Origin: Salipaludibacillus sp. LMS25
GTDB taxonomy: Bacteria; Bacillota; Bacilli; Bacillales; Salisediminibacteriaceae
Length of the DNA stretch: 64,000 bases
Assembly (NCBI RefSeq): GCF_024362805.1
Contig: NZ_CP093299.1
Span: 1,550,001 to 1,614,000 of the forward strand
Direction: 5' to 3'
This document shows, piece by piece, positions 1 through 64,000 of this stretch (position 1 is its first letter; every line of letters starts with the position of its first letter). Under the pieces are notes generated by a model. That model was not told the DNA's origin, did not search any database, and saw nothing but the letters and a program-made list of their open reading frames with translations. The position numbers and the translations under genes are program-made.

Positions 1-13
1 CTACGTAGAAAAG

Positions 14-35
14 CCTTGCTGGACACTCAGCAAGG
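14..35 (-). terminator. Terminator of the two-component operon
   Basis: An 8-bp perfect stem (CCTTGCTG/CAGCAAGG) with a 6-nt loop is followed on the minus strand by CTTTTCT. It lies just past the histidine kinase stop codon, so it probably ends that operon. This argues against a co-transcribed transporter further left. Confidence 0.6.
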
Positions 36-44
36 TCTCACTTT

Positions 45-1019
45 TTATTTGCTTAAATCAATGCAAACAGTGGTTCCTTTATTTACCTCAGATGTAATAG
101 TCATTTTGTGATCCAGTTTACCTAGGATTTCTTTCGCTAAATAAAGTCCCATTCCAGTTGATTCATGATACTTCCTCCCGTTCACTCCTGTAAAATAAGG
201 ATCACATACACGCCTAACGTCTTGCTCAGGAATACCGACTCCGTAATCAGTAATCGTTAACAAGACACGATGATCCACTTCTTCCACTTTCAAGTCCACC
301 CGGTTAGCTTTCTTTGTTGAATACTTGACAGCATTAGAGAGAATTTGTTCTATGGCAAACTTCAACCACTTCTTATCTGATAAAATGCTTCTCTCCTCGG
401 TTTCTTTTAAATGAGGATAAACATTAAATTGAAAAAACAGTCGTTTGTTTTCTTTTATTAGTTCTTTAAGAAACGGGGCAATGGGGAACGATTCGATATG
501 GTAATCTTTTCCAAACATTGAAAGCCTAGAGGAATAAAGAACTGTTTTTAATCCTTCCTCCAATTTAAATAGTTCTTTACGCATATCCTGAAATAGAGGG
601 TCATCTTGATCCTGAATCATTAAATGAATGACCGAGATCGGTGTTTTCATTTGATGAACCCATTGATTCATAAATGTCACTCTTTCTTTAATCTCCGCTT
701 CACTTTCGACAATTTTCCGATCTGCCTTTTCCTTTTCCTTTATTATCCGTTCATGAAGACGCTTGGAAAAATAACTAGTGCCGAAGCTTGGGATAAGCCT
801 TGTGGTATCATCTGACGACTGAATCCAGTGGTATAGCTTGTAATCCTCTATCCAGCAATACGTCAAATACCCTAGAATAAATAACAATTGAATGAAAATG
901 CTGTAGATGACATGTCCCCAAGCGTGAAATCCAATAAACCAAAAGTAGCTCCATGTAAAAACGCCTTGGGTCATGACGGCTAATAGTAATATAAAATGAC
1001 TTTTCAAAAAAATCTTCAT
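45..1019 (-). CDS. BceS-like intramembrane-sensing histidine kinase
   Basis: Sensor kinase of 324 residues. Two membrane segments (about residues 8-30 and 34-56) are separated by only a few residues, so there is no extracellular sensor domain. This is the pattern of BceS-type kinases that sense cell-wall antibiotics through a partner ABC transporter. The phosphoacceptor motif WVHQMKTPISV places the histidine at residue 122; an N-box (EQILSNAVKYS) and G-boxes (DYGVGIP, TGMGLYL) of the ATPase domain follow. It starts 7 nt after the stop of the response regulator gene, so the two form an operon. No BceAB-type transporter is adjacent inside the window. The family call is firm; the inducing compound cannot be read from the sequence. 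Confidence 0.85.
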   Translation of the reverse strand: MKIFLKSHFILLLAVMTQGVFTWSYFWFIGFHAWGHVIYSIFIQLLFILGYLTYCWIEDYKLYHWIQSSDDTTRLIPSFGTSYFSKRLHERIIKEKEKADRKIVESEAEIKERVTFMNQWVHQMKTPISVIHLMIQDQDDPLFQDMRKELFKLEEGLKTVLYSSRLSMFGKDYHIESFPIAPFLKELIKENKRLFFQFNVYPHLKETEERSILSDKKWLKFAIEQILSNAVKYSTKKANRVDLKVEEVDHRVLLTITDYGVGIPEQDVRRVCDPYFTGVNGRKYHESTGMGLYLAKEILGKLDHKMTITSEVNKGTTVCIDLSK

Positions 1020-1026
1020 ATTTTTC

Positions 1027-1719
1027 TCAATCCCATGTTTTCTTTAAACGGTATCCTGCACCGCGAACCGTTTCAATCGCATCGTGAATGCCCATTTCCT
1101 TAAGCAGCTTGCGAAGTCTTGAAATGTAGACATTCAAGGTGTTTTCATCAACAAATAAGTCCGTGTCCCACATCTTCTCCATTAATCGATCACGACTTGT
1201 TACTCGCTCTCCTCGCTCTAGCAGTAATTCAATCATGGCTGCCTCCTTCTTCGACAGCTCCTGAATGTGCCCTTGAAACACGAGCTCTAGCTTTTCGGGG
1301 TAATATTTCAATCCATGCAAGTTAATCACTTTTTCACCTTGGGGTTCTGCATACTCACCTAACGTTCGACGGAGCTGACTTTTGATTTTTGCTGTGACAA
1401 TTTCAAAAGAAAATGGTTTTGTGATGTAGTCATCTGCTCCATTTTCAATCGCCATGACCTGGTCCATCGTACTTTCTCGAGCAGAGATAAAGATAATCGG
1501 GCAATTGGAATGTTTCCGAATTTGTCTACACCAATAAAAACCATCATAATAGGGTAGGTTAATATCGAGCAACACAAGATCAGGAGTTACCTTCAAAAAG
1601 TCACTCAATACCTCTTTAAAATCCGTTACTAAATAGCTATCATAGCCAAATTTCGTTATATGATCCGACACAAACGTTCTCAAATCCTCATTATCTTCTA
1701 CAATTAATATCGTTGCCAT
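1027..1719 (-). CDS. OmpR/BceR-family response regulator
   Basis: Response regulator of 230 residues. The receiver domain (about 1-115) has acidic residues E8/D9, phosphoacceptor D52 in LLDINLP and the conserved lysine in ITKPFSFE. A winged-helix DNA-binding domain (about 127-227) ends in VRGAGYRL, typical of the OmpR family. It is the first gene of the operon with the kinase; GAAAGGAAAA precedes the ATG. Expected targets are a detoxification ABC transporter operon, which is not next to it here. The intergenic region upstream carries two dispersed repeats. Confidence 0.88.
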   Translation of the reverse strand: MATILIVEDNEDLRTFVSDHITKFGYDSYLVTDFKEVLSDFLKVTPDLVLLDINLPYYDGFYWCRQIRKHSNCPIIFISARESTMDQVMAIENGADDYITKPFSFEIVTAKIKSQLRRTLGEYAEPQGEKVINLHGLKYYPEKLELVFQGHIQELSKKEAAMIELLLERGERVTSRDRLMEKMWDTDLFVDENTLNVYISRLRKLLKEMGIHDAIETVRGAGYRLKKTWD

Positions 1720-1935
1720 GACTGTTTTTCCTTTCTTACTAAGGTGTACTCATTTCCCAGTGTGCCTGTTTCAACGGCCCTTTTCATGAGAGAAGATTAT
1801 GAAGGCAACCTTCATTACCATTTTCCCCCGGTAAACACTGCATATAGGATACTAGACCTAAATTTCTTTTATTATAACGTAATTCTATTATGTAAGTAAT
1901 CGTCAAATAATCCCTAATCGTGTCAATATTATAAA

Positions 1936-1990
1936 ATAAAGCTAAGCATCAATCAGTGGGAGTTTTACTGCCCCTTAAGAGTGGGATAAA
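1936..1990 (+). repeat. bcr1-like repeat, subfamily A, short (55 bp) form
   Basis: It begins ATAAAGCTAAGC and ends AAGAGTGGGATAAA. The central 104 bp of the full element is missing. The junction is exactly at GTGGGAGTTTT/ACTGCCCC, where the full element has two near-identical copies of GTGGGnGTTTT. Confidence 0.85.
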
Positions 1991-1992
1991 AT

Positions 1993-2026
1993 GACAAGAA
2001 GATATAAAAACTATTTTCTTCTTGTC
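1993..2026. other. Perfect inverted repeat beside repeat
   Basis: A 10-bp perfect stem, GACAAGAAGA/TCTTCTTGTC, with a 14-nt A/T-rich loop directly follows the short repeat. No T-tract follows on the plus strand. Its role is unclear: a weak terminator or part of a decayed element. Confidence 0.4.
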
Positions 2027-2275
2027 CTCCTTAAGGGTCATCTACTCCCCCAGAGCGATTATGCTAAAATGTCCTTGTTTTCTTACAAAAATGTAAGCTT
2101 CATTTAAGAATAACCAATCGCAAAAATGATAGGACCTCATTAAGATAAAAATATAGAACAGATTGAGAGGATTTATTTTAAAAAACTATGAAAACACAGT
2201 GATAAGCTGAAGATACTAGCGAAAACGCCGACGTTTTTTAAACAAATATAGTAGGTTTTTAAGCACAGACACGCT

Positions 2276-2432
2276 ATAAAACGCCCCTTCAATCAGTGGA
2301 GTTTTCATTTTTCTCCCACTGACTGGTAGTTGAGTGAATCAGGATTAGCGGCCGTTACCTCCCGCCTATGTAGATTTATCTCTCCTCCCTATTTTGAGAC
2401 TGGCGTTTTTCAGACGGTTATCTGTGTTAAAA
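2276..2432 (+). repeat. bcr1-like repeat, subfamily B, full length
   Basis: It starts ATAAAACGCCCCTTCAATC and ends in the B-type sequence CAGACGGTTATCTGTG with a degenerate TTAAA. It contains hairpin 1 (AATCAGTGG/CCCACTGA) and the B-type long hairpin (GGCCGTTACCTCCCGCC with GGCGTTTTTCAGACGG). It lies 31 bp upstream of the glycosyltransferase start. Confidence 0.85.
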
Positions 2433-2463
2433 TTTCATCCTTTTAGAGAAAGAAGGAAAAGTT

Positions 2464-3696
2464 ATGAATATTGGACTATTTACCGATACGTATCATCCAC
2501 AAATCAATGGCGTTGTGACGTCAATTAATCTATTAGAAAAGGAATTGGCAAGGCGTGGACATAACGTATACATTTTTACATCAACTGACCCCCATGCCGA
2601 CATAAAAGCAGAGAAAGGCAGAGTCTATCGTTTTTCAAGTTTGCCGTTCATCTTTTTCAAAGAAAGGCGACTTGCCGTTGCTGGATTATTCAAGCTAGCA
2701 AGACTCGTGAATCGGCTCGACATTGATGTCATTCATACCCATACAGAATTTTCATTAGGCATGATGGGGATTTTTGCTGCTAGAAAATACGATTTACCAA
2801 TCGTACATACCTATCACACGATGTATGAGGACTACTTGCATTATATTGGCAATGGGAAGTTCGTAAAGCCCTCAACAGTAAGGAAAGTAAGCAAATTTTA
2901 TTGCAATCAGATGGACAAAACAATTGTTCCGTCCGAGAAAGTACAAACCGTTTTAGAAAATTATGGTGTCAGCAACGACATTAAGGTGATACCCACAGGG
3001 ACAGATTTTCATCAATTTAAACTAAAAAAGCAACACCTGCACGAGTTAAATCAGTTAAAAGAGCAATTAGGTATCCATGAGGGCCCCACTTTATTATCTG
3101 TCGGCCGCTTATCTCAGGAGAAAAACGTCGAGACAATTTTACAGGCAATGCCAGCAATTCTAAATGAACACCCTGCCGCTAAGCTTGTCATTGTTGGTGA
3201 CGGACCGATGAAAAAGCAATTAACGGACCTTGCACATACCCTTCAAATTGGAAGCTCTATTGTTATTACTGGAGCTGTTCCATGGCAAGAAGTGAATAAC
3301 TATTACCAACTGGGGGATTTGTTTATTAGTGCCTCCACTTCCGAAACACAGGGACTGACCTTGTCAGAAGCCATCGCTTCGAAAACGCCGGTGGTAGCAA
3401 AGGCCGACCCCAGCCTAGATGCCTTAGTAACTGACGGAGAATCGGGATTTGTCTATCGAACAAACGAAGGTTTAGCCGATGCCGTCATTAACGCTCTATC
3501 TGATGAAGTTTATTTAAAAAGAATGGCTGTTACAGCATTTGAAAGAAGTCAATGTTTATCTGTCACCAACTTCGGCAACAACATCTTGGACGTGTACCGG
3601 GAAGTCGTGACAGCAAAAAACCAACTGTATAAACAGTCATCAAGACTAACGGGGCACAGACGTTGGATGCGCTCTCTGTTTATGATCGGAAAATAA
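2464..3696 (+). CDS. GT4 glycosyltransferase, likely diacylglycerol glucosyltransferase (LafA-like)
   Basis: Retaining glycosyltransferase of 410 residues with two Rossmann domains. The N-terminus reads GLFTDTYHPQINGVVTS, the acceptor-domain signature of 1,2-diacylglycerol 3-glucosyltransferases. The donor-domain EX7E motif is in SETQGLTLSEA near residue 290. A cytoplasmic, membrane-associated enzyme is expected, putting glucose on diacylglycerol to make the glycolipid anchor of lipoteichoic acid. It is the first gene of a three-gene operon (24 bp to the next) ordered like listerial lafA-lafB-lafC. The start has GAAGGAAAAGTT upstream. The acceptor is inferred from family and context; other GT4 lipids are possible. 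Confidence 0.75.
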   Translation: MNIGLFTDTYHPQINGVVTSINLLEKELARRGHNVYIFTSTDPHADIKAEKGRVYRFSSLPFIFFKERRLAVAGLFKLARLVNRLDIDVIHTHTEFSLGMMGIFAARKYDLPIVHTYHTMYEDYLHYIGNGKFVKPSTVRKVSKFYCNQMDKTIVPSEKVQTVLENYGVSNDIKVIPTGTDFHQFKLKKQHLHELNQLKEQLGIHEGPTLLSVGRLSQEKNVETILQAMPAILNEHPAAKLVIVGDGPMKKQLTDLAHTLQIGSSIVITGAVPWQEVNNYYQLGDLFISASTSETQGLTLSEAIASKTPVVAKADPSLDALVTDGESGFVYRTNEGLADAVINALSDEVYLKRMAVTAFERSQCLSVTNFGNNILDVYREVVTAKNQLYKQSSRLTGHRRWMRSLFMIGK

Positions 3697-3720
3697 TAAA
3701 ACAAGAAGAAGGCAGGAACT

Positions 3721-4770
3721 ATGATGCTAAAACTTAATATGATGTCATCAGCAGAAAAAGTAAAAGGTCAAGGGGTGGCTTCCGCATACAAAGAACTTGT
3801 TAATTTACTCAACGACTATGAGAAAGACACTTATTACTTAACAATCAACAAAAATATGCCTGTGGATGTTACCCATTATCATACAGTCGATTTCCCGTTT
3901 TACTTGTCTACGTTTGGGAGCAAAAAGAGGGGAACGAAAGTGGGATATGTGCATTTTGTTCCAGAGACGTTAGAGGGTAGCTTGAAACTTCCTCTTGGAA
4001 CAAAATCCTTATTTAGCCGATATTTAATATCGTTTTACAAGCGGATGGATTGGCTGGTCGTCGTCAACCCCTTATTTATCCCGAAGCTTGAAGCGTACGG
4101 TATTAAAAAAGAAAAAATAAAATACATTCCTAATTTTGTCTCCAATAAAACGTTTCATCCCATTGAGAAAGAGGATAAAATAGCCATACGTAAAAAGTAC
4201 GGAATAGCAGAAAATGCCTTTGTCGTTATGGGAGCGGGACAAGTACAGCATCGAAAAGGAATACTGGATTTTATCAAAGTCGCTGATTATTTACCAGATG
4301 TTCACTTTATATGGGCAGGCGGGTTCTCTTTTGGAAAAATTACCGCAGGTTACAAGGAATTAAAGAAGATCTATGACAACCCTCCAGCTAATGTCACATT
4401 CACTGGCATCATCGACCGCTCAACCATGAGCGATTACTATAATTTGTCAGATATGCTATTTTTGCCGTCCTATAACGAGCTTTTTCCAATGACAATTCTT
4501 GAGGCAATGAGCTGCGGTCTACCCGTTTTGATTAGAGATTTGGAATTATACACTGTCATATTAGACGGCTACTACCTTAAAGGTAATAGCAATAAAGCCT
4601 TTACTGCCGCCATTGAGCAATTAAAACATGATCCTTCCTATTATGAACAAGCACAGGAGCTTGCTACTAAAGGAGCCGCCTACTATTCCGAGGAGCGACT
4701 CTGGAAAATATGGAAAGACTTTTATCATGAGATAGCAGGAATCAAACACAATGAAAAAACGTCTGTTTAA
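3721..4770 (+). CDS. GT4 glycosyltransferase, second glycolipid sugar transferase (LafB-like)
   Basis: Glycosyltransferase of 349 residues with a GT-B fold. The donor domain contains GAGQVQHRKGILDFIKVA, and the EX7E motif lies in NELFPMTILEAMSCGLPV (around residues 253-261). It resembles LafB/CpoA-type enzymes that add a second hexose to monoglucosyl-diacylglycerol. It sits between the LafA-like gene and a membrane protein, overlapping the latter by 20 nt. AAGAAGGCAGGAACT gives the ribosome-binding site. The donor sugar (galactose or glucose) cannot be told from the sequence. Confidence 0.72.
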   Translation: MMLKLNMMSSAEKVKGQGVASAYKELVNLLNDYEKDTYYLTINKNMPVDVTHYHTVDFPFYLSTFGSKKRGTKVGYVHFVPETLEGSLKLPLGTKSLFSRYLISFYKRMDWLVVVNPLFIPKLEAYGIKKEKIKYIPNFVSNKTFHPIEKEDKIAIRKKYGIAENAFVVMGAGQVQHRKGILDFIKVADYLPDVHFIWAGGFSFGKITAGYKELKKIYDNPPANVTFTGIIDRSTMSDYYNLSDMLFLPSYNELFPMTILEAMSCGLPVLIRDLELYTVILDGYYLKGNSNKAFTAAIEQLKHDPSYYEQAQELATKGAAYYSEERLWKIWKDFYHEIAGIKHNEKTSV

Positions 4771-5806
4771 TATCATCCTTATCTTCACTATTAGTATTGG
4801 GTTTATTGCTTATCATTTTCGAACAGTTGATACTGCTTCCGTTTGGGACGGATTAAAAAACGCCCATATCGGTTGGCTTCTTGGTGGTATGTGCGCTATG
4901 TTTTTGTATTGGCTGCTCGAGGCATTCGTCCTCCATCGGATATCAAGGAAAGTGACCATTCACTCAACTGTCGGGGAATCATTTAGAATTACTTTGGCAG
5001 GGCAATTTTTTAATACGATTACACCGCTTGCCACCGGTGGCCAACCGGCACAACTGTATATACTGACGAAAAACGGAATGGACGCCGGTGCGGCAAGCTC
5101 TGTCCTTTTAATTAAACTCATTGTCTATCAAGGGATGCTCGTTGTAAATTCTCTTATCGTCTTGTTGTTCGGGTACCACTATTTGCTTAACGGGTCGCTT
5201 CCAAAGATGAGTGTATTAATTTTGATGGGGTTTGCTCTTAACACGCTTTTTATCGTGGCTTTAATAGTGTTAGGAAAAAACAAGAGAATAGCTTCTTTAG
5301 TCGTTCACTTTCTATTAAAACCCGTTTCTTTTTTCACAAAGAATGGCACATATTCATCATTGAAAGAAAACGTTGAGCAAAAAATGAACTTATTTCATGC
5401 AGAAAGCAAACGAATAAGCGTTGATTTGAAATTGCTGTTACAATGTTGTGTACTAACAACCTTGCAATTGTGGCTGTTTTTCAGTATTCCTTATTTTGTG
5501 TTACAAGGAGTCGGTGCGGCACCGCTTGATCTTTTACAAATTATTGCGTTTCACACTTTTATCATTATGTTTTCTTCGCTAATTCCGATACCTGGCGGGA
5601 GTGGCGGTGCTGAATTAAGCTTTTCACTGTTGTTTGGTCTTATCCTTGATCCCACAACACTTGTCTTAAGCCTGTTCTTATGGCGCTTTATCACGTATTA
5701 CAGCTGTATTTTGTTCGGGTCCATTTCCTTGATGGTTAAAAAGAAAGAGAAGGCTCAAGACTTTGGAAAAACTGCCAGGGGAGTTGAAATGCATCCTCAT
5801 CGGTAG
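4751..5806 (+). CDS. YbhN/MprF-type membrane protein (flippase-like)
   Basis: Polytopic membrane protein of 351 residues, about eight hydrophobic segments, matching the lysylphosphatidylglycerol synthase transmembrane region family (UPF0104). The conserved segments GQFFNTITPLATGGQPAQL and SLIPIPGGSGGAELSF are diagnostic. No synthase domain is attached. It overlaps the preceding glycosyltransferase by 20 nt, so translation is coupled. By position it corresponds to LafC. Members are thought to move or bind lipids; glycolipid translocation to the outer leaflet is a reasonable inference, not shown here. A GC-rich hairpin at 5812-5833 follows the stop. Confidence 0.75.
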   Translation: MKKRLFNIILIFTISIGFIAYHFRTVDTASVWDGLKNAHIGWLLGGMCAMFLYWLLEAFVLHRISRKVTIHSTVGESFRITLAGQFFNTITPLATGGQPAQLYILTKNGMDAGAASSVLLIKLIVYQGMLVVNSLIVLLFGYHYLLNGSLPKMSVLILMGFALNTLFIVALIVLGKNKRIASLVVHFLLKPVSFFTKNGTYSSLKENVEQKMNLFHAESKRISVDLKLLLQCCVLTTLQLWLFFSIPYFVLQGVGAAPLDLLQIIAFHTFIIMFSSLIPIPGGSGGAELSFSLLFGLILDPTTLVLSLFLWRFITYYSCILFGSISLMVKKKEKAQDFGKTARGVEMHPHR

Positions 5807-5811
5807 ATTTA

Positions 5812-5833
5812 CCCCCCTCCTATTTGAGGGGGG
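5812..5833. other. GC-rich hairpin after the glycolipid operon
   Basis: Stem CCCCCCTC/GAGGGGGG with a 6-nt loop, 5 nt after the stop codon. It lacks a T-tract on either side, so it may stabilise the mRNA end rather than act as a canonical terminator. Confidence 0.4.
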
Positions 5834-5984
5834 AAGCTCTATTTTAGGGTAAAACGAAACTAAAATGTATGTTCCACCATACAAGACTTCCTGTTATTTT
5901 GCGCGCCATAATGCGTCTACTCACTCACCTTAACCTCACGGTGGTTTGGTTCAGCTTGTTCCAACAAGCTAGTTATCCCATGTG

Positions 5985-6172
5985 TATAGGCCTATTTCAT
6001 CACACAAACGACACGTGTGAAAAACGACTCCTACATGGATCTTCTGCTATAGACGGACGTTTTCCCGCAGGCTCGACTTCAGCTAAAAGATGCAATAAGA
6101 CCTCTTGTATCAGTGGATCTTCAAACGTCGTTGATCCTCCGGGAGCTACCGTCTTTCACTGCAGCCCTTTAA
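5985..6172 (-). repeat. Second dispersed repeat family (C), copy 1
   Basis: It matches 32806-32985 over most of its length: shared blocks include GATCTTC, CGTTTTCCCG, GGCTCG, CTTCAGCTAAA, GATGC, GTGGATCTTC/TTGGATCTTC, CGTCG and CTTTCACTGCA. It is oriented on the minus strand by analogy with similar Bacillus intergenic repeats that begin CAGTGAAAGGCGG. No coding capacity was recognised. The stretch 5807-6226 otherwise holds nothing identifiable. Confidence 0.7.
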
Positions 6173-6226
6173 AAGCAACTATTTCATACGTATAGTTAGA
6201 AATTGACTAATTAAGTAGGTGATCTT

Positions 6227-6772
6227 TTGTTTACGTGGATAAAAGATGGGAAAGGAGCTTCTTTAACCCTTTTCCTTATATCAATTTTAGTTCTTAGTAT
6301 ATCTTTTCTAATAGTAGCCATAAATGATTTAAGAGACGAAGAGTTAACTAGGATATTAAATTTATTAGAAACTGATGGCATCCAAGCATACGCTGTTTTT
6401 GGGTTGATAGCTCTTATATTTTTAGGTGCTATTATAGCACACATGTTTTTCGTATCTGTTTTTTTACACCTTATTTTAAAAGTTATCTTTAGAATTCCTA
6501 TGGCGTTCGATAGATTCTTTAAAATCATGAAGGTTTTTTACATATTCATTGGATTAGGTATATGTTGGCAGCTTATTGTGAGTGATAGACTACTTGCGCC
6601 TATAATATTCAATCCATTTATCATAGTAGGATTTATAGTAATGTATTTTTTATTCCGTTTCTTAACTGATGTTAGGAGATTTAAACCTTTTCTCTTTACT
6701 ACATTTTTATATGGTTCTTGCTTAGTAGTTACTAAAATATCTTCAGGATCACCGCCGTCCCAATGGTTATAG
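6227..6772 (+). CDS. Hypothetical four- to five-TM membrane protein
   Basis: Product of 181 residues, not recognised. Hydrophobic segments lie near residues 12-32, 55-85 (probably spanning), 103-120 and 126-147, with short charged loops such as DLRDEELTRIL. The start is TTG, preceded by AAGTAGGTGATC; no in-frame ATG exists near the N-terminus. Base composition is clearly A/T-richer than its neighbours, suggesting recent acquisition. A strong terminator at 6833-6872 follows, so it is probably an expressed single-gene unit. Confidence 0.6.
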   Translation: MFTWIKDGKGASLTLFLISILVLSISFLIVAINDLRDEELTRILNLLETDGIQAYAVFGLIALIFLGAIIAHMFFVSVFLHLILKVIFRIPMAFDRFFKIMKVFYIFIGLGICWQLIVSDRLLAPIIFNPFIIVGFIVMYFLFRFLTDVRRFKPFLFTTFLYGSCLVVTKISSGSPPSQWL

Positions 6773-6832
6773 CAAATTTAGACGGACTATTAAATTATTT
6801 TATTAGTCTGTCACAAAATGACTATAAATGCT

Positions 6833-6872
6833 AAAAGCACTTCAAATTAGACATGATTGAAGTGCTTTTTTT
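6833..6872 (+). terminator. Rho-independent terminator
   Basis: Stem AAGCACTTCAA/TTGAAGTGCTT followed by a run of Ts, about 60 bp after the hypothetical membrane protein. A second hairpin (GACGGACTA/TAGTCTGTC, 6781-6812) precedes it. Confidence 0.8.
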
Positions 6873-6935
6873 AATTTGACCTTATTTCAATGTAAAAGAT
6901 TTTGGTTTTACAATACTACATAACGTCAGCTCTCC

Positions 6936-7094
6936 ATAAAGCTAAGCTTCAATCAGTGGGAGTTTTCCTTCATCCCCCACTGATTGTTAGTTTAACTTAT
7001 CGGACCTTTAGGGGCAGTTTATCCCCCGCCTAAACTTTTCGATCTTCTTAAGTTTTGAGGTGGGGGTTTTACTGCCCCTTAAGAGTGGGATAAA
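6936..7094 (+). repeat. bcr1-like repeat, subfamily A, full length (159 bp)
   Basis: Complete copy from ATAAAGCTAAGC to GTGGGATAAA. Hairpin 1 pairs AATCAGTGGGAG with CCCCCACTGATT. Hairpin 2 pairs CCTTTAGGGGCAGT...CCCCCGCCTAAA with TTTTGAGGTGGGGG...ACTGCCCCTTAAG. First of a direct tandem pair in a convergent intergenic region. Confidence 0.92.
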
Positions 7095-7122
7095 AAACAG
7101 TTTCAAAAAAGGGGATTTAGTC

Positions 7123-7281
7123 ATAAAGCTCAGCTTCAATCAGTGGGAGTTTTCCTTCATCCCCCACTGATTGTTAGTTTAACTTATGGGACCTTTAGGG
7201 GCCGTTTATCCCCCACCTAAACGTTTCGACCTTCTTAAGTTTTAAGGTGGGGGTTTTACTGCCCCTTAAGAGTGGGATAAA
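7123..7281 (+). repeat. bcr1-like repeat, subfamily A, full length (159 bp)
   Basis: Second member of the tandem pair, same orientation, 28 bp after the first, with a few substitutions (for example GCTCAGC for GCTAAGC and GGGGCCGT for GGGGCAGT). Both arms of both hairpins are preserved. Confidence 0.92.
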
Positions 7282-7336
7282 AAATAGTCATCCTTAAACT
7301 AGTATATTTCTCCCTTTTATTAGGTCTCCTCACTCA

Positions 7337-8182
7337 TTATTGAGCTTTTTTCTTCACGCTTGTTTGCGAACTTGCTTTCTTCTTTGTTCCTTGCTTTCCT
7401 GTTTTCTTTTTGTTTTTATCAATAGATGCCTGTAATGCGGACATGAGGTCTGTGACATTGGACGCTGCCGGCGCTGGCTTTCCAGTCGTTTCCACCGTCT
7501 TTTCTCCTGCCCGTTTCTGTTCGATTACATCCAGTAAGGCATTACGATAGTCATCTTGATACTTTTCCGGGTCAAATGGGGTCGTCAGTTGCTTAATTAA
7601 CATGAGCGCCGTATCCAATTCTTTTTTTGTAATAGTTTGATTATCAGGAATCGCGACCTCCCCAGCATGTCGGACTTCATCAGGAAAATGGATCGTTTCC
7701 ATCACCAATGTGTTTTCATAAACACGAACGATAGCCAATTGCTCTTTCGAACGGATCGTAATTTTGGCTACACCTATTTTTCCTGATTCTTCTAATGATT
7801 GCCTTAATAACACGTACGCCTTTCCTCCGCCAGTATCGGGAGCAAGGAAATAACTTCTGTCAAAATAAATAGGATCAATTTCTTCCAATTTAACGAAATC
7901 GATAATCTCAACCGCTTTGCCTTCACTTTCTTTCCGTAAGCTTTCTAAATCATCATCATCAAGAACAACAAATTTATTTTTCTCATATTCATATGCTTTG
8001 ACGATATCCTCGTTTGCTACTTCTTTTTCACAGCTGCTACATACCTTTTCATACGAAATTGGCGTGTGGCACTCTTTATGAAGCTGCCTTAATTTGATGT
8101 CTTTATTTTCTGTTGCAGCGTGAAGCTTAACTGGAATATTGACTAAGCCAAAGCTGATCGTTCCTTTCCACATCGTATGCAT
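7337..8182 (-). CDS. ku: DNA end-binding protein Ku
   Basis: Bacterial Ku of 281 residues. It begins MHTMWKGTISFGLVNIPVKL, the canonical Ku N-terminus, with a CHTPISYEKVCSSC zinc-like cysteine pattern near residues 38-51. The core beta-barrel is followed by a lysine-rich tail (KKKTGKQGTKKKASS) that should bind DNA and help recruit LigD. Ku homodimers hold double-strand breaks for non-homologous end joining, important in spores. It is divergent from ligD with 101 bp between, so the two can share a regulatory region. Length is normal for Bacillus. Confidence 0.95.
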   Translation of the reverse strand: MHTMWKGTISFGLVNIPVKLHAATENKDIKLRQLHKECHTPISYEKVCSSCEKEVANEDIVKAYEYEKNKFVVLDDDDLESLRKESEGKAVEIIDFVKLEEIDPIYFDRSYFLAPDTGGGKAYVLLRQSLEESGKIGVAKITIRSKEQLAIVRVYENTLVMETIHFPDEVRHAGEVAIPDNQTITKKELDTALMLIKQLTTPFDPEKYQDDYRNALLDVIEQKRAGEKTVETTGKPAPAASNVTDLMSALQASIDKNKKKTGKQGTKKKASSQTSVKKKAQ

Positions 8183-8283
8183 GATATCACCTGTTTTTAG
8201 TTACTATCCTGCTAGTTTTTCGGCGTAATTATTCAGGCGATTTATGGCTAAAATAAGGATAGTTGTCTGAGGAGGTGTAAGAG

Positions 8284-10110
8284 ATGGTACCGATGCGTTT
8301 AACGCCTACAACGCTTTTGCCTGACGGTGATGATTGGCAATATGAAGTGAAATATGATGGATTTCGTTGTATGCTTCTTATAGAAAAGGGCAGCGTGCAA
8401 GTGTTAAGCAAAACGGGGAAGGTTTTAAATACTTCCTTCCCTGAGATTGAAGCCTTCGTCCAGCAGCGTGCAGTTGCTTTACAGCCGTATCTCCCCCTCC
8501 AATTAGATGGTGAATTAGTTCATTTAGTGAATAGGTATAAAAGTCATTTTTCTACAGTCCAGAAGCGGAGCAGGATGAAAAAGGGAACAGCGATTCGGGA
8601 CATATCAGCTAAACTTCCGTGTCACCTCGTTGTGTTTGATTTGCTAAAGGTTAATGGAACCTCTCTTGTCACGAAGTCTTTACAACAACGTCAGGAACAA
8701 TTACATCTCATATTTAAAGAGCTGGACTTTCCCTTAACTGTTACACCTGAAGACAGCCGGTGCCTTCAATACATCGCCCCTTCTGCATCTTTAGTGCATC
8801 TATGGGACAAAATCGTTCAATTTAATGGTGAAGGCCTCATCGCCAAAAAGCACACTTCGGCATACAAAGAAGGCATCAGAAGTAAGCAATGGTTGAAAAA
8901 GAAATTTTGGCGCACGATTAGTGTAATTTTATTAGAGTATAACGAATTTAATGGTTATTTTCAGGGGGCCGTTTACCAAGATAGTGCGTTAATACCAGTT
9001 GTGGATGTGATACACGGCTTTAGTGATACAGAGCGGAACACTCTCATTGCCATGTTTAAACAAAATGGGCATCAGATCACTTCTACTATATGGCAATTAT
9101 CACCCTCAATTTGTGTTAGTGTGGCATGTATTGATTTTGACGGTTCCCACTTGCGTGAGCCGCGCTTTACATCGTTTTTATTACATGAACAACCTGATAA
9201 CTGCACGTGGGAACAAATGAATCGACAGCTTTACCCCCTGCCCTCTCATGTGATGATCACCCATCACGACAAACCGGTTTGGCCGGAACAGCACGTAACA
9301 AAAGATGATTACCTGATCTTTTTACAAAAAGTCGGCCCCTATATGCTACCTTTTTTGCACAATCGCTTGCTGACCGTCATTCGTTATCCACACGGTGTGG
9401 ACGGTGACGCTTTTTACCAAAAAAACGTGCCTGATTATGCCCCAGAGTTCGTTAAGACAACTCGAGCAGACGATATAGCTTACATCACGTGTAATAGCAT
9501 GGACACCCTTCTTTGGTTAGGAAACCAGCTTGCTTTAGAATTTCACATCCCTTTTCAGCCTTATACAGAACGTAAACCAACTGAAATTGTCTTGGACTTA
9601 GATCCGCCTTCGGTTAGCCATTTTTCATTAGCCATTGAAGCCGCGCAACATTTTAAAGCCATATTCGATGAGTGTAGCATTACTTCCTTCGTTAAAACAT
9701 CTGGCCGAAAAGGGTTACAATTGTATATTCCTTTGCCAAAGGACACATTTTCTTATCATGACACTCGCATCATAACATCTTTTCTCTGTCACTTTTTATG
9801 TGAACAAAAGCCCTCACTGTTTACAACTGAACGTTTAAAAAAGAAACGAGGTGAGCGCTTGTATCTTGATTATATGCAGCATGATGCTGGAAAAACGCTC
9901 ATTGCCCCTTATTCACCAAGAGGGGAGAAAGACGGAACAGTGGCAGTCCCTTTATATTGGGAAGAAGTTAATGACAACCTTTCACCTTCTCACTTTACTA
10001 TTAAAAACGTCGCTGACCGCCTTTTACAAAAAGGAGACCCTTTTAGATTTATGTACGAGGCAACTAATAAAGACGCATTACAGGCGCTTTTAGACCGACT
10101 AAAAGTGTAG
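8284..10110 (+). CDS. ligD: ATP-dependent DNA ligase D (ligase + polymerase domains)
   Basis: LigD of 608 residues. The N-terminal adenylation domain carries the nucleotidyl lysine K23 in YEVKYDGFR, followed by an OB fold. The C-terminal half (from about residue 310) is a primase-polymerase domain with the metal-binding motif IVLDLDPPS and KTSGRKGLQLYIPL. There is no phosphoesterase domain, as in other Bacillus LigD. It seals and fills ends bound by Ku. The start is supported by GAGGAGGTGTAAGAG. It is divergently paired with ku. Confidence 0.95.
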   Translation: MVPMRLTPTTLLPDGDDWQYEVKYDGFRCMLLIEKGSVQVLSKTGKVLNTSFPEIEAFVQQRAVALQPYLPLQLDGELVHLVNRYKSHFSTVQKRSRMKKGTAIRDISAKLPCHLVVFDLLKVNGTSLVTKSLQQRQEQLHLIFKELDFPLTVTPEDSRCLQYIAPSASLVHLWDKIVQFNGEGLIAKKHTSAYKEGIRSKQWLKKKFWRTISVILLEYNEFNGYFQGAVYQDSALIPVVDVIHGFSDTERNTLIAMFKQNGHQITSTIWQLSPSICVSVACIDFDGSHLREPRFTSFLLHEQPDNCTWEQMNRQLYPLPSHVMITHHDKPVWPEQHVTKDDYLIFLQKVGPYMLPFLHNRLLTVIRYPHGVDGDAFYQKNVPDYAPEFVKTTRADDIAYITCNSMDTLLWLGNQLALEFHIPFQPYTERKPTEIVLDLDPPSVSHFSLAIEAAQHFKAIFDECSITSFVKTSGRKGLQLYIPLPKDTFSYHDTRIITSFLCHFLCEQKPSLFTTERLKKKRGERLYLDYMQHDAGKTLIAPYSPRGEKDGTVAVPLYWEEVNDNLSPSHFTIKNVADRLLQKGDPFRFMYEATNKDALQALLDRLKV

Positions 10111-10218
10111 TTCTATTCAGTTATTAGGAATATTAACAACAGCTATATCTTTAGTTAAGAGAAGTACTAGCATATACTTTTTCTAATGACACCTCTCCTT
10201 ACAAGATTGAATCAGAGA

Positions 10219-10262
10219 ACAAAACAAGGCTCCCCTCATAAGTAACTACTTATGGGAGAGCC
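10219..10262 (-). terminator. Terminator of pta
   Basis: On the minus strand, GGCTCTCCCATAAGTA pairs with TACTTATGAGGGGAGCC and is followed by TTGTTTTGTT. It sits 16 bp past the pta stop codon. Confidence 0.8.
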
Positions 10263-10278
10263 ATGGTCATCACGGTTA

Positions 10279-11253
10279 TTAACTGATGCCTTGCATCGCT
10301 GTAATGAGTGCAAGCTTATAAACATCTTCTGTGTTACAACCTCGGGATAGATCATTTACTGGCTTATTCAACCCTTGTAAGATCGGGCCGATTGCTTCAA
10401 AATTCCCAAGGCGTTGCGCTAACTTATAACCGATATTCCCTGCTTCTAAACTAGGGAAAATAAACGTATTCGCTTGTCCGTTTAAAGGAGAGTCCGGCGC
10501 TTTTTTCGCTGCCACAGTTGGCACAAACGCTGCATCAAACTGAAACTCACCATCTAACGTAAGTTCTGGCGCTTTTTCTTTAGCTAATGCTGTTGCCGCG
10601 ATGACTTTTTCTGTTTCTGGGCTCACCGCAGATCCTTTTGTTGAGAAGCTGAGCATCGCCACTTTAGGGTCAATTCCAAATACCCTTGCTGTTTTTGCTG
10701 CTTCAATAGCCGTTTCAGCTAAATCGCTGCTATCAGGTGCGATATTAATGGCACAGTCGCCAAATATATAACGCTCGTCTCCTTTAACCATGACAAACAC
10801 ACCTGACGTTTTTTTCACGTCAGCTTTCGTTTTAATTATTTGCAGGGCAGGTCTCACTGTGTCCCCCGTTGAATGGGCTGCACCACTCACAAGACCAGAC
10901 GCCTTATCCGTGTAAACGAGCATAGTACCGAAATAATTAGGTGTTTTTAAAATCTTTTCTGCTTCTTCTTTCGTATTTTTTCCTTTGCGCCGTTCAACAA
11001 AAGCGTCTACTAAATCACTAAACCCTGAATACGTCTCAGGATCATAAATCGTTAGGTGTGATACATCTAAATGGTGGGCCGCAGCTTTCACCTTTATGTC
11101 ATCTTCATTACCTATTAATATTGGATTTAATATTCCGTTTTCTTTCAATCTCACCGTCGCTTCCAGAATTCGCTCATCCGTCCCTTCAGGGAAAACAATA
11201 GAAGGATTAGCCTTTTTTACTTTTTTTTGTATATCTGCAAACATATTGCTCAC
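10279..11253 (-). CDS. pta: Phosphate acetyltransferase
   Basis: Phosphotransacetylase converting acetyl-CoA and phosphate to acetyl phosphate, the first step of overflow acetate production. About 324 residues. Family signatures include IVFPEGTDERILEA near the N-terminus, SGAAHSTGDTVRPALQI in the middle and NTFIFPSLEAGNIGYKLAQR near the end. The GTG at 11253 is chosen because GGAGG lies 7 nt upstream; a longer frame to 11277 exists but would read through that site. A 21-codon ORF lies upstream on the same strand. In B. subtilis pta is also close to hemQ. Confidence 0.93.
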   Translation of the reverse strand: MSNMFADIQKKVKKANPSIVFPEGTDERILEATVRLKENGILNPILIGNEDDIKVKAAAHHLDVSHLTIYDPETYSGFSDLVDAFVERRKGKNTKEEAEKILKTPNYFGTMLVYTDKASGLVSGAAHSTGDTVRPALQIIKTKADVKKTSGVFVMVKGDERYIFGDCAINIAPDSSDLAETAIEAAKTARVFGIDPKVAMLSFSTKGSAVSPETEKVIAATALAKEKAPELTLDGEFQFDAAFVPTVAAKKAPDSPLNGQANTFIFPSLEAGNIGYKLAQRLGNFEAIGPILQGLNKPVNDLSRGCNTEDVYKLALITAMQGIS

Positions 11254-11314
11254 AGGAATTCCTCCTTTATTACTCACTATCTATTAGCATACTCCTTCTG
11301 GAGAAAAAAATAAA

Positions 11315-11380
11315 TTAATGGGACCGTTCGCTTTCAAAAGTTTTAATTTTCTGAATATAAACCGTTCTCATTTTTTCCAT
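11315..11380 (-). CDS. Candidate small protein or leader peptide, 21 aa
   Basis: ATG with GAGGAGG 4 nt upstream opens a 21-codon basic frame (begins MEKMRTVYIQ, ends ESERSH). It ends 62 bp before the pta start on the same strand. Not recognised. The Shine-Dalgarno match is stronger than most in the window. It could be a leader peptide for pta or an independent small basic protein. A chance ORF cannot be excluded. Confidence 0.35.
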   Translation of the reverse strand: MEKMRTVYIQKIKTFESERSH

Positions 11381-11584
11381 TTAACCTCCTCAAATCTATT
11401 TTAAAATTTTCATATAAATGAGTTTGTCTCTAGCTTTGTCCTTCACCTTGTTAAAAATAAGGTGTTACTTCCCACTGTTTTATCGGTTAGTCTACATGGA
11501 TTATTTAATCAATTCTTTAACAACTTGCTTTCAGCATGGAAAAATACGTTAACGTTATTGGTCAGTTATAATGTCATGTTAGTC

Positions 11585-11614
11585 TTGCAAACGCCTTCAT
11601 TTATCTTGTATAAT
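11585..11614 (+). promoter_or_regulatory. Sigma-A promoter of the dienoyl-CoA reductase operon
   Basis: TTGCAA (11585-11590), an 18-bp spacer and a perfect TATAAT (11609-11614). The initiation point would fall inside the FadR-like operator that begins at the last base of the -10 box. Confidence 0.65.
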
Positions 11615-11631
11615 GAATGAATATTCACTCA
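11614..11631 (+). promoter_or_regulatory. FadR operator
   Basis: TGAATGAATATTCACTCA is an 18-bp palindrome with one mismatch. It matches the binding consensus of Bacillus FadR (TetR family, TGAATGAnTAnTCATTCA), which represses beta-oxidation genes until long-chain acyl-CoA is present. It directly abuts the -10 box, a position suited to block initiation. Confidence 0.85.
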
Positions 11632-11659
11632 TATTTTTAATTTGTTTAGGAGGTTAAAT

Positions 11660-13588
11660 ATGAACTGTAAAGCGCTATTTCAACCGTTGCAAATTGGGTC
11701 CTTGACTTTAAAAAACCGTGTCGTAATGGGGTCGATGCATGTGGGTCTGGAAGGATTGGAGAATGGATTAGAGAAGTTAACAACGTTCTACCAAAAAAGG
11801 GCTTCCCATGACGTTGGTTTAATCGTGACAGGTGGAGCGGCAGTGAATGCTGTGGGAAGCGGCGGTCCTGATTTTATGACCATCTATGACGATGATGATA
11901 GTGAGCGATGGGCGTATTTAACGCATGCGATTCACAAAGTAGGTGGGGCTATCGCTCTTCAGTTATTTCATGCCGGTCGTTACGCCTATAAGGATACGAT
12001 TGGTCAATCACCTGTCGCCCCCTCCCCTCTCAAATCCCCGATAAACCCTGACACTCCAAGAGCATTAGCACACGAAGACATTGAGCAAACCATCATGGAC
12101 TTTGCTACTGGAGCTTTGCGTGCCAAAAAGGCTGGGTTTGATGCTGTGGAAATTATGGGATCTGAAGGCTATTTAATCAATCAATTCGTTTCCCCAGTAA
12201 CTAATAAGCGCACCGATCAATGGGGAGGTTCCCTCAAAAATCGGTTAGCTTTTCCCACAAAGATTGTTACCGCTGTGCGTGAAAAGGTAGGTGATCATTA
12301 CCCGATTTTTTTCCGGATGTCAGGGCTTGACCTTATTGAAGGCAGTACGACAGAAGTGGAGACCTTACAATGGGCACAAGCAATGGAAGAGGCCGGAGCT
12401 GATGTGCTTAACGTGGGCATAGGTTGGCACGAATCGCAAGTACCTACTATTTCAATGAAAGTACCTAGAATGCATTTTCTCCCGGTTGCTGAAAAAATTG
12501 CCGAAGCCGTATCTATTCCCGTTGTTGCGAGCAATCGAATTAATGATCCACGAGATGCTGCCTTTATTATTGAAAAAGGAAAAGTACAACTTATTTCAAT
12601 GGCTCGTCCTTTTTTAGCAGACCCTACTCTCATGACGAAAGCTAAAGCTGGACGTTTCACAGAAATTAATACGTGCATCGCCTGTAATCAAGCCTGTCTC
12701 GATCATGTTTTTGAAGGTAAAACGGCTACATGTCTTGTTAATCCAGAGGCTGGCCGAGAGACAGAGTTACAAATGACGCCAGCCTCTAAGCCTAAACGTC
12801 TTCTGATCATCGGGGCTGGACCTGCCGGATTGGAAACAGCACGTGTTGCTGCTAAACGGGGCCACCACGTCATATTAGCTGATGAAAAACCTTATATTGG
12901 TGGGCAATTAAATTTTGCTAAGCTCATACCTGGTAAGCAGGAATTTAACGAAACGCTTCGTTATTACAAAACACAGCTCGACCAATTGAACGTTGAACTA
13001 CACCTTAATACTCATGTGGATAGCAGCTCACCTCTATTAAACGAGGCAGATGACATCATCATTGCAGCAGGGATTATGCCACGAAAACCTCACATTAAAG
13101 GAATTGACGCCCATTCTATTCCAAGTTATAGAGACCTTTTTGAAGAACGTATTGTGCCAAATCATCATGTCACCATTATTGGAGGTGGAGGTATTGCCTG
13201 TGACTTAGCTTTGTTTCTAAAAGAAAAGGGGGTTGAAACGATTACCTTATTACAACGAAGTACTAAATTTGCAAAAGGTACCGGCAAAACAACACGTTGG
13301 GCTACGTTAATGGAGCTTAAACAAGCAGATATTAATATGATTGGCGGTATCTCCTCATATGATGACATAACGGACGACTCTATCACCTTCACTATCGGAA
13401 ATAAACAACGTACCTTATCACATACGATGATTGTTCTAGCTGCTGGGCAACTGCCAAATGACGGGGTTTTTATGCAGAAATCTTCATTAGAAAAACCTAT
13501 TCATGTTATTGGTGGGGCTAAGGACGCCCAAGGACTTGATGCCAAAAGTGCCATTTACGAAGGAACTATTTTAGCCCGCTCACTCTAG
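11660..13588 (+). CDS. fadH: 2,4-dienoyl-CoA reductase (FadH-type, FMN/Fe-S/FAD)
   Basis: About 642 residues. An old-yellow-enzyme TIM barrel (residues 1-350) begins FQPLQIGSLTLKNRVVMGSM. The Fe-S cysteines lie in CIACNQAC and a later TATCLVNP. A flavoprotein domain follows, with FAD motif IIGAGPAGLETARVA and NAD(P) motif IIGGGGIACDLA. The enzyme reduces 2,4-dienoyl-CoA during breakdown of unsaturated fatty acids. The ATG at 11660 follows TTAGGAGGTTAAAT; the open frame runs from 11642 but lacks a site there. FadR control and the adjacent enoyl-CoA hydratase support the role. Other members of this oxidoreductase family act on different enones. Confidence 0.82.
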   Translation: MNCKALFQPLQIGSLTLKNRVVMGSMHVGLEGLENGLEKLTTFYQKRASHDVGLIVTGGAAVNAVGSGGPDFMTIYDDDDSERWAYLTHAIHKVGGAIALQLFHAGRYAYKDTIGQSPVAPSPLKSPINPDTPRALAHEDIEQTIMDFATGALRAKKAGFDAVEIMGSEGYLINQFVSPVTNKRTDQWGGSLKNRLAFPTKIVTAVREKVGDHYPIFFRMSGLDLIEGSTTEVETLQWAQAMEEAGADVLNVGIGWHESQVPTISMKVPRMHFLPVAEKIAEAVSIPVVASNRINDPRDAAFIIEKGKVQLISMARPFLADPTLMTKAKAGRFTEINTCIACNQACLDHVFEGKTATCLVNPEAGRETELQMTPASKPKRLLIIGAGPAGLETARVAAKRGHHVILADEKPYIGGQLNFAKLIPGKQEFNETLRYYKTQLDQLNVELHLNTHVDSSSPLLNEADDIIIAAGIMPRKPHIKGIDAHSIPSYRDLFEERIVPNHHVTIIGGGGIACDLALFLKEKGVETITLLQRSTKFAKGTGKTTRWATLMELKQADINMIGGISSYDDITDDSITFTIGNKQRTLSHTMIVLAAGQLPNDGVFMQKSSLEKPIHVIGGAKDAQGLDAKSAIYEGTILARSL

Positions 13589-13654
13589 TTTCCTACTCTC
13601 GTTCATTATCATACTATTAGTCTAAAAATCACTTACCCATGAGGAGGCAGATGA

Positions 13655-14392
13655 ATGGAAACCATTCTTTATCATATCGAACATGGTGTCGCCACCATAA
13701 CACTTAATAGACCAGATGTAAAAAATGCTCTCAACGAAACGTTGCATAAGGAATTGTATCATGTTTGGGAGCAAGCACGTACCAATGATGAGGTGAAAAT
13801 CATCATTCTTACTGGGACCGAAAACGCTTTTTCAAGTGGAGCTGATTTAAAAAGTATCCCAATAGAATCACTTAACCATTTTGACCACAGCGACTATCTC
13901 AAACGGACCTTTAATAAACTCATCCCTTTGATGGATAAGACGGATAAGCCGACGATAGCTTATATTAACGGGATAGCAGTAGGCGCAGGGCTTAGCCTTA
14001 CTCTTGCCTGTGACTTTAGATTTGCAGACTCTGATGCGAAGCTAGCGCTTAGCTTTTTAAAGATAGGGCTCGCTCCCGATGCTGGCAGCTCTTATTATCT
14101 ACCTCGTATTCTCGGTTTAGGCAAAGCAATTGAGCTCAGTCTCGGCGAACCTATTACAGCTGAAGAAGCCTACCGGATTGGCCTTATTACTCAAATTGGT
14201 GAACCCTATGAGTTTATCGAAAAAATCAAAAAAGTGCCACAACCAGCTTATAGCGCCATGAAAGCCATGATGAAAAGTGGCCTTAATGGTTCCTTACAAG
14301 ACGTGCTAGACCGTGAAGCCGAATATCAGTATTTAGCTGGAAAGTCTCAAGCTCACAGTGAAGCCATTAACAATTTCTTAAGGAAGTCCTGA
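13655..14392 (+). CDS. Enoyl-CoA hydratase/isomerase family protein
   Basis: Crotonase-fold protein of 245 residues. It shows the N-terminal VATITLNRPDVKNALNETL motif, the oxyanion-hole segments AFSSGADLK and NGIAVGAGLSLTLACDFRFA, and LGLAPDAGSSYYLPRILG. The position usually filled by the second hydratase glutamate reads D in APDAGSS, so a hydratase or an isomerase acting on double-bond position are both possible. It lies 66 bp downstream of the dienoyl-CoA reductase and probably belongs to the same FadR-controlled operon. GGAGG lies 7 nt before the ATG. Confidence 0.82.
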   Translation: METILYHIEHGVATITLNRPDVKNALNETLHKELYHVWEQARTNDEVKIIILTGTENAFSSGADLKSIPIESLNHFDHSDYLKRTFNKLIPLMDKTDKPTIAYINGIAVGAGLSLTLACDFRFADSDAKLALSFLKIGLAPDAGSSYYLPRILGLGKAIELSLGEPITAEEAYRIGLITQIGEPYEFIEKIKKVPQPAYSAMKAMMKSGLNGSLQDVLDREAEYQYLAGKSQAHSEAINNFLRKS

Positions 14393-14426
14393 TAATAAGC
14401 TCCACACAGATAATATATTAGCGCTG

Positions 14427-14463
14427 ACGGATAGGTGTCTCTTTGGACGTCCTATCCGTTTTT
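14427..14463 (+). terminator. Terminator after enoyl-CoA hydratase gene
   Basis: ACGGATAGG pairs with CCTATCCGT, followed by TTTTTA. It separates the fatty-acid operon from hemQ. Confidence 0.75.
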
Positions 14464-14515
14464 AATCTTACCCTGGATGACTGTTTTATGAGCAGGTGTC
14501 TCTCGAGCAAGCTGT

Positions 14516-14544
14516 TTGGATTTCGTTATACACCTTTGTATAAT
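14516..14544 (+). promoter_or_regulatory. Putative sigma-A promoter of hemQ
   Basis: TTGGAT (14516-14521), 17-bp spacer and perfect TATAAT (14539-14544), 63 bp before the hemQ start. Confidence 0.55.
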
Positions 14545-14607
14545 GTGAAGTGTAAGGAAGATAACGCCTACTAACAAAGAACGTAAAAAGAATAGGAGTG
14601 ACGAGAG

Positions 14608-15351
14608 ATGGCAGAGCCGGCTAAAACATTAGATGGATGGTATGTGCTACATGATTTCCGTAAAATTAATTGGACAGAATGGAAAAAAGTATCCTCAGAA
14701 GAACGAGAATCAATTATGGCCGAATTTTCAACTCTTTTAAAAAAATGGGATGAGGCACAATCGTCCTTTGAAGGAAGTCATACGTTATATTCTATCCTTG
14801 GACAAAAAGCAGATCTCATGATAATGATCCTTCGTCCAACAATGGATGACCTTATCGAGATTGAAACAGCGTTTAATAAAACACGGCTTGCAGAATTTAC
14901 AATACCTACTTATTCATACGTATCCGTCGTTGAATTAAGTAACTACTTACCGTCAGATAAAGACCCGGAACAAGACCCAGAAATTCAGGCTCGTTTAAAA
15001 CCTATTTTGCCAAAGTGGGAATATGTTTGTTTCTATCCCATGGACAAGCGTCGCGAAGGAAATGATAACTGGTATATGCTATCCATGGAAGATCGCCAAT
15101 CTTTGATGAGAAGTCACGGCATGATTGGAAGAAGCTATGCCGGGAAAGTACGGCAAATCATATCCGGTTCAGTTGGCTTTGACGATTGGGAATGGGGAGT
15201 CACGTTATTTGCCCATGACGTCTTACAATTTAAAAAGCTCGTATATGAAATGCGCTTTGATGAAGTGAGTGCCCGCTATGGTGAATTTGGCTCCTTCTAT
15301 GTTGGAACACTTCTTGAAGGCAGCGCGATCAAAAAATACCTTCACATCTAA
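14608..15351 (+). CDS. hemQ: Coproheme decarboxylase HemQ
   Basis: Chlorite-dismutase-family enzyme of 247 residues that turns coproheme III into heme b using peroxide, the last step of the Gram-positive heme pathway. The first half begins [15 protein letters not shown]. The reactive tyrosine is Y143 in CFYPMDKRR, and the axial histidine is H170 in [13 protein letters not shown]. Length and motifs match Firmicute HemQ. It stands alone between its own promoter and a strong terminator. Ribosome-binding site AGGAGTGACGAGAG. Confidence 0.93.
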
Positions 15352-15367
15352 CAAAACAACATTATCT

Positions 15368-15412
15368 CCCCTTAATTAAGTGTAGAAAGCGTGCTTGATT
15401 AAGGGGTTTTTT
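15368..15412 (+). terminator. Terminator of hemQ
   Basis: CCCCTTAATTAAG pairs with CTTGATTAAGGGG, followed by six Ts. Confidence 0.88.
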
Positions 15413-15633
15413 AGTGTGTTTAATTTTCCCTCGTAGTCCCTCCCTTCTTCTAAGGCGTGAAACCGCCCTAACAAGCAGGCTTAAAATCAGTTTATTGCTT
15501 ATTTTCTCCTTAAAATGATCGCAGCTACCGTTTAATTATAGGCATAGGTCGCCAATGTCGTACATACAATGGCATTAGCATGAATCAGTCCTAGCGTGTA
15601 GCCAATCAAGCCACGTTTTAAAGGAGGTGTGTT

Positions 15634-16065
15634 GTGGCTGTTATTAAAGCACGAGATCAAGATATAGCTGTGTTAGCCCGACTTATGCGTGCTGAGGCTG
15701 AAGGTGAAGGCGAAGCAGGGATGCTAAGCGCAGGCAATGTGATGGTCAATAGAGTGAGGGCACGATGTCTTGATTTTGAAGATATTAATACAATTGAAAG
15801 AATGGCTTTTCAATCGCCAGGGGGCTTTGAGGCCGTTCAAAAAGGGTATTTTTATCAAAGTCCACGTGAAAGGGAGATTCGTCTAGCAAGAAGACTCGTA
15901 CAAGGTGAACGTTTCACGCCAGGGGAATTTGACTTATGGTTTTTCCGTCCTGATGGCCCGTGTCCCGAGCAATGGTGGGGACAATGGAATTCAGGAAGAT
16001 ATAAACTGCATTGCTTTTATAGACCGATCCCATCTGAGTGTCCGTCTGTCTATAACACATATTAA
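15634..16065 (+). CDS. cwlJ: Spore cortex-lytic cell wall hydrolase CwlJ
   Basis: CwlJ/SleB-type hydrolase of 143 residues, catalytic domain only and without signal peptide, as usual for CwlJ, which is made in the mother cell and placed in the coat. Key segments are LARLMRAEAEGEGEAGM (catalytic glutamate) and AGNVMVNRVRARC. It breaks cortex peptidoglycan during germination and needs GerQ, encoded 12 bp downstream. The GTG start follows AAAGGAGGTGTGTT. A sigma-E-like -10 (CATACAAT, 15563-15570) lies upstream but no convincing -35 was seen. The C-terminus is rich in aromatic residues and cysteine, consistent with coat attachment. Confidence 0.92.
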   Translation: MAVIKARDQDIAVLARLMRAEAEGEGEAGMLSAGNVMVNRVRARCLDFEDINTIERMAFQSPGGFEAVQKGYFYQSPREREIRLARRLVQGERFTPGEFDLWFFRPDGPCPEQWWGQWNSGRYKLHCFYRPIPSECPSVYNTY

Positions 16066-16077
16066 AGGAGTGATAAG

Positions 16078-16611
16078 ATGTTTTCTCAGCAAGGCTCAAC
16101 TTATTCAAGCTCAGGATTCGGCAATTACGGAGCTGACCAGTCAAGGCAACACCAACAACCTAGTGGTATGACACCTATGACATCTATGCCACCTATGGCC
16201 TCTATGCCTTACATGCAGCAACCATTCCCGTTCCAACCAGGCACTCCTATGCCAACACCACCTCAATTTGCGCAGCAACAGTTTCAGCAGCCTTTCTTGC
16301 CGGATCAGTTATTTCCTGGTATGTTGCCAATAGAGCAATCGTACATTGAAAACATCCTTCGTCTTAATCGAGGGCGGATTGGCACGTTTTATATGACGTA
16401 TGAAAATAACGAAAAATGGAACGCGAAAATTTTTAAAGGGGTTATTGAAGCAGCTGGTAGGGATCATATTATTATTAGTGATCCACAAACAGATAAACGT
16501 TACTTATTACTTATGATTAATTTAGACTATGTGACATTTGATGATGAGATCGAATACGATTATCCATTCGATGGTGCTCAACAACAATTAGCCACCTATC
16601 CACCACGATAA
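16078..16611 (+). CDS. gerQ: Spore coat protein GerQ
   Basis: Coat protein of 177 residues. The N-terminal half (to about residue 82) is low-complexity and rich in Q, P, M and S, with repeated MTSMPPMASMP-like units. The C-terminal half is a folded domain (SYIENILRLNRGRIGTFYMT...). GerQ is cross-linked in the coat by transglutaminase and is required for CwlJ localisation. It is co-transcribed with cwlJ, and AAAGGAGTGATAAG precedes the ATG. A terminator follows at 16633. Confidence 0.92.
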   Translation: MFSQQGSTYSSSGFGNYGADQSRQHQQPSGMTPMTSMPPMASMPYMQQPFPFQPGTPMPTPPQFAQQQFQQPFLPDQLFPGMLPIEQSYIENILRLNRGRIGTFYMTYENNEKWNAKIFKGVIEAAGRDHIIISDPQTDKRYLLLMINLDYVTFDDEIEYDYPFDGAQQQLATYPPR

Positions 16612-16632
16612 TTATCGACCCTATAAAGCTTA

Positions 16633-16673
16633 AAAGGATGTCCCAATTACCGCTTGTAAGGGACATCCTTTCC
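16633..16673 (+). terminator. Terminator of cwlJ-gerQ
   Basis: AAAGGATGTCCC pairs with GGGACATCCTTT, followed by CCTT. The T-tract is short, but the stem of 12 bp is perfect. Confidence 0.7.
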
Positions 16674-16714
16674 TTGTCATACATATTAAAATGGGTTCCA
16701 CCTAGAAAAGACAG

Positions 16715-16868
16715 ATAAAACGAACCTTCAATCGGTAGAAGTTTTCTTTCCCGCTGATTGTTAGTTTAACTTATCGGACCTTTAGGGGCAGTTTATCCCC
16801 CACCTAAACTATTCGATCTTCTTAAGTTTTGAGGTGGGGGTTTTACTGCCCCTTAAGAGTGGGATAAA
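16715..16868 (+). repeat. bcr1-like repeat, chimera (B left end, A right end)
   Basis: The left end ATAAAACGAACCTTCAATC is subfamily B. From TGATTGTTAGTTTAAC onward the sequence is subfamily A and ends AAGAGTGGGATAAA. Hairpin 1 is shortened and imperfect; hairpin 2 is intact. Confidence 0.85.
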
Positions 16869-16904
16869 TGGTTACTCACTCGTAGAAACATGGCGTATTG
16901 TTTC

Positions 16905-17276
16905 TTACTCCATCCAAGCTGCCACAAATAATAATACCCAGCCAGTGAGGAACGCCACACCACCGAACGGTGTAATAGCCCCTAATACGCGGATTCCAGT
17001 TAAACTTAACACATAAAGACTACCTGAAAATAACACAATCCCCACCAAGAAAGCCCAGCCAGCTCCGTGGACCAGTCCTGTAGTTGATAAATACTTTGTA
17101 AGAATCGCCACACCTATTAAAGCAAGCGCATGTATCATGTGATATTGGACACCTGTCTGGAACGTCTCTACATACCCGTTCTCCTCCAGCCGCTCTTTTA
17201 AGGCGTGGGCCCCAAAAGCCCCTAACGCAACAAATAAAAAACCATTTAAGCTTCCTAATAATAGAAATAATTTCAT
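16905..17276 (-). CDS. ywdK: DUF423 membrane protein (YwdK-like)
   Basis: Small membrane protein of 123 residues with four transmembrane segments. It begins with the DUF423 signature LLLGSLNGFLFVALGAFGAHALK and carries GVQYHMIHALALIGVA. Function unknown in the family. In B. subtilis ywdK lies next to gerQ and ywdI, and the same neighbours occur here. The start has AAAGGGGAG 11 nt upstream. Confidence 0.85.
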   Translation of the reverse strand: MKLFLLLGSLNGFLFVALGAFGAHALKERLEENGYVETFQTGVQYHMIHALALIGVAILTKYLSTTGLVHGAGWAFLVGIVLFSGSLYVLSLTGIRVLGAITPFGGVAFLTGWVLLFVAAWME

Positions 17277-17385
17277 GACATATCAGGCTCCCCTTTCCTT
17301 CTAAAGCTCATCACCCATAACATACCACAAGCTAGCCGAAACGTAAAAGAGACGTGCTTTTTACGCCGCCTCTTTTTAGAAAAGC

Positions 17386-17688
17386 TTATCGATTCGTTAT
17401 AAATACGCGAAGTGCTTCTTCAATCTGATCAGCTTCAGCTTTATTTTGACAATGAATAAGAATGTGATCCCCTTCTACATCCATTTGAACATGATGGAAG
17501 CCTTGTAAATCGAGGAAATCTGATATATCTGTTACCTCCTCTTTCTCTGCATATAATGTGTGTTGACCAATGTGCTCTCCGTTAATAAAAAGGTCATACC
17601 TATCTTCTTCTAGTTTCATATCTGTGCCATTACCTTGGAAATATCTAAAAAACACTGGCAATCCTACAAACCCATTATTACCTAACAT
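17386..17688 (-). CDS. Hypothetical protein, about 100 aa
   Basis: Not recognised. A soluble, acidic product without membrane segments; the central part reads RYDLFINGEHIGQHTLY and the end EALRVFITNR, suggesting a small alpha/beta domain. The ATG at 17688 is preferred because GGAGG lies 11 nt upstream; a GTG three codons earlier is only 2 nt from the site. It is transcribed in the same direction as the DUF423 gene, 109 bp upstream of it, and may share its mRNA. Confidence 0.6.
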   Translation of the reverse strand: MLGNNGFVGLPVFFRYFQGNGTDMKLEEDRYDLFINGEHIGQHTLYAEKEEVTDISDFLDLQGFHHVQMDVEGDHILIHCQNKAEADQIEEALRVFITNR

Positions 17689-17765
17689 TTTTTGCACATC
17701 CTCCTTCTCTTATTAGTTTGTAGGCTGGCTATTTTCCAAAAAAATATGTGCGAGAGCCTTTGCAA

Positions 17766-17924
17766 ATAAAACGAACCTTCAATCAGTGGGAGCTTTCGTT
17801 ACCCTTCCAATTATTGGTAGTTGAGTCAATTAGGACATTCGCGGCCGTTATCTCCCTCCTAATTAGATTTATCTCTTCTCTCTCTTTTAAGGCGGGAGTT
17901 TTACGGACGGTTATCTGTGATAAA
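17766..17924 (+). repeat. bcr1-like repeat, subfamily B, full length (159 bp)
   Basis: From ATAAAACGAACCTTC to ATCTGTGATAAA. Hairpin 2 pairs GGCCGTTATCTCCCTCC with GGCGGGAGTTTTACGGACGG. Hairpin 1 is degraded in its right arm (TTCCAATTATTGG). Confidence 0.9.
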
Positions 17925-17950
17925 AAAATCTAGCTGTGCCTCATCACTTA

Positions 17951-18067
17951 TCAAGGATAGAATGGCGTTGGATACCACATTCCTTTTATTGTTGCTTCAA
18001 ATAGTGTAGCCTTGAAATCTACATAATAACGTGATAGACGGCCATATTCATGCTCTTGTCCGCTCAT
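17951..18067 (-). CDS. Candidate small protein, 38 aa
   Basis: ATG preceded by GAGGAAGGATCA opens a 38-codon frame (begins MSGQEHEYGR, ends WYPTPFYP) rich in tyrosine and aromatic residues. It lies downstream of the DUF5327 gene on the same strand, after a terminator at 18162-18187, with a B-type repeat next. No family recognised. The Shine-Dalgarno and composition make it more likely real than chance. Tyr/Pro-rich small proteins near spore genes are often coat components, but that is speculation. Confidence 0.4.
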   Translation of the reverse strand: MSGQEHEYGRLSRYYVDFKATLFEATIKGMWYPTPFYP

Positions 18068-18161
18068 TGATCCTTCCTCAAAGATTTGAGCCTCATCACG
18101 TAGCAGATGAGATTAAAAATGATGCCGTGTGCAAAGATAGGCATAACTAAACTATTGACTA

Positions 18162-18187
18162 AAAAGACCCGATGCATCGGGTCTTTT
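18162..18187. terminator. Bidirectional terminator
   Basis: Perfect palindrome AAAAGACCCGATG/CATCGGGTCTTTT. On the minus strand TTTT and a further T precede AGTC, so it can end the pepF-DUF5327 mRNA. Confidence 0.8.
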
Positions 18188-18212
18188 GTCGTAAAATAGG
18201 ATTCAAAGCGTT

Positions 18213-18557
18213 TCAAAAGTCGAATAAGCTATCACTTGATGGGCTATCTCCATCATCATAAATCGAGTCTGTCGTACATTTTTTGCCGTTCTCTTGATGC
18301 GCTCTTCGTTCACGGCGTCCCTCCTCTAAGTCACCATACATCGCGTGTTTAACAGCTATATCGTCGGGGGATAGTTGTTTAGTCGCCGCTGTCTTATATG
18401 TCGCTGATTCTGAGGCTAAAAGTAACTCACAATACGTTTTTAACGCTTGAGCATTTTCCCGATAATTTCCTAAGTCTGGAGACTGATTAAGTGCATTTTT
18501 TAATTTCGCCAGTTCTTCATCCATTTTTTTCAGCACAAGCTTCGCTGAAATGTCCAT
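18213..18557 (-). CDS. ywdI: DUF5327 protein (YwdI-like)
   Basis: Cytoplasmic protein of about 114 residues. The N-terminal helical part (ISAKLVLKKMDEELAKLKNAL, then ALKTYCELLLAS) matches the YwdI/DUF5327 pattern; the tail is Asp/Ser-rich and disordered. Function unknown. The start at 18557 has GGAGG 7 nt upstream; a longer frame to 18575 overlaps pepF. It follows pepF directly and is close to ywdK and ung homologues, as in B. subtilis. Confidence 0.75.
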   Translation of the reverse strand: MDISAKLVLKKMDEELAKLKNALNQSPDLGNYRENAQALKTYCELLLASESATYKTAATKQLSPDDIAVKHAMYGDLEEGRRERRAHQENGKKCTTDSIYDDGDSPSSDSLFDF

Positions 18558-18571
18558 CATCTTTCCTCCAG

Positions 18572-20365
18572 TCATTTATTTTCAGTTAATGTCATAAAGG
18601 CTGTCATATCTTGTTTAATCGTATCAATTGCCTCTTGCCAAAAGTCTGGCTTTGTTAAATCAACATTCAGATGTTTCTTTGCTAGCTCTTCTACATTAAG
18701 ACGTCCTGTGTCCCGAAGAAGGTCAACATAGTTATTTTCAAATGCTTTGCCTTCTTTTTGAGCTCTTGCATAAATACCAGCGCTGAATAAATAACCGAAT
18801 GTATACGGAAAATTATAGAAGGGAACACCTGTTATATGGAAATGCAATTTCGATGCCCAAAAATGAGGTGAATACTTACTTAGACTATCACAATAAGCTT
18901 CCTCTTGGGCGTCTTTCATGATCTCATTTAATCGTGCTTTACTTACAGGACCACTTTTTCGCTCTTCATAAAAACGTAATTCAAAAAGGAAGCGAGCATG
19001 AATATTCATAAAGAAAGCAATGGATCGATTTAACTTATTATCAAGCAACTGAATTTTTTCTTCATTTGTTCTAGCCTGCTGAATTGTGGCATCCGCTACG
19101 ATCGTTTCAGCGAATGTAGACGCCGTTTCAGCTACATTCATAGCATAACGTTGAGAAAGTTGCGGTAAGTCATTCATCACGTGTTGATGATACGCATGCC
19201 CTAATTCGTGAGCTAACGTAGCCACATTAGACGCTGAACCATCAAATGTCATAAAAATACGGGATTCACCACTTTCAGGAAAGTTGGTACAAAACCCTCC
19301 AGGGCGCTTTCCTTCTCTACTTTCTGCTTCAATCCACCGATTTTCAAAAGCGTGCTTAGCGAAGTCAGCCATTCTAGGGCTAAAAGAATGAAATTGTTCA
19401 ATAATCAATGTTGCCGCTTCATCAAAGCTTATGTTCGTGACATTTTCTGATAGCGGAGCGGTCACATCATACATAGCAAGCTTATCAATGTTAAGCAGTT
19501 TAGCCTTTCTCTCCATATATCTTACAAAGTCACCTTTATTCTTTGTAATGGTTTCCCACATCACATAAAGCGTTTCTTGCTTCATGCGGTTAATCTGTAA
19601 CGGCTCCTTTAAAACATCTTCCCATCCTCTAGCAGCATACATTTCAAGCCGATAGCCTCCTAAATGGTTAAGTGTATTAGAAAAAAGGTCCGCTTCTTTT
19701 TCCCATGCCTGTTCAAACCTATCAAACACGTGCTTGCGCGTCTCTCTCTTTTTATCTGACATCTTATTGGCGGCCTGACCGACAGAGAGGTGCTTTGTTT
19801 CGCCATTCTCTTCGATAGTCACTTTCATCCGTCCAACAATGAGATTGTACATATCCCCCCAAGCATGATACCCATCGACAGAAAGACGTTGGATAAGCTT
19901 CTCTTTATCAGCAGAAAGCTTTTCCTTTGCCTGTTCTCTCCGCTCATTCACATTAAAAAGGATAGCTTGAATTTTCTCTTGTAAGACAAAAGCCTCCCAC
20001 TGTGTCTCATCAAAGGCTAAAAACTGTTCATCGATTGATGTCATAACCGACGCATATTTTGAGGAAAGCTGCTTTACTTTCCCCCCTAACAATTTCGCTT
20101 TCTCATCCATAACATCCTGAGCAGTGAGACAGCTAATGAACGCACTAGCTTCCCGTACTTTTTTACCGATGAGCTGTGCCCTTTCCGTATATCCAGCCCA
20201 TAATGTCGTATCGGTATTACTTGCTGTCTTCATATCATCAAGTTCAGTTTGAAATGCCGTCAATGCTGTTTCGAGATCATTTAAATGACTCTTAAATTCT
20301 TGTGAGTCACTTCCCCCTGAAAAGATACTGTCTAAATCCCATACGTCACTATACATTGTCGTCAT
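18572..20365 (-). CDS. pepF: M3-family oligoendopeptidase (PepF-like)
   Basis: Zinc metallopeptidase of 597 residues that cleaves medium-length peptides in the cytoplasm. The catalytic HExxH motif is H386-E-L-G-H390 in LAHELGHAYHQH, and the third ligand is expected in ETASTFAET about 25 residues later. The N-terminal oligo-F domain precedes it. Length is normal. GGAGAGAAGATT precedes the ATG. It overlaps or abuts the start region of the DUF5327 gene, so the two form an operon. Confidence 0.92.
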   Translation of the reverse strand: MTTMYSDVWDLDSIFSGGSDSQEFKSHLNDLETALTAFQTELDDMKTASNTDTTLWAGYTERAQLIGKKVREASAFISCLTAQDVMDEKAKLLGGKVKQLSSKYASVMTSIDEQFLAFDETQWEAFVLQEKIQAILFNVNERREQAKEKLSADKEKLIQRLSVDGYHAWGDMYNLIVGRMKVTIEENGETKHLSVGQAANKMSDKKRETRKHVFDRFEQAWEKEADLFSNTLNHLGGYRLEMYAARGWEDVLKEPLQINRMKQETLYVMWETITKNKGDFVRYMERKAKLLNIDKLAMYDVTAPLSENVTNISFDEAATLIIEQFHSFSPRMADFAKHAFENRWIEAESREGKRPGGFCTNFPESGESRIFMTFDGSASNVATLAHELGHAYHQHVMNDLPQLSQRYAMNVAETASTFAETIVADATIQQARTNEEKIQLLDNKLNRSIAFFMNIHARFLFELRFYEERKSGPVSKARLNEIMKDAQEEAYCDSLSKYSPHFWASKLHFHITGVPFYNFPYTFGYLFSAGIYARAQKEGKAFENNYVDLLRDTGRLNVEELAKKHLNVDLTKPDFWQEAIDTIKQDMTAFMTLTENK

Positions 20366-20394
20366 AATCTTCTCTCCTTGTCTTTAAAGATTGT

Positions 20395-20504
20395 TTTATC
20401 CCACTCTTAAGGGGCGATAAAACCCTCACCTCAAAACTTCAGAAGATCGAATAGTTTAGGTGGGGGATGAAGGAAAACGCCCACTGATTGAAGCTTAGCT
20501 TTAT
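20395..20504 (-). repeat. bcr1-like repeat, subfamily A, internally deleted (110 bp), minus orientation
   Basis: The only copy on the minus strand. On that strand it reads ATAAAGCTAAGCTTCAATC and goes from TTCATCCCCCAC straight to CTAAACTATTCG. The lost segment lies between two copies of ATCCCCCAC present in full elements, and a single copy remains at the junction. The right end is intact. Confidence 0.9.
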
Positions 20505-20518
20505 GAGAAGGACGCTAA

Positions 20519-21193
20519 TTAGGATAGGTCACTCTTTCCAAGTCGCTTGATCTGATCGGATTCAAAAATATGGACGCCGTCGCTTTTCTTTTGAGCTACA
20601 GCAAGCATTGCAACCGCTACATCTAGCCCTTTAATAGGCTGATATTTTTCGAGCGTGCCTGTAAACAAAATAGATAGTGGTTTGAAAACTAACTCTGCTA
20701 ATTTTTCCCCTGCCCGCCAGTCGTTGCGCTCGCCAATTAGTAAAGATGGACGGAAAATGTGCAGCGATGGCAAGTCTAACGTAATGAGTTTATCTTCCAG
20801 TTTCCCTTTTACTCTGCTATAGAAAAACAAAGAATCTGGATGGGCTCCCATGGCTGTAACGATTAAAAAGCGAGCTGCTCCATGCTCTTTTGCAAGCTGA
20901 GCCAATGTTAAAGGGTACCGGTAATCTACGTCTGTAAATATTCTCTTAGAGCGCACTTTTTTCATTGTTGTGCCTAAAGTGACAAAGACGTCATCTCCTG
21001 GTTCTATCATATACACTGCTTTTTCCAACTGTTCAAAAGAAGTGACATGCTCCCTTACCTTTAAATGACGAGCAAATGGTGTTCTTCTTCTCGAAATGAT
21101 ATGTATCTCTTCGTAGTCATTTCCCTCAAGCATTTTCTCAACTAAGTGAGAGCCGATTAAACCAGTCGCTCCTGCTACAATTGCCCGTTTCAT
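20519..21193 (-). CDS. NAD(P)-binding oxidoreductase (atypical SDR, epimerase-like)
   Basis: Rossmann protein of 224 residues with N-terminal GATGLIGSHLVEKML and an HTATIP2/YbjT-like layout: VTLGTTMKKVRSK, then the YSRVKGKLED segment that supplies the Tyr-Lys pair, and IFRPSLLIGER. These are usually soluble NADP-dependent enzymes or redox sensors of unknown substrate. It is a single gene between a repeat and its own upstream region on the same strand as pepF. No better functional call can be supported. Confidence 0.75.
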   Translation of the reverse strand: MKRAIVAGATGLIGSHLVEKMLEGNDYEEIHIISRRRTPFARHLKVREHVTSFEQLEKAVYMIEPGDDVFVTLGTTMKKVRSKRIFTDVDYRYPLTLAQLAKEHGAARFLIVTAMGAHPDSLFFYSRVKGKLEDKLITLDLPSLHIFRPSLLIGERNDWRAGEKLAELVFKPLSILFTGTLEKYQPIKGLDVAVAMLAVAQKKSDGVHIFESDQIKRLGKSDLS

Positions 21194-21280
21194 ACATGAC
21201 CACCTGTCCTTTATCTCAGTAGTTTCAATGTATCACGAATAACTTTAAAAATGAACTAATTCACTATTTTCACCCAACAA

Positions 21281-21313
21281 ACAAAAACAGACGTCCTCTT
21301 TCTAACGTCTGTT
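21281..21313 (-). terminator. Terminator of the Cache/PAS histidine kinase
   Basis: AACAGACG pairs with CGTCTGTT, followed on the minus strand by TTTGTTTG. Confidence 0.75.
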
Positions 21314-21329
21314 CAACATAGTACACATT

Positions 21330-23507
21330 CTATTGTTTCTTATTTTCTGTCTCTTCTGATGGGACATGCACTGGAATTGAAATTGTAAATACGGTGCCCT
21401 TTTCTTGTGTAGACGACACTTTTATTGTTCCTGCCATCTCTTCAATAACCCGAAAACTCGTTGTCAAACCGAGGCCAGTCCCTGTCTCTTTTGTGGTAAA
21501 GAAAGGTGTTCCAAGCTTATCCATCGTATCCTTATCCATGCCTTCTCCAGTGTCTTCTACTCGGATAACGATAACCTTTTCACTGTTTTCAGCGTGCCCA
21601 AGCTTTGTATGGACATTCATTCGTCCACCGTCTGGCATGGCTTCAATCCCATTTTGTATCAAATTTATGAGGACCTGTTTCAATTTATTAGAGTCCGCTT
21701 CTATATCTGGTAACGTCCCGTGTAGAAATGTCTCCAGTTCAATGTGATGGCGATTCATATGCCCTTCATATAATGTTAAAATATTTTCGAGCATCCCATC
21801 TATATTAACCTTCGTTTTTTCCTCGCACACATTTGGGTTTGCAATGTTTAATAGTTCATTCACGATTTTCGTCACTCTATCAATCTCATCCATGACGAGT
21901 TTATAATATTTAGGTTTCATTTTGCCGTCTTGCTCATCGAACAGTTTAATAAACCCTTTAATGGTTGTCAGAGGATTCCTAATTTCATGAGCAAACCCAG
22001 CAGACATTTCTCCAGCAACCTTTAATTTTTCAGAGCGAAGCAATTCTTTTTCCATTTTCCTTTTCTCTGTTAAGTCATAAAACACTATGAGTAATTCATC
22101 ATGAGAGTTTTCTGCGCCTGGTAATGTTGTCACACTTAAGAACAAAGTCTTATGACTCCCACCATAACCGCAATCTACTTCAAATTGTGTCGCTGTCTCC
22201 GCTTTATCAAGCAGCTCGAACAACTGAGATTTGTGAACTAATGCTTCAAAGTGTGGTGACTCATCCATTAAGTGGTCTATCGTTTTATCAATCACATCAT
22301 TTTTTTCCACTTCAAATATTTCTTCGCATTTTCTATTAAACAGTGTCAGTTGTTTCGTTACGCGATCAATAGCAAAAACACCGTTATCTGTTGCTTCAAT
22401 CACGCCTACTGCTTTCCTTTGATACGTCTCTCTCTCATCAAGCTCTGTTGTCATCTGCTTAAACGTCTCATTTAGCTGATTCACTTCTTCATACGCATTC
22501 ACGAACTGCTGGTTATCACGGCTCCCAGCTGCCATACGCTTCGTCGTTTCTATAAGGTGCCCAATCGGCCTTAACAAATACTTCGATAAGCCGTAAGCTA
22601 CGAACGTTAGAATAATTAACACAATACTAAACACGACGAGATAGCCGATGAGTAAGCCATTAAGCGGCGCATACAGTTCCGTTTCCTCCATGGCGATCCC
22701 CACATACCAAACATGGTCAAATCCAGGGATCGGATGCATCGTTGAAAAGGAGTATACTTCCCCATCCACTGTTTCAGCCACTTCATAATTATTAATCAAT
22801 TCTTCCACTGTTTCTCGGGGAATATTCTTTTGTTCAAAATAATTGGCTGTTAACAGCTTTTCTCCGTCAGGGTGACCGACCACATCCCCTTCGCTATTAA
22901 GAATGAATGTGTAGCCACCCCATCCTGCGTCTTGTTGCTCCACAGTATAATTTTGCAGCATATCATAGACGAAACCAAGTTTAAAGGATGGAGAGACAAC
23001 ACCAATGAGTTCCTGATCCACATTATAAATAGGTGCCGCAAGAACGAGCATCGGCTCATTTAGTATCGGTGATACATAGAGGTCTGACATTGATGTTTCA
23101 CCGTCTAACGCTTTTTGAAACCACTCTCTTTCACTTAAATCTCGACCGATGACAGACGTTTCGACTCCAGCTGTTACAATGCCTTCTTCATCCAGCAAAA
23201 TAATACTGCCATAAATATCATGTGTATCTAAAAATGTGTAAAGCTGTTCTCTCACTTCTAACTCTGTGCTTTCTGGATCTATAAGTACAGGATTTTGAGC
23301 AAAATACTCTACATCCATGAGCTTTTCCTCAATAAATCTTTGGACTTCTTTTGTTAAACTATAACTCTGCAACGATATAAGCCGTTCTATATTATTAGTA
23401 ATCTCTTGTTTTTGTAATGTATGACTAATGACGCCCACAGCTGACATAGGTATGAACGTAATGAGTATAAACACAATTAACAGTTTAGCTCTTAATGTTC
23501 GGAACAT
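21330..23507 (-). CDS. Sensor histidine kinase with Cache, HAMP and PAS domains
   Basis: About 725 residues. Layout: membrane helix near residues 5-28; a large extracellular dCache domain to about 275; a second helix (LLIGYLVVFSIVLIILTFVAYG); HAMP; PAS (GVIEATDNGVFAIDRVTKQL); then HisKA with the phosphoacceptor in GFAHEIRNPLTTIKGF and HATPase with GTGLGLTTSF. The H-box NPLTTIKGFI is typical of the KinA-E/PAS kinases that feed sporulation or metabolic regulators. No response regulator is adjacent, so the partner is unknown. AGGGGAATCAAA upstream sets the start at 23507; the frame extends eight codons further. Confidence 0.88.
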   Translation of the reverse strand: MFRTLRAKLLIVFILITFIPMSAVGVISHTLQKQEITNNIERLISLQSYSLTKEVQRFIEEKLMDVEYFAQNPVLIDPESTELEVREQLYTFLDTHDIYGSIILLDEEGIVTAGVETSVIGRDLSEREWFQKALDGETSMSDLYVSPILNEPMLVLAAPIYNVDQELIGVVSPSFKLGFVYDMLQNYTVEQQDAGWGGYTFILNSEGDVVGHPDGEKLLTANYFEQKNIPRETVEELINNYEVAETVDGEVYSFSTMHPIPGFDHVWYVGIAMEETELYAPLNGLLIGYLVVFSIVLIILTFVAYGLSKYLLRPIGHLIETTKRMAAGSRDNQQFVNAYEEVNQLNETFKQMTTELDERETYQRKAVGVIEATDNGVFAIDRVTKQLTLFNRKCEEIFEVEKNDVIDKTIDHLMDESPHFEALVHKSQLFELLDKAETATQFEVDCGYGGSHKTLFLSVTTLPGAENSHDELLIVFYDLTEKRKMEKELLRSEKLKVAGEMSAGFAHEIRNPLTTIKGFIKLFDEQDGKMKPKYYKLVMDEIDRVTKIVNELLNIANPNVCEEKTKVNIDGMLENILTLYEGHMNRHHIELETFLHGTLPDIEADSNKLKQVLINLIQNGIEAMPDGGRMNVHTKLGHAENSEKVIVIRVEDTGEGMDKDTMDKLGTPFFTTKETGTGLGLTTSFRVIEEMAGTIKVSSTQEKGTVFTISIPVHVPSEETENKKQ

Positions 23508-23853
23508 TTTGATTCCCCTAACTTCGTTCACTTTCTCTCATTATAATCGAAATAGACTAAGTCTTGTTTAATAATACGACACTTTTCGCAATAAATCGAC
23601 ACCAGACTTTTTTAAAAACAGGAGGCCTTTTGCCCTTATAACCGTATAACATCTATAAATCGCGTTTTTCCAACGGTTAAAACGGGTGTATAACCATTTT
23701 ATTTCTTAAGTCAGGTCATCAATCAAGCAGTAATAGTTCGTTTAAAAGTGACTTTCATCACGCCAAAAACAGGGAACCTTATCCAGTAATTCATTTAATA
23801 GTAACATGTTACCTCATTCACTCATTCATAGTGAATTTGGTGGTTCCTGACAT

Positions 23854-23961
23854 GAAACACCCCTTCAATCAGGACATTAGCGCCCGTTTTCTCCCGCCTA
23901 TATAGATTTATCTCTCATCTCTATTTCAAGCGGGAGTTTTTCGGACGATCATCTGCGATAA
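23854..23961 (+). repeat. bcr1-like repeat, subfamily B, left part deleted
   Basis: It begins AACACCCCTTCAATCAG and passes straight into GACATTAGCGCCCG. Full B copies have AATCAG both at hairpin 1 and just before GACATT, and the segment between these direct repeats is gone. The long hairpin (CTCCCGCCTATATAGA with TCTCTATTTCAAGCGGGAG) is intact. The left ATAAA and right terminal A run are degenerate. Confidence 0.8.
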
Positions 23962-23963
23962 CT

Positions 23964-24830
23964 TCATATATAATAGGTGTACAATGCCTGTGTCCCATCA
24001 TCCTCATGTCCACTTTCAGCCAATTTTTCATACAACTCTTTTGCCAGTTTGAGTCCTGGCATATTTAAATCTAATTCCTCTGCTGATTCGATCGCAATCC
24101 GCATATCTTTAATAAAATGTTTAATATAGAAACCCGGCTCGAAATCACCTCTGATCATGCGAGGAGCTAATTCTGATAAAGTAAAGCTTCTTGCCGCACC
24201 AGTTTGGATACTTTTTAATACGTTTTCCTGATCTAGTCCAGCTTTTTTTGCATAAGCCAATGCTTCACTTACTCCTAACATCGTTCCAGCTATAGCAATT
24301 TGATTCGTCATTTTTGTAAATTGACCTGCACCTGCTCCTCCTTGAAGTCGAATATTTTCACCAAAAAGTCGAAATAAAGGAAGAAGTGTGTCAAACACAG
24401 CCTTATCTCCACCAGCCATAATAGCCAATGTTCCTCGTTTCGCTCCTACATCTCCTCCAGAAACTGGGGCATCCATCATATGCATCTCCCGTTTCCCCGC
24501 TTCCTCATATAAACGTTGTGCAAGAGCTGGCTTTGACGTTGTCATATCAACAAAAATTGTACCACGGGTTGCTCGGTTCAACAGACCATCTTCGCCTAGA
24601 TAAAGTCCTTCCACATCCGACGGATAGCCAACGATCGTGAATATAACTGAAGCGGACTCAGCAAGTTGTCCAGGAGTCTCACACCAATTGGCTCCCTTAC
24701 TAATTAGATCTTCTGCTTTTTCTTTCGTGCGGTTATAAATATAAAGATCAAATCCGCCTTCCATCAAATGTTGAATCATACTTTTACCCATAACACCTGT
24801 CCCAATAAAGCCAATACGTTTTTGAGCCAT
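23964..24830 (-). CDS. 3-hydroxyisobutyrate-dehydrogenase-family oxidoreductase (YkwC-like)
   Basis: Beta-hydroxyacid dehydrogenase of 288 residues. It has the NAD(P) motif IGFIGTGVMGKSM, the substrate motif DAPVSGGDVGAKRGTL and the catalytic lysine in GAGQFTKMTNQI. The family oxidises or reduces small beta-hydroxyacids such as 3-hydroxyisobutyrate or tartronate semialdehyde. It is a single gene with no catabolic neighbours, so the substrate is open. It is closest by eye to B. subtilis YkwC. Confidence 0.83.
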   Translation of the reverse strand: MAQKRIGFIGTGVMGKSMIQHLMEGGFDLYIYNRTKEKAEDLISKGANWCETPGQLAESASVIFTIVGYPSDVEGLYLGEDGLLNRATRGTIFVDMTTSKPALAQRLYEEAGKREMHMMDAPVSGGDVGAKRGTLAIMAGGDKAVFDTLLPLFRLFGENIRLQGGAGAGQFTKMTNQIAIAGTMLGVSEALAYAKKAGLDQENVLKSIQTGAARSFTLSELAPRMIRGDFEPGFYIKHFIKDMRIAIESAEELDLNMPGLKLAKELYEKLAESGHEDDGTQALYTYYI

Positions 24831-25032
24831 TCCTTCAGTACTCCTTTCTTCTAAATCTTATTCAAACCTTCACAAACGTCTCAGGATTTTTCCTGAACCT
24901 GAGTTCACGATAACACGCATTTTAAAGGGCCATATCGTCTTCACTTAGTTGAAAATCAATGCGTTAGCATTTTCTTTTATTCGACTTTCCGTCACAGATT
25001 TCAGAAGTGTTACAACACCTTGTTGAAGAACC

Positions 25033-25083
25033 CACCGCAGTAAAATTTATGCGGATTCTTTACGGACGGTTCTCTGTGATAAA
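25033..25083 (+). repeat. bcr1-like repeat, subfamily B right-end remnant
   Basis: Only the right end survives: TTTACGGACGGTTCTCTGTG and ATAAA. It is preceded by a collapsed hairpin CCGCA/TGCGG. The final ATAAA (25079-25083) is at the same time the first ATAAA of the next element. Confidence 0.75.
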
Positions 25084-25133
25084 GCTAAGCTCCAATCAGT
25101 GGGAGTTTTTCTGCCCCTTAAGAGTGGGATAAA
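25079..25133 (+). repeat. bcr1-like repeat, subfamily A, short (55 bp) form
   Basis: ATAAAGCTAAGCTCCAATC to GTGGGATAAA with the same internal deletion as the copies at 1936 and 28531. It is joined head-to-tail to a B remnant through a single shared ATAAA. Confidence 0.85.
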
Positions 25134-25259
25134 AAGAAGCCGTATCAAATACTGCGATACCCTACTTTCGACGCTATCCGCCGCTTTAACCTCGTCACCT
25201 TCTTTTACTTTGTAAACACCGTAGCCACCCCAAGGCAAAAGGCATCTTGACGCCATTAT

Positions 25260-25991
25260 TTAAGACTGTTTTGACCCACTAAACTCATCATGCTTAACCT
25301 CTTCACCACGTTTAGTTACCGTAATAGGTAAGTCCCATTTAATCGGTTTCTCACCGATGCGTACCAAAAAATCATTCGTCCGTGAAAACGGTTTGCTGCC
25401 AAAAAAACCTCGATGAGCAGAGAAGGGGCTTGGGTGTGGTGACTCAATTATTAAATGATGATCGCTGGTCACAAGTTCACCTTTCAGTTGGGCATGTTTT
25501 CCCCATAAAATAAACACTACCGGTCTTTCACGCTTATTTAATTTTTTAATCACTTCCCCTGTAAACACTTCCCAGCCTTGTCCTTGATGAGATTGCGGCG
25601 TTCTTTCCCTGACAGTTAGAACATTATTAAGGAGCAACACACCTTGTTCGGCCCATGATTGAAGATAGCCATGCTCAGGAATTGGACAGCCCAAGTCAGC
25701 ATGGAGCTCTTTATAAATATTTTGTAACGATGGCGGCACTTTAACGCCTGGTTGTACAGAGAAACTGAGGCCGTGAGCTTGTTTATATCCATGATAAGGG
25801 TCTTGACCAATTATGACGACCTTCGTGTCCTCATACGATGTGGTATGTAATGCATTAAAAATATCGTGCATAGACGGATAAACTGCGCGCTCACTGTATT
25901 CTTTCTTTAAGAATTCTCGTAACTGGCGATAATACGTTTTTTTGAACTCCTCACCAAGTTGATCTTTCCAATCGTTTTTAAGCGGTATCAT
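25260..25991 (-). CDS. ung: Uracil-DNA glycosylase
   Basis: Family 1 uracil-DNA glycosylase of 243 residues that removes uracil from DNA. The water-activating aspartate is D64 in GQDPYHG, and the C-terminal histidine motif is in [16 protein letters not shown]. The last 20 or so residues ([20 protein letters not shown]) extend beyond the usual Bacillus length and look disordered. The neighbourhood with ywdI/ywdK/gerQ homologues fits B. subtilis, where ung is ywdG. Single gene. Confidence 0.95.
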
Positions 25992-26372
25992 CTAATCCCT
26001 TCTTTCCTTTAAATATAGTCGGTTAGCATTCACCTATTTCCTTGAGATAACATAACATACTTGGCGTGATGTTCGTTCAAAGAAACAATTCAATAGGACT
26101 TTATACTCTATATTCTAAGGGCATTTAAGTTGTTTTTTTCTATTTAAACAGACTTTAGACCCTGATACTACACCTTTTTTCTATTTACATGATAACAAAG
26201 TCGTAAGTTTTTAAATGTAGATAGAAAACTCCTCTTTTTAAAACACTGCTTTTGTGGCATAATTATAAGGGACTTTAGTTTGTATTCACTATTCATTATT
26301 ACGAATCTATCATCCTACATTTTTAAAAAAGTAAGTAACATATTGATAAATAGATTCATAGGAGGCTATAAA

Positions 26373-26735
26373 ATGGCAAAACTGTTAATTACTGATGACG
26401 CTGCGTTTATGAGAATGACATTAAAAAAAATGGTGACAGATGCCGGTTATGAAGTCATTGGCGAAGCTGAAAATGGCAAACAGGCGGTTGATTTATACGA
26501 AGAGCATCGTCCTGATCTCGTCACAATGGATATAACGATGCCTGAAATGAATGGCATTGAGGCACTGGAAAAAATAAAATCACTTGATCCCAATGCTAAA
26601 GTCGTAATGTGCTCGGCAATGGGTCAACAAAATATGGTTGTTGACGCGATTCAAAAAGGGGCGATTGATTTTATCGTGAAACCCTTTGATGAGACACGCA
26701 TCAAAGAAGCGTTAGACAAAGCGTTAGCACGATAA
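26373..26735 (+). CDS. cheY: Chemotaxis response regulator CheY
   Basis: Stand-alone receiver domain of 120 residues. Acidic pocket D8/D9, phosphoacceptor D53 in TMDITMPEMNG, switch residue in VVMCSAMGQ and conserved lysine in FIVKPFDE. The pattern KLLITDDAAFMRMTLK is that of Bacillus CheY, which binds the flagellar switch. It lies outside the large fla/che operon. The start follows AGGAGGCTATAAA; an upstream extension in frame to 26280 lacks a site. The 380 bp upstream holds no other recognised feature. Confidence 0.9.
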   Translation: MAKLLITDDAAFMRMTLKKMVTDAGYEVIGEAENGKQAVDLYEEHRPDLVTMDITMPEMNGIEALEKIKSLDPNAKVVMCSAMGQQNMVVDAIQKGAIDFIVKPFDETRIKEALDKALAR

Positions 26736-26746
26736 CTTCACTTTAT

Positions 26747-26781
26747 CGCAACTGCCCTATCAGGCAGTTGCGACTTTTTTT
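26747..26781 (+). terminator. Terminator of cheY
   Basis: Perfect 10-bp stem CGCAACTGCC/GGCAGTTGCG with a 6-nt loop and a long T-tract. Confidence 0.92.
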
Positions 26782-26812
26782 TAGTTCCACTTTCGCATAA
26801 GGCAGCGATTAT

Positions 26813-28285
26813 TTACGAAAGCACCCATTTATCCAGTGAAACCGTTACTTTCTCGTTTGTTTTCATCGTAAGAGATGTATCCTTTTCAGACGGGAAATAT
26901 CTAGCACTCATGACAGCTTCCCCCCCATTGATGAATATTTCTAATGAGGAAGCATCCATAAACACATGGAGATACTTTAAGGAGTCAAGTCTAACGTGCC
27001 TCTGTTCAGTTAAATGTGTCCGCGTATTTCGCCTTTCAAGCGTTAGCAAATGCGTTCCCCCATTAAAAATAAGCCTTGCTTCATTTCTGAATGTCCATTC
27101 GAAGATTCCTTTGATTTCTTCGAGTCCTGTAAGCATAAATTCCATGGCTGGCCCTGCTAAGTCGTCAAATACTAGCAACTCATTAGCGGACAATGTTTCC
27201 TTTATGCTCTCTTGATTATGACGTAGCTTTTGAAGCTCTTTTACGGGAGTCTGCCAAAGACGCCCTTCGTGAATACGCAGTTCTCTAGGTATGGTCAAAC
27301 AATGAAGCCAGCCATTCGTCACTGTCGGCTGTGTCTCTTCATCTTGTTCTGGCACTCCCATCCATGCCGTTAAGATACGCCGCCCTTCATCGTCCATGGT
27401 TGTTTGAGGCGCATAAAATTCAAACCCATGGTCCAGCTCTGCAAAATCACCATGATGGAAGATGACGTTATCTAAGTCAGCTTCCCCAATAAAATAACCT
27501 GCTTGAAACTTATTTTGATAATGAATGCCTTCTTGTTCAAGCCCTTGTGGCGAAATAATTAAAACATCCTTAGAATCTAATGAAAACAAATCAGGACATT
27601 CCCACATATATCCAAAATCCACAATGCCACCAATACCAGCTCCAGCAATGGCACCTTTAAAGTCCCACTCAGTTAGATTAGCAGATGAATAAAGGACGAC
27701 TCTCCCTTTCTCTTCAACTGTTTGGGCGCCTAACACCATATACCACAACTCGCCTTTCTTCCACACTTTAGGATCGCGAAAATGAGCAGTATAACCATCT
27801 GGCAGTGAGTCAATAACTGGACCTAGTTTCGTGAAATGAGTGCCATCGGTGGAAGTAGCAACGCATTGATATGAGTCTCGTCTGTCCTCTTCATCCTTTA
27901 CATTCCCAGTATATATAAGGGTCAGGACGCCATTGTTATCAACAGCACTGCCTGAATAGCAGCCGTTTTTCTCATACCATTCACTCGGTGCTAAGGCAAT
28001 GGGCTCCTCTTTCCACGTCACAAGATCGTTTGACGAATAATGCCCCCAGTATTTCGGTCCATGACTCGTGTCATATGGGTACCATTGGAAAAATAAGTGA
28101 TAAGTTCCCTTCCATTTAATCCAGCCATTCGGATCATTCAAAAGACCTGTTGGTGGCATTAAATGAAATACTTGTCTATATGGGTCCATTTTAGTGGTGT
28201 TTCGTTTTTTTTCTACCTCTTCATAAGCGTGTTCAAGCAATTTTTTTTCATTGTCTGTCATAATAATGCTGACGTCTCCTTCCAT
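26813..28285 (-). CDS. GH32 beta-fructosidase, sucrose-6-phosphate hydrolase type
   Basis: Glycoside hydrolase family 32 enzyme of 490 residues, no signal peptide, so it acts in the cytoplasm. The nucleophile is D51 in GLLNDPNGW, the transition-state stabiliser is in HFRDPKVW and the acid/base is in MWECPDLF. A five-bladed propeller is followed by a C-terminal beta-sandwich. Cytoplasmic members split sucrose-6-phosphate or fructans. No sucrose PTS or regulator is adjacent, so the substrate is not settled. Start uncertain: the second ATG at residue 9 has AAGGAGA 13 nt upstream, the first has only a weak site. Confidence 0.85.
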   Translation of the reverse strand: MEGDVSIIMTDNEKKLLEHAYEEVEKKRNTTKMDPYRQVFHLMPPTGLLNDPNGWIKWKGTYHLFFQWYPYDTSHGPKYWGHYSSNDLVTWKEEPIALAPSEWYEKNGCYSGSAVDNNGVLTLIYTGNVKDEEDRRDSYQCVATSTDGTHFTKLGPVIDSLPDGYTAHFRDPKVWKKGELWYMVLGAQTVEEKGRVVLYSSANLTEWDFKGAIAGAGIGGIVDFGYMWECPDLFSLDSKDVLIISPQGLEQEGIHYQNKFQAGYFIGEADLDNVIFHHGDFAELDHGFEFYAPQTTMDDEGRRILTAWMGVPEQDEETQPTVTNGWLHCLTIPRELRIHEGRLWQTPVKELQKLRHNQESIKETLSANELLVFDDLAGPAMEFMLTGLEEIKGIFEWTFRNEARLIFNGGTHLLTLERRNTRTHLTEQRHVRLDSLKYLHVFMDASSLEIFINGGEAVMSARYFPSEKDTSLTMKTNEKVTVSLDKWVLS

Positions 28286-28530
28286 AGATCACTTTCTCAT
28301 TTTATTTCATATTGAGGTTTATCTCATTTTACTCTCTATTATACGTCTCTTACCAGAACGGAACAACGTCACTCTTTAATTCATAAGAAATTGTTCATGA
28401 TTTAGTGACCACTATATGATAACGGACCCTTCTCCTTTCAGAGCGGGTCCGTTGATTAAATCATTTAAATTTGCACATTTTCTTGCCATATGGTGAGTGA
28501 TATTAAAAGCTATCTCTATTTAAGCTTTAC

Positions 28531-28585
28531 ATAAAGCTAAGCTTCAATCAGTGGGAGTTTTACTGCCCCTTAAGAGTAGGATAAA
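28531..28585 (+). repeat. bcr1-like repeat, subfamily A, short (55 bp) form
   Basis: ATAAAGCTAAGCTTCAATC to AAGAGTAGGATAAA, with the 104-bp internal deletion at GTGGGAGTTTT. Third copy of this deletion form in the window. Confidence 0.88.
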
Positions 28586-28629
28586 AAGTGCCTTTATTCG
28601 TGTACGAGTGACGCTTGATTTTAGCCTGC

Positions 28630-30630
28630 TTATAACTGGAATCTATTCGTCTTTTGCTGCAATTCTGTGCTAAGTTCGTTTAGTTTTTCGGCTGTTGTCC
28701 CAACTGCTTCAATCGCTTTTGTTTGTTCCATAGAAGAAGCAGAGACTTGCTCAGCGGTTGCGGCAGCATCTTCTGATACACTGGAAATACTTTCGATCAC
28801 TTGTAGAATTTCTCCCTTTTGTTTATCCACACCTTTTAAATCCTCTGTTAGATTCGTTAATGTGTTTGTTAACGTATCGATCTGTTGAATAATAGCTGTG
28901 AAAGATTCGTGTGTGTCACTAACAGCCTTATGCTGATCGGCACTGATCGTATTTGCTTTCCCCATGGAGTTTTCAACTCGCTCGGTTTCTTTCTCTACTT
29001 CTATTAAATTTGCGCGGATTTTTTCGGTAGCATTGATCGATTGTTCTGCTAGCTTACGTACTTCATCTGCAACAACCGCAAATCCTTTGCCGTGCTCTCC
29101 TGCTCGAGCTGCTTCAATACTGGCATTGAGCGCTAGCAAATTCGTTTGATCGGCAAATTCCGATATTGTATCTACTACGTGAGCAATATCATCAACTTTC
29201 ATTGTTAATTCTTTAACGGCACTTGTCACTTTTTGAAACTCAGCCCGTGACGTTTTCGTACGTTCTTCTAATTCTTTCATCTGTTCAAAGCCTTTGTCAT
29301 TTACCACTTTCATATCTTGGGATAACACGTTCATTTCTGTCGTTTGTGATGTAGCACGATCCACTTGCTGCGCCAACGTTTTCATCTGGTTATTGACAGA
29401 TTCAATATCCTCAGCCTGATGAGATGCCCCTTCAGCCACTTCATTAATAGCCGATGACATGTCATCACTAGTGGCCAATGTTTCTTCAGAGACAGCACTT
29501 AATTCCTCTGCCATCGCTTTACACTGATTTGCAGAGCCTTGAATAGACCCAATTAAGTGGCGCAACTGTTCACTCATCTCATTAACCGACTGGGTGAGTT
29601 GATTCACTTCATCTTTCCCTTTCACGTTCATCTTGATAGAGAAATCTCCTGATGCTATTTTTTTAACTTGATCACTTAATTGACGAATTGGCTGAGCGAG
29701 CTTACTTGCCGCCACATACGATGCCATAATAGCCACAATAACTGCGATAATACTGACGATAATAAACGTACGGCGTGTGTCATTTAACTCCGAATATAAG
29801 TCGCTATCATGATAAATAGACACTACCTTCCAGCCATATCCATCTACCTCATCGTAAAAGGCTGTCTTACCTCCAGATCTAATCGTCCCTACACCTGCTT
29901 CTGATGTGGTTACACCTGCTAAATGAGTGTCCTCAGCCATACTCTCACCCACTTGTGAATGATCGTGATGGGCAATGATCACTCCTTCGCTATCAATCAG
30001 TGCCAACTGACCATTGAAACCAACATCTCGCGTTTCAAGTAACGTAACTAAGTCATTTAATGATACATCAATTGATTGTACACCTAGTACCTCTCCGCTT
30101 CTTGGAATGGTGACTGCTTTTGCCACAGTGATAACCAATTCATTTGTTTCCACATCATTATAAGGATCTGTCCACACAACTTCGTCCGGTTGTTCCACTG
30201 CTGCGATATACCATGGACGCTCTGTCGCATTAAAATCATCTGGCACATTAATTTCTGGTGTGGCGAAGAACTTCCCACTTTCTAACCCAACATACACAAG
30301 CTCCCCACCTTCTTCACTTCCCATAAAGGCCTCATGGGATGTGGCTAAACTTTCCCACAGTTCAGGTGATGTCCCATCTCCCTCAAGAAAAGAAAGTGTG
30401 CGTTCATCTTCTGCTAACAAATGAGTTGAGAGACTAAATTTCTCCAAATAAGTCCTAATAAATGCATCCACATCCTCAGCAGTGGCTCCCGCTGTATTTT
30501 CTACACGTTCTTCAATCGATTGACTCAATTGAAAATAAATAAGTAGTGATGTCATGACCATTGTCACTATAATCAGTGAACTAGTGAAAATCACAAGCTT
30601 ACCTTTTATTGATTGAAACATCGAAAACAC
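28630..30630 (-). CDS. Methyl-accepting chemotaxis protein with dCache sensor
   Basis: Chemoreceptor of 666 residues. Membrane helix at about 10-33; extracellular double-Cache domain to about 275 (includes [20 protein letters not shown], a motif common in amino-acid-binding Cache domains); second helix ([20 protein letters not shown]); HAMP; and a cytoplasmic coiled coil with the hairpin tip [20 protein letters not shown]. It ends in [11 protein letters not shown]. Single gene. The Cache pocket suggests an amino acid or related ligand, which is inference. Confidence 0.9.
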
Positions 30631-31140
30631 CCCTTTTGCTCTAAGACTTTTGATCTATTTTCTATATATTATTCACTATTTTCTGACTTTCAACAAGCGT
30701 TTAATGATAAATACGCTATCTAGATACAATGTGACGATTTATTTGGTAATATAAGCTTATTAACATGCAAAACCAACGTTTCAAAGAGTCTTTTTGTTAA
30801 AAAATAGACACGATTTCCTTCCTATTTAATAAGGTGTCACTAATCCAGGGGATAAGATTCCCCATTGCTTACGAGCATTTTTTACGGGCTGTGTTCCTAG
30901 TGTCATTGGAAAAAATAGCCTCTCGCGCTTTACTACTACGGGTTACCACTCCAACTCTACATTCACCCTTCAAGTTGTTAAACAGTAATTAGTTTGCACA
31001 GCTCGTCTCTCTTGTTACAATATAAGGAACACGATCGTCCGCTTGGTGACATACTTCCAGAGGGATTGACTGCCCAACCGCACAAACGATGTGAACACAC
31101 AAACAAGAAGCACTCAGAAGGAAAGGCTGGGATTTTTGGC
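30631..31140. other. Gene-free intergenic stretch
   Basis: Divergent intergenic DNA between the chemoreceptor and yojF. A plus-strand frame from 30994 (QYKEHDRPLGDILPEGLTAQ segment) runs into the next repeat; it has no good ribosome-binding site and no recognised family. It may be a decayed gene. No promoter pair was convincing. Confidence 0.3.
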
Positions 31141-31297
31141 ATAAAGCTAAGCTTCAATCTAGGCGTTTTCCTTCATCCCCCACTGATTGATAGTTTAACT
31201 TATGGGACCTTTAGGGGCAGTTTATCCCCCACCTAAACGTTTCGACCTTCTTAAGTTTTGAGGTGAGGGTTTTACTGACCCTTAAGAGTAGGATAAA
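31141..31297 (+). repeat. bcr1-like repeat, subfamily A, near full length (157 bp)
   Basis: ATAAAGCTAAGCTTCAATC to AAGAGTAGGATAAA. The left arm of hairpin 1 is damaged (CTAGGCG in place of AGTGGGAG); hairpin 2 is intact. It lies upstream of yojF. Confidence 0.9.
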
Positions 31298-31432
31298 CTT
31301 CTTACTTATCCTTCTCTGCTTGAGTTAAAAAGTAATAATGCGGATAAATAAATTGCGCCCTTTTAATCCTGCATATGATTGAGAGGACATATAGGGTACT
31401 GATAAGAACAGTCAACGAAAGGGGAATACACA

Positions 31433-31783
31433 ATGAAACCAATAGATCCAAAGCTCATTCAAAAGCATTTGTTGAAAATAACAGGGCAATCACTGTATAT
31501 TCATTTAGAAACAACAAATGGGGCCTATGCCACTCATAAAAATGAGGACTTTTTCTCAGCTGGAGCTTTTATTCGAAATGTACAGCTTACGTTTTTACAA
31601 GGGAAGATTACAGGCGAAGGACCTTATCGTATTGGATTGGAAACAGAGCTAGGCTGGTTATACGCAGAGGGACTTACTGAGTGGGAGTTAGATACTCAAG
31701 ACCGCCTCCTTTTAGCCGGCCACGACGCTGAGGGGAAACTCGCTATAGCACTACAGATGAGTGCCTCTCCATTTCCAAAATAA
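31433..31783 (+). CDS. yojF: YojF family protein (DUF1806)
   Basis: Soluble protein of 116 residues with the YojF pattern: GQSLYIHLETTNGAYA near the start, FIRNVQLTF, and GLETELGWLYAEGLTEWE. Function unknown. It is directly upstream of bshB2, the arrangement found in B. subtilis (yojF-yojG), which hints at a role linked to bacillithiol. AAAGGGGAATACACA precedes the ATG. Confidence 0.85.
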   Translation: MKPIDPKLIQKHLLKITGQSLYIHLETTNGAYATHKNEDFFSAGAFIRNVQLTFLQGKITGEGPYRIGLETELGWLYAEGLTEWELDTQDRLLLAGHDAEGKLAIALQMSASPFPK

Positions 31784-31802
31784 ATGAAAGGGTGTGATCT
31801 TA

Positions 31803-32474
31803 TTGGAACAACATGTCCTGGTGATTTTTCCTCACCCTGATGATGAAGCTTTCGGTGTGGCAGGAACCATTTTATCTCATACACAAGCCGGCACTCCTGT
31901 TACATATGTCTGCCTAACACTTGGAGAAATGGGGCGAAACATGGGCCGACCTCTTATAGCTAATCGTGAAACCCTCCCTGCTATTCGTAAAAGAGAGCTA
32001 GAAGAAGCTGCACGATTGTTAGGCATTACGGATTTAAGACGTTTTGGGATGCGCGATAAAACGGTAGAATTTACCGATCAAATAGCCCTGCAAAGCCGCC
32101 TGTTCGATGTAATCGAGGAAGTGGATCCTTCTCTCATTATAACGTTCTATCCTGGGTATGCCGTTCACCCTGATCATGACGCGACAGGAGCCGCCGTTAT
32201 TCAAGCTGTCCAGCGGTTGCCAAAAGAATCCCGTCCTAAAGTGCACGCTTTTGCCTTTTCAAACGGTTGTGAAAAGATACTAGGGGAACCTGATATCGTC
32301 AATGATATTTCTCCATTTACAGCGCAAAAATTGAAGGTTATTGAGGCTCACACCTCACAGACGGCCGGTATGATTGAGGCGATGAAACAGGGTTATAAAG
32401 CAGGGGATAAAAACATGATTGAACGTTTGACAGTAGAGCGTTTTTGGACCTATCCAGTGGACGAGGGAGATTAA
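31803..32474 (+). CDS. bshB2: Bacillithiol biosynthesis deacetylase BshB2
   Basis: PIG-L/LmbE-family zinc deacetylase of about 223 residues. The N-terminal metal site is FPHPDDEAFG and the second metal histidines are in YPGYAVHPDHDATG. BshB2 removes acetyl from GlcNAc-malate in bacillithiol synthesis and may act on bacillithiol conjugates. A TTG start at 31803 is chosen because AAAGGG lies at 31787-31792; an in-frame GTG at 31794 is too close to it. It follows yojF by 19 bp, an operon. Confidence 0.9.
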   Translation: MEQHVLVIFPHPDDEAFGVAGTILSHTQAGTPVTYVCLTLGEMGRNMGRPLIANRETLPAIRKRELEEAARLLGITDLRRFGMRDKTVEFTDQIALQSRLFDVIEEVDPSLIITFYPGYAVHPDHDATGAAVIQAVQRLPKESRPKVHAFAFSNGCEKILGEPDIVNDISPFTAQKLKVIEAHTSQTAGMIEAMKQGYKAGDKNMIERLTVERFWTYPVDEGD

Positions 32475-32805
32475 GCCCCCTCTCCAGCTTCTGTTTCTTA
32501 TTAACATAAGTGAGGAAATAGACAACGGTAACGAGCGCATGCAAAATAAAGTGTGCTCACAACAATTACGTATGTGATCGTTAAGTTATAACTACGAAAT
32601 AGCCAAGTAACCATTACAGCGTTGTCGATGTAGCTGTTAAGGTAGGTATTAAAAGACGTCGTTTATGGTGAGCGTGATAATCTAAAAACTCATTAACATA
32701 AAAATAGAGGTCACATTCATAGAACACTCCAACTATTTGAAAAAGTGTGGTAATGGCTATACATTTAATAAAAGGCTGGTTTTATTATTTGATCTATTGA
32801 ACCAA

Positions 32806-33045
32806 TTTCATCATACAAAATACTCTAGTAAAAAACGACTAAGCCATTGATCTTCCGCTACAGGCGCACGTTTTCCCGAGGCTCGTCTTCAGCTAAACGA
32901 TGCGATAAAACCTTTCTTATCATTGGATCTTCAGACGTCGCTGATCCTCTGGGAGTCTCCGCCTTTCACTGCATAAACGCACTTGGTATATAATAATTAT
33001 CATGGTTCGTGTTGAAAATCCTTTGTGACATTCATTCTATTGTTT
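32806..33045 (-). repeat. Second dispersed repeat family (C), longest copy
   Basis: The core (about 32850-32985) matches 5985-6172. The flanks match 58268-58395: TTGAACCAATTT, CATCATACAAAATAC and GTAAAAAA on the left, and GTTCGTGTTGAAAAT with GTGACATTCATTC on the right. It is therefore the most complete of three copies. No protein is encoded. Confidence 0.65.
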
Positions 33046-33051
33046 AATTTT

Positions 33052-33174
33052 TTACGAATTTGTTGGAATGTATATAGAAAGCACATCGACAAGCAATAAG
33101 AATACAAAAATGGCTAATACCGTCACTCCGATGTTATTAATATTAACTTTTTTGTGTTTGACTTCATTTTCCAT
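33052..33174 (-). CDS. Candidate small single-pass membrane protein, 40 aa
   Basis: The frame encodes a charged N-terminus (MENEVKHKKV) and one strong hydrophobic helix (VTVLAIFVFLLLVDVLSIYI), a plausible single-pass protein. GGAGG abuts the ATG with no spacer, which is poor; the same site is better spaced for a 14-codon frame starting at 33167. The start assignment is therefore doubtful and a frameshifted or decayed gene is possible. It lies next to another small membrane ORF at 33497. Confidence 0.35.
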   Translation of the reverse strand: MENEVKHKKVNINNIGVTVLAIFVFLLLVDVLSIYIPTNS

Positions 33175-33334
33175 CCTCCATTTGCTTCTGCAAAATTAAC
33201 TACCTAATCTTACATTTTTCTGATGTATCTATGTCTACAATTGGAAACAAATAAGAAAATAGACCTGCTCTTTTTAGTATTTTTACATTACCACATTAAA
33301 TGAAAATTCTGCTAATATTTACTTAAAGGGGGCT

Positions 33335-33496
33335 ATAAAGCTAAGCTTCAATCAGTGGGCGTTTTCCTTCATCCCCCACTGATTGTTCGTTTAACTTATG
33401 GGACCTTTAGGAGCAGTTTATCCCTCACCTAAACTTTTCGACGACCTTCTTAAGTTTTGAGGTGAGGGTTTTACTGCCCCTTAAGAGTGGGATAAA
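33335..33496 (+). repeat. bcr1-like repeat, subfamily A, full length (162 bp), inserted in a 5' leader
   Basis: ATAAAGCTAAGCTTCAATC to GTGGGATAAA, with 3 extra bases (GAC) in the loop of hairpin 2. It is preceded by AAAGGGGGCT and followed immediately by ATG. It thus separates a ribosome-binding site from the small gene at 33497. Confidence 0.92.
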
Positions 33497-33622
33497 ATGA
33501 TTGAAGCTTATAACTGGAAAGGTATTTTATTAATCGTTTTTATGCTTGGAATTGTAATTGTTGTTGTGTACAAAATGATAAGATGGGCCTTTTTCTTCTT
33601 TAAAGATCTATATAGTAATTGA
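33497..33622 (+). CDS. Small single-pass membrane protein, 41 aa, leader interrupted by repeat
   Basis: Frame of 41 codons: short N-terminus (MIEAYNWKG), one long hydrophobic helix (ILLIVFMLGIVIVVVY), then KMIRWAFFFFKDLYSN. The ATG directly follows the repeat's terminal ATAAA. Without the repeat, the upstream AAAGGGGGCTATAAA would give an ideal site 7 nt from the ATG. A terminator follows at 33637. The gene was probably functional before the insertion; translation now lacks an obvious site unless the repeat supplies one. No family recognised. Confidence 0.5.
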   Translation: MIEAYNWKGILLIVFMLGIVIVVVYKMIRWAFFFFKDLYSN

Positions 33623-33636
33623 TTGAATTAATTACA

Positions 33637-33668
33637 AAAATCCTCTCCTGTTGAGAGGATTTTAGTTT
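33637..33668 (+). terminator. Terminator of the small membrane ORF
   Basis: AAAATCCTCTC pairs with GAGAGGATTTT around a 5-nt loop. AGTTTT follows. Confidence 0.75.
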
Positions 33669-33676
33669 TAATTTAA

Positions 33677-33890
33677 CTATATAGACTCTGTCAGTTTCCT
33701 TGTTCCCTCTTCATTAAAGGACGAGCTGTCACCCCACGCTGGATCTTCAAACACGCTCTGTTCCCAGGAGCCTGTGTATTGTGCCTTCGCTAAAAGAAAA
33801 GACTGACTAATAGGCGTATACTGGTACTTGATGGCACCACGTTGCTCTTACCTCAATCTCTGCCCCCGACTGGTCGTTCCAACTCTTACT
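33677..33890 (-). pseudogene. Decayed gene fragment, unknown protein C-terminus
   Basis: From about 33835 down to a TAG at 33677 the minus strand encodes a coherent C-terminus (AIKYQYTPISQSFLLAKAQY ... EEGTRKLTESI). Just upstream another frame reads SWNDQSGAEIEVRATW, so a frameshift lies near 33836. No start codon or upstream portion was found. The composition (Trp, Ser, acidic residues) suggests an exported protein of an alkaliphile. The family was not recognised. Confidence 0.45.
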
Positions 33891-33928
33891 TCATTACCGA
33901 CTTCATTTCAATCAACATCCACTTAGCT

Positions 33929-34456
33929 TTACACAGTGGGATGTTTCTCGTGCTTATCATATTTATAAGGCAAGGAACGCCCGCTTTTTTCCTCTAATAA
34001 TAGCTTAACTCGCTCCGGTGATGAGACAAAAAATTGAAAAGTTCTATGCTTATTGCGAAACTTTGCCGTCACTTCAAGACGCTCTCCTTCAAATTCATGG
34101 CGAACTATGTGCTCTGTATGAAGCACTATCTTAATTCTTTTCCATAAGGGTACGAAAATAACAAAACGATTTGTAAACACAATAAACCCTTTACTTTCAG
34201 AACCAACTTTTGTAGCATGTACTGACAAAAGTGGTTTTTCATTCACTATCTTTAACGATTTGACACGTGCAAAGAGACGGGTCAATGCGTCGTAACCAAC
34301 CGTGCAAAAAACAGCAAGTAAAAAACTAACTATGACAGGCCACACACCCTGTGGCCAGAGCATTACTGGACCAAGAAGTCCAAAAAGTAACATTGAAAGA
34401 ACATATCGCAAATACCTTCCCGCAAACGGACTAGAATAGCCAACCATCCGTATCAC
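33929..34456 (-). CDS. Hypothetical membrane protein with C-terminal cytoplasmic domain
   Basis: Product of 175 residues, not recognised. Two hydrophobic segments near residues 15-35 and 38-58 are followed by a soluble domain of about 115 residues (KGFIVFTNRFVIFVPLWKRI, RNKHRTFQFFVSS). Its alternating beta pattern recalls PH-like bacterial membrane-anchored domains. The tail is basic and histidine-rich (KYDKHEKHPTV). Single gene; GGAGGTGATACGG precedes the start. Confidence 0.6.
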   Translation of the reverse strand: MIRMVGYSSPFAGRYLRYVLSMLLFGLLGPVMLWPQGVWPVIVSFLLAVFCTVGYDALTRLFARVKSLKIVNEKPLLSVHATKVGSESKGFIVFTNRFVIFVPLWKRIKIVLHTEHIVRHEFEGERLEVTAKFRNKHRTFQFFVSSPERVKLLLEEKSGRSLPYKYDKHEKHPTV

Positions 34457-34580
34457 CTCCTGAATTAACGTTTAGTTACCTCACGAAGCCGCAATAGAGT
34501 CATAGTGATTTTAATAATTTAATATAACATACTGTATGACTTAGATGAAGGAAAATGCCTTATTTATTTCCCCTTTTTCC

Positions 34581-34739
34581 ATAAAGATAAGCTTCAATCA
34601 GTGGGAGGTTTCCTTCATCCCCCACTGATTGTTCGTTTAACTTATGGAACCTTTAGGGGCAGTTTATCCCCCACCTAAACGTTTCGATCTTCTTAAGTTT
34701 TGAGGTGGGGATTTTACTGCCCCTTAAGAGTGGGATAAA
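34581..34739 (+). repeat. bcr1-like repeat, subfamily A, full length (159 bp)
   Basis: ATAAAGATAAGCTTCAATC to GTGGGATAAA. Both hairpins are intact with a few paired and unpaired substitutions (GGAACC for GGGACC; GGGGATTTT for GGGGGTTTT). Confidence 0.92.
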
Positions 34740-34838
34740 AAGGTGTCAACCTACTGAACGTGAAAAAGCGGGAAGAGGAAGTGAACACACACCCTGTCCC
34801 GCATACACCTCGTTAGTAAAGAATAAGAGAATCGCCTG

Positions 34839-36689
34839 TCAATCATCTTTAAAACGGATAAGGTCACTGTAGATAATCTCATCAGAATAGTTAAGTTCTC
34901 GCTGACCTCGCCTTATATCGTTTTCACAGTTAGTCACATCCAACTCTGTACCGTCTAATGCATCATAGCAAGCTTCTTTCGTATAAATGATCTCATCCGT
35001 CACGATGTTTCCGTTTCTCAGAACAGCGAAGTCATCTCGGCCCTCCGCTAATAAATCTCTCCCGAACATGACATGTTCCTCTTCGGACAAGCCTAATAGG
35101 TTCAACAATGTAGGCATGACGTCTACATGCCCTGACACGGTATCGAATGTTTTCGCCTCTTCCTCCAAACCTGGTATGTGAATAATGAGCGGAACTCTAT
35201 TTAACTTCATTGCTTCATCCGGTGTAATGTCATAGCCGAGAAACTCAGACAGGTGGCTATAATGACTTTCTGCAATACCATAATGATCACCATACAACAC
35301 GAACATCGTATTTTCGTAAAGCCCTTGTTCTTTCATCTCATCAAATAGCGTTTTTAGCGCTTCGTCTGTATAACGGACAGTAGGAAAATACCGATTGAGA
35401 ATATCACTTTCCGAGTCATACGGATCAACAAACTGATCTTCTTCATCAAGTTCATAAGGAAAGTGATTTGTTAACGTCAGCATCGTCGCAAAAAATGGCT
35501 CTGGCAGTTCATCCATATAGGCCATTGATTGCTCCATAAACGCCACGTCTTTCAAACCCCATCCGACAGAATTTTCGCCTGTCACCTCATAAGAAGCAAT
35601 ATCGAAATAATACTCATACCCTAAATTTTCATACATAATATCCCTATTGTAGAAAGTTTTATCGTTTGCATGGAAAGACACGGTATAATAATTATTACCT
35701 TGTAAAGCCCTAGGGAGTGGTGTTAATTCATTATTAGAATGCGTGTGAAAAACAGCCCCCCGCCCTAACGGATAAAGTGAATTGTTAATCATAAATTCTG
35801 CATCCGAGGTTTTCCCCTGGCCTGTTTGATCGTAAAAATTTTCAAAATAAAAGCTGTCTTCAATTAACTCATTTAAAAATGGGGTAATTTCCTCACCATT
35901 AATCGTCTCATTAATAACAAATGCCTCAACGGATTCCATGGACACGACCACCACATTCATGCCTGCCGCTATCCCATGATAATCAGGATTAGGCTCAACT
36001 TCATAGTTTGCTAAGTGCCCATCAATACTCTCCCAATCATCACGATCAGCAAAAACCGTCTGAGACCGGGTTGTTAAATGAAGATAAGCATCATATACAT
36101 AAAAATTGTATATCCCCATACTTTCTATCGCTGTGTCTCTATTGAATGAGTGACTACGCTGGTCACCTAAATCGATTTGGCCAGCCCCAACAATAGTACC
36201 CACTACGATAGCTAATACAGCATACTTTGAACGCGTTTTCTTAAAAGTCACTTTGTTGACAGCGAGAGAAGGCGGTTGTTTGACCATGAGAATCGCAATA
36301 ATCACGAGGTCAACAAAAAATAGAACATCATACCATTGCACAAGCTCAACGATACTTGTACTTAAATCTCCCATTTTGCCGCCCATCACGAGCATAGGGA
36401 GGGTGATAATATCTGTAAATTCACGATAATAAACAGCATTAGCGTAAAGAATAATTGTTAATAACGTACTGACAGAAAAATAATAGAGTCTTTGGTATTT
36501 TGCTTTAAGCAACAATCCCAAACTAAATACGACAAGTAAAAATGCCAACGGGTTCAAAGCAAACACAATCGCTTCTAAAAACTGATTTATCGTTAAATCA
36601 AAAGTTAGTGTTGAGACAATAAATGTTTTTAGCCAAAGGACTCCTAGACAAAACAACATAAAACGATGTGCATGTAAAAAGCTTTTCAT
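34839..36689 (-). CDS. ltaS: Lipoteichoic acid synthase family sulfatase-fold enzyme
   Basis: Membrane enzyme of 616 residues that polymerises glycerol phosphate onto a glycolipid outside the membrane. Five N-terminal transmembrane helices (to about residue 170) are followed by an extracellular sulfatase domain. The nucleophile threonine is in QGKTSDAEF; other metal ligands lie in VVSMESVEAFV and LYGDHYGIAE. The outer domain is markedly acidic. Bacillus genomes carry several paralogues (LtaS, YfnI, YqgS, YvgJ), and the window does not tell which this is. The glycolipid operon at 2.4 kb would supply its anchor. Confidence 0.87.
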   Translation of the reverse strand: MKSFLHAHRFMLFCLGVLWLKTFIVSTLTFDLTINQFLEAIVFALNPLAFLLVVFSLGLLLKAKYQRLYYFSVSTLLTIILYANAVYYREFTDIITLPMLVMGGKMGDLSTSIVELVQWYDVLFFVDLVIIAILMVKQPPSLAVNKVTFKKTRSKYAVLAIVVGTIVGAGQIDLGDQRSHSFNRDTAIESMGIYNFYVYDAYLHLTTRSQTVFADRDDWESIDGHLANYEVEPNPDYHGIAAGMNVVVVSMESVEAFVINETINGEEITPFLNELIEDSFYFENFYDQTGQGKTSDAEFMINNSLYPLGRGAVFHTHSNNELTPLPRALQGNNYYTVSFHANDKTFYNRDIMYENLGYEYYFDIASYEVTGENSVGWGLKDVAFMEQSMAYMDELPEPFFATMLTLTNHFPYELDEEDQFVDPYDSESDILNRYFPTVRYTDEALKTLFDEMKEQGLYENTMFVLYGDHYGIAESHYSHLSEFLGYDITPDEAMKLNRVPLIIHIPGLEEEAKTFDTVSGHVDVMPTLLNLLGLSEEEHVMFGRDLLAEGRDDFAVLRNGNIVTDEIIYTKEACYDALDGTELDVTNCENDIRRGQRELNYSDEIIYSDLIRFKDD

Positions 36690-36985
36690 CTGAGGACAAT
36701 CCTTTCATTCTAGTTGTATATTCTCTAGAAAGGTACCGATGCTACCTTTCTTTAAAAATGAAATATCATTCCAATTATAAAGGTAATACCTCCTTTCATC
36801 AATTACACTACTGTTCTTTACATGCTTTTACAGATTTATAGGTACAGTTAGTTAGTGACTATTCCCGTTTCTCTAACACTTTAATCATCTATTATGGTAA
36901 TGCATCATTAGAGCCTCGAAGTTTCTTTCCTCTTAAAAAGCTGCTAAAATTAACAGGATACCTCAATTTGGAAAGGATGACGATT

Positions 36986-38218
36986 ATGTCTACATTTGAA
37001 GAAAAGTTAGATAAATATGCTGAGTTAGCTGTCAAGATCGGCGTAAATATTCAACCCGGCCAAACACTTGTCATTAATGCACCGTTAAGCAGCGCCGATT
37101 TCACACGTAAAGTCGCTCATAAAGCTTATGATGCTGGTGCAAAACTTGTCCATGTGGAGTGGAATGATGATGAGCTCACCCGTATTCGTTTTGATAAAGC
37201 TCCCATTGACTCGTTTAAAGAGTACCCAGAGTGGAAAGCAAAAGGATATGAAACATTGGCAGAAAACGGCGCGGCGTTCATGTCGATTAAGTCAACAGAC
37301 CCGGATCTCTTAAAGGGTGTAGATAGTGAGAAAATCGCGAATCAGAACAAAGCCCAAGGGCAAGCGATGGATACATTCCGTTCATACATACAATCTGATA
37401 AAGTGAGCTGGCTCGTTATTTCCACGCCATCTCCAGCTTGGGCCGCAAAAGTCTTCCCTGATGAAGCTGAGGAAGCACAAGAAAGTAAATTGTGGGAAGC
37501 TCTATTTGAAGCAACGCGTGTTAATACTCATGATCCTGTAGCAGAATGGCAACAACACGACAACACGTTACAAACAAAAGCCGCATTATTAACTGATAAA
37601 AATTACAAAAAGTTGCATTTCAAAGGGCCTGGGACTGATTTGACCATTGAATTGCCTAACAATCACATCTGGTTGGGTGGGGGTGGACCGACACAAGACG
37701 GTATCCATTTCGTAGCAAATATGCCAACAGAAGAAGTATTTACAGCACCGAAATCTGATGGTGTCAATGGCACAGTCACTAATACAAAACCATTAAATTA
37801 CGCCGGCAACATTATCGATAAGTTTACCTTAACATTTAAAGACGGAAAGGTCATTGACTTTACAGCTGAACAAGGGGAAGAGACATTAAAACATCTATTG
37901 GAAACTGATGAGGGTGCAACACGCCTTGGGGAAGTAGCTCTCGTCCCTCATAGTTCACCAATATCTCAATCTGGTATTCTTTTTTATAATACACTTTATG
38001 ATGAAAACGCCTCAAACCATATTGCTCTCGGCAGCGCCTACTCCACGTGTTTAAAAGATGGGGCAAAAATGTCAAGTGACGAGCTTAAACAAGCAGGATT
38101 AAACACGAGTATTACCCATGTTGATTTTATGATCGGCTCTGCTGACATGGATGTTGAAGGGGTACTGAGCGATGGCTCCACGGAAGCGGTCTTTCGTAAA
38201 GGAGAATGGGCCATTTAA
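36986..38218 (+). CDS. ampS: M29 family aminopeptidase (AmpS-like)
   Basis: Metallo-aminopeptidase of 410 residues, homodimeric in the family, releasing N-terminal amino acids from peptides. Metal ligands are expected in MPTEEVFTAP (two glutamates), in ARLGEVALVP... (reads TRLGEVALVPHSSPIS here) and in NASNHIALGSAY. Length equals B. subtilis AmpS. The start at 36986 follows GGAAAGGATGACGATT; the frame extends six codons further from a TTG. Single gene. Confidence 0.9.
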   Translation: MSTFEEKLDKYAELAVKIGVNIQPGQTLVINAPLSSADFTRKVAHKAYDAGAKLVHVEWNDDELTRIRFDKAPIDSFKEYPEWKAKGYETLAENGAAFMSIKSTDPDLLKGVDSEKIANQNKAQGQAMDTFRSYIQSDKVSWLVISTPSPAWAAKVFPDEAEEAQESKLWEALFEATRVNTHDPVAEWQQHDNTLQTKAALLTDKNYKKLHFKGPGTDLTIELPNNHIWLGGGGPTQDGIHFVANMPTEEVFTAPKSDGVNGTVTNTKPLNYAGNIIDKFTLTFKDGKVIDFTAEQGEETLKHLLETDEGATRLGEVALVPHSSPISQSGILFYNTLYDENASNHIALGSAYSTCLKDGAKMSSDELKQAGLNTSITHVDFMIGSADMDVEGVLSDGSTEAVFRKGEWAI

Positions 38219-38290
38219 GTAATATGTTACTGAGACGTCTAGCGGGTTCGTTTAATTAATAAGCGAACTCGTAACAAGTTTCGCTTTCTG

Positions 38291-38448
38291 ATAAAACGAA
38301 CTTTCAATCAGTAGGTGTTTTTGTTCTTTCCCACTGATTAGTAGTTGAGTAAATCAGGACATTCGCGGCCGTTAGCTCACGCCTATATAGAGTTAACTCT
38401 CCTCTCTATTTTGACCCGGGGGTTTACGGACGGTTAAGCTGTGATAAA
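38291..38448 (+). repeat. bcr1-like repeat, subfamily B, full length (158 bp)
   Basis: ATAAAACGAACTTTCAATC to AGCTGTGATAAA. Hairpin 1 pairs AATCAGTAGG with TCCCACTGATT. The right arm of hairpin 2 is altered (GACCCGGGGGTTTACGGACGG). Confidence 0.9.
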
Positions 38449-38760
38449 TTATCGCTTCATCACATCGAGCGCACTGTCAAACGAAAGGTCCTCTCTCTTC
38501 ATATCTTTACATCGGTGCCCACTTCTAAAACCATCTTAATTTTACATCATTAATTGTTCACACTACTATTTGCACTATTGAAATTCTATGTATTCTGAAT
38601 AATCAGAAACAACTATACGACAATAATAGTAAATTCTTTTTCTCTTTTTTAAGTGAATGGCCATCATAAAGAATATTTATTCTTTTTAATGGTTGATTTA
38701 TTCATCAATATACATTAAAATTAATTTCATTGAATAATTATTTACTATGAGGTGAACAAT
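38449..38760. other. A/T-rich leader of the YjiH-type gene
   Basis: About 310 bp of very A/T-rich DNA. It contains an inverted repeat AAAGAAT/ATTCTTT near 38668-38686 (with a short A/T-rich loop) and ATTGAATAATTATTTA near the start. These could be regulator sites (ArgR-like boxes have this flavour), but no consensus was secure. Confidence 0.3.
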
Positions 38761-40140
38761 ATGGCTGTTAATGATATACAGAACCCACCCAAATCTGCTA
38801 TTTGGAAATTCCTAATCCCGTCCCTTATCGGTGTCGGTTTATTTATGACACCCATCCCTACTGACGATGGTTTTACCATCCCTATTGCATTATTATCAAG
38901 TAGCTTAGAAAGTATTCTTATTAACTACCTTCCTACTATCATGACGTGTGTTATACTCGTTAGTTTTTTAGGGACAGTCGTTTATAAACTAGCACCTAAG
39001 CAAACTATTAAAGAGAGTCCCTTCTTAAAAAATCTATTTGATGTGACACCCTTTTGGTATGTCGTCAGATTAATTGCAACGATTTTTGCTGTTCTGACTC
39101 TTTTTGAAATTGGACCTGAAGTGATCTATTCAGCTGATACAGGGGGTCTCCTGCTTGGTGATCTATTACCGCTCTTATTCACTATTTTCTTGTTTGCTGG
39201 ATTGTTTCTTCCATTGCTTTTAAATTTTGGTCTTCTTGAATTTTTCGGAAGCATGCTAGCAAAAATTATGCGTCCGCTCTTTACACTTCCGGGAAGATCT
39301 TCGATTGATTCACTTGCTTCCTGGCTAGGTGATGGCACAATCGGAGTTATTCTAACGAACAAGCAATACGAAGAAGGCTTTTATTCAAAACGGGAAGCAG
39401 CTGTCATTGGGACAACGTTTTCTGTCGTTTCCATTACCTTCTCTCTCGTGGTCATCGACAAAGTTGGCCTTGGTCATATGTTCTTTCCATTTTATATGAC
39501 TGTCATTGTGACGGGAATTGTGACGGCTTTAATCATGCCAAGAATTCCACCCTTGTCGCGAAAACCTCAAGAATATATTAATGGTAAGGAAAGCAAGCTA
39601 GATGAGTCATTACCTGACGCTTTTGCTAATCAATCATTTGGGTCATTAAAATACGGCTTTCATTTAGCAACGTTAAGAGCTTCTAAAAGCCCTGGCATTG
39701 TCTCTTTCTTCAAATATGGCAGTAAAAATGTTCTTGATATGTGGCTCGGTGTTGCCCCCGTCATTATGGCGTTTGGTACGATCGCTCTCGTCATTGCAGA
39801 AAGTGAAACATTCCCACTATTCACATGGCTTGGAATGCCGTTCATTCCCCTTCTTGAACTCATGCAAGTACCAGAAGCTGCAGCTGCATCTGAAACGATT
39901 ATCGTCGGATTTGCTGATATGTTTCTTCCTGCACTATTTGCATCAGGGATAGAAAGTGAGATGACGCGATTTATTATCGCCACGCTCTCCGTATCTCAAT
40001 TAATCTTCTTATCGGAAGTTGGCGGCGTTTTACTAGGGTCGAAAATCCCGCTAAATATAAAAGATTTATTTATCATTTTCCTAGAAAGAACGATTATTTC
40101 ATTACCGATTATCGTAGGAATTGCCCATATTATTTTTTAA
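38761..40140 (+). CDS. YjiH-type membrane protein with nucleoside-recognition (GATE) domains
   Basis: Polytopic membrane protein of about 459 residues, around ten transmembrane helices, with the YjiH start (KFLIPSLIGVGLFMTPIP) and two GATE-type segments (SIDSLASWLGDGTIGVILTNKQYEEG and EAAAASETIIVGFADMFLPAL). Related proteins near peptidase or amino-acid genes are thought to be transporters. It lies after an M29 peptidase and before the pxp region, so transport of a peptide product is conceivable but unproven. GAGGTGAACAAT precedes the ATG. Confidence 0.8.
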   Translation: MAVNDIQNPPKSAIWKFLIPSLIGVGLFMTPIPTDDGFTIPIALLSSSLESILINYLPTIMTCVILVSFLGTVVYKLAPKQTIKESPFLKNLFDVTPFWYVVRLIATIFAVLTLFEIGPEVIYSADTGGLLLGDLLPLLFTIFLFAGLFLPLLLNFGLLEFFGSMLAKIMRPLFTLPGRSSIDSLASWLGDGTIGVILTNKQYEEGFYSKREAAVIGTTFSVVSITFSLVVIDKVGLGHMFFPFYMTVIVTGIVTALIMPRIPPLSRKPQEYINGKESKLDESLPDAFANQSFGSLKYGFHLATLRASKSPGIVSFFKYGSKNVLDMWLGVAPVIMAFGTIALVIAESETFPLFTWLGMPFIPLLELMQVPEAAAASETIIVGFADMFLPALFASGIESEMTRFIIATLSVSQLIFLSEVGGVLLGSKIPLNIKDLFIIFLERTIISLPIIVGIAHIIF

Positions 40141-40145
40141 CAAGG

Positions 40146-40180
40146 AAGCTCTGGCCGGCATTGCGGTCAGAGCTTTTATT
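40146..40180 (+). terminator. Terminator of the YjiH-type gene
   Basis: AAGCTCTGGCC pairs with GGTCAGAGCTT (one G-T pair), followed by TTATTTGTTTTT. Confidence 0.8.
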
Positions 40181-40230
40181 TGTTTTTGTATAGGAAATCC
40201 ATTACATTTAACTGCAAGAGGTGATGATGT

Positions 40231-40947
40231 ATGCCAATTGATAAACAATCGGTGAGAGAGCATATATGGGAAAAAATGATGAGTGAGAAAGTCGGACGCT
40301 TCCCATTTCCATTAAAGGGAAGAATACCGAACTTTAAAGGGGCAGAAAAAGCGGCGGCTCTTGTATTTGAGTTAGACGTTTATAAAACAGCACACGTTGT
40401 AAAAGTTAATCCGGATTCCCCACAATTACCCATCAGAGCCAAGGTCTTAAAAGATGGCAAAACGTTGCTTGTGCCAACTCCGAGACTAAAGGATGGTTTT
40501 ATTCAAGTGAACTCAGAAAATGTTCCGCCTGGGGAGGAAAAAAAAGCCGCTAGCTTAAAGCATATCCTTCAATACGGACACGTCACACCATTACATAAAC
40601 TGCCCACTGTCGATTTATTATTTGCAGGATCCGTAGCCGTCAATCCTGACGGGCGTAGAATTGGTAAAGGGGAAGGTTATGCCGATCGAGAATACGCTAT
40701 TCTGCGTGAATTAGGTCATCCTCCGATGCCTGTTATTGGCACGATCCATTCCGTTCAGTTAGTTGACGACGATTTTACCACAGATGAGTTTGATCTTACA
40801 CTGGATTATATCGTAACAGAGAATCGTGTCATAGAAACAGGGGCAACAAACAATAAGCCTTCTGGTATTCACTGGGAACTTGTAACGGATGAGGAACGTC
40901 AAGCCATGCCAGTATTAGATGAGATTTGGCGATTAACACAAAAATAG
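40231..40947 (+). CDS. 5-formyltetrahydrofolate cyclo-ligase-like protein (MTHFSD-type)
   Basis: Soluble protein of 238 residues in the 5-FTHF cyclo-ligase superfamily, of the longer variant type: IWEKMMSEKVGRFPFPLKGRIPNF near the N-terminus and DLLFAGSVAVNPDGRRIGKGEGYADREYA matching the GxGxGYYDR loop. The tyrosine-aspartate pair is shifted (GYADRE), so true MTHFS activity is doubtful. Single gene following the YjiH-type gene by 90 bp, past its terminator. Confidence 0.8.
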   Translation: MPIDKQSVREHIWEKMMSEKVGRFPFPLKGRIPNFKGAEKAAALVFELDVYKTAHVVKVNPDSPQLPIRAKVLKDGKTLLVPTPRLKDGFIQVNSENVPPGEEKKAASLKHILQYGHVTPLHKLPTVDLLFAGSVAVNPDGRRIGKGEGYADREYAILRELGHPPMPVIGTIHSVQLVDDDFTTDEFDLTLDYIVTENRVIETGATNNKPSGIHWELVTDEERQAMPVLDEIWRLTQK

Positions 40948-41014
40948 CTGTTTCAGCATTAAAGGGACGTTTTTCAGCATCACCCCACCCTTTTTCAGTA
41001 ATAAACCTCTCACT

Positions 41015-41048
41015 TAAAAAAGAGGTTGTCCTGTAAAGAACAACCTCT
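41015..41048 (-). terminator. Terminator of the pxpBAC-ridA operon
   Basis: AGAGGTTGT pairs with ACAACCTCT. On the minus strand TTTTTT follows. It also faces the convergent MTHFS-like gene. Confidence 0.85.
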
Positions 41049-41054
41049 CTTCCA

Positions 41055-41435
41055 TTATTTCTTTTTAGCGATCACTTCCACTTCCACTAACGCCCCTTTT
41101 GGCATACGTGCCACTTCAACAGCACTTCTAGCTGGATAAGGTTCCGCAAAATAAGACGCATAAATCTCATTCACTGTGGCGAAATCCTCCATGTTTTGCA
41201 TAAAAATAAGAGTTTTCACAACATCATCCATCTCGCAGCCTGCCGCTTTTAAAACAGCTGTGACATTTTTCATGACACGATGGGTTTGGTTCTCTAACCC
41301 ATCTACAAGCTCCCCTGTTGTAGGATCAAGTCCAATTTGACCTGAGGCATAAACCATCTCTCCTAGCTGAACAGCTTGTGAATACGGACCAATCGCTGAT
41401 GGCGCTTCTGTCGTTTTTATCGGTTGTTTACTCAT
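41055..41435 (-). CDS. ridA: RidA family reactive enamine/imine deaminase
   Basis: Trimeric YjgF/YER057c/UK114 protein of 126 residues. It begins with APSAIGPYSQAVQLGEMVYASGQIGLDPTTG, and the active arginine is in YPARSAVEVARMPKGALVEVE. RidA hydrolyses reactive 2-aminoacrylate and related enamines made by PLP enzymes. It is the last gene of the 5-oxoprolinase operon, 16 bp after pxpC. That is an unusual partner, perhaps dealing with a labile intermediate. Confidence 0.92.
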   Translation of the reverse strand: MSKQPIKTTEAPSAIGPYSQAVQLGEMVYASGQIGLDPTTGELVDGLENQTHRVMKNVTAVLKAAGCEMDDVVKTLIFMQNMEDFATVNEIYASYFAEPYPARSAVEVARMPKGALVEVEVIAKKK

Positions 41436-41451
41436 TATAAAACACCCTTTC

Positions 41452-42414
41452 TTAAATTCGTTGGCGTGCCATTTGCAATTTTTTAAATAAATTCTCTTCG
41501 TAATGTTGCCATCGGTGGCCTTCTTCTACTGCCTCTCTTTGAAATGATAACGTTTGACCAGGTAGAAGTTGGGCTACTTTCCATAAATCATGGTGAATAA
41601 CCGTACCGATTTTCGGATATCCACCAGTTGTTTGCCTATCTGCCATGAGGACAATTGGGTTACCATCACTGGGAATTTGAATAGAACCGAAAGCAACCGC
41701 TTCTGACAGAATGTCCTCGTTCACTTCTCTTTTTATTTTCCGACCTGTTAACCTATAACCCATTCGATCTGATTGAGGTGTGATTTTATAAGAATGTGTG
41801 TAAAAGGTTGACACATCTTCCTTTTTAAAAAAGGTTTCTTGAACGTCGGGAATGACACGTACCATATGGTGAGATTGATAGACTGGACGTAAACTATGGG
41901 CAAGACTTTTCCCTTTCCACTTATATAGTTCACTTTTATCATATTGAATACCTGGCACCACATCGCCGGTTTCAAGCACCTCACCTTTAATACCACCGAG
42001 CCGTGATTTAGTATGGGTTGATCTACTACCTAGAACCTTGTCTGTTTTCATTCCACCAGCTATAGCGAGATAAGCTCTTGCACCATATTTAGGTTTACCG
42101 AATCTCAGCGTTTGCCCTTTATGGATAAGAACACTTGTCCACATCGGTATTTTTTTATTATCGACAGTAGGTGATAAATGAGCACCAGCTACAGCCATAA
42201 CAGTATCCTCTAAAAATGTCAGGCTAGGCCCGATCATTGTCATTTCGATCGCTGCTTCATTCAATTTGTTCCCGGCTAACAGGTTAGCCATTTTGAAGGC
42301 AAACGGGTCCATAGGTCCTGATGGTACAATCCCATATTCCTGATGACCATATCTTCCACTATCTTGTATTGTCGTATGTAATCCTGATTCTTCTACTTTA
42401 ATCAGCGGTATCAT
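41452..42414 (-). CDS. pxpC: 5-oxoprolinase subunit PxpC (biotin-dependent carboxyltransferase-like)
   Basis: Subunit of the ATP-dependent 5-oxoprolinase, 320 residues. It has the KipA/PxpC pattern GLHTTIQDSGRYGHQEYGIVPSGPMDPFAFKMANLL at the start and QIPSDGNPIVLMADRQTTGGYPKIG late in the sequence. With PxpA and PxpB it opens 5-oxoproline, a damage product of glutamine and glutamate, to glutamate. ATGA overlap with pxpA gives coupled translation. Confidence 0.92.
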   Translation of the reverse strand: MIPLIKVEESGLHTTIQDSGRYGHQEYGIVPSGPMDPFAFKMANLLAGNKLNEAAIEMTMIGPSLTFLEDTVMAVAGAHLSPTVDNKKIPMWTSVLIHKGQTLRFGKPKYGARAYLAIAGGMKTDKVLGSRSTHTKSRLGGIKGEVLETGDVVPGIQYDKSELYKWKGKSLAHSLRPVYQSHHMVRVIPDVQETFFKKEDVSTFYTHSYKITPQSDRMGYRLTGRKIKREVNEDILSEAVAFGSIQIPSDGNPIVLMADRQTTGGYPKIGTVIHHDLWKVAQLLPGQTLSFQREAVEEGHRWQHYEENLFKKLQMARQRI

Positions 42415-43181
42415 GCCTGCGTCACAGCCTTCACTTCTATGTCGTGAGATAATAACATCGCTCGTAGTTCTTTAACAAAGGCAAGTGCTTGAGCGCCGTC
42501 CCCATGAACACAAATTGTATCAGCTGAAATTGGAATATCTGTTCCATCTGTGGCTGAAACAAATCCTTCGGTAATCATACGCAAAACTCTTTCTTTAGCT
42601 ATCTGTAGATCGTGAATCACCGCCCCTTCTTCGGCTCGTGACTTTAACGAACCATCAGGCTCATACGCTCTATCAGCAAATACTTCTTCCGCTACTTTCA
42701 ATCCGAATTTTTTCCCCGCGTGCACAAGCTCACTCCCAGCAAGTCCATAAAGGATGAGTGATGCATTTATGTCTCGCACAGCCGAAGCAATTGCTTCAGC
42801 GGTTGAAGGATCTTTTGCAGCCATATTGAACAAAGCACCATGTGGTTTTACATGATGAAGGTTTTCATCGTGAAGTTGTGCAAACCCTTGTAAGCTACTC
42901 ACTTGATAGACCGTCATATTATACACATCGTCTGGCGTCACTTCCATAGCACGGCGGCCAAAACCCACTAAGTCAGGGAGACCAGGATGAGCACCTATAG
43001 CCACACCTTGTGCTTTCGCCAGCTTGACGGTATTGTTCATCACATTATGATCTCCAGCATGATAGCCACAAGCCACATTTGCTGATGTAATAAATGACAA
43101 AACCTCTTCATCTTGACCTATCCGATAGAGGCCGAAACTTTCGCCGATATCGCTGTTTAAATCGACTGATTTCCTCTTCAT
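42411..43181 (-). CDS. pxpA: 5-oxoprolinase subunit PxpA (LamB/YcsF family)
   Basis: Subunit of about 256 residues with the LamB/YcsF start (VDLNSDIGESFGLYRIG), the metal-like VACGYHAGDH and the segment VKPHGALFNMAAKD. It is the hydrolase core of 5-oxoprolinase. The ATG at 43181 follows GGAGGTGGAAACA; the frame runs five codons further. Gene order pxpB-pxpA-pxpC. Confidence 0.93.
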   Translation of the reverse strand: MKRKSVDLNSDIGESFGLYRIGQDEEVLSFITSANVACGYHAGDHNVMNNTVKLAKAQGVAIGAHPGLPDLVGFGRRAMEVTPDDVYNMTVYQVSSLQGFAQLHDENLHHVKPHGALFNMAAKDPSTAEAIASAVRDINASLILYGLAGSELVHAGKKFGLKVAEEVFADRAYEPDGSLKSRAEEGAVIHDLQIAKERVLRMITEGFVSATDGTDIPISADTICVHGDGAQALAFVKELRAMLLSHDIEVKAVTQA

Positions 43182-43197
43182 TGTTTCCACCTCCACT

Positions 43198-43926
43198 CTA
43201 TCTCAATTCGATCTCCGGTTTATATATTCCTTTCTTACATGCTTTAATAATATCGTCATATTCTGCCGTAGTGACGGGCTTGAAAGAAAGACGATCACCT
43301 GGCTGCAATAAGGTAGGCTGTGAGCTTTTTTTGTCAAACAGCTTTACAGGTGTATGACCAATGATCTGCCAACCACCCGGTGAATCAATGGAATACACCC
43401 CCGTCTGCGCACCAGCGATTCCGACAGAGCCTGCTTCTACATGTCCTCTCGGCGTCTGTCTCCTAGGGGTGGCAATGGTCTCGTCCATACCTCCTAAATA
43501 AGGGAAGCCTGGGGAAAATCCCATCATATAAACATGATAAATAGAAGCTGAATGACGCTTAATAACGTCTTCTGGCGTTAACTGATGATAATGAGCAACT
43601 TCCTCAAGATCAACACCTTTTTCGCCCCCATACAAGATAGGCAATATGATATGACGTGCTTTCCCCTCATGCTTTTGCTCTGACGGGGTACTCTCAACAA
43701 TTCGTCGCAAATCGTGAATTAATGTTTTATAAGTAGGCGCTTTTTCTGGGGCATAATACATCGTCAGTGTCACATACCCCGGTACCATTTCCGTCATATA
43801 AGACAGTGTGGCCTGTTTCATTCGGCTATACATGCGTCGAACCACATCATTCGCTTCCGCAGTAAGTCGATCACTAAACGTAATACGAATAGCACGATCG
43901 CCTAAAGGTGAAAAAATTGGATACAT
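43198..43926 (-). CDS. pxpB: 5-oxoprolinase subunit PxpB (KipI-like)
   Basis: Cyclophilin-like subunit of about 242 residues. It shows the KipI pattern: FSPLGDRAIRITF near the start, YMMGFSPGFPYLGGMDETIATPRRQTPRGHVEAGSVG in the middle and SPGGWQIIGHTPVKLFD. The start at 43926 follows GGGAGAGAGACGC; the frame extends 24 codons upstream without a site. It is the first gene of the operon. In B. subtilis the homologue also inhibits kinase KinA; nothing here tests that. Confidence 0.92.
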   Translation of the reverse strand: MYPIFSPLGDRAIRITFSDRLTAEANDVVRRMYSRMKQATLSYMTEMVPGYVTLTMYYAPEKAPTYKTLIHDLRRIVESTPSEQKHEGKARHIILPILYGGEKGVDLEEVAHYHQLTPEDVIKRHSASIYHVYMMGFSPGFPYLGGMDETIATPRRQTPRGHVEAGSVGIAGAQTGVYSIDSPGGWQIIGHTPVKLFDKKSSQPTLLQPGDRLSFKPVTTAEYDDIIKACKKGIYKPEIELR

Positions 43927-44060
43927 GCGTCTCTCTCCCTTCAGGAAAGATTTGAGTTTTATTATAACAGATTCCACATAAGGAATGCACTGATCCACGC
44001 CGATCGGTTACATAACGCCCCTTCCGAACAGATCTTCTCGTTCCCTACATCTGACCACTC

Positions 44061-44093
44061 AAAAAATAAGCTGATTCAGAAAAGTGAACCAGC
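44061..44093 (-). terminator. Terminator of the met-uptake operon
   Basis: GCTGGTTC pairs with GAATCAGC (one G-T pair), followed on the minus strand by TTATTTTTTG. It lies 15 bp past the stop of the hydroxyacid oxidase gene, supporting its place as last gene of the operon. Confidence 0.75.
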
Positions 44094-44107
44094 TCCTTAT
44101 ACTTTTT

Positions 44108-45241
44108 TTAATATGGCCCTGAGTACTTCCTGACAAATGATCGACCGATGGAAGAAACATGTGTTATCCCCGCAATAGCAACCGATGTATCTAAGTCTTT
44201 TATCAGGCTAGTCAGCACCGCTTTTACTCCTTGCTTCCCTTCAGTCAACCCATAGATGTAGGGTCTACCGATAAGCACCGTGTCAGCACCTAGAGCAAGA
44301 GCCTTTATAATGTCAGGCCCCCTTCTAATGCCCCCGTCAACTACAAGTGGTAATCGCCCTTGAATTTTATTGGCAATGACATCCAGTGCTTCAAGGGCAC
44401 TTCCCGTTCCGTCAAGCTGTCTTCCGCCGTGATTTGACACGATAATTCCATCTACACCATAGTCGAGTGCTAAAAGGGCATCTTCTTCGTGCATAATCCC
44501 CTTAAGCACGATAGGCAATGTGGTTCGCTGCCTTAACCAGTCTAACTTATTCCATGTTACTTTTTGATTTAATAAGATGCGTTTAATCGCTGGAATCTGC
44601 TGTTTATAAGTTAACGTTCCACCCTCATTATATTTCTGTTGAAAAGTAGGATCATTAAGGAAGTTTGCAATGCCTGCTCCTGTTTCAATGGGAAAATAAC
44701 GATTATGCATGTCTTTTTCCCGCCAACCAAGTAATGGGGTATCAACCGTGACTACGATTCCAGCATAACCAGCTGCTTCCGCTCGTGCTACCAAACTAGC
44801 GGCCACATCATCGTCAGCCGGCCAGTACAATTGAAAATAGCACGGTGCTTGTCCTTTCATTTCAGCACTTATCTCTTCCAGTGAGAACGATGACACGGTA
44901 CTTGCAACGAAGGGAACCTTCAATTCAGCTGCTCCCCCCGCCGCTGCTAGCTCTCCATCTGGATGAACAATCGTTTGAAATCCCACAGGGGCAAGCATGA
45001 CTGGAACTGCTAACGTCTCATTAAGCAGTTGCACGGACAAGTCTCTTTCCGACACATCGATGAGAACTTGCGGTATGATATCCCATTGGCGAAATGCCGT
45101 CTTATTTTTAGCCAGTGTTTCTTCAGCTCCTGATCCACTCGCCACATAATCATAAGCAGGCGCCGTCAAAGTGCGCTTCGCTAATGCTTCCCATTCTTCA
45201 ACAGTGACTGTAAAATCAGCAGCTATATCAAAAACTGTCAC
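44108..45241 (-). CDS. FMN-dependent alpha-hydroxy-acid oxidase (lactate oxidase/monooxygenase-like)
   Basis: TIM-barrel flavoenzyme of 377 residues. FMN and substrate residues sit in LAPVGFQTIVHPDGE, YFQLYWPADDD, VTVDTPLLGWREKD and the catalytic histidine in VSNHGGRQLDG; the phosphate loop is in VDGGIRRGPDIIKAL. The family oxidises L-2-hydroxyacids to 2-keto acids. The GTG start (GGGGG 7 nt upstream) lies 16 bp after metI, and the next terminator follows this gene, so it belongs to the S-box operon. In a methionine context a likely substrate is 2-hydroxy-4-methylthiobutanoate, though L-lactate remains possible. Confidence 0.85.
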   Translation of the reverse strand: MTVFDIAADFTVTVEEWEALAKRTLTAPAYDYVASGSGAEETLAKNKTAFRQWDIIPQVLIDVSERDLSVQLLNETLAVPVMLAPVGFQTIVHPDGELAAAGGAAELKVPFVASTVSSFSLEEISAEMKGQAPCYFQLYWPADDDVAASLVARAEAAGYAGIVVTVDTPLLGWREKDMHNRYFPIETGAGIANFLNDPTFQQKYNEGGTLTYKQQIPAIKRILLNQKVTWNKLDWLRQRTTLPIVLKGIMHEEDALLALDYGVDGIIVSNHGGRQLDGTGSALEALDVIANKIQGRLPLVVDGGIRRGPDIIKALALGADTVLIGRPYIYGLTEGKQGVKAVLTSLIKDLDTSVAIAGITHVSSIGRSFVRKYSGPY

Positions 45242-45257
45242 ACGGAGTCCCCCTTAA

Positions 45258-45950
45258 TTAGTCCTTCTTAGCTCTAGAAGCTAATACGTTCCCAATTGAT
45301 TGAATACCTTGAATTAATACAATTAAAATGATGATAGCCACATACATAACATCTGTTTCATAGCGAAGATGACCAATACGGTAAGCTAAGTCACCTAATC
45401 CTCCAGCCGCCACAAGACCAGCCATAGCTGTGGCACCAATCAAGCCAATGATCGCAATCGTTAAGCCTAAAATAATCGACGGCTTCGCTTCTCTCACCAT
45501 CACATGCCATATAATATGGCGGGTTTTAATCCCCATTGCCTCATAGGCTTCTAAAACGCCTTTATCCACTTCCAGTAAGGCTGATTCCATTAATCGGGCA
45601 ATGTAAGGTGCTGTATAAAAAACGAGTGGGAGAATAACGCCTTTTACACCAATAGATGTCCCTACTATTACCTTCGTAAATGGTAATAGGAAAAAAAGCA
45701 AAATGATAAACGGAATCGATCGTAATATATTGATCACGACGTTAAGTGTTAAATAAAGTACTCTGTTCTCCATACTTTTACCTGGACGGGTTAAGACGAG
45801 TAAAATCCCTAATGGCAAGCCGATAATGACAGAAATAGATAATGATATCCCAACCATTTGAAAGGTTTCAATCGTACTTGACCAAAGGTCCTCGCCCCAT
45901 CGATCAATAAAGTGAGGGAAATTGATAAAAAAGTCTATGATTCCACTCAT
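45258..45950 (-). CDS. metI: Methionine ABC transporter permease MetI
   Basis: Inner-membrane permease of 230 residues with five helices. It shows the MetI signatures EDLWSSTIETFQMVGISLSISVIIGLPLG and LMESALLEVDKGVLEAYEAMGIKTRHIIWHVM, which contains the EAA loop contacting the ATPase. It overlaps metN by 4 nt. It imports methionine with MetN and MetQ. Confidence 0.95.
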   Translation of the reverse strand: MSGIIDFFINFPHFIDRWGEDLWSSTIETFQMVGISLSISVIIGLPLGILLVLTRPGKSMENRVLYLTLNVVINILRSIPFIILLFFLLPFTKVIVGTSIGVKGVILPLVFYTAPYIARLMESALLEVDKGVLEAYEAMGIKTRHIIWHVMVREAKPSIILGLTIAIIGLIGATAMAGLVAAGGLGDLAYRIGHLRYETDVMYVAIIILIVLIQGIQSIGNVLASRAKKD

Positions 45951-46966
45951 GGCACTATCACCTCATTTACTTGAACCCCTACTTCACGCAAATACGCAAG
46001 GGCGTGATCTGTGTCCACTTTATCACCTTCAATGTGAGCAATGAGTTTACCAAACGGCTTATCTTTTAATTGAACGATATTACCAGATAAAATATTCGTA
46101 TGAACATTAAATTTTTTCGAAACAGCTGACAAGGCTGGTTTATTAGCCGATGCCCCTACAAAGGTCAAACTAATAACAGGGCCTTTTTTAGTCAATTCGG
46201 CTAAGATGTCTTTAGGAATGTCATGAGGGAAAATACTTTGAATAAAACGTTTAGTTGTGTCATTTTTAGCATTGGAATAAAGATCAATCACGTCACCTTG
46301 TTCAATAATTTTGCCATTTTCCATCACGGCTACGCGATCACAAATTTTTTGAATGACATGCATTTCGTGTGTAATTAATAAAATGGTAATGCCAAATTCT
46401 TTATTAATCTTTAATAGAAGTTCAAGGATAGCATCTGTCGTCTCAGGATCTAATGCACTGGTAGCTTCATCGCTAAGTAATATGTCTGGTTCATGTGATA
46501 ACGCCCTCGCGATAGCTACTCGCTGCTTTTGTCCGCCAGACAATTGATTTGGATAGTCGTTTTTCTTCTTTTCTAGGCCTACCACGTGTAAATATTTATC
46601 AACCCGTTTAGGTATCTCATTTGCGGCCACTCCCGCCAGTTTTAACGGAATGGCAATATTATCGTAAACTGTTGCTGTTTTTAACAGATTAAACCCTTGG
46701 AAAATCATGCCGATATTTTGCCTATTTGCTCGTAATTCTTCTTTGGACATATTATTTAACTGTTGACCATTCACGATCACGTCTCCGGATGTAGGCTTTT
46801 CAAGAAGGTTTACACAGCGAATGAGCGTACTTTTTCCAGCCCCACTATACCCGATCACACCAAATATTTCACCTTTCTTCACTTCTAACGACACATTATC
46901 TAAAGCGACTACGTCATCGTGCTTTTTCGTTGAGAATACTTTTGAAATAGTGTTAAGTTGTATCAC
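45947..46966 (-). CDS. metN: Methionine ABC transporter ATP-binding protein MetN
   Basis: ATPase of about 339 residues. Walker A is GYSGAGKSTLIR, the signature LSGGQKQRVAIARAL and Walker B DILLSDEATSALDPET. The C-terminal NIL domain (about 260-339) binds methionine and gives feedback inhibition. The GTG at 46966 follows TTAGGAG with 8 nt spacing; the frame extends eight codons upstream. Third-to-last gene of the operon. Confidence 0.95.
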   Translation of the reverse strand: MIQLNTISKVFSTKKHDDVVALDNVSLEVKKGEIFGVIGYSGAGKSTLIRCVNLLEKPTSGDVIVNGQQLNNMSKEELRANRQNIGMIFQGFNLLKTATVYDNIAIPLKLAGVAANEIPKRVDKYLHVVGLEKKKNDYPNQLSGGQKQRVAIARALSHEPDILLSDEATSALDPETTDAILELLLKINKEFGITILLITHEMHVIQKICDRVAVMENGKIIEQGDVIDLYSNAKNDTTKRFIQSIFPHDIPKDILAELTKKGPVISLTFVGASANKPALSAVSKKFNVHTNILSGNIVQLKDKPFGKLIAHIEGDKVDTDHALAYLREVGVQVNEVIVP

Positions 46967-47031
46967 GATAACGACTCCTAACATGACCAAATTTTTTAAT
47001 CAAACGTACGTTTAAATTATATATAACGACA

Positions 47032-47056
47032 GAATGTCCCTTTCTCGGGGACATTC
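47032..47056 (-). other. Intercistronic hairpin between metQ and metN
   Basis: GAATGTCCC pairs with GGGACATTC around a 7-nt loop, without a T-tract. It lies just after the metQ stop. Such hairpins often protect the 3' end of the binding-protein message, raising MetQ over MetNI. Confidence 0.5.
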
Positions 47057-47075
47057 AATCGTCTTCGTTTCTCAT

Positions 47076-47885
47076 TTACCAAGAGGCCACTACAGAGCCT
47101 GCAAAGTTTTCTTCAATAAATTCCTTCACTTCGTCAGAGTGATAAATCTCTACAAGTTTGGCGACTACTGCGTCATTCTCATTTTCAGCACGGACAGCAA
47201 TCACGTTCACCCATGGTGAATCTTCTGGTTCAATAAACACTGAATCTTCAGTTGGCACGTATCCATGTTCAATGGCATAGTTCGTATTAATCGCTGCTGC
47301 TGTCACTTCGTCTAATTGACGAGGAATTTGCGATGCTTCTAGTTCTACAAACTCTAAGTCTAATGGGTTATCAACAATATCACGTACAGTTGCTGCCACA
47401 CCCGCCTCTTCGTCTAGCGTAATAAGGCCAGCGTCTTCGAATAGGATGAGCGCACGAGCACCGTTTGTCGGATCGTTCGGAAGTCCGATTGTATCGCCTT
47501 TTTCAATGTCAGCTACATCTTCCACTTCCACAGAATAAAGACCCATTGGGAAATTAACGGTTGTCGCCACATCTACGATATCTAAGCCTCGATCTTCTCT
47601 AAAGTTTTCAAGGTACGGCTTATGCTGAAAGCTGTTCACATCCAAATCACCTTCATCTAATGCCACGTTAGGCATAACATACTCATTAAATACTTCTACA
47701 TGAACAGTAAGGCCTTCTTCTTCCGCCAGTTCAGCGACCTTCTCCATGATTTCTTCATGAGGACCTGCTGTTACACCGACCGAAATCTCTTCTTCAGATA
47801 ATGCTTCCCCTTCAGAGTTTCCGTCACCGCATGCAGCAAGTACCCCTAATAATGATAAGGTTGTGATTGATAATAGCTTTTTCAT
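47076..47885 (-). CDS. metQ: Methionine-binding lipoprotein MetQ
   Basis: Substrate-binding lipoprotein of 269 residues. The lipobox LGVLAAC places the lipidated cysteine at residue 19. The mature part has the MetQ pattern VGVTAGPHEEIMEKV, DVNSFQHKPYLENF and GLPNDPTNGARALILF. It is acidic, as expected for surface proteins of alkaliphiles. First gene of metQ-metN-metI-oxidase, downstream of a SAM riboswitch. Confidence 0.95.
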   Translation of the reverse strand: MKKLLSITTLSLLGVLAACGDGNSEGEALSEEEISVGVTAGPHEEIMEKVAELAEEEGLTVHVEVFNEYVMPNVALDEGDLDVNSFQHKPYLENFREDRGLDIVDVATTVNFPMGLYSVEVEDVADIEKGDTIGLPNDPTNGARALILFEDAGLITLDEEAGVAATVRDIVDNPLDLEFVELEASQIPRQLDEVTAAAINTNYAIEHGYVPTEDSVFIEPEDSPWVNVIAVRAENENDAVVAKLVEIYHSDEVKEFIEENFAGSVVASW

Positions 47886-48185
47886 GTGTTACATCCCCTT
47901 TTCTCTTTTAATTTTTAAGGCATTTTAGACGGTGCTGCCGTTGGCATAGTTGTGTCACCCTAGAAACTAACAAAAATAACCAGTATTTAATCGCCATGAC
48001 TGACAGTGAGGCAAGGGCTGTTACACACTTGATATCACTTGCATTCTCCATATAGAACAGAACACTTAGAAACGATAAGAATATCACACTCACTAGATTG
48101 AATAAACGGAATTTTATAAAAATTCCGAACAGAAAACTCTCACCATCTCCCCACTTCTTTAGCTTTAAGTCCTTTCGGAAAAATA

Positions 48186-48217
48186 AAACCTCTTCTTAAA
48201 AAATTAAGAAGAGGTTT
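48186..48217 (-). terminator. Expression-platform terminator of the S-box
   Basis: AAACCTCTTCTTAA pairs with TTAAGAAGAGGTTT, followed on the minus strand by TATTT. It sits between the aptamer and metQ and should form when SAM is bound. Confidence 0.85.
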
Positions 48218-48232
48218 GTTTAAATCCTGTCT

Positions 48233-48335
48233 CTTCTTATCTTTTCAAGCTTAACGCTTGCTGGAATTGGCACTGGACTCAAAAGTCTGTTGCCGAGGTT
48301 TCATAGGGCCAGTCCCTCCACCTCTCTGGATAAGA
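48233..48335 (-). promoter_or_regulatory. SAM riboswitch (S box) controlling metQNI
   Basis: On the minus strand: TCTTATCCAGAGAGGTGGAG, GGACTGGCCCTATGAAACC, TCGGCAACAG, GTGCCAATTCCAGCAAGC, then AGATAAGA closing P1. All core S-box elements are present in order. With SAM the downstream terminator forms and transcription stops, so methionine import and the linked oxidase gene are expressed under methionine limitation. Confidence 0.95.
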
Positions 48336-48448
48336 AAACATATTTAATTGTTTGATTGTTATGATAACTTTACACATTGTCAGATAAAATGTCAATTAGT
48401 TTTTGAAAATAACGTCCGTTTTTTTTGAATATTAGATAATTTTGTCGA

Positions 48449-48577
48449 ATAAAGCTAAGCTTCAATCAGTGGGAGTAGAGTGAATCAGGACATTAGTACC
48501 CGTTATCTCTCGCCTAAATAGAGTTAGCTCTCCTCTTTATTTTGACACGGGTGTTTTTCGGACGGTTAGTGTGATAA
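48449..48577 (+). repeat. bcr1-like repeat, chimera (A left end, B right end), deleted
   Basis: The left end ATAAAGCTAAGCTTCAATC is subfamily A. After GTGGGAG the sequence continues with B-type TAGAGTGAATCAGGACATT and ends TTTTTCGGACGGTTAGTGTG with a shortened ATAA. The right arm of hairpin 1 is deleted. Confidence 0.85.
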
Positions 48578-48610
48578 TTTCATGCCTCTCATTAACTAAG
48601 AAGCATTTTT

Positions 48611-49405
48611 TTAGTTCTTATACAACTCGATACGTCTATCATCAAACACTGGTATTGTGTCTCTCACATGATTGACCTCATTCAGTTCTACTTCACCATA
48701 TAAGATCATCTCTTCATGGCCTGCTTCTTTAATGACGTTGCCCCATGGACCAATAATCATGGAGTTGCCCCCAAAAACGTTATTCGGATCTGAGCCAACC
48801 CTGTTACAAGCAACAACAACACATTGGTTTTCTATCGCTCTGCTTACTAAGAGAGCACGCCAATGATCGATCCTTGTCTCCGGCCACTCAGCCACAACAA
48901 ATAATAGTTTCGTGTTTTGTAGCATATGGGTACGAATCCATTCGGGAAAACGAATATCGTAGCAAATGACACCAGCACATAAATGCCCATCTAGCTTAAA
49001 CAGTCCATCGTCATTTCCTTGCACGAGATATTTTTCTTCATTCATCAAACGGAAAAGATGTGCCTTACTATACTCCTTAACTCGCTTGCCAGCACGATCA
49101 ACAACTAGCATTGTATTAGTAACAGTTCCCCCACTTTTTTTGGCGATTGAACCGGCAACAATATAAACACCGTATGTTTTAGCTAACGTTGAGATGAACG
49201 TCCATGTCGTCTCCCCTTCGTTATCTCCAATACGATCTAAAGCATCTAAATCATAGCCTGTCGTCCATAACTCTGGTAAGACAATGACATCCACGCCGCC
49301 GCTTGTTTCAACTGCTTCTCGGCAACGTTCACTCACCTTGTTATAGTTAGCTTCAGGCTGACCAAAGGCAATATCCATCTGAATAAGTGCTATTTTTAAA
49401 GCCAT
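48611..49405 (-). CDS. mtnU: Carbon-nitrogen hydrolase, omega-amidase (MtnU-like)
   Basis: Nitrilase-superfamily enzyme of 264 residues with catalytic triad E45 (LPELWTTGYDL), K114 (YSKAHLF) and C148 (VICYDIRFPE). It matches B. subtilis MtnU (YkrU), which hydrolyses 2-oxoglutaramate, the by-product when glutamine donates its amino group in methionine salvage. It follows the dehydrogenase gene by 79 bp on the same strand. Its natural partner transaminase, mtnE, is 1.4 kb away on the opposite strand. Confidence 0.85.
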   Translation of the reverse strand: MALKIALIQMDIAFGQPEANYNKVSERCREAVETSGGVDVIVLPELWTTGYDLDALDRIGDNEGETTWTFISTLAKTYGVYIVAGSIAKKSGGTVTNTMLVVDRAGKRVKEYSKAHLFRLMNEEKYLVQGNDDGLFKLDGHLCAGVICYDIRFPEWIRTHMLQNTKLLFVVAEWPETRIDHWRALLVSRAIENQCVVVACNRVGSDPNNVFGGNSMIIGPWGNVIKEAGHEEMILYGEVELNEVNHVRDTIPVFDDRRIELYKN

Positions 49406-49484
49406 TTATCTCTTCCTCTCTAATTAACAACTAGTGTCAGTTACTTTAATTCACACAGTTAGTGACACAGCTACTTAGCCAGGT

Positions 49485-50576
49485 TTAGTAAGAATGAATG
49501 ATCTCCTCCAGTCGATTCATCGCTGTCTTTACCGCTTCTGCGGAGGAGTGTTGCATAAAGTGAATGGACTCACCTTCTTTTGTAGCAGCTAACGCTGTTT
49601 TCATAAAAGCTTCCTCTAAATTCCCACTCACATTTAGCTCTCTCATGCTGATAGGTAAGTTTAGTTTCTTATAAAAAGGCAATAATCTCTTAACTTCTTT
49701 TATGTTATTATCCAAAGTCAGCTGAACAAGAATACCGTAAGCCACTTTATCACCATGTAAGCAAGCATGGGTTTCAGGAAGCGTTGTCAAACCATTATGA
49801 ATAGAGTGAGCACCGGCAATTCTGCCATATCGATCTCCATAGCCCCCAACCATCCCTCCTGCCATAATAATTGTTTCTATCACACGAGTAAATGAAGATG
49901 TGACAGATTTTTGCTCCAAAGCCTTCATAGCGTCCATTCCTTCTTCAATTAGGACATCTCGACATAATCGTGCAGCATGTATAGATACCTCTACAGCAAG
50001 AGGCTTTGGCTTCACACCTCGGATAAGCACCTCTGCTTCATACCACTTAGCAATCGTATCTCCTACCCCTGCCCTTAAATAGCCTTTAGGTGAGTGAATG
50101 ATAATGTCGGGATCTACAGCAACCATGAATGCATTGTGAGGAAAGATTTCATAGTTAATGAAATTCCCATTTTCATCATAAAACACACTAAGAGCTGTCC
50201 ACGGGGCACAGTTAGAGGCCAGAGTTGGAACGAGAATATACGGTTTACCTACCTTATGAGCTATGGCTTTAACAAGATCTAATACCTTCCCACCTCCCAC
50301 ACCTATTAAGTAGTCTGCTTGTTCAGTCAGGACGGCCTGCTCCATACGGGCAACTTCCTCCTTTGAACACTCTCCACCATATAACAGAGGGGTAAGAGTG
50401 AGATCTAGCAATGCAAATTTCTCGCGAGACGCTTCCCACGACTTCATACCATGAATAAGCGCCCCTTTCTTAAATTCTTGTTTTTTTATGACCGCTTCCA
50501 TTCTAGTTAATGCCTCTGTTTCACACACGTATATATTCGGTGCTCCTTGTACAGTTATCTGACTCACATTTTCCAC
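49485..50576 (-). CDS. Iron-containing/GldA-type dehydrogenase, hydroxycarboxylate dehydrogenase-like
   Basis: Group III alcohol dehydrogenase of 363 residues. NAD loop GVGGGKVLDLVKAIA, metal ligands expected in GVGDTIAKWYEAE (D), GAHSIHNGLT (H) and ETHACLHGDKVAYG (H). The sequence style is that of GldA and HcxA (YbdH). E. coli HcxA reduces 2-keto acids to 2-hydroxyacids and is encoded beside the methionine transaminase YbdL; here an MtnE transaminase and MtnU are adjacent. A role in interconverting 2-keto-4-methylthiobutanoate and its hydroxy form is inferred. Glycerol dehydrogenase is the alternative. Confidence 0.78.
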   Translation of the reverse strand: MENVSQITVQGAPNIYVCETEALTRMEAVIKKQEFKKGALIHGMKSWEASREKFALLDLTLTPLLYGGECSKEEVARMEQAVLTEQADYLIGVGGGKVLDLVKAIAHKVGKPYILVPTLASNCAPWTALSVFYDENGNFINYEIFPHNAFMVAVDPDIIIHSPKGYLRAGVGDTIAKWYEAEVLIRGVKPKPLAVEVSIHAARLCRDVLIEEGMDAMKALEQKSVTSSFTRVIETIIMAGGMVGGYGDRYGRIAGAHSIHNGLTTLPETHACLHGDKVAYGILVQLTLDNNIKEVKRLLPFYKKLNLPISMRELNVSGNLEEAFMKTALAATKEGESIHFMQHSSAEAVKTAMNRLEEIIHSY

Positions 50577-50812
50577 CTCTACAATTAGTTTAGTCTTTTA
50601 ATCTCTCCTCGACTTATCACCCAACCCATGAATAATTATGCAAATTATGACACTAGTTTACGTAAAGTGTCAAGATTTCAAACTTTCTTACTTCTCTCCT
50701 TTAGCAAAATAACGTACAATGACTATTAATACGGATAATGGTTCACTTACCTTAGGCACTTGCCAATCCGCAGACATCCAATTGAGCTTATAACTAATGG
50801 AGTGTGACACTT

Positions 50813-51985
50813 ATGAGACATTTTGAGCCTTCTGATACGGTAAAAAGATTACCTGAACAGTTTTTCGCCAAGCTTGTTAAAAAAGCACATGATTTAACAG
50901 AGGCCGGGCATGATGTGATAAATCTCGGGCAAGGAAATCCAGATTTACCAACTCCTTCGCACATCGTTGATAAAATGAAACATGCAGTAGATAACCCTGA
51001 TTATCATAAATATTCACCATTTCGTGGGCACATGTTTTTGAAAGAAGCTATTACTGACTTTTATAAAAAAGAGTACGATGTCGAGCTAGATCCAATACGT
51101 GAAGTCGCCCTATTAGCAGGGTCTAAAACAGGTTTAGTCGATATAAGTCAATGTCTCTTGAATTCTGGAGACTTAGCCTTGCTCCCTGATCCTGGCTATC
51201 CTGATTACATGTCCGGAATTGCTATAGCTCAAGCGTCTACGTCGTTTATGCCTTTACGAGCAGAAAATGATTTTTTACCAAACTACTCCAGTGTTTCTCC
51301 AGACGTTTTGGCGCGGGCTAAGTTAATGTTTTTAAATTATCCAAATAACCCTACAGCAGGGACGGCATCACCGTCTTTTTTCGCTGAAACGGTTGACGTG
51401 GCTAAAAGGCACGATATATGCGTGTGTCACGATTTTGCTTATGCTGCTATTGGGTTTGACGGTGAAAAACCACCAAGTTTCTTACAAGCTGAAGGGGCAA
51501 GAGAGATTGGCATCGAAATGTATACATTGTCTAAAACATTCAATATGGCTGGGTGGCGAGCCGCCTTTGCGGTGGGAAATGCGTCTGTCATCAACATGAT
51601 AAATCTTATGCAGGACCACAAGTATATGAGTTTGTTTGGCGCAGTACAACAAGCAGCCATGCATGCCTTAGTCAGCCCACAAGATGCCGTTCGTCAACTC
51701 GTTACCACGTATGAGCAACGCCGCGACCTCTTCATTGACGCTTTGCAACGAGCAGGCTGGCACGTCCCCGCTCCAAAAGGGACTTTTTTTGCTTGGCTTC
51801 CTGTTCCAGATGGCTACTCTTCAGAGACATTCGCTGATTTGCTTTTAGAAGAAGCCCACGTGGTCGTGGCACCAGGGATCGGCTTTGGTGATAATGGTGA
51901 AGGCTTTGTTCGTGCCGGACTGGTAGCTAGTGAAGAACGTTTGCGAGAAGCTGCTGCCCGTATTGAAAAACTCAACCTCTTTTAG
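50813..51985 (+). CDS. mtnE: Methionine aminotransferase MtnE
   Basis: PLP class I/II aminotransferase of about 390 residues. It closely resembles B. subtilis MtnE (YkrV): RLPEQFFAKLVKKAHDL, VINLGQGNPDLPTPSHIV, HKYSPFRGH, and PLP lysine in TLSKTFNMAGWRAAFAVG. It converts 2-keto-4-methylthiobutanoate to methionine, preferably with glutamine. The start at 50813 has GGAG 10 nt upstream; an in-frame GTG at 50804 is too close to it. It is divergent from the dehydrogenase-mtnU pair. Confidence 0.9.
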   Translation: MRHFEPSDTVKRLPEQFFAKLVKKAHDLTEAGHDVINLGQGNPDLPTPSHIVDKMKHAVDNPDYHKYSPFRGHMFLKEAITDFYKKEYDVELDPIREVALLAGSKTGLVDISQCLLNSGDLALLPDPGYPDYMSGIAIAQASTSFMPLRAENDFLPNYSSVSPDVLARAKLMFLNYPNNPTAGTASPSFFAETVDVAKRHDICVCHDFAYAAIGFDGEKPPSFLQAEGAREIGIEMYTLSKTFNMAGWRAAFAVGNASVINMINLMQDHKYMSLFGAVQQAAMHALVSPQDAVRQLVTTYEQRRDLFIDALQRAGWHVPAPKGTFFAWLPVPDGYSSETFADLLLEEAHVVVAPGIGFGDNGEGFVRAGLVASEERLREAAARIEKLNLF

Positions 51986-51997
51986 ACGTCTTCGCAA

Positions 51998-52029
51998 AAA
52001 GCACCTTAGTGTGATGACCAAGGTGCTTT
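51998..52029. terminator. Bidirectional terminator between mtnE and coaA
   Basis: AAAGCACCTT pairs with AAGGTGCTTT. It separates the convergent genes. Confidence 0.75.
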
Positions 52030-52037
52030 CCTAATTA

Positions 52038-52994
52038 TTAGATTTTTCGCATTTTGATGTCACTGACTAAATGGTGCTTCCCTTTTTTTAAAATCAAATC
52101 CGCACGGTGACGAGTAGGTAAAATGTTCTCGTGTAAATTTTTTCTGTTTATATTATCCCATATACTCTTAGCTGTTTGGAAGGCTTCTGTATCGCTGAGA
52201 GCGGCATACTTTTTAAAGTATGAGTTCGGATTTCTAAAGGCCGTTTGTCGCAATGTTTTAAACCGTTCAACATACCAATTTAAAATGTTAGCTTCATCTG
52301 CATCTACAAATATAGAAAAATCAAAGTAATCCGACACGTACACTAAATCATCATAGGCGTCCACAGATCTTTTAGGTGGCTGTAAGACATTAATACCCTC
52401 AATAATAACAATATCCGGCTGAGAAACGATCTGCTTTTCTTCGGGTACAATATCATAGGTTATATGGGAATAAACAGGAGCCTCCACTCTGGATTTCCCT
52501 GATTTCAATTCCTCTAAAAATGATAACAAGGCATGAACATCGTAGCTTTCCGGAAAGCCTTTTTTATTCATGATTCCTCGCCGTTCCAATTCGGCATTCG
52601 AGTAAAGAAAGCCATCTGTCGTTACAAGGTCCACGTTTGGATGGTGGTCAAAACGGGACAGCAATGTGTGTAACACCCTGGCAATAGTGCTTTTACCCAC
52701 TGCGACACTTCCGGCAATCCCGATGATGTAAGGTACCTTCTTTTCTTGCTTATGTAAAAACACATAGCGGCTGCGGTATAATTCTTGGGATGCAACAGCA
52801 TGAAGGTTAATTAATCGTGTCAGCGGTAAATATATATCGGCTATCTCCTGCATATTAAGAACATCGTTAACCCCTTTCAAACGCTCAATCTCTTCCGGGG
52901 TAACTTCCATAGGGTAAGATTGCCGAAGCTTTGCCCATTCTTCTCTGGAAAACGTCATAAAAGGCGTTAAATTTTCTATCGTTCCCATCGACAT
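52038..52994 (-). CDS. coaA: Type I pantothenate kinase CoaA
   Basis: Kinase of about 318 residues that phosphorylates pantothenate, the first step of coenzyme A synthesis. P-loop [17 protein letters not shown], followed by [17 protein letters not shown] and EGINVLQ. It starts at 52994, where AAGG lies 7 nt upstream; the frame runs 27 codons further without a site. Single gene. Confidence 0.93.
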
Positions 52995-53334
52995 CGGTGC
53001 ACCTTCTTTATTACTCAGTTTTGGATTAAAATCAACGCTATTAACACCGACTGCCATCAAAACGGACCTTATCACTCATTATTTATGGCACTCTTTCGTT
53101 TATGACGGCTTATAATAACACGGTAAAGTCAGCCAGTTTCTGAAATCGTTTACTAGATTATAACATGTTTTAATCTCATGTCGAGATTTTTGCTTTGTTT
53201 CTAGTGTCACTGAGTGGTGACGAGTTCCCTTTTTTCTTCTTGAGGTTCGGCTCTCAATAACTACTTCTGCCCATCCATAGCCACTAAAATGTCACTAAGA
53301 TAACTCATTTCCCCTTGTGATCGTTTCCTGCAAA

Positions 53335-53388
53335 GCGAGCTCGTTTCAGTAAGCTGAAACATCGTTTAATCTTGCCGTCTCGACGCCA
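53335..53388 (-). repeat. Short dispersed repeat (D), copy 1
   Basis: On the minus strand it reads GATTAAACGATGTTTCAG then CTTACTGAAACGAGCTCGC, with a perfect stem GTTTCAG/CTGAAAC. It matches 63843-63880. The rest of 52995-53530 holds nothing recognised beyond a CACCTCAGGTG palindrome near 53418. Confidence 0.5.
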
Positions 53389-53530
53389 CCTAATTAAGCA
53401 TTCCCCTACACTATGCACCTCAGGTGGGGGGCTATAACCTCTTAAACCATGTAAGAATTAAATTCTAAGAATAGAGTCTCGTCTGGCATCAGAGACTAAC
53501 TATCAAAAAGATAGAAAGCAGGGAAGCACT

Positions 53531-55063
53531 ATGACATATGAACATTTATCTCAGCTACCTGAAGATCCTTCGTCCTACTGGATTGCCTCTACATCTTTTT
53601 CTGATGCTGATCCATTAAAAGAGAATACCGAAACAGACGTAGTCGTGGTAGGTGCAGGTATTACTGGTATTACTGCTGCCTACTTACTCATTCATGAAGG
53701 GTTTGATGTGATTTTACTTGATGCAGACAACATCTTACACGGAACCACTGGTCACACTACAGCAAAAATTACAGCACAACATGATTTGTTTTACCATGAC
53801 CTTATTCAGCATACAAGCATTGAAAAAGCACGAACCTACTATAACGTGAATGAGGAAGCAAAAAAATTCATTGAAACGATTGTACGTGAGCACAAGCTCA
53901 CATGTGGTTTTGAGGAACAAGACGCTGTTCTTTATGCCACCTCCTCTCAAGATTATAACGCACTTCAAAAAGAAAAAAAAGCCTATGAAACATTGGGGAT
54001 TCCTCATGAGATGCGCTCTGAGGTACCTTTCAATGAATCTGCGCAGGCAGCCTTAGCTATGACAGGACAAGCTCAGTTTCACCCTTTACACTACTTAACT
54101 TTTTTGTTAGAGGCATTTAAAAAACGTGGTGGAAAAGTATATGAAAACACGACGATAACCGGCATGGTGGAAGGGGAACGTCCCGTATTAGAAACACGGC
54201 AAGGTAAATACCTTATAAGTCGATTCGTGTTGTCATGTACTCACTTTCCATTTCACGATGCAAACAATTATTATTTTACGAAAATGCATGCGGAGCGCTC
54301 TTATGTCATCGCCGCTAAAGCTCCGGATGTTAATGGCATGTATTTAAGCGTGGACACCGCTCTTCCAAAACGTTCAATCCGCTCTGTCACCATTAACGGG
54401 GAGAACTATTTACTTATTGGAGGTGAAAGCCATAAAACAGGGCAAGGAAAGGATCAACTGGCTCATTATAAGGCACTACAATCATTTGCAGAGCGTGTTT
54501 TCAATGCCAAGGAATTCCCATATCGCTGGTCAGCACAAGATTTATATACATTGGATAGTATTCCATATATAGGTGTCCTTACCGACAATGAATCTAACAC
54601 CTTCGTAGCTACTGGATACCGCAAATGGGGAATGACGAGCGGAACTGCTGCTGCTATTATGCTTAAAAATTACGTGTTAGGCAATGAAACAGAAGATATG
54701 GCATTATTTGACCCTAATCGATTCTTGATTAATCCGAGCTTAAAGCATTTTTTAAAGCATAATTCAGATGTGACGATGCTTTTTTTTGCAGATAAGCTTA
54801 AGCCTGCCGCTAAAAAAGTTGACGATATTGCCCTTGGAGAAGGTGGAATTGTCTCACTTAACGGCAGACGAGCAGGTGTTTATAGAGATAAACATGGGGA
54901 TATGCACGCCGTTGATACAACGTGCAAACATTTAGGATGTGAGGTTCATTGGAATAATGGTGACCGTACTTGGGATTGCCCTTGTCACGGTTCAAGATAC
55001 GATGTAGACGGTCGTGTGATTGAAGGCCCAGCTAAAGAACCCCTAGACCCTTTACCTGAGTGA
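53531..55063 (+). CDS. FAD-dependent oxidoreductase with C-terminal Rieske domain (YhfW-like)
   Basis: Two-domain protein of 510 residues. A DAO-type FAD domain (residues 1-390) has [20 protein letters not shown] and [17 protein letters not shown]-terminal Rieske domain has the 2Fe-2S ligands in [10 protein letters not shown] and CPCHGSRYD (from about residue 464). It is the same architecture as B. subtilis YhfW. Substrate unknown; it is probably an amine or amino-acid dehydrogenase passing electrons to the cluster. Single gene. Confidence 0.9.
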
Positions 55064-55213
55064 CTACAAACAGAAAATAAAACATCCCCTTTTACTCCAA
55101 ATAGGGGACTGAGATAAAAACGGTTAAATCGGTGACAGCGAGGGTAAAGAATAGGTACTATAACGTCGCCTTTTCACAAGATTGTCTTCAAACAGGAGGG
55201 GGAGGAGAGTCAA

Positions 55214-55555
55214 ATGAAACATAAAGCTAAGCTTCAATCAGTGGGCGTTTTCCTTCATCCCCACTGATTGTTAGTTTAACTTATGGGACCTTTAGAGGCA
55301 GTTTATCCCCCACCTAAACTTGTCGATCTGCTTAAGTTTGGAGGTGAGGGTTTTACTGCTCCTTAAGAGTGGGATAAAGAATTAGAAGTGACATTGACAT
55401 TCACTATTGCACAACATTACTTGACTGTACAAGGGCAGCTTCTCCGGAAAAACCGGGATATCGATGCCTTTGTTTATGGGGTCAAATTTCCAACTGATAA
55501 ATATGAAAAAGACCTGTTAACAGCATTAAAAGCGTATAGTAAACGTAACCGATAA
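55214..55555 (+). pseudogene. Small gene interrupted by a bcr1-like element (possible PilZ-domain remnant)
   Basis: GGAGGGGGAGGAGAGTCAA then ATG AAA CAT AAA, where the element begins. After it the frame resumes GAA TTA GAA GTG and runs to a TAA at 55553. Removing 55226-55378 gives one uninterrupted 62-codon frame. In place the element brings an in-frame TAA at 55364. The product (TLTFTIAQHYLTVQGQLL ... DAFVYGVKF ...) resembles the second half of a PilZ c-di-GMP-binding domain. The frame is also open upstream of the ATG to about 55160, so the ancestral gene may have been longer. Confidence 0.6.
55221..55378 (+). repeat. bcr1-like repeat, subfamily A, full length (158 bp), inside a gene
   Basis: ATAAAGCTAAGCTTCAATC to GTGGGATAAA. 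Its two terminal ATAAA copies correspond to a single ATAAA in the reconstructed target gene. This fixes the element boundary. Confidence 0.93.
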
Positions 55556-55654
55556 CAACTATTTAGAAGCTTCCCTTTTATCTTTTCAAAGAGGTTTAGT
55601 CTGTTCACACATACGGGAATAGAGTAGGTGAGACTATTTAAAGGGAGGCTAACA

Positions 55655-56314
55655 ATGACTAAAAAAATATTGATGGTGCTAACAAGTCATTCAACGATAA
55701 ATAATCAAGCCACTGGTCTATGGTTAGAAGAGTACGCTGCACCATATGCTACATTTGTTAAACATGGCTTTGACGTCACTGTCACAAGTATTGAGGGTGG
55801 CCAAGTCCCCCTTGATCCGAACAGCTTGCCTGATGAGGATAAATTAGAATGGCAAGAAGCGCAAGCGAAGCTCAGCAACACTGAGAAAATATCTGAAAAA
55901 CATATCTCTGGGTTTCATGCTGTCTTTTTACCGGGTGGGCATGGCACCGTTTTTGATTTTCCTGAAAATGACATGCTGAAAAAACTCCTTCAAGAACACG
56001 CAGAGGACGGAACGATACTCGCGTCTGTTTGTCACGGACCAAGTGCGTTTGTTAATGTTACTTACAAAGATGGAACCCCTCTCGTTCAAGGGAAGAAAAT
56101 AACGGCTTTTACGAATGAGGAAGAACGAGAAATGCAATTAGATGATGCCGTTCCTTTTTTACTTGAATCGGAGTTAAAAGCACGTGGTGGCAAATTTGTT
56201 CGCGGTGATAAGTGGAGCGATTATTCGGTGCATGACGGTCAGCTTATTACTGGACAAAACCCAATGTCCAGTCAAAGTACTGCCGATAAAGTGGTTGAAG
56301 CTTTACGCGACTAA
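55655..56314 (+). CDS. DJ-1/PfpI-superfamily protein (Hsp31-like type 1 glutamine amidotransferase domain)
   Basis: Protein of about 219 residues with the nucleophile cysteine in ILASVCHGPSAFVN, preceded by FLPGGHGTVFDFPEN. The glutamate partner is expected in the NQATGLWLEEYAAPY region, the pattern of Hsp31-like glyoxalase III/chaperone proteins. It probably detoxifies glyoxals or repairs glycated molecules. The ATG at 55655 follows AAAGGGAGGCTAACA; the frame extends nine codons upstream. Single gene next to the interrupted ORF. Confidence 0.85.
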   Translation: MTKKILMVLTSHSTINNQATGLWLEEYAAPYATFVKHGFDVTVTSIEGGQVPLDPNSLPDEDKLEWQEAQAKLSNTEKISEKHISGFHAVFLPGGHGTVFDFPENDMLKKLLQEHAEDGTILASVCHGPSAFVNVTYKDGTPLVQGKKITAFTNEEEREMQLDDAVPFLLESELKARGGKFVRGDKWSDYSVHDGQLITGQNPMSSQSTADKVVEALRD

Positions 56315-56392
56315 AAGTCAATTTGTGTGTTCAGGCTTCCTCTTTATTTACAGTACGAAATGAACAGGATGACCATTCAAGTAGGACAAAAG

Positions 56393-56417
56393 GGGCAGGA
56401 GAAAGAATCTCCTGCCC
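56393..56417 (+). terminator. Terminator after the DJ-1/PfpI gene
   Basis: GGGCAGGAG pairs with CTCCTGCCC around a 7-nt loop, followed by AAATCTTTGG. The T-tract is poor. Confidence 0.55.
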
Positions 56418-56564
56418 AAATCTTTGGCGTAAAGAGGATACACGTCGTGGCCATCGTACCCTCTTGTTAGCTTATTTTAAAAAACGGTGAGACATCTTAA
56501 CGAAATTTCGTCTACTTAGCTGGCTAGTTACAAGTTTTTGTTACCTGCCCTTATTTTGCTCCTC

Positions 56565-58214
56565 TTATAACTTAAACGAACTTTTTAACTCAACAATTCG
56601 ATTGAAGACAAGTTGATCTTCATGAGAGTCTTTCGGATCCACGTTAAAATACCCATGACGGAAAAATTGGAATTTATCATTCCCCTTGACGTCAGCCATG
56701 TTCGGCTCTACATAGCCATGAGCAACGTCCAATGATTCAGGATTAACGGCATCAAGAAAATCGTCACCACTTTTTTCATCATCAATTAAGGAATTATATA
56801 AGCGGAATTCGGCTTCTTTCGCATGCGTTGCTTCTACCCAATGAAGTGTCCCTTTCACTTTACGCCCCGTAAAACCACTGCCACTCTTCGTCTCTGGATC
56901 GTACGTACAGCGAAGCTCAATGACATTCCCTTCCTCGTCTTTAATGACTTCCTCACATTTAATAAAGTAAGCATGCTTTAAACGCACTTCATTACCTGGA
57001 AAGAGGCGGAAGTATTTTTTCGGTGGATTCTCCATAAAATCACTTTGTTCAATATAAATTTCTCGTGAAAAAGGAATTTGCCGTTTTCCCATCGCTTCAT
57101 TTTCAGGGTTTATCTCAGCATCCAACCACTCCACTTCCCCTTCCGGATAGTTCGTTATAACGACTTTCAGTGGTTGCAAAACAGACATGGTTCGTGGTGA
57201 TTTTAATTTCAAATCTTCGCGAACGAAATGTTCCAACATGCGTACATCCACAAGATTGTCCGCTTTACTTACACCGATCTCGCGGCAAAACGTTTTGACA
57301 GAATCCGCGGTAAAGCCACGACGTCGAAGGCCTGACAGTGTCGGCATTCTTGGATCATCCCAGCCATCCACATAGCCTTCATCCACGAGCTGTTTCAATT
57401 TTCGCTTACTCATAACGGTATTTGTCAAATTCAACCGGGCAAATTCAATTTGCTTCGGTGTCCCTTCTATTTCCGTATGCTCCACAACCCAGTCATACAA
57501 TGGCCGCTGATCTTCAAACTCTAACGTACAAATGGAGTGTGTCACACCTTCAATTGCATCCTCTAAAGGATGGGCGTAGGAATACATCGGATAGATGCAC
57601 CATTTATCTCCGGTATTATGGTGCTCTGTATGGGAAATCCGGTAAATAACAGGATCCCGCAAGTTAATGTTCGGTGATGACATGTCTATTTTAGCCCGAA
57701 GCACCTTTTCTCCATTGGCAAATTCACCTTGTCTCATCTTTTCGAAAAGTGCAAGGTTTTCGTCAACACTCCTGCTTCGTGACTCACTTTCTTTACCTGG
57801 CTCAGTTAAGGTACCACGATACTGGCGGATTTCTTCCTGTGTTAAATCTTCTACATATGCGAGGCCTTTCTTAATGAGCAATACGGCACGTTCATACATC
57901 TCTTCAAAGTAATTAGACGCATAAAATAAACCGTCCCATTCATAGCCAAGCCACTGGATATCTTCTTTAATGGCGTCCACATACTCTTGATCTTCCTTCA
58001 ATGGATTGGTATCGTCAAACCGAAGATTCGTCTTGCCGTTAAAAGCATCTGCCAACTCAAAGTTTAAGATGATGGATTTGGCGTGACCGATGTGCAAATA
58101 GCCATTTGGTTCTGGTGGGAACCGGGTGACTACATGATCATAGGTACCTTTATCCAAGTCCTCTTGCACAATATACTTAATGAAATGGGATGAATTAGTT
58201 ACGTTTTCACTCAT
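56565..58214 (-). CDS. glnS: Glutaminyl-tRNA synthetase
   Basis: Class Ic synthetase of 549 residues. HIGH motif at residues 41-44 in [11 protein letters not shown], the KMSKS counterpart in [13 protein letters not shown], and the C-terminal anticodon-binding beta-barrels ([35 protein letters not shown]). It is of the bacterial GlnS type rather than GltX (the acceptor segment [19 protein letters not shown] is characteristic). It charges tRNA-Gln directly. Most Bacillus species lack it and use GatCAB, so this is an unusual gene for the group. No T-box was seen upstream. Single gene. Confidence 0.93.
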
Positions 58215-58267
58215 GTCTCTACACCTTTCTACAACAGAAGTTCTGTTCTTAATTATTATCTTTCATG

Positions 58268-58395
58268 ATTGAACCAATTTTATCATACAAAATACACCTG
58301 TAAAAAATGACCATGCAATATTAAATGTTATCATTGTTTGCATGTTCGTGTTGAAAATTCAATAGTGACATTCATTCAGTTGACATTTTTCTAAC
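58268..58395 (-). repeat. Second dispersed repeat family (C), core-deleted copy
   Basis: The flanks match 32806-33045 (TTGAACCAATTT, ATCATACAAAATAC, GTAAAAAATGACC on the left; GTTCGTGTTGAAAAT and GTGACATTCATTC on the right), but the central 100 or so bases are absent. The remaining sequence to 58690 holds nothing recognised. Confidence 0.55.
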
Positions 58396-58695
58396 TGCTT
58401 ATTAATCGCTCCTCCATGCAGTCGGTAAAAGTAACTTGTCTGTTTAGATCACATGTCTATTAATCGTTATATCATAAATAAGTCTGGATATCTATGGATG
58501 GCTTCACTTTTCAATCACTTAGGACTTGTATGTCACCTCTATATTAGCTTACTCCAAAAGGGCTAATCACCCTTTGTTTTCTCGTGACTATTTAGTAGGA
58601 CTTCTACACATTAGTTAGCATATTTCGTAACAAATGTGTAAATGTATTGATCACTTTAGTCCTATTATGCTACTTTTGGTATGTTCAATATAACA

Positions 58696-58797
58696 CAATA
58701 ATAATGGGCAAACCTGTTGAAAAACAGGGACGCAAAGCTTCAGGTCTAACGCTTCTTGGAAAGTTATGATGGCTGAGCTGCATAACATATTGGCATT
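58696..58797 (+). promoter_or_regulatory. Cyclic di-GMP-I (GEMM) riboswitch
   Basis: Conserved core GGGCAAACC, P2 hairpin CCTGTT-GAAA-AACAGG with a GNRA tetraloop, GGACGCAAAGC, then AGGTCTAA and GATGGCTGAGCTGC forming P3 with a tetraloop-receptor-like region. P1 pairs CAATAATAATG (58696-58706) with CATAACATATTG (58781-58792). These are the hallmarks of the class I c-di-GMP aptamer. It controls the decarboxylase-chemoreceptor operon through the terminator at 58816. Confidence 0.93.
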
Positions 58798-58815
58798 TTT
58801 ACATATGTTACCGCC

Positions 58816-58843
58816 TCCCCATTATTAAAGATGGGGATTTTTT
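58816..58843 (+). terminator. Expression-platform terminator of the c-di-GMP riboswitch
   Basis: TCCCCAT pairs with ATGGGGA, followed by six Ts. Its left arm (CCCATTATT, 58818-58826) is also complementary to AATAATGGG (58700-58708) in the aptamer's P1 strand, giving a possible antiterminator. A further competing stem is TAACATAT with ATATGTTA (58803-58810). Confidence 0.85.
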
Positions 58844-58873
58844 ATATTTACTTATATGATTGGAGAGTGCTTA

Positions 58874-60532
58874 ATGACGTCACTAAATGATGTGCAAAAA
58901 CTCTTCCCTAGTGAAGATGGCAATCGTGAAAGCAGAGAAAACGTTCTGCAATTAGTTACAACTCTTTTAGAGAATATGGATAGGCTTAAGCGGCCAGACT
59001 ACGCTAGTTTAGGACATGAGAAACAGCGTGAAGCAAATTTTTATCAGCAGCTTGTTCAAACAGCTGAAGTCCCCCTACAGGGTGAAAGTCTATCTCACTT
59101 AGTAGACAGTATGACAAGCTTAATGACAGGCCACCCCTATCATTCCCGATACTTTTTGACAAATGTTCTCCCGATGGCTAGTATTCCTGGGCTCATTGGT
59201 CAGCTCACAGCCTCCCTATTGAATGGGAATAATTTATGGGATGTTTACGGCCCTGCCGGTGCGGAGGCAGAAACGAAAGTCATTGCCATGATGTCACGAA
59301 TTGCTGGTTATGATGTTAATGAGAGCTGGGGGTATACGACATGGGGAGGACAGGGAGCCGTCTTTACCGGCCTTCGCCTGGCAATTGCAAAACATTGTCC
59401 TGACGCAGTGGAACACGGTGTTCCTGATAATCTGTATGTGTTCTCCTCTGAGCAAGCCCATTATAGCTTAATTAAATCAGCTGAAGCCACTGGTATTGGA
59501 CGAAGCCATGTGATTAAGGTTCGTACAAAGCGAGATCACTCCATGGACGAACAAGATCTTGCCTCTAAAATGACAGAGGTGATAGAAGAAGGAGGTAAAC
59601 CCGTTTACGTTGTGGCCACGACTGGCACGACTGACAATTTTGGTATTGACAATATTCAGGCGATAAAAGATACGACCGATGCCCTTACAAATATGCATGC
59701 ATTAGCACCTGTTCATATTCATGCTGATTCAGCCCTAGGAGGATTCTATGCCTTTTTTAACGAGTATGATTTTACGGTAAATTCGTTAAACTTTGATGAA
59801 AATGTGCTTAAAGGATTACGGACAATTACGTCTAAAATGAAACATTTACATTTAGCAGACAGCTTATGTTTTGACTTTCAGAAACTTGGTCAAACCCCTT
59901 ATGCGACCAGTCTTTTCTTAGTGAAAAACAAAGAAGATTTGTCTTTAATCGATTTAGATGCTGCCGAATCCCCTTATGTAGGGGACAGAGGTTACGGTGA
60001 CTACCACACAAGCTACACATTGGAATGCTCAAGAATGGCTAGCTCCATTGCTATTATGGCTGCTTTACAGCTTTTCGGGGTGGAAGGCTACCAAATACTG
60101 CTCGCTAACTATATAAAGGTAAACATTACTTTCCGCGAAAAGCTCCTAGCAGCTTTACCTGACATATGTGTAACGAACCCTTTAAACCCCGGTCCTATTA
60201 CGGCCTTTAGGTTGTATCAGAGGACAGGTAACTGGGAGATGGAAGCAACTGGCCAGTTAACGAAAGAAGAAATCATGAAAACAAATAGAAGAAATGAAGC
60301 CCTTTTTGAGTATTTCGGTACCCATAGAGCCCGTATCTTCCTCGGTGACACAAAAAAATTCGCCCTTGTCACATGCAAAGATCAAACGGAGTTGCAGCCG
60401 GTATACGTATCTAAGTTTTTTACGATCTCACCTTATACAGAAACAGAGCACGTCCCTGATGTCATCACCTTTATACAAGACGCTATAGAAGCGACAAAAT
60501 CAACAGAAACCGAGGTAACATTCTCATGTTAA
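58874..60532 (+). CDS. Group II PLP-dependent amino-acid decarboxylase
   Basis: PLP enzyme of about 552 residues. PLP-stacking His196 ([13 protein letters not shown]), Asp285 ([15 protein letters not shown]) and Schiff-base Lys337 ([15 protein letters not shown]). The residue before the lysine is Q rather than the usual H, which sets it apart from classical glutamate or aromatic decarboxylases. Substrate unknown. The start at 58874 follows GGAGAG (58862-58867); an ATG at 58856 has no site. It is c-di-GMP-riboswitch controlled and overlaps the chemoreceptor gene by 7 nt, so the two are translated together. Confidence 0.85.
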
Positions 60533-62223
60533 ATGTCTCATCATCCTTATTTAAAAAGTTTCTTCTTGGCATCATGGTGCCTATGATTCTCTTTGCTCTT
60601 ATCTTTAGCAGTGTCATTTATTATTTTTCTAGTCACTTAATTGATGACTATGTGATACCTAGTTTTGAAGATGCCCTTACAGTAAATATGGACCTTATGA
60701 CAGACAGCCTTGACAATCAATTAATACTCGCTGCTCATGAAGGTGACACGAATGCCCTTGCAGAGCTTCAACATACATTAGACCAGTTTCAAGCGTCTAC
60801 TGGCGTGGCAAATGCATACGTTTTAGGCCAATCAGGTGGTGAAGAGTATATTATTGCCTTAAGCCAGTATGAAGAGACGATGGAAGCTTATCCACTCTCT
60901 GATGATATGCACACAGCTATGGGCGGAACAGACGCTATAAGTGACATATATAATGATGAATTTGGAACATTCAAGTCTTACTTTTCAGCGGTTGAAGGAA
61001 CAGATGCCATTCTGGGATTAGATCGTGATGCTTCGTTTGTTAGTAAAGCTAAATCTCTTGGGATCACCATATCTCTTATCTTAGCCGGTGGCATGATTAT
61101 CGCCTCTATCGTGATTTCTACTATCATTACTCGAAAAATCAGCCAACCTGTTACAACAATCGCTCACCATGCGGAAAAAGTAGCAGAAGGCAACTTAAAC
61201 ATCGAGGAGATTCACATTACATCTAGAGATGAGTTAGGCCAGCTATCGGCTCATTTTAATAAAATGATTCGCGATTTACGGAAGATGATTTCGCAAGTTG
61301 GGGATAAAGCAACCCAAGTGGCCGCCACTTCGGAGGAGCTTTCTGCAAGCTCTGAACAGACGAGCGAGTCCGTCTCCCATGTGAGTGAAACAATTCAAAT
61401 GATCGCCTCTTCTTCAGGGGATCAACAAGAACAAATGGAAGGATTAAATGATTACTGTAAAGCTTTATCAGTTGAGATGAACGAAGTAGCCAATGAAGCG
61501 ACAGCAACAGCGCAAATGTCAGAGGAAACAGCCCACGCTGCTAAAGAAGGCGCTACTTCCATTGATCAAGCGATTACGCATATGGCGGCGATTAATGATC
61601 GTGTTAGCCAGTCTGCGGATGTGGTGACAAAACTACAAGAAGAGTCCCGCGCAATCGGCGAAATTGTGACGATTATTACAAATATTGCTGACCAAACGAA
61701 TCTCCTAGCTCTCAACGCCTCAATCGAAGCAGCCCGAGCAGGAGAAAATGGGAAAGGGTTTGCTGTCGTAGCTGATGAAGTACGAAAATTAGCTGAAGAA
61801 TCTGGAAATGCCGCTAATCAAATTAAAGAAAAAATCGACCAAGTACAAAGCCAAGCTATCGCCTCTGTTGAAGCCATGACTGAAGGCTATCAAGCTGTAA
61901 AAGAAGGCACGGAAGCTGTTAATCAGGCTAATGAATCATTTGAACGAATCGAAAAAACGGCTATCGACTCCTCTAACAAAGTAAATAGTATTAAAGACGC
62001 ATTGGCAATGATGGACGAAGCCATCTCTGCTAACGTAAAAACAATTTCGGATTTAACAGAAATATCGAACAATGTTTCTAGTAGTATACAAAGTGTTTCT
62101 GCAACGAGCGAGGAACAAACTGCTATCATGGAAGAAGTAGCTAGTGCATCTGAGTCGTTATCTAAAATGGCCGAACAATTGCAATATTCGGTCCAAAAGT
62201 TCAATACAGAGAACAAATCATAG
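60526..62223 (+). CDS. Methyl-accepting chemotaxis protein, coupled to the decarboxylase
   Basis: Chemoreceptor of 565 residues. Membrane helix about 12-35; short extracellular sensor of about 135 residues, of single-Cache size; second helix near 180-200 ([20 protein letters not shown]); HAMP; and signalling domain with tip [20 protein letters not shown]. The small acidic sensor region has no recognised ligand motif. ATGTTAA overlap with the upstream decarboxylase implies coupling, and both lie under the c-di-GMP riboswitch. Linking motility response to c-di-GMP fits known GEMM targets; the decarboxylase partner is unusual. Confidence 0.92.
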
Positions 62224-62231
62224 CACTTAAG

Positions 62232-62272
62232 AAAAACCTAGCGTGGGCAACAGCTTCCATGCTAGGTTTTTT
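62232..62272 (+). terminator. Terminator of the decarboxylase-chemoreceptor operon
   Basis: AAAACCTAGC pairs with GCTAGGTTTT (with an inner TGG/CCA), followed by TTTTTTG. Confidence 0.85.
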
Positions 62273-62322
62273 GAGGTCTCATATAATCATAAGCTTCCTA
62301 ATCACATGAGCAAGATCCTGCT

Positions 62323-62465
62323 ATAAAGCTAAGCTTCAATCAGTGGGGGGTTTTCGTTCTTCACCCAGTTGAGTGAATCTGGACTTTAGATTCCTTTATC
62401 TCCCGCCTATATAGATTTATCTCTATTTTCAGGGCGAAGTTTTACGGACGATGATCTGTAATAAA
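62323..62465 (+). repeat. bcr1-like repeat, chimera (A left end, B right end)
   Basis: The left end ATAAAGCTAAGCTTCAATC is subfamily A. From GTTGAGTGAATCTGGAC it is B, ending TACGGACGATGATCTGTA and ATAAA. Part of hairpin 1's right arm is missing. It lies between convergent genes. Confidence 0.87.
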
Positions 62466-62472
62466 TAACTTA

Positions 62473-63678
62473 TTATTCTTCATTCCATTGACCAAGTCGT
62501 TTAATGATGGCAACTTTCAAGTAATTCCCTTCTGGGTAATGACGATCTACCTGATAATCGTCTGGGAGACTGTGTGATTCCACAACCTTATAGCTTATCC
62601 CTTCTTCTCTAAATGACTGGTCGATCATTTTCCGGAACTTTTTACGACTAACACCACTATGGTTTATTGAAGCCACTATGATACCATCCTCTTCAGTGAG
62701 GCGAATAGCTTGCTGCAATAATCCTGAGTAATCTTTTGCAGCGCTAAATGTATATTTTTTAGATCTGGCAAAGCTAGGCGGGTCTAAAATAACAAGTCCA
62801 TAACGATCACCCCGCTTCTCCGCCCGTTTGAAAAAGGCGAACACATCCTCAACGATAATATGCTGGGTGGAAGGGTCCACGTTATTAAGAGTAAAGTGTT
62901 CAGCGGTTTTCTCTCGACTTCGGTTCGCTAAATCGACACTTGTGGTTTTTTCAGCACCACCTAACGTAGCGAATACTGAAAAGGCACCGGTATATGAAAA
63001 CGTATTAAGAACAGTTCGCCCCTTTGCATATGTATTAAGTAACGCTTCACGAACGTGGCGCTGATCCATGAATACCCCTACCATTGCACCTTCATTTAAA
63101 TAGACAGCAACGTTCACACCGTTCTCTTTCACGATAAGTGGGAATTCTCCCCGTTCCCCCATAATAAAATCATCGTCTTCTACATATTTACCATCGGTGG
63201 CAAAGCGTTTTTTCTCATAGATACCTCGATAAGCTGTATGTGTCGAGAGAACATCTACAATCGTACTTTTAAAGCTGTATATTCCTTCGCTGTACCAATT
63301 TATCAAGTAGAAGCCGTCAAAATAATCAATTGTCAAGCCCCCGATGCCATCACCTTCTCCATTAAAAAGGCGAAAGGCGGTGGTACGTTCATTTTCAAAA
63401 AACGACCGCCTTCTTCCAAAAGCCTTTATTAACTTGCGCCGAAATAGCCCCTCATCAACAAGATCATCTTTTTTGTCAGTGACGATCCACCCAAGACCTT
63501 TATTTTGCAGACCATAATAGCCTTTTCCAATAAATGTGCCTTCTTCGTCTATCACATTCAGTATTTGCCCTTCTTCTACTAGCTTGTCTGGGTTAACAAC
63601 TGCTTCTTTAAGTAGCAGCGGATACCCGGATCGATACTTCTTTGAAAAACTCATGTTTATTTTAATGGTCGTTTCCAT
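62473..63678 (-). CDS. RlmI-family 23S rRNA (cytosine-C5) methyltransferase (YwbD-like)
   Basis: Two-part protein of about 401 residues. An N-terminal PUA domain (GYPLLLKEAVVNPD ... GTFIGKGYYG) is followed by an EEHEE middle region and a Rossmann methyltransferase with SAM motif VLNTFSYTGAFSVFATLGGA and catalytic VILDPPSFARSKK. It is of the family of E. coli RlmI and B. subtilis YwbD, which methylate cytosines in 23S rRNA. GGGAGGG 7 nt upstream sets the ATG at 63678; the frame runs 11 codons further. Confidence 0.88.
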   Translation of the reverse strand: METTIKINMSFSKKYRSGYPLLLKEAVVNPDKLVEEGQILNVIDEEGTFIGKGYYGLQNKGLGWIVTDKKDDLVDEGLFRRKLIKAFGRRRSFFENERTTAFRLFNGEGDGIGGLTIDYFDGFYLINWYSEGIYSFKSTIVDVLSTHTAYRGIYEKKRFATDGKYVEDDDFIMGERGEFPLIVKENGVNVAVYLNEGAMVGVFMDQRHVREALLNTYAKGRTVLNTFSYTGAFSVFATLGGAEKTTSVDLANRSREKTAEHFTLNNVDPSTQHIIVEDVFAFFKRAEKRGDRYGLVILDPPSFARSKKYTFSAAKDYSGLLQQAIRLTEEDGIIVASINHSGVSRKKFRKMIDQSFREEGISYKVVESHSLPDDYQVDRHYPEGNYLKVAIIKRLGQWNEE

Positions 63679-63810
63679 CCATAGTCCCTCCCGTTCATCA
63701 ACGTCTATCATACAAAACTTTTTCAGTAAAAGGAAGGAACGGTGACGTAATTAATCTTTAAATGTTTTAAGGAAACATTCCCCCACCTAAGGCGCGTAGC
63801 GTAAATGGGA

Positions 63811-63883
63811 ACGTTTAATCAAGTAGCGTCTTAACGTTATCTGATTAAACGATGTTTCAGTGTATTGAATCGAGTTCGCTCGT
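63811..63883 (+). repeat. Short dispersed repeat (D), copy 2
   Basis: GATTAAACGATGTTTCAG then TGTATTGAATCGAGTTCGC matches the minus strand of 53335-53388. CGTTTAATC (63812-63820) pairs with GATTAAACG (63843-63851), so this copy can fold. Confidence 0.5.
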
Positions 63884-63964
63884 TCCTACTTACTTTTTTC
63901 TCCGGGTTATGCTACAGTAAATTGTTGAACAGCATGGGGTTTTGACAAAGGTATGAACCTTTAA

Positions 63965-64000
63965 ATAAAGCTAAGCTTCAATCAGTAGGACTTTTCCTTC
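63965..64000 (+). repeat. bcr1-like repeat, subfamily A, cut by window edge
   Basis: ATAAAGCTAAGCTTCAATC, then AGTAGGACTTTTCCTTC, up to the last base of the window. Left end only. Confidence 0.85.

What the first reader, a model, noticed from the sequence alone, without database searches (positions are those of the whole stretch)
1936..64000. A dense family of about 159-bp structured, ATAAA-bounded repeats: a bcr1-like mobile element, 20 copies in 64 kb
Copies lie at 1936, 2276, 6936, 7123, 16715, 17766, 20395(-), 23854, 25033, 25079, 28531, 31141, 33335, 34581, 38291, 48449, 55221, 62323 and 63965; counting the disrupting copies at 33335 and 55221 once each and the two parts at 25033/25079 separately gives 19, and hairpin-only remnants may add more, so about 20. 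Full copies are 157-162 bp, begin ATAAAGCTAAGC or ATAAAACGAACC and end GTGGGATAAA or CTGTGATAAA. Each folds into a short hairpin and a long interrupted hairpin. Beyond ATAAA the flanks are unrelated, as expected for insertions. From memory, bcr1 of the B. cereus group is about 155 bp, structured and flanked by TTTAT, the complement of ATAAA, and was reported as specific to that group. The genes here do not look like the B. cereus group, so a bcr1-like family may be wider than described, or independently expanded. No transposase is in the window.
Basis: partly seen in the sequence, partly recalled or inferred. Interest (0 to 1): 0.82.

Follow-up and report, generated by a model that had tools for sequence, protein, structure and literature searches.

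The report
Bacilli-wide bcr1-like mobile DNA repeat
A hairpin-forming stretch of about 160 DNA letters, present in hundreds of copies in one bacterium, belongs to a family spread through many genera of Bacilli, and its copies tend to point along the direction of chromosome replication, which hints at how it jumps.

Summary
The host chromosome (4.53 Mb) has 531 matches to the element's 5' end, the reversed control none; 123 model hits in 800 kb of samples scale to about 700 copies. The family is wide: 48 of 398 Bacilli genomes, own included, 28 of 146 genera. Covariation supports two hairpin domains. Copies are bounded by ATAAA (TTTAT on the other strand) and differ between syntenic relatives; one replaced about half of a PilZ-domain gene. 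Orientation follows replication, not transcription: in 107 of 137 copies the TTTAT strand is the lagging-strand template. I favour single-strand (IS200/IS605-like) transposition in trans; no mobiliser was identified, and Y1 genes are not enriched in element-bearing genomes.

The parts
6936..7094 (+). full A-type copy, 159 bp
   Evidence: R1 151.7 bits, E=1.4e-29 (a training row of R1)
7123..7281 (+). full A-type copy, 159 bp; aligned stretch in G001 lacks it
   Evidence: R1 138.8 bits; ragged alignment
34581..34739 (+). full A-type copy; G005 empty, G001 has a B-type copy there
   Evidence: R1 135.8 bits
33335..33496 (+). full A-type copy, 162 bp; no gene disruption shown
   Evidence: R1 134.9 bits (a training row)
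55221..55378 (+). full A-type copy lying in place of the stretch between two ATAAA of a PilZ-domain gene that is intact in G005 and G001
   Evidence: R1 126.8 bits
16715..16868 (+). hybrid copy, B-type 5' end and A-type 3' end
   Evidence: R1 125.5 bits; sequence
17766..17924 (+). full B-type copy, 159 bp
   Evidence: R1 120.5 bits (a training row)
31141..31297 (+). full A-type copy, 157 bp
   Evidence: R1 110.2 bits
38291..38448 (+). full B-type copy, 158 bp
   Evidence: R1 108.4 bits (a training row)
2276..2431 (+). B-type copy with a degenerate right end; a shorter B-type copy at the same place in G001
   Evidence: R1 90.9 bits
62323..62465 (+). internally deleted copy, A-type 5' end, B-type body
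   Evidence: R1 55.6 bits; sequence
48449..48578 (+). hybrid, internally deleted copy, A-type 5' end and B-type 3' part; G005 empty, G001 B-type
   Evidence: R1 52.9 bits
23852..23962 (+). B-type copy lacking hairpin I
   Evidence: R1 47.9 bits; sequence
20395..20504 (-). internally deleted A-type copy; G005 and G001 empty
   Evidence: R1 39.4 bits
1936..1990 (+). 55-bp short form; G001 empty
25033..25083 (+). right end of a B-type copy sharing its ATAAA with the next part
   Evidence: by eye
25079..25133 (+). 55-bp short form at the end of a B-type copy
28531..28585 (+). 55-bp short form
63965..64000 (+). 5' end of a copy cut by the window edge
   Evidence: R1 25.2 bits, E=0.003

Best explanation
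It is a non-autonomous mobile DNA element family of the Bacilli, of which bcr1 is very probably the B. cereus-group branch. Shown: two conserved hairpin domains, ATAAA at both ends, insertion differences between related species, a recent A-type burst over an older B-type layer, and orientation that follows replication rather than flanking genes. Inferred: it moves as single-stranded DNA whose TTTAT strand lies in the lagging-strand template, cut and joined 3' of TTTAT by an enzyme supplied in trans, most likely an HUH Y1 transposase of the IS200/IS605 kind, with the hairpins near the ends as recognition signals. Tandem arrays arise when a copy inserts at another copy's terminal ATAAA. The 55-bp forms arise by deletion between the GTGGGnGTTTT repeats of the two hairpins.
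For: Structure: 93.5% of cells paired against 84.5% in shuffles (0 of 500 reach it), 18 of 35 pairs with changes on both sides. Ends: ATAAA begins 116 and ends 111 of 137 copies. No terminal inverted repeat (sequence). Empty sites found for 7 of 21 elements with two recognised ends in three syntenic stretches; an ATAAA in a relative's gene at the insertion point. Orientation 107 of 137, p=2.4e-11, same direction in all four gene contexts. A-type 96.2% (46 copies) and B-type 89.9% (19) identity to consensus. Copies at another copy's ATAAA. IS200/IS605 elements insert 3' of a short motif, have subterminal hairpins and prefer the lagging-strand template (PMC6006769 and PMC5371812, passages). Recent copies (0.96-0.99 pairwise) in G000, G095, G197, G307, G119, all with Y1; only old copies (at most 0.89) in four genomes without Y1.
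Against: No enzyme identified. Y1 is in 26 of 33 element-bearing genomes I chose and 47 of 60 relatives: no enrichment; G001 and G005 have over 100 copies each and no Y1. The genome's own Y1 element has different ends; no repeat in 34 Y1 neighbourhoods. The young-copy/Y1 link rests on nine genomes picked from high model scores, 4-6 copies each. Orientation bias occurs in other IS families too. The test of which strand folds was inconclusive. Guide pairing not tested. At the empty sites other than PilZ the relatives, about 85% identical, do not preserve an exact ATAAA at the aligned position.
Confidence: 0.55

Rival explanations
1. The same mobile family, moved by a different, unrecognised enzyme, such as a site-specific recombinase acting on a 5-bp core.
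For: Identical 5-bp motifs at both ends would suit a recombinase core; [quoted passage not shown] Y1 is absent from 7 of 33 element-bearing genomes.
Against: The replication-linked orientation and two subterminal hairpins fit single-strand transposition better. Two candidates fit poorly: IS110 (PF01548) is missing from 5 of 9 element-bearing genomes tested and TnpB (PF07282) from all 9. Recombinases were not searched.
Confidence: 0.28
2. A DDE-type MITE whose target duplication happens to be ATAAA.
For: [quoted passage not shown]
Against: No terminal inverted repeat; the duplicated motif is one sequence in most copies (ATAAA at 116 of 137 left and 111 of 137 right ends).
Confidence: 0.07
3. 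An RNA-mediated retroelement: the folded transcript is copied into DNA and joined at replication forks.
For: Structured element, orientation tied to replication.
Against: No reverse transcriptase link was tested; the strand test gives no preference for the transcript-like strand; the precise 5' ends and shared terminal motif are not typical of it (recalled).
Confidence: 0.05
4. A vertically inherited functional element such as a terminator or regulatory RNA, not mobile.
For: Intergenic placement and conserved hairpins.
Against: Differences among syntenic relatives, no match in five of seven same-genus genomes, a gene interrupted, a subfamily burst, orientation independent of flanking genes.
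Confidence: 0.03

Closest known systems
bcr1 of the Bacillus cereus group (Okstad 2004 not held; known here from passages in PMC6542083, PMC3446304, PMC2267715)
   Same: About 150-170 bp, TTTAT at the ends, folded, dispersed, intergenic, variable between strains; a B. cereus-group-type copy (L301) is 78% identical to window A 6936 and 77% to window B 17766 and scores 122.5 bits with R1.
   Different: bcr1 is reported as restricted to the B. cereus group, with an average of 39 and at most 130 full copies per genome; here about 700 by extrapolation, and about 28 genera. Published bcr1 sequence not compared.
IS200/IS605 family and its non-autonomous derivatives
   Same: Hairpins near both ends, insertion next to a fixed pentanucleotide, lagging-strand-template orientation.
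   Different: No transposase gene; ends unlike those of the resident IS200-type element; guide pairing untested.
REP/REPIN sequences with RAYT (TnpA-REP)
   Same: High-copy intergenic hairpins thought to be moved in trans by a domesticated Y1 enzyme (PMC6006769, passages; PMC3116915, listing only).
   Different: The unit is about 160 or 55 bp and ATAAA-bounded; a GTAG-type tag was not sought; no copy within the five neighbourhoods taken at longer Y1 genes of G019 and G026.

Membership tests
bcr1 | Length about 150-170 bp | tested here: met
   Ten best window copies 154-162 bp
bcr1 | TTTAT (ATAAA) at both ends | tested here: met
   116 left and 111 right of 137 copies
bcr1 | Dispersed, mostly intergenic, variable between related strains | tested here: met
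   (species rather than strains compared)
bcr1 | Conserved folded structure | tested here: met
bcr1 | Sequence homology to bcr1 | tested here: inconclusive
   77-78% identity to a B. cereus-group-type copy; published consensus not available
bcr1 | Confined to the B. cereus group (as reported) | tested here: not met
   so I place it as a sister lineage in a wider family, not as bcr1 itself
IS200/IS605 | Encodes a Y1 transposase | tested here: not met
   No coding capacity; no autonomous copy seen
IS200/IS605 | Subterminal hairpins, no terminal inverted repeat | tested here: met
IS200/IS605 | Insertion next to a fixed short motif present in the empty site | tested here: inconclusive
   ATAAA at element ends; exact in the PilZ gene of relatives, not preserved at the other empty sites
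IS200/IS605 | Orientation towards the lagging-strand template | tested here: met
   107 of 137
IS200/IS605 | Guide sequence at the hairpin foot pairing with the cleavage site | not tested
   The terminal motif hardly varies in the copies used
IS200/IS605 | Ends shared with a resident Y1 element | tested here: not met
   Ends of the four intact G000 copies differ
IS110-type element | Partner DEDD transposase in the same genomes | tested here: not met
   Absent from 5 of 9 element-bearing genomes tested

The most novel reading that the evidence does not exclude
bcr1 is one twig of an old, Bacilli-wide family of single-stranded-DNA hitch-hikers without a transposase of their own. They enter the lagging-strand template at TTTAT, are driven in trans by whatever Y1 enzyme the host carries, decay when it is lost, and serve as docking sites for further nested hairpin cassettes.
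Probability: 0.35. Interest if true: 0.75.

Novelty: new member of a known kind. Interest (0 to 1): 0.6.

Why it matters
bcr1 is described in the passages read as confined to the B. cereus group, with an unexplained mechanism. Placing it in a family across many Bacilli genera, with one genome at about 700 copies and an orientation tied to replication, suggests a testable mechanism (single-strand insertion at TTTAT) and gives hosts outside the pathogen group in which to test it. The covariance model could annotate a DNA class that makes up 3.6% of this window.

Tried and rejected
Autonomous copy: end profiles over 1.66 Mb of loci held at the time paired 28 left ends with a right end 220-5000 bp away. 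Five of the longest (1.3-4.2 kb) were printed and their ORFs looked unlike transposases by eye; no family search was run on them. The sixth, window 2276 at 4.8 kb, spans ordinary listed ORFs. The other 22 are under 500 bp.

Y1 neighbourhoods: no repeat in 34. IS110 and TnpB as mobilisers. Y1 presence against element presence: no enrichment.

Which strand folds: in the 40-row alignment G-U 61 against A-C 29, but 18 of the 61 come from one loosely aligned pair; in 123 own copies 180 against 188; within A-type C>T 13, G>A 31 (Fisher p=0.03 against unpaired sites), within B-type 21 and 19. Left inconclusive.

bcr1 itself: paper not held, a recalled accession absent, a recalled 16S stretch in 0 of 398 genomes, a search of papers for sequence words gave one B. 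cereus primer and unrelated hits. The host of the viral-contig copies could not be confirmed by phage or plasmid searches. An exact A-type pattern gave 0 stretches in genome contigs; phage records gave no match.

An early idea that the ATAAA strand is the lagging template was dropped when GC skew put the origin near 1.87 Mb. 46 of 46 A-type right ends in ATAAA is not used as evidence, because that class was picked by its GGGATAA end. Papers on a wider family: searches showed none in their listings; that is no proof of absence.
Full report
OBSERVATION. Repeat search recovers the family as overlapping direct-repeat sets. A covariance model from 40 copies, 4 of them from the window, recovers 14 copies at E<=1e-5, the edge copy at 0.003 and two short forms weakly; the third short form comes, and 25033 from reading. 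The window is bases 1,550,001-1,614,000 of a 4,525,667-bp contig, where the 22-base A-type 5' end has 531 matches with up to three mismatches and the reversed pattern none (B-type ends differ by three bases and are included). Forty 20-kb stretches at 112.5-kb steps, the window filling the one gap, hold 123 hits at E<=1e-5, about 700 genome-wide by extrapolation. The stretches plus window (864 kb) hold 21 short forms, about 110 genome-wide. In the window no Rfam match at threshold falls on a copy.

ANATOMY. On 40 sequences 93.5% of cells pair, against 84.5% in shuffles (0 of 500 reach it) and at most 47.7% when partners are slid; 18 of 35 pairs show changes on both sides. The structure was drawn on this alignment, which favours it over the slid versions for that reason too.

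TWO LAYERS. Of 137 own copies, 57 had at least one end that my simple end classes did not name. A-type full copies (46) average 96.2% identity to their consensus, B-type (19) 89.9%; median pairwise identities are 92.5% and 81.0%. By reading flanks, A-type copies sit at a terminal ATAAA of B-type copies (1134942, 2493308, 459808) or inside one (230060). Six of 137 are A/B hybrids by end class. The short form joins the arms at GTGGGnGTTTT and both variants of the variable base occur, so it probably arises repeatedly. The same fusion shows in other genera (L062, L066, L114, L132, L142, L146, whose output was cut).

MOBILITY. G005 and G001 are syntenic over most of the window (blocks over 250 bp: 83-89% and 76-94% identity). 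Of 21 elements with two recognised ends in the three stretches, 7 have an empty counterpart: window 1936 (G001), 34581 and 48449 (G005), 20395 (both), one of G005 and two of G001. The other 14 are occupied, rearranged or too diverged to call. By eye, 34581 and 48449 carry B-type copies in G001, and 16715 a B-type copy in G005. At 55221 the relatives hold an intact PilZ-domain gene (117 aa in G005, PF07238) with one ATAAA at codons 3-4 and another about 170 bp on. In the window that stretch is missing and the element lies between; the left match is short and by eye. Of seven other genomes of the genus, two match the 5' pattern and five do not. At 33335 no disruption could be shown; G000 has about 1.1 kb more there than G005.

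REPLICATION. GC skew changes sign near 1.87 and 4.24 Mb, and 75% of ORF bases lie on the leading strand so defined. In 107 of 137 copies the TTTAT strand is the leading-strand sequence, that is the lagging-strand template (p=2.4e-11). For 127 copies with an ORF on both sides the direction is the same in every class: genes on the leading strand 38:10, on the lagging strand 14:5, convergent 22:6, divergent 27:5. A-type 5' ends are more biased (56:10) than B-type (23:12), unclassed 28:8. IS200/IS605 elements show such a bias, and so do other IS families (PMC5371812, passages).

RANGE. R1 matches 48 of 398 Bacilli genomes at E<=0.001 per genome, the window's own included, 44 of them below 1e-6, in 28 of 146 genera; at most seven candidates per genome were scored. 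Plasmid copies: Pseudalkalibacillus, two Peribacillus, Cytobacillus, one Klebsiella. Of 29 viral contigs 24 share one flank. L301 and L312 hold a 158-bp copy (122.5 bits). In L301 it lies next to a TIGR03601 gene with the Arg-Arg boundary and [FY]EY end that PMC2674419 (passages) describes; that paper reports the gene in every B. cereus-group genome it studied, with a more distant one in B. licheniformis. A B. cereus-group host is my inference, and so is the identity with bcr1.

MOBILISER. G000 has four identical intact Y1 genes and two damaged ones, in an IS200-type element with other ends, three of four next to TTTA. Y1 is in 26 of 33 element-bearing genomes that I chose and 47 of 60 relatives: no enrichment. 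Sampled copies in four genomes without Y1 are at most 89% alike (five of six loci used in G423, six, four and four in G211, G253, G401). Those in G095, G197, G307 and G119, all with Y1, reach 96-99%, and G000's 98%. This fits decay after loss of the enzyme, but the sample is small and was picked from high model scores. IS110 and TnpB fit poorly; recombinases, DDE and reverse transcriptases were not searched.

VERDICT. The repeat is a very high-copy member of a bcr1-like family far wider than described. How it moves is inferred, not shown.

Noticed in passing
window 5985-6163, 32796-32973, part at 58268-58319: A second, unrelated repeat of about 170-220 bp; 14 blastn rows in 10 of 41 own stretches, so it too is genome-wide.
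   Followed up: partly
L029, L033, L058, L070, L072, L075, L086, L088, L090, L101, L121, L122, L129, L138: In other genera 21 of 133 pattern-matched copies carry extra mini-hairpins with an AGGAY or RTCCT loop, against 47 such hairpins in all 933 kb of those loci. They sit in the hairpin I loop or between the hairpins and some hold further inserts: nested cassettes, perhaps protein-binding.
   Followed up: partly
L050 4296-4763; also L017, L125, L126, L134; window 25033-25133: Head-to-tail copies that share one ATAAA (three in a row in L050).
   Followed up: partly
L295 701-792 (Klebsiella grimontii plasmid pNY3A): A family copy in a Gram-negative plasmid record (72.9 bits): transfer or assembly contamination.
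   Followed up: partly
window 48234-48336 (-) and 58697-58785 (+): SAM and c-di-GMP-I riboswitches; the gene broken at 55221 is a PilZ-domain gene, also c-di-GMP related by family knowledge.
   Followed up: no
L004 (G000, about 3,942,500): An IS200-type element has inserted in the right end of an A-type copy.
   Followed up: no
L082 (Modestobacter, 4.6-kb contig): A family match in an actinobacterial assembly, probably a contaminating contig.
   Followed up: no
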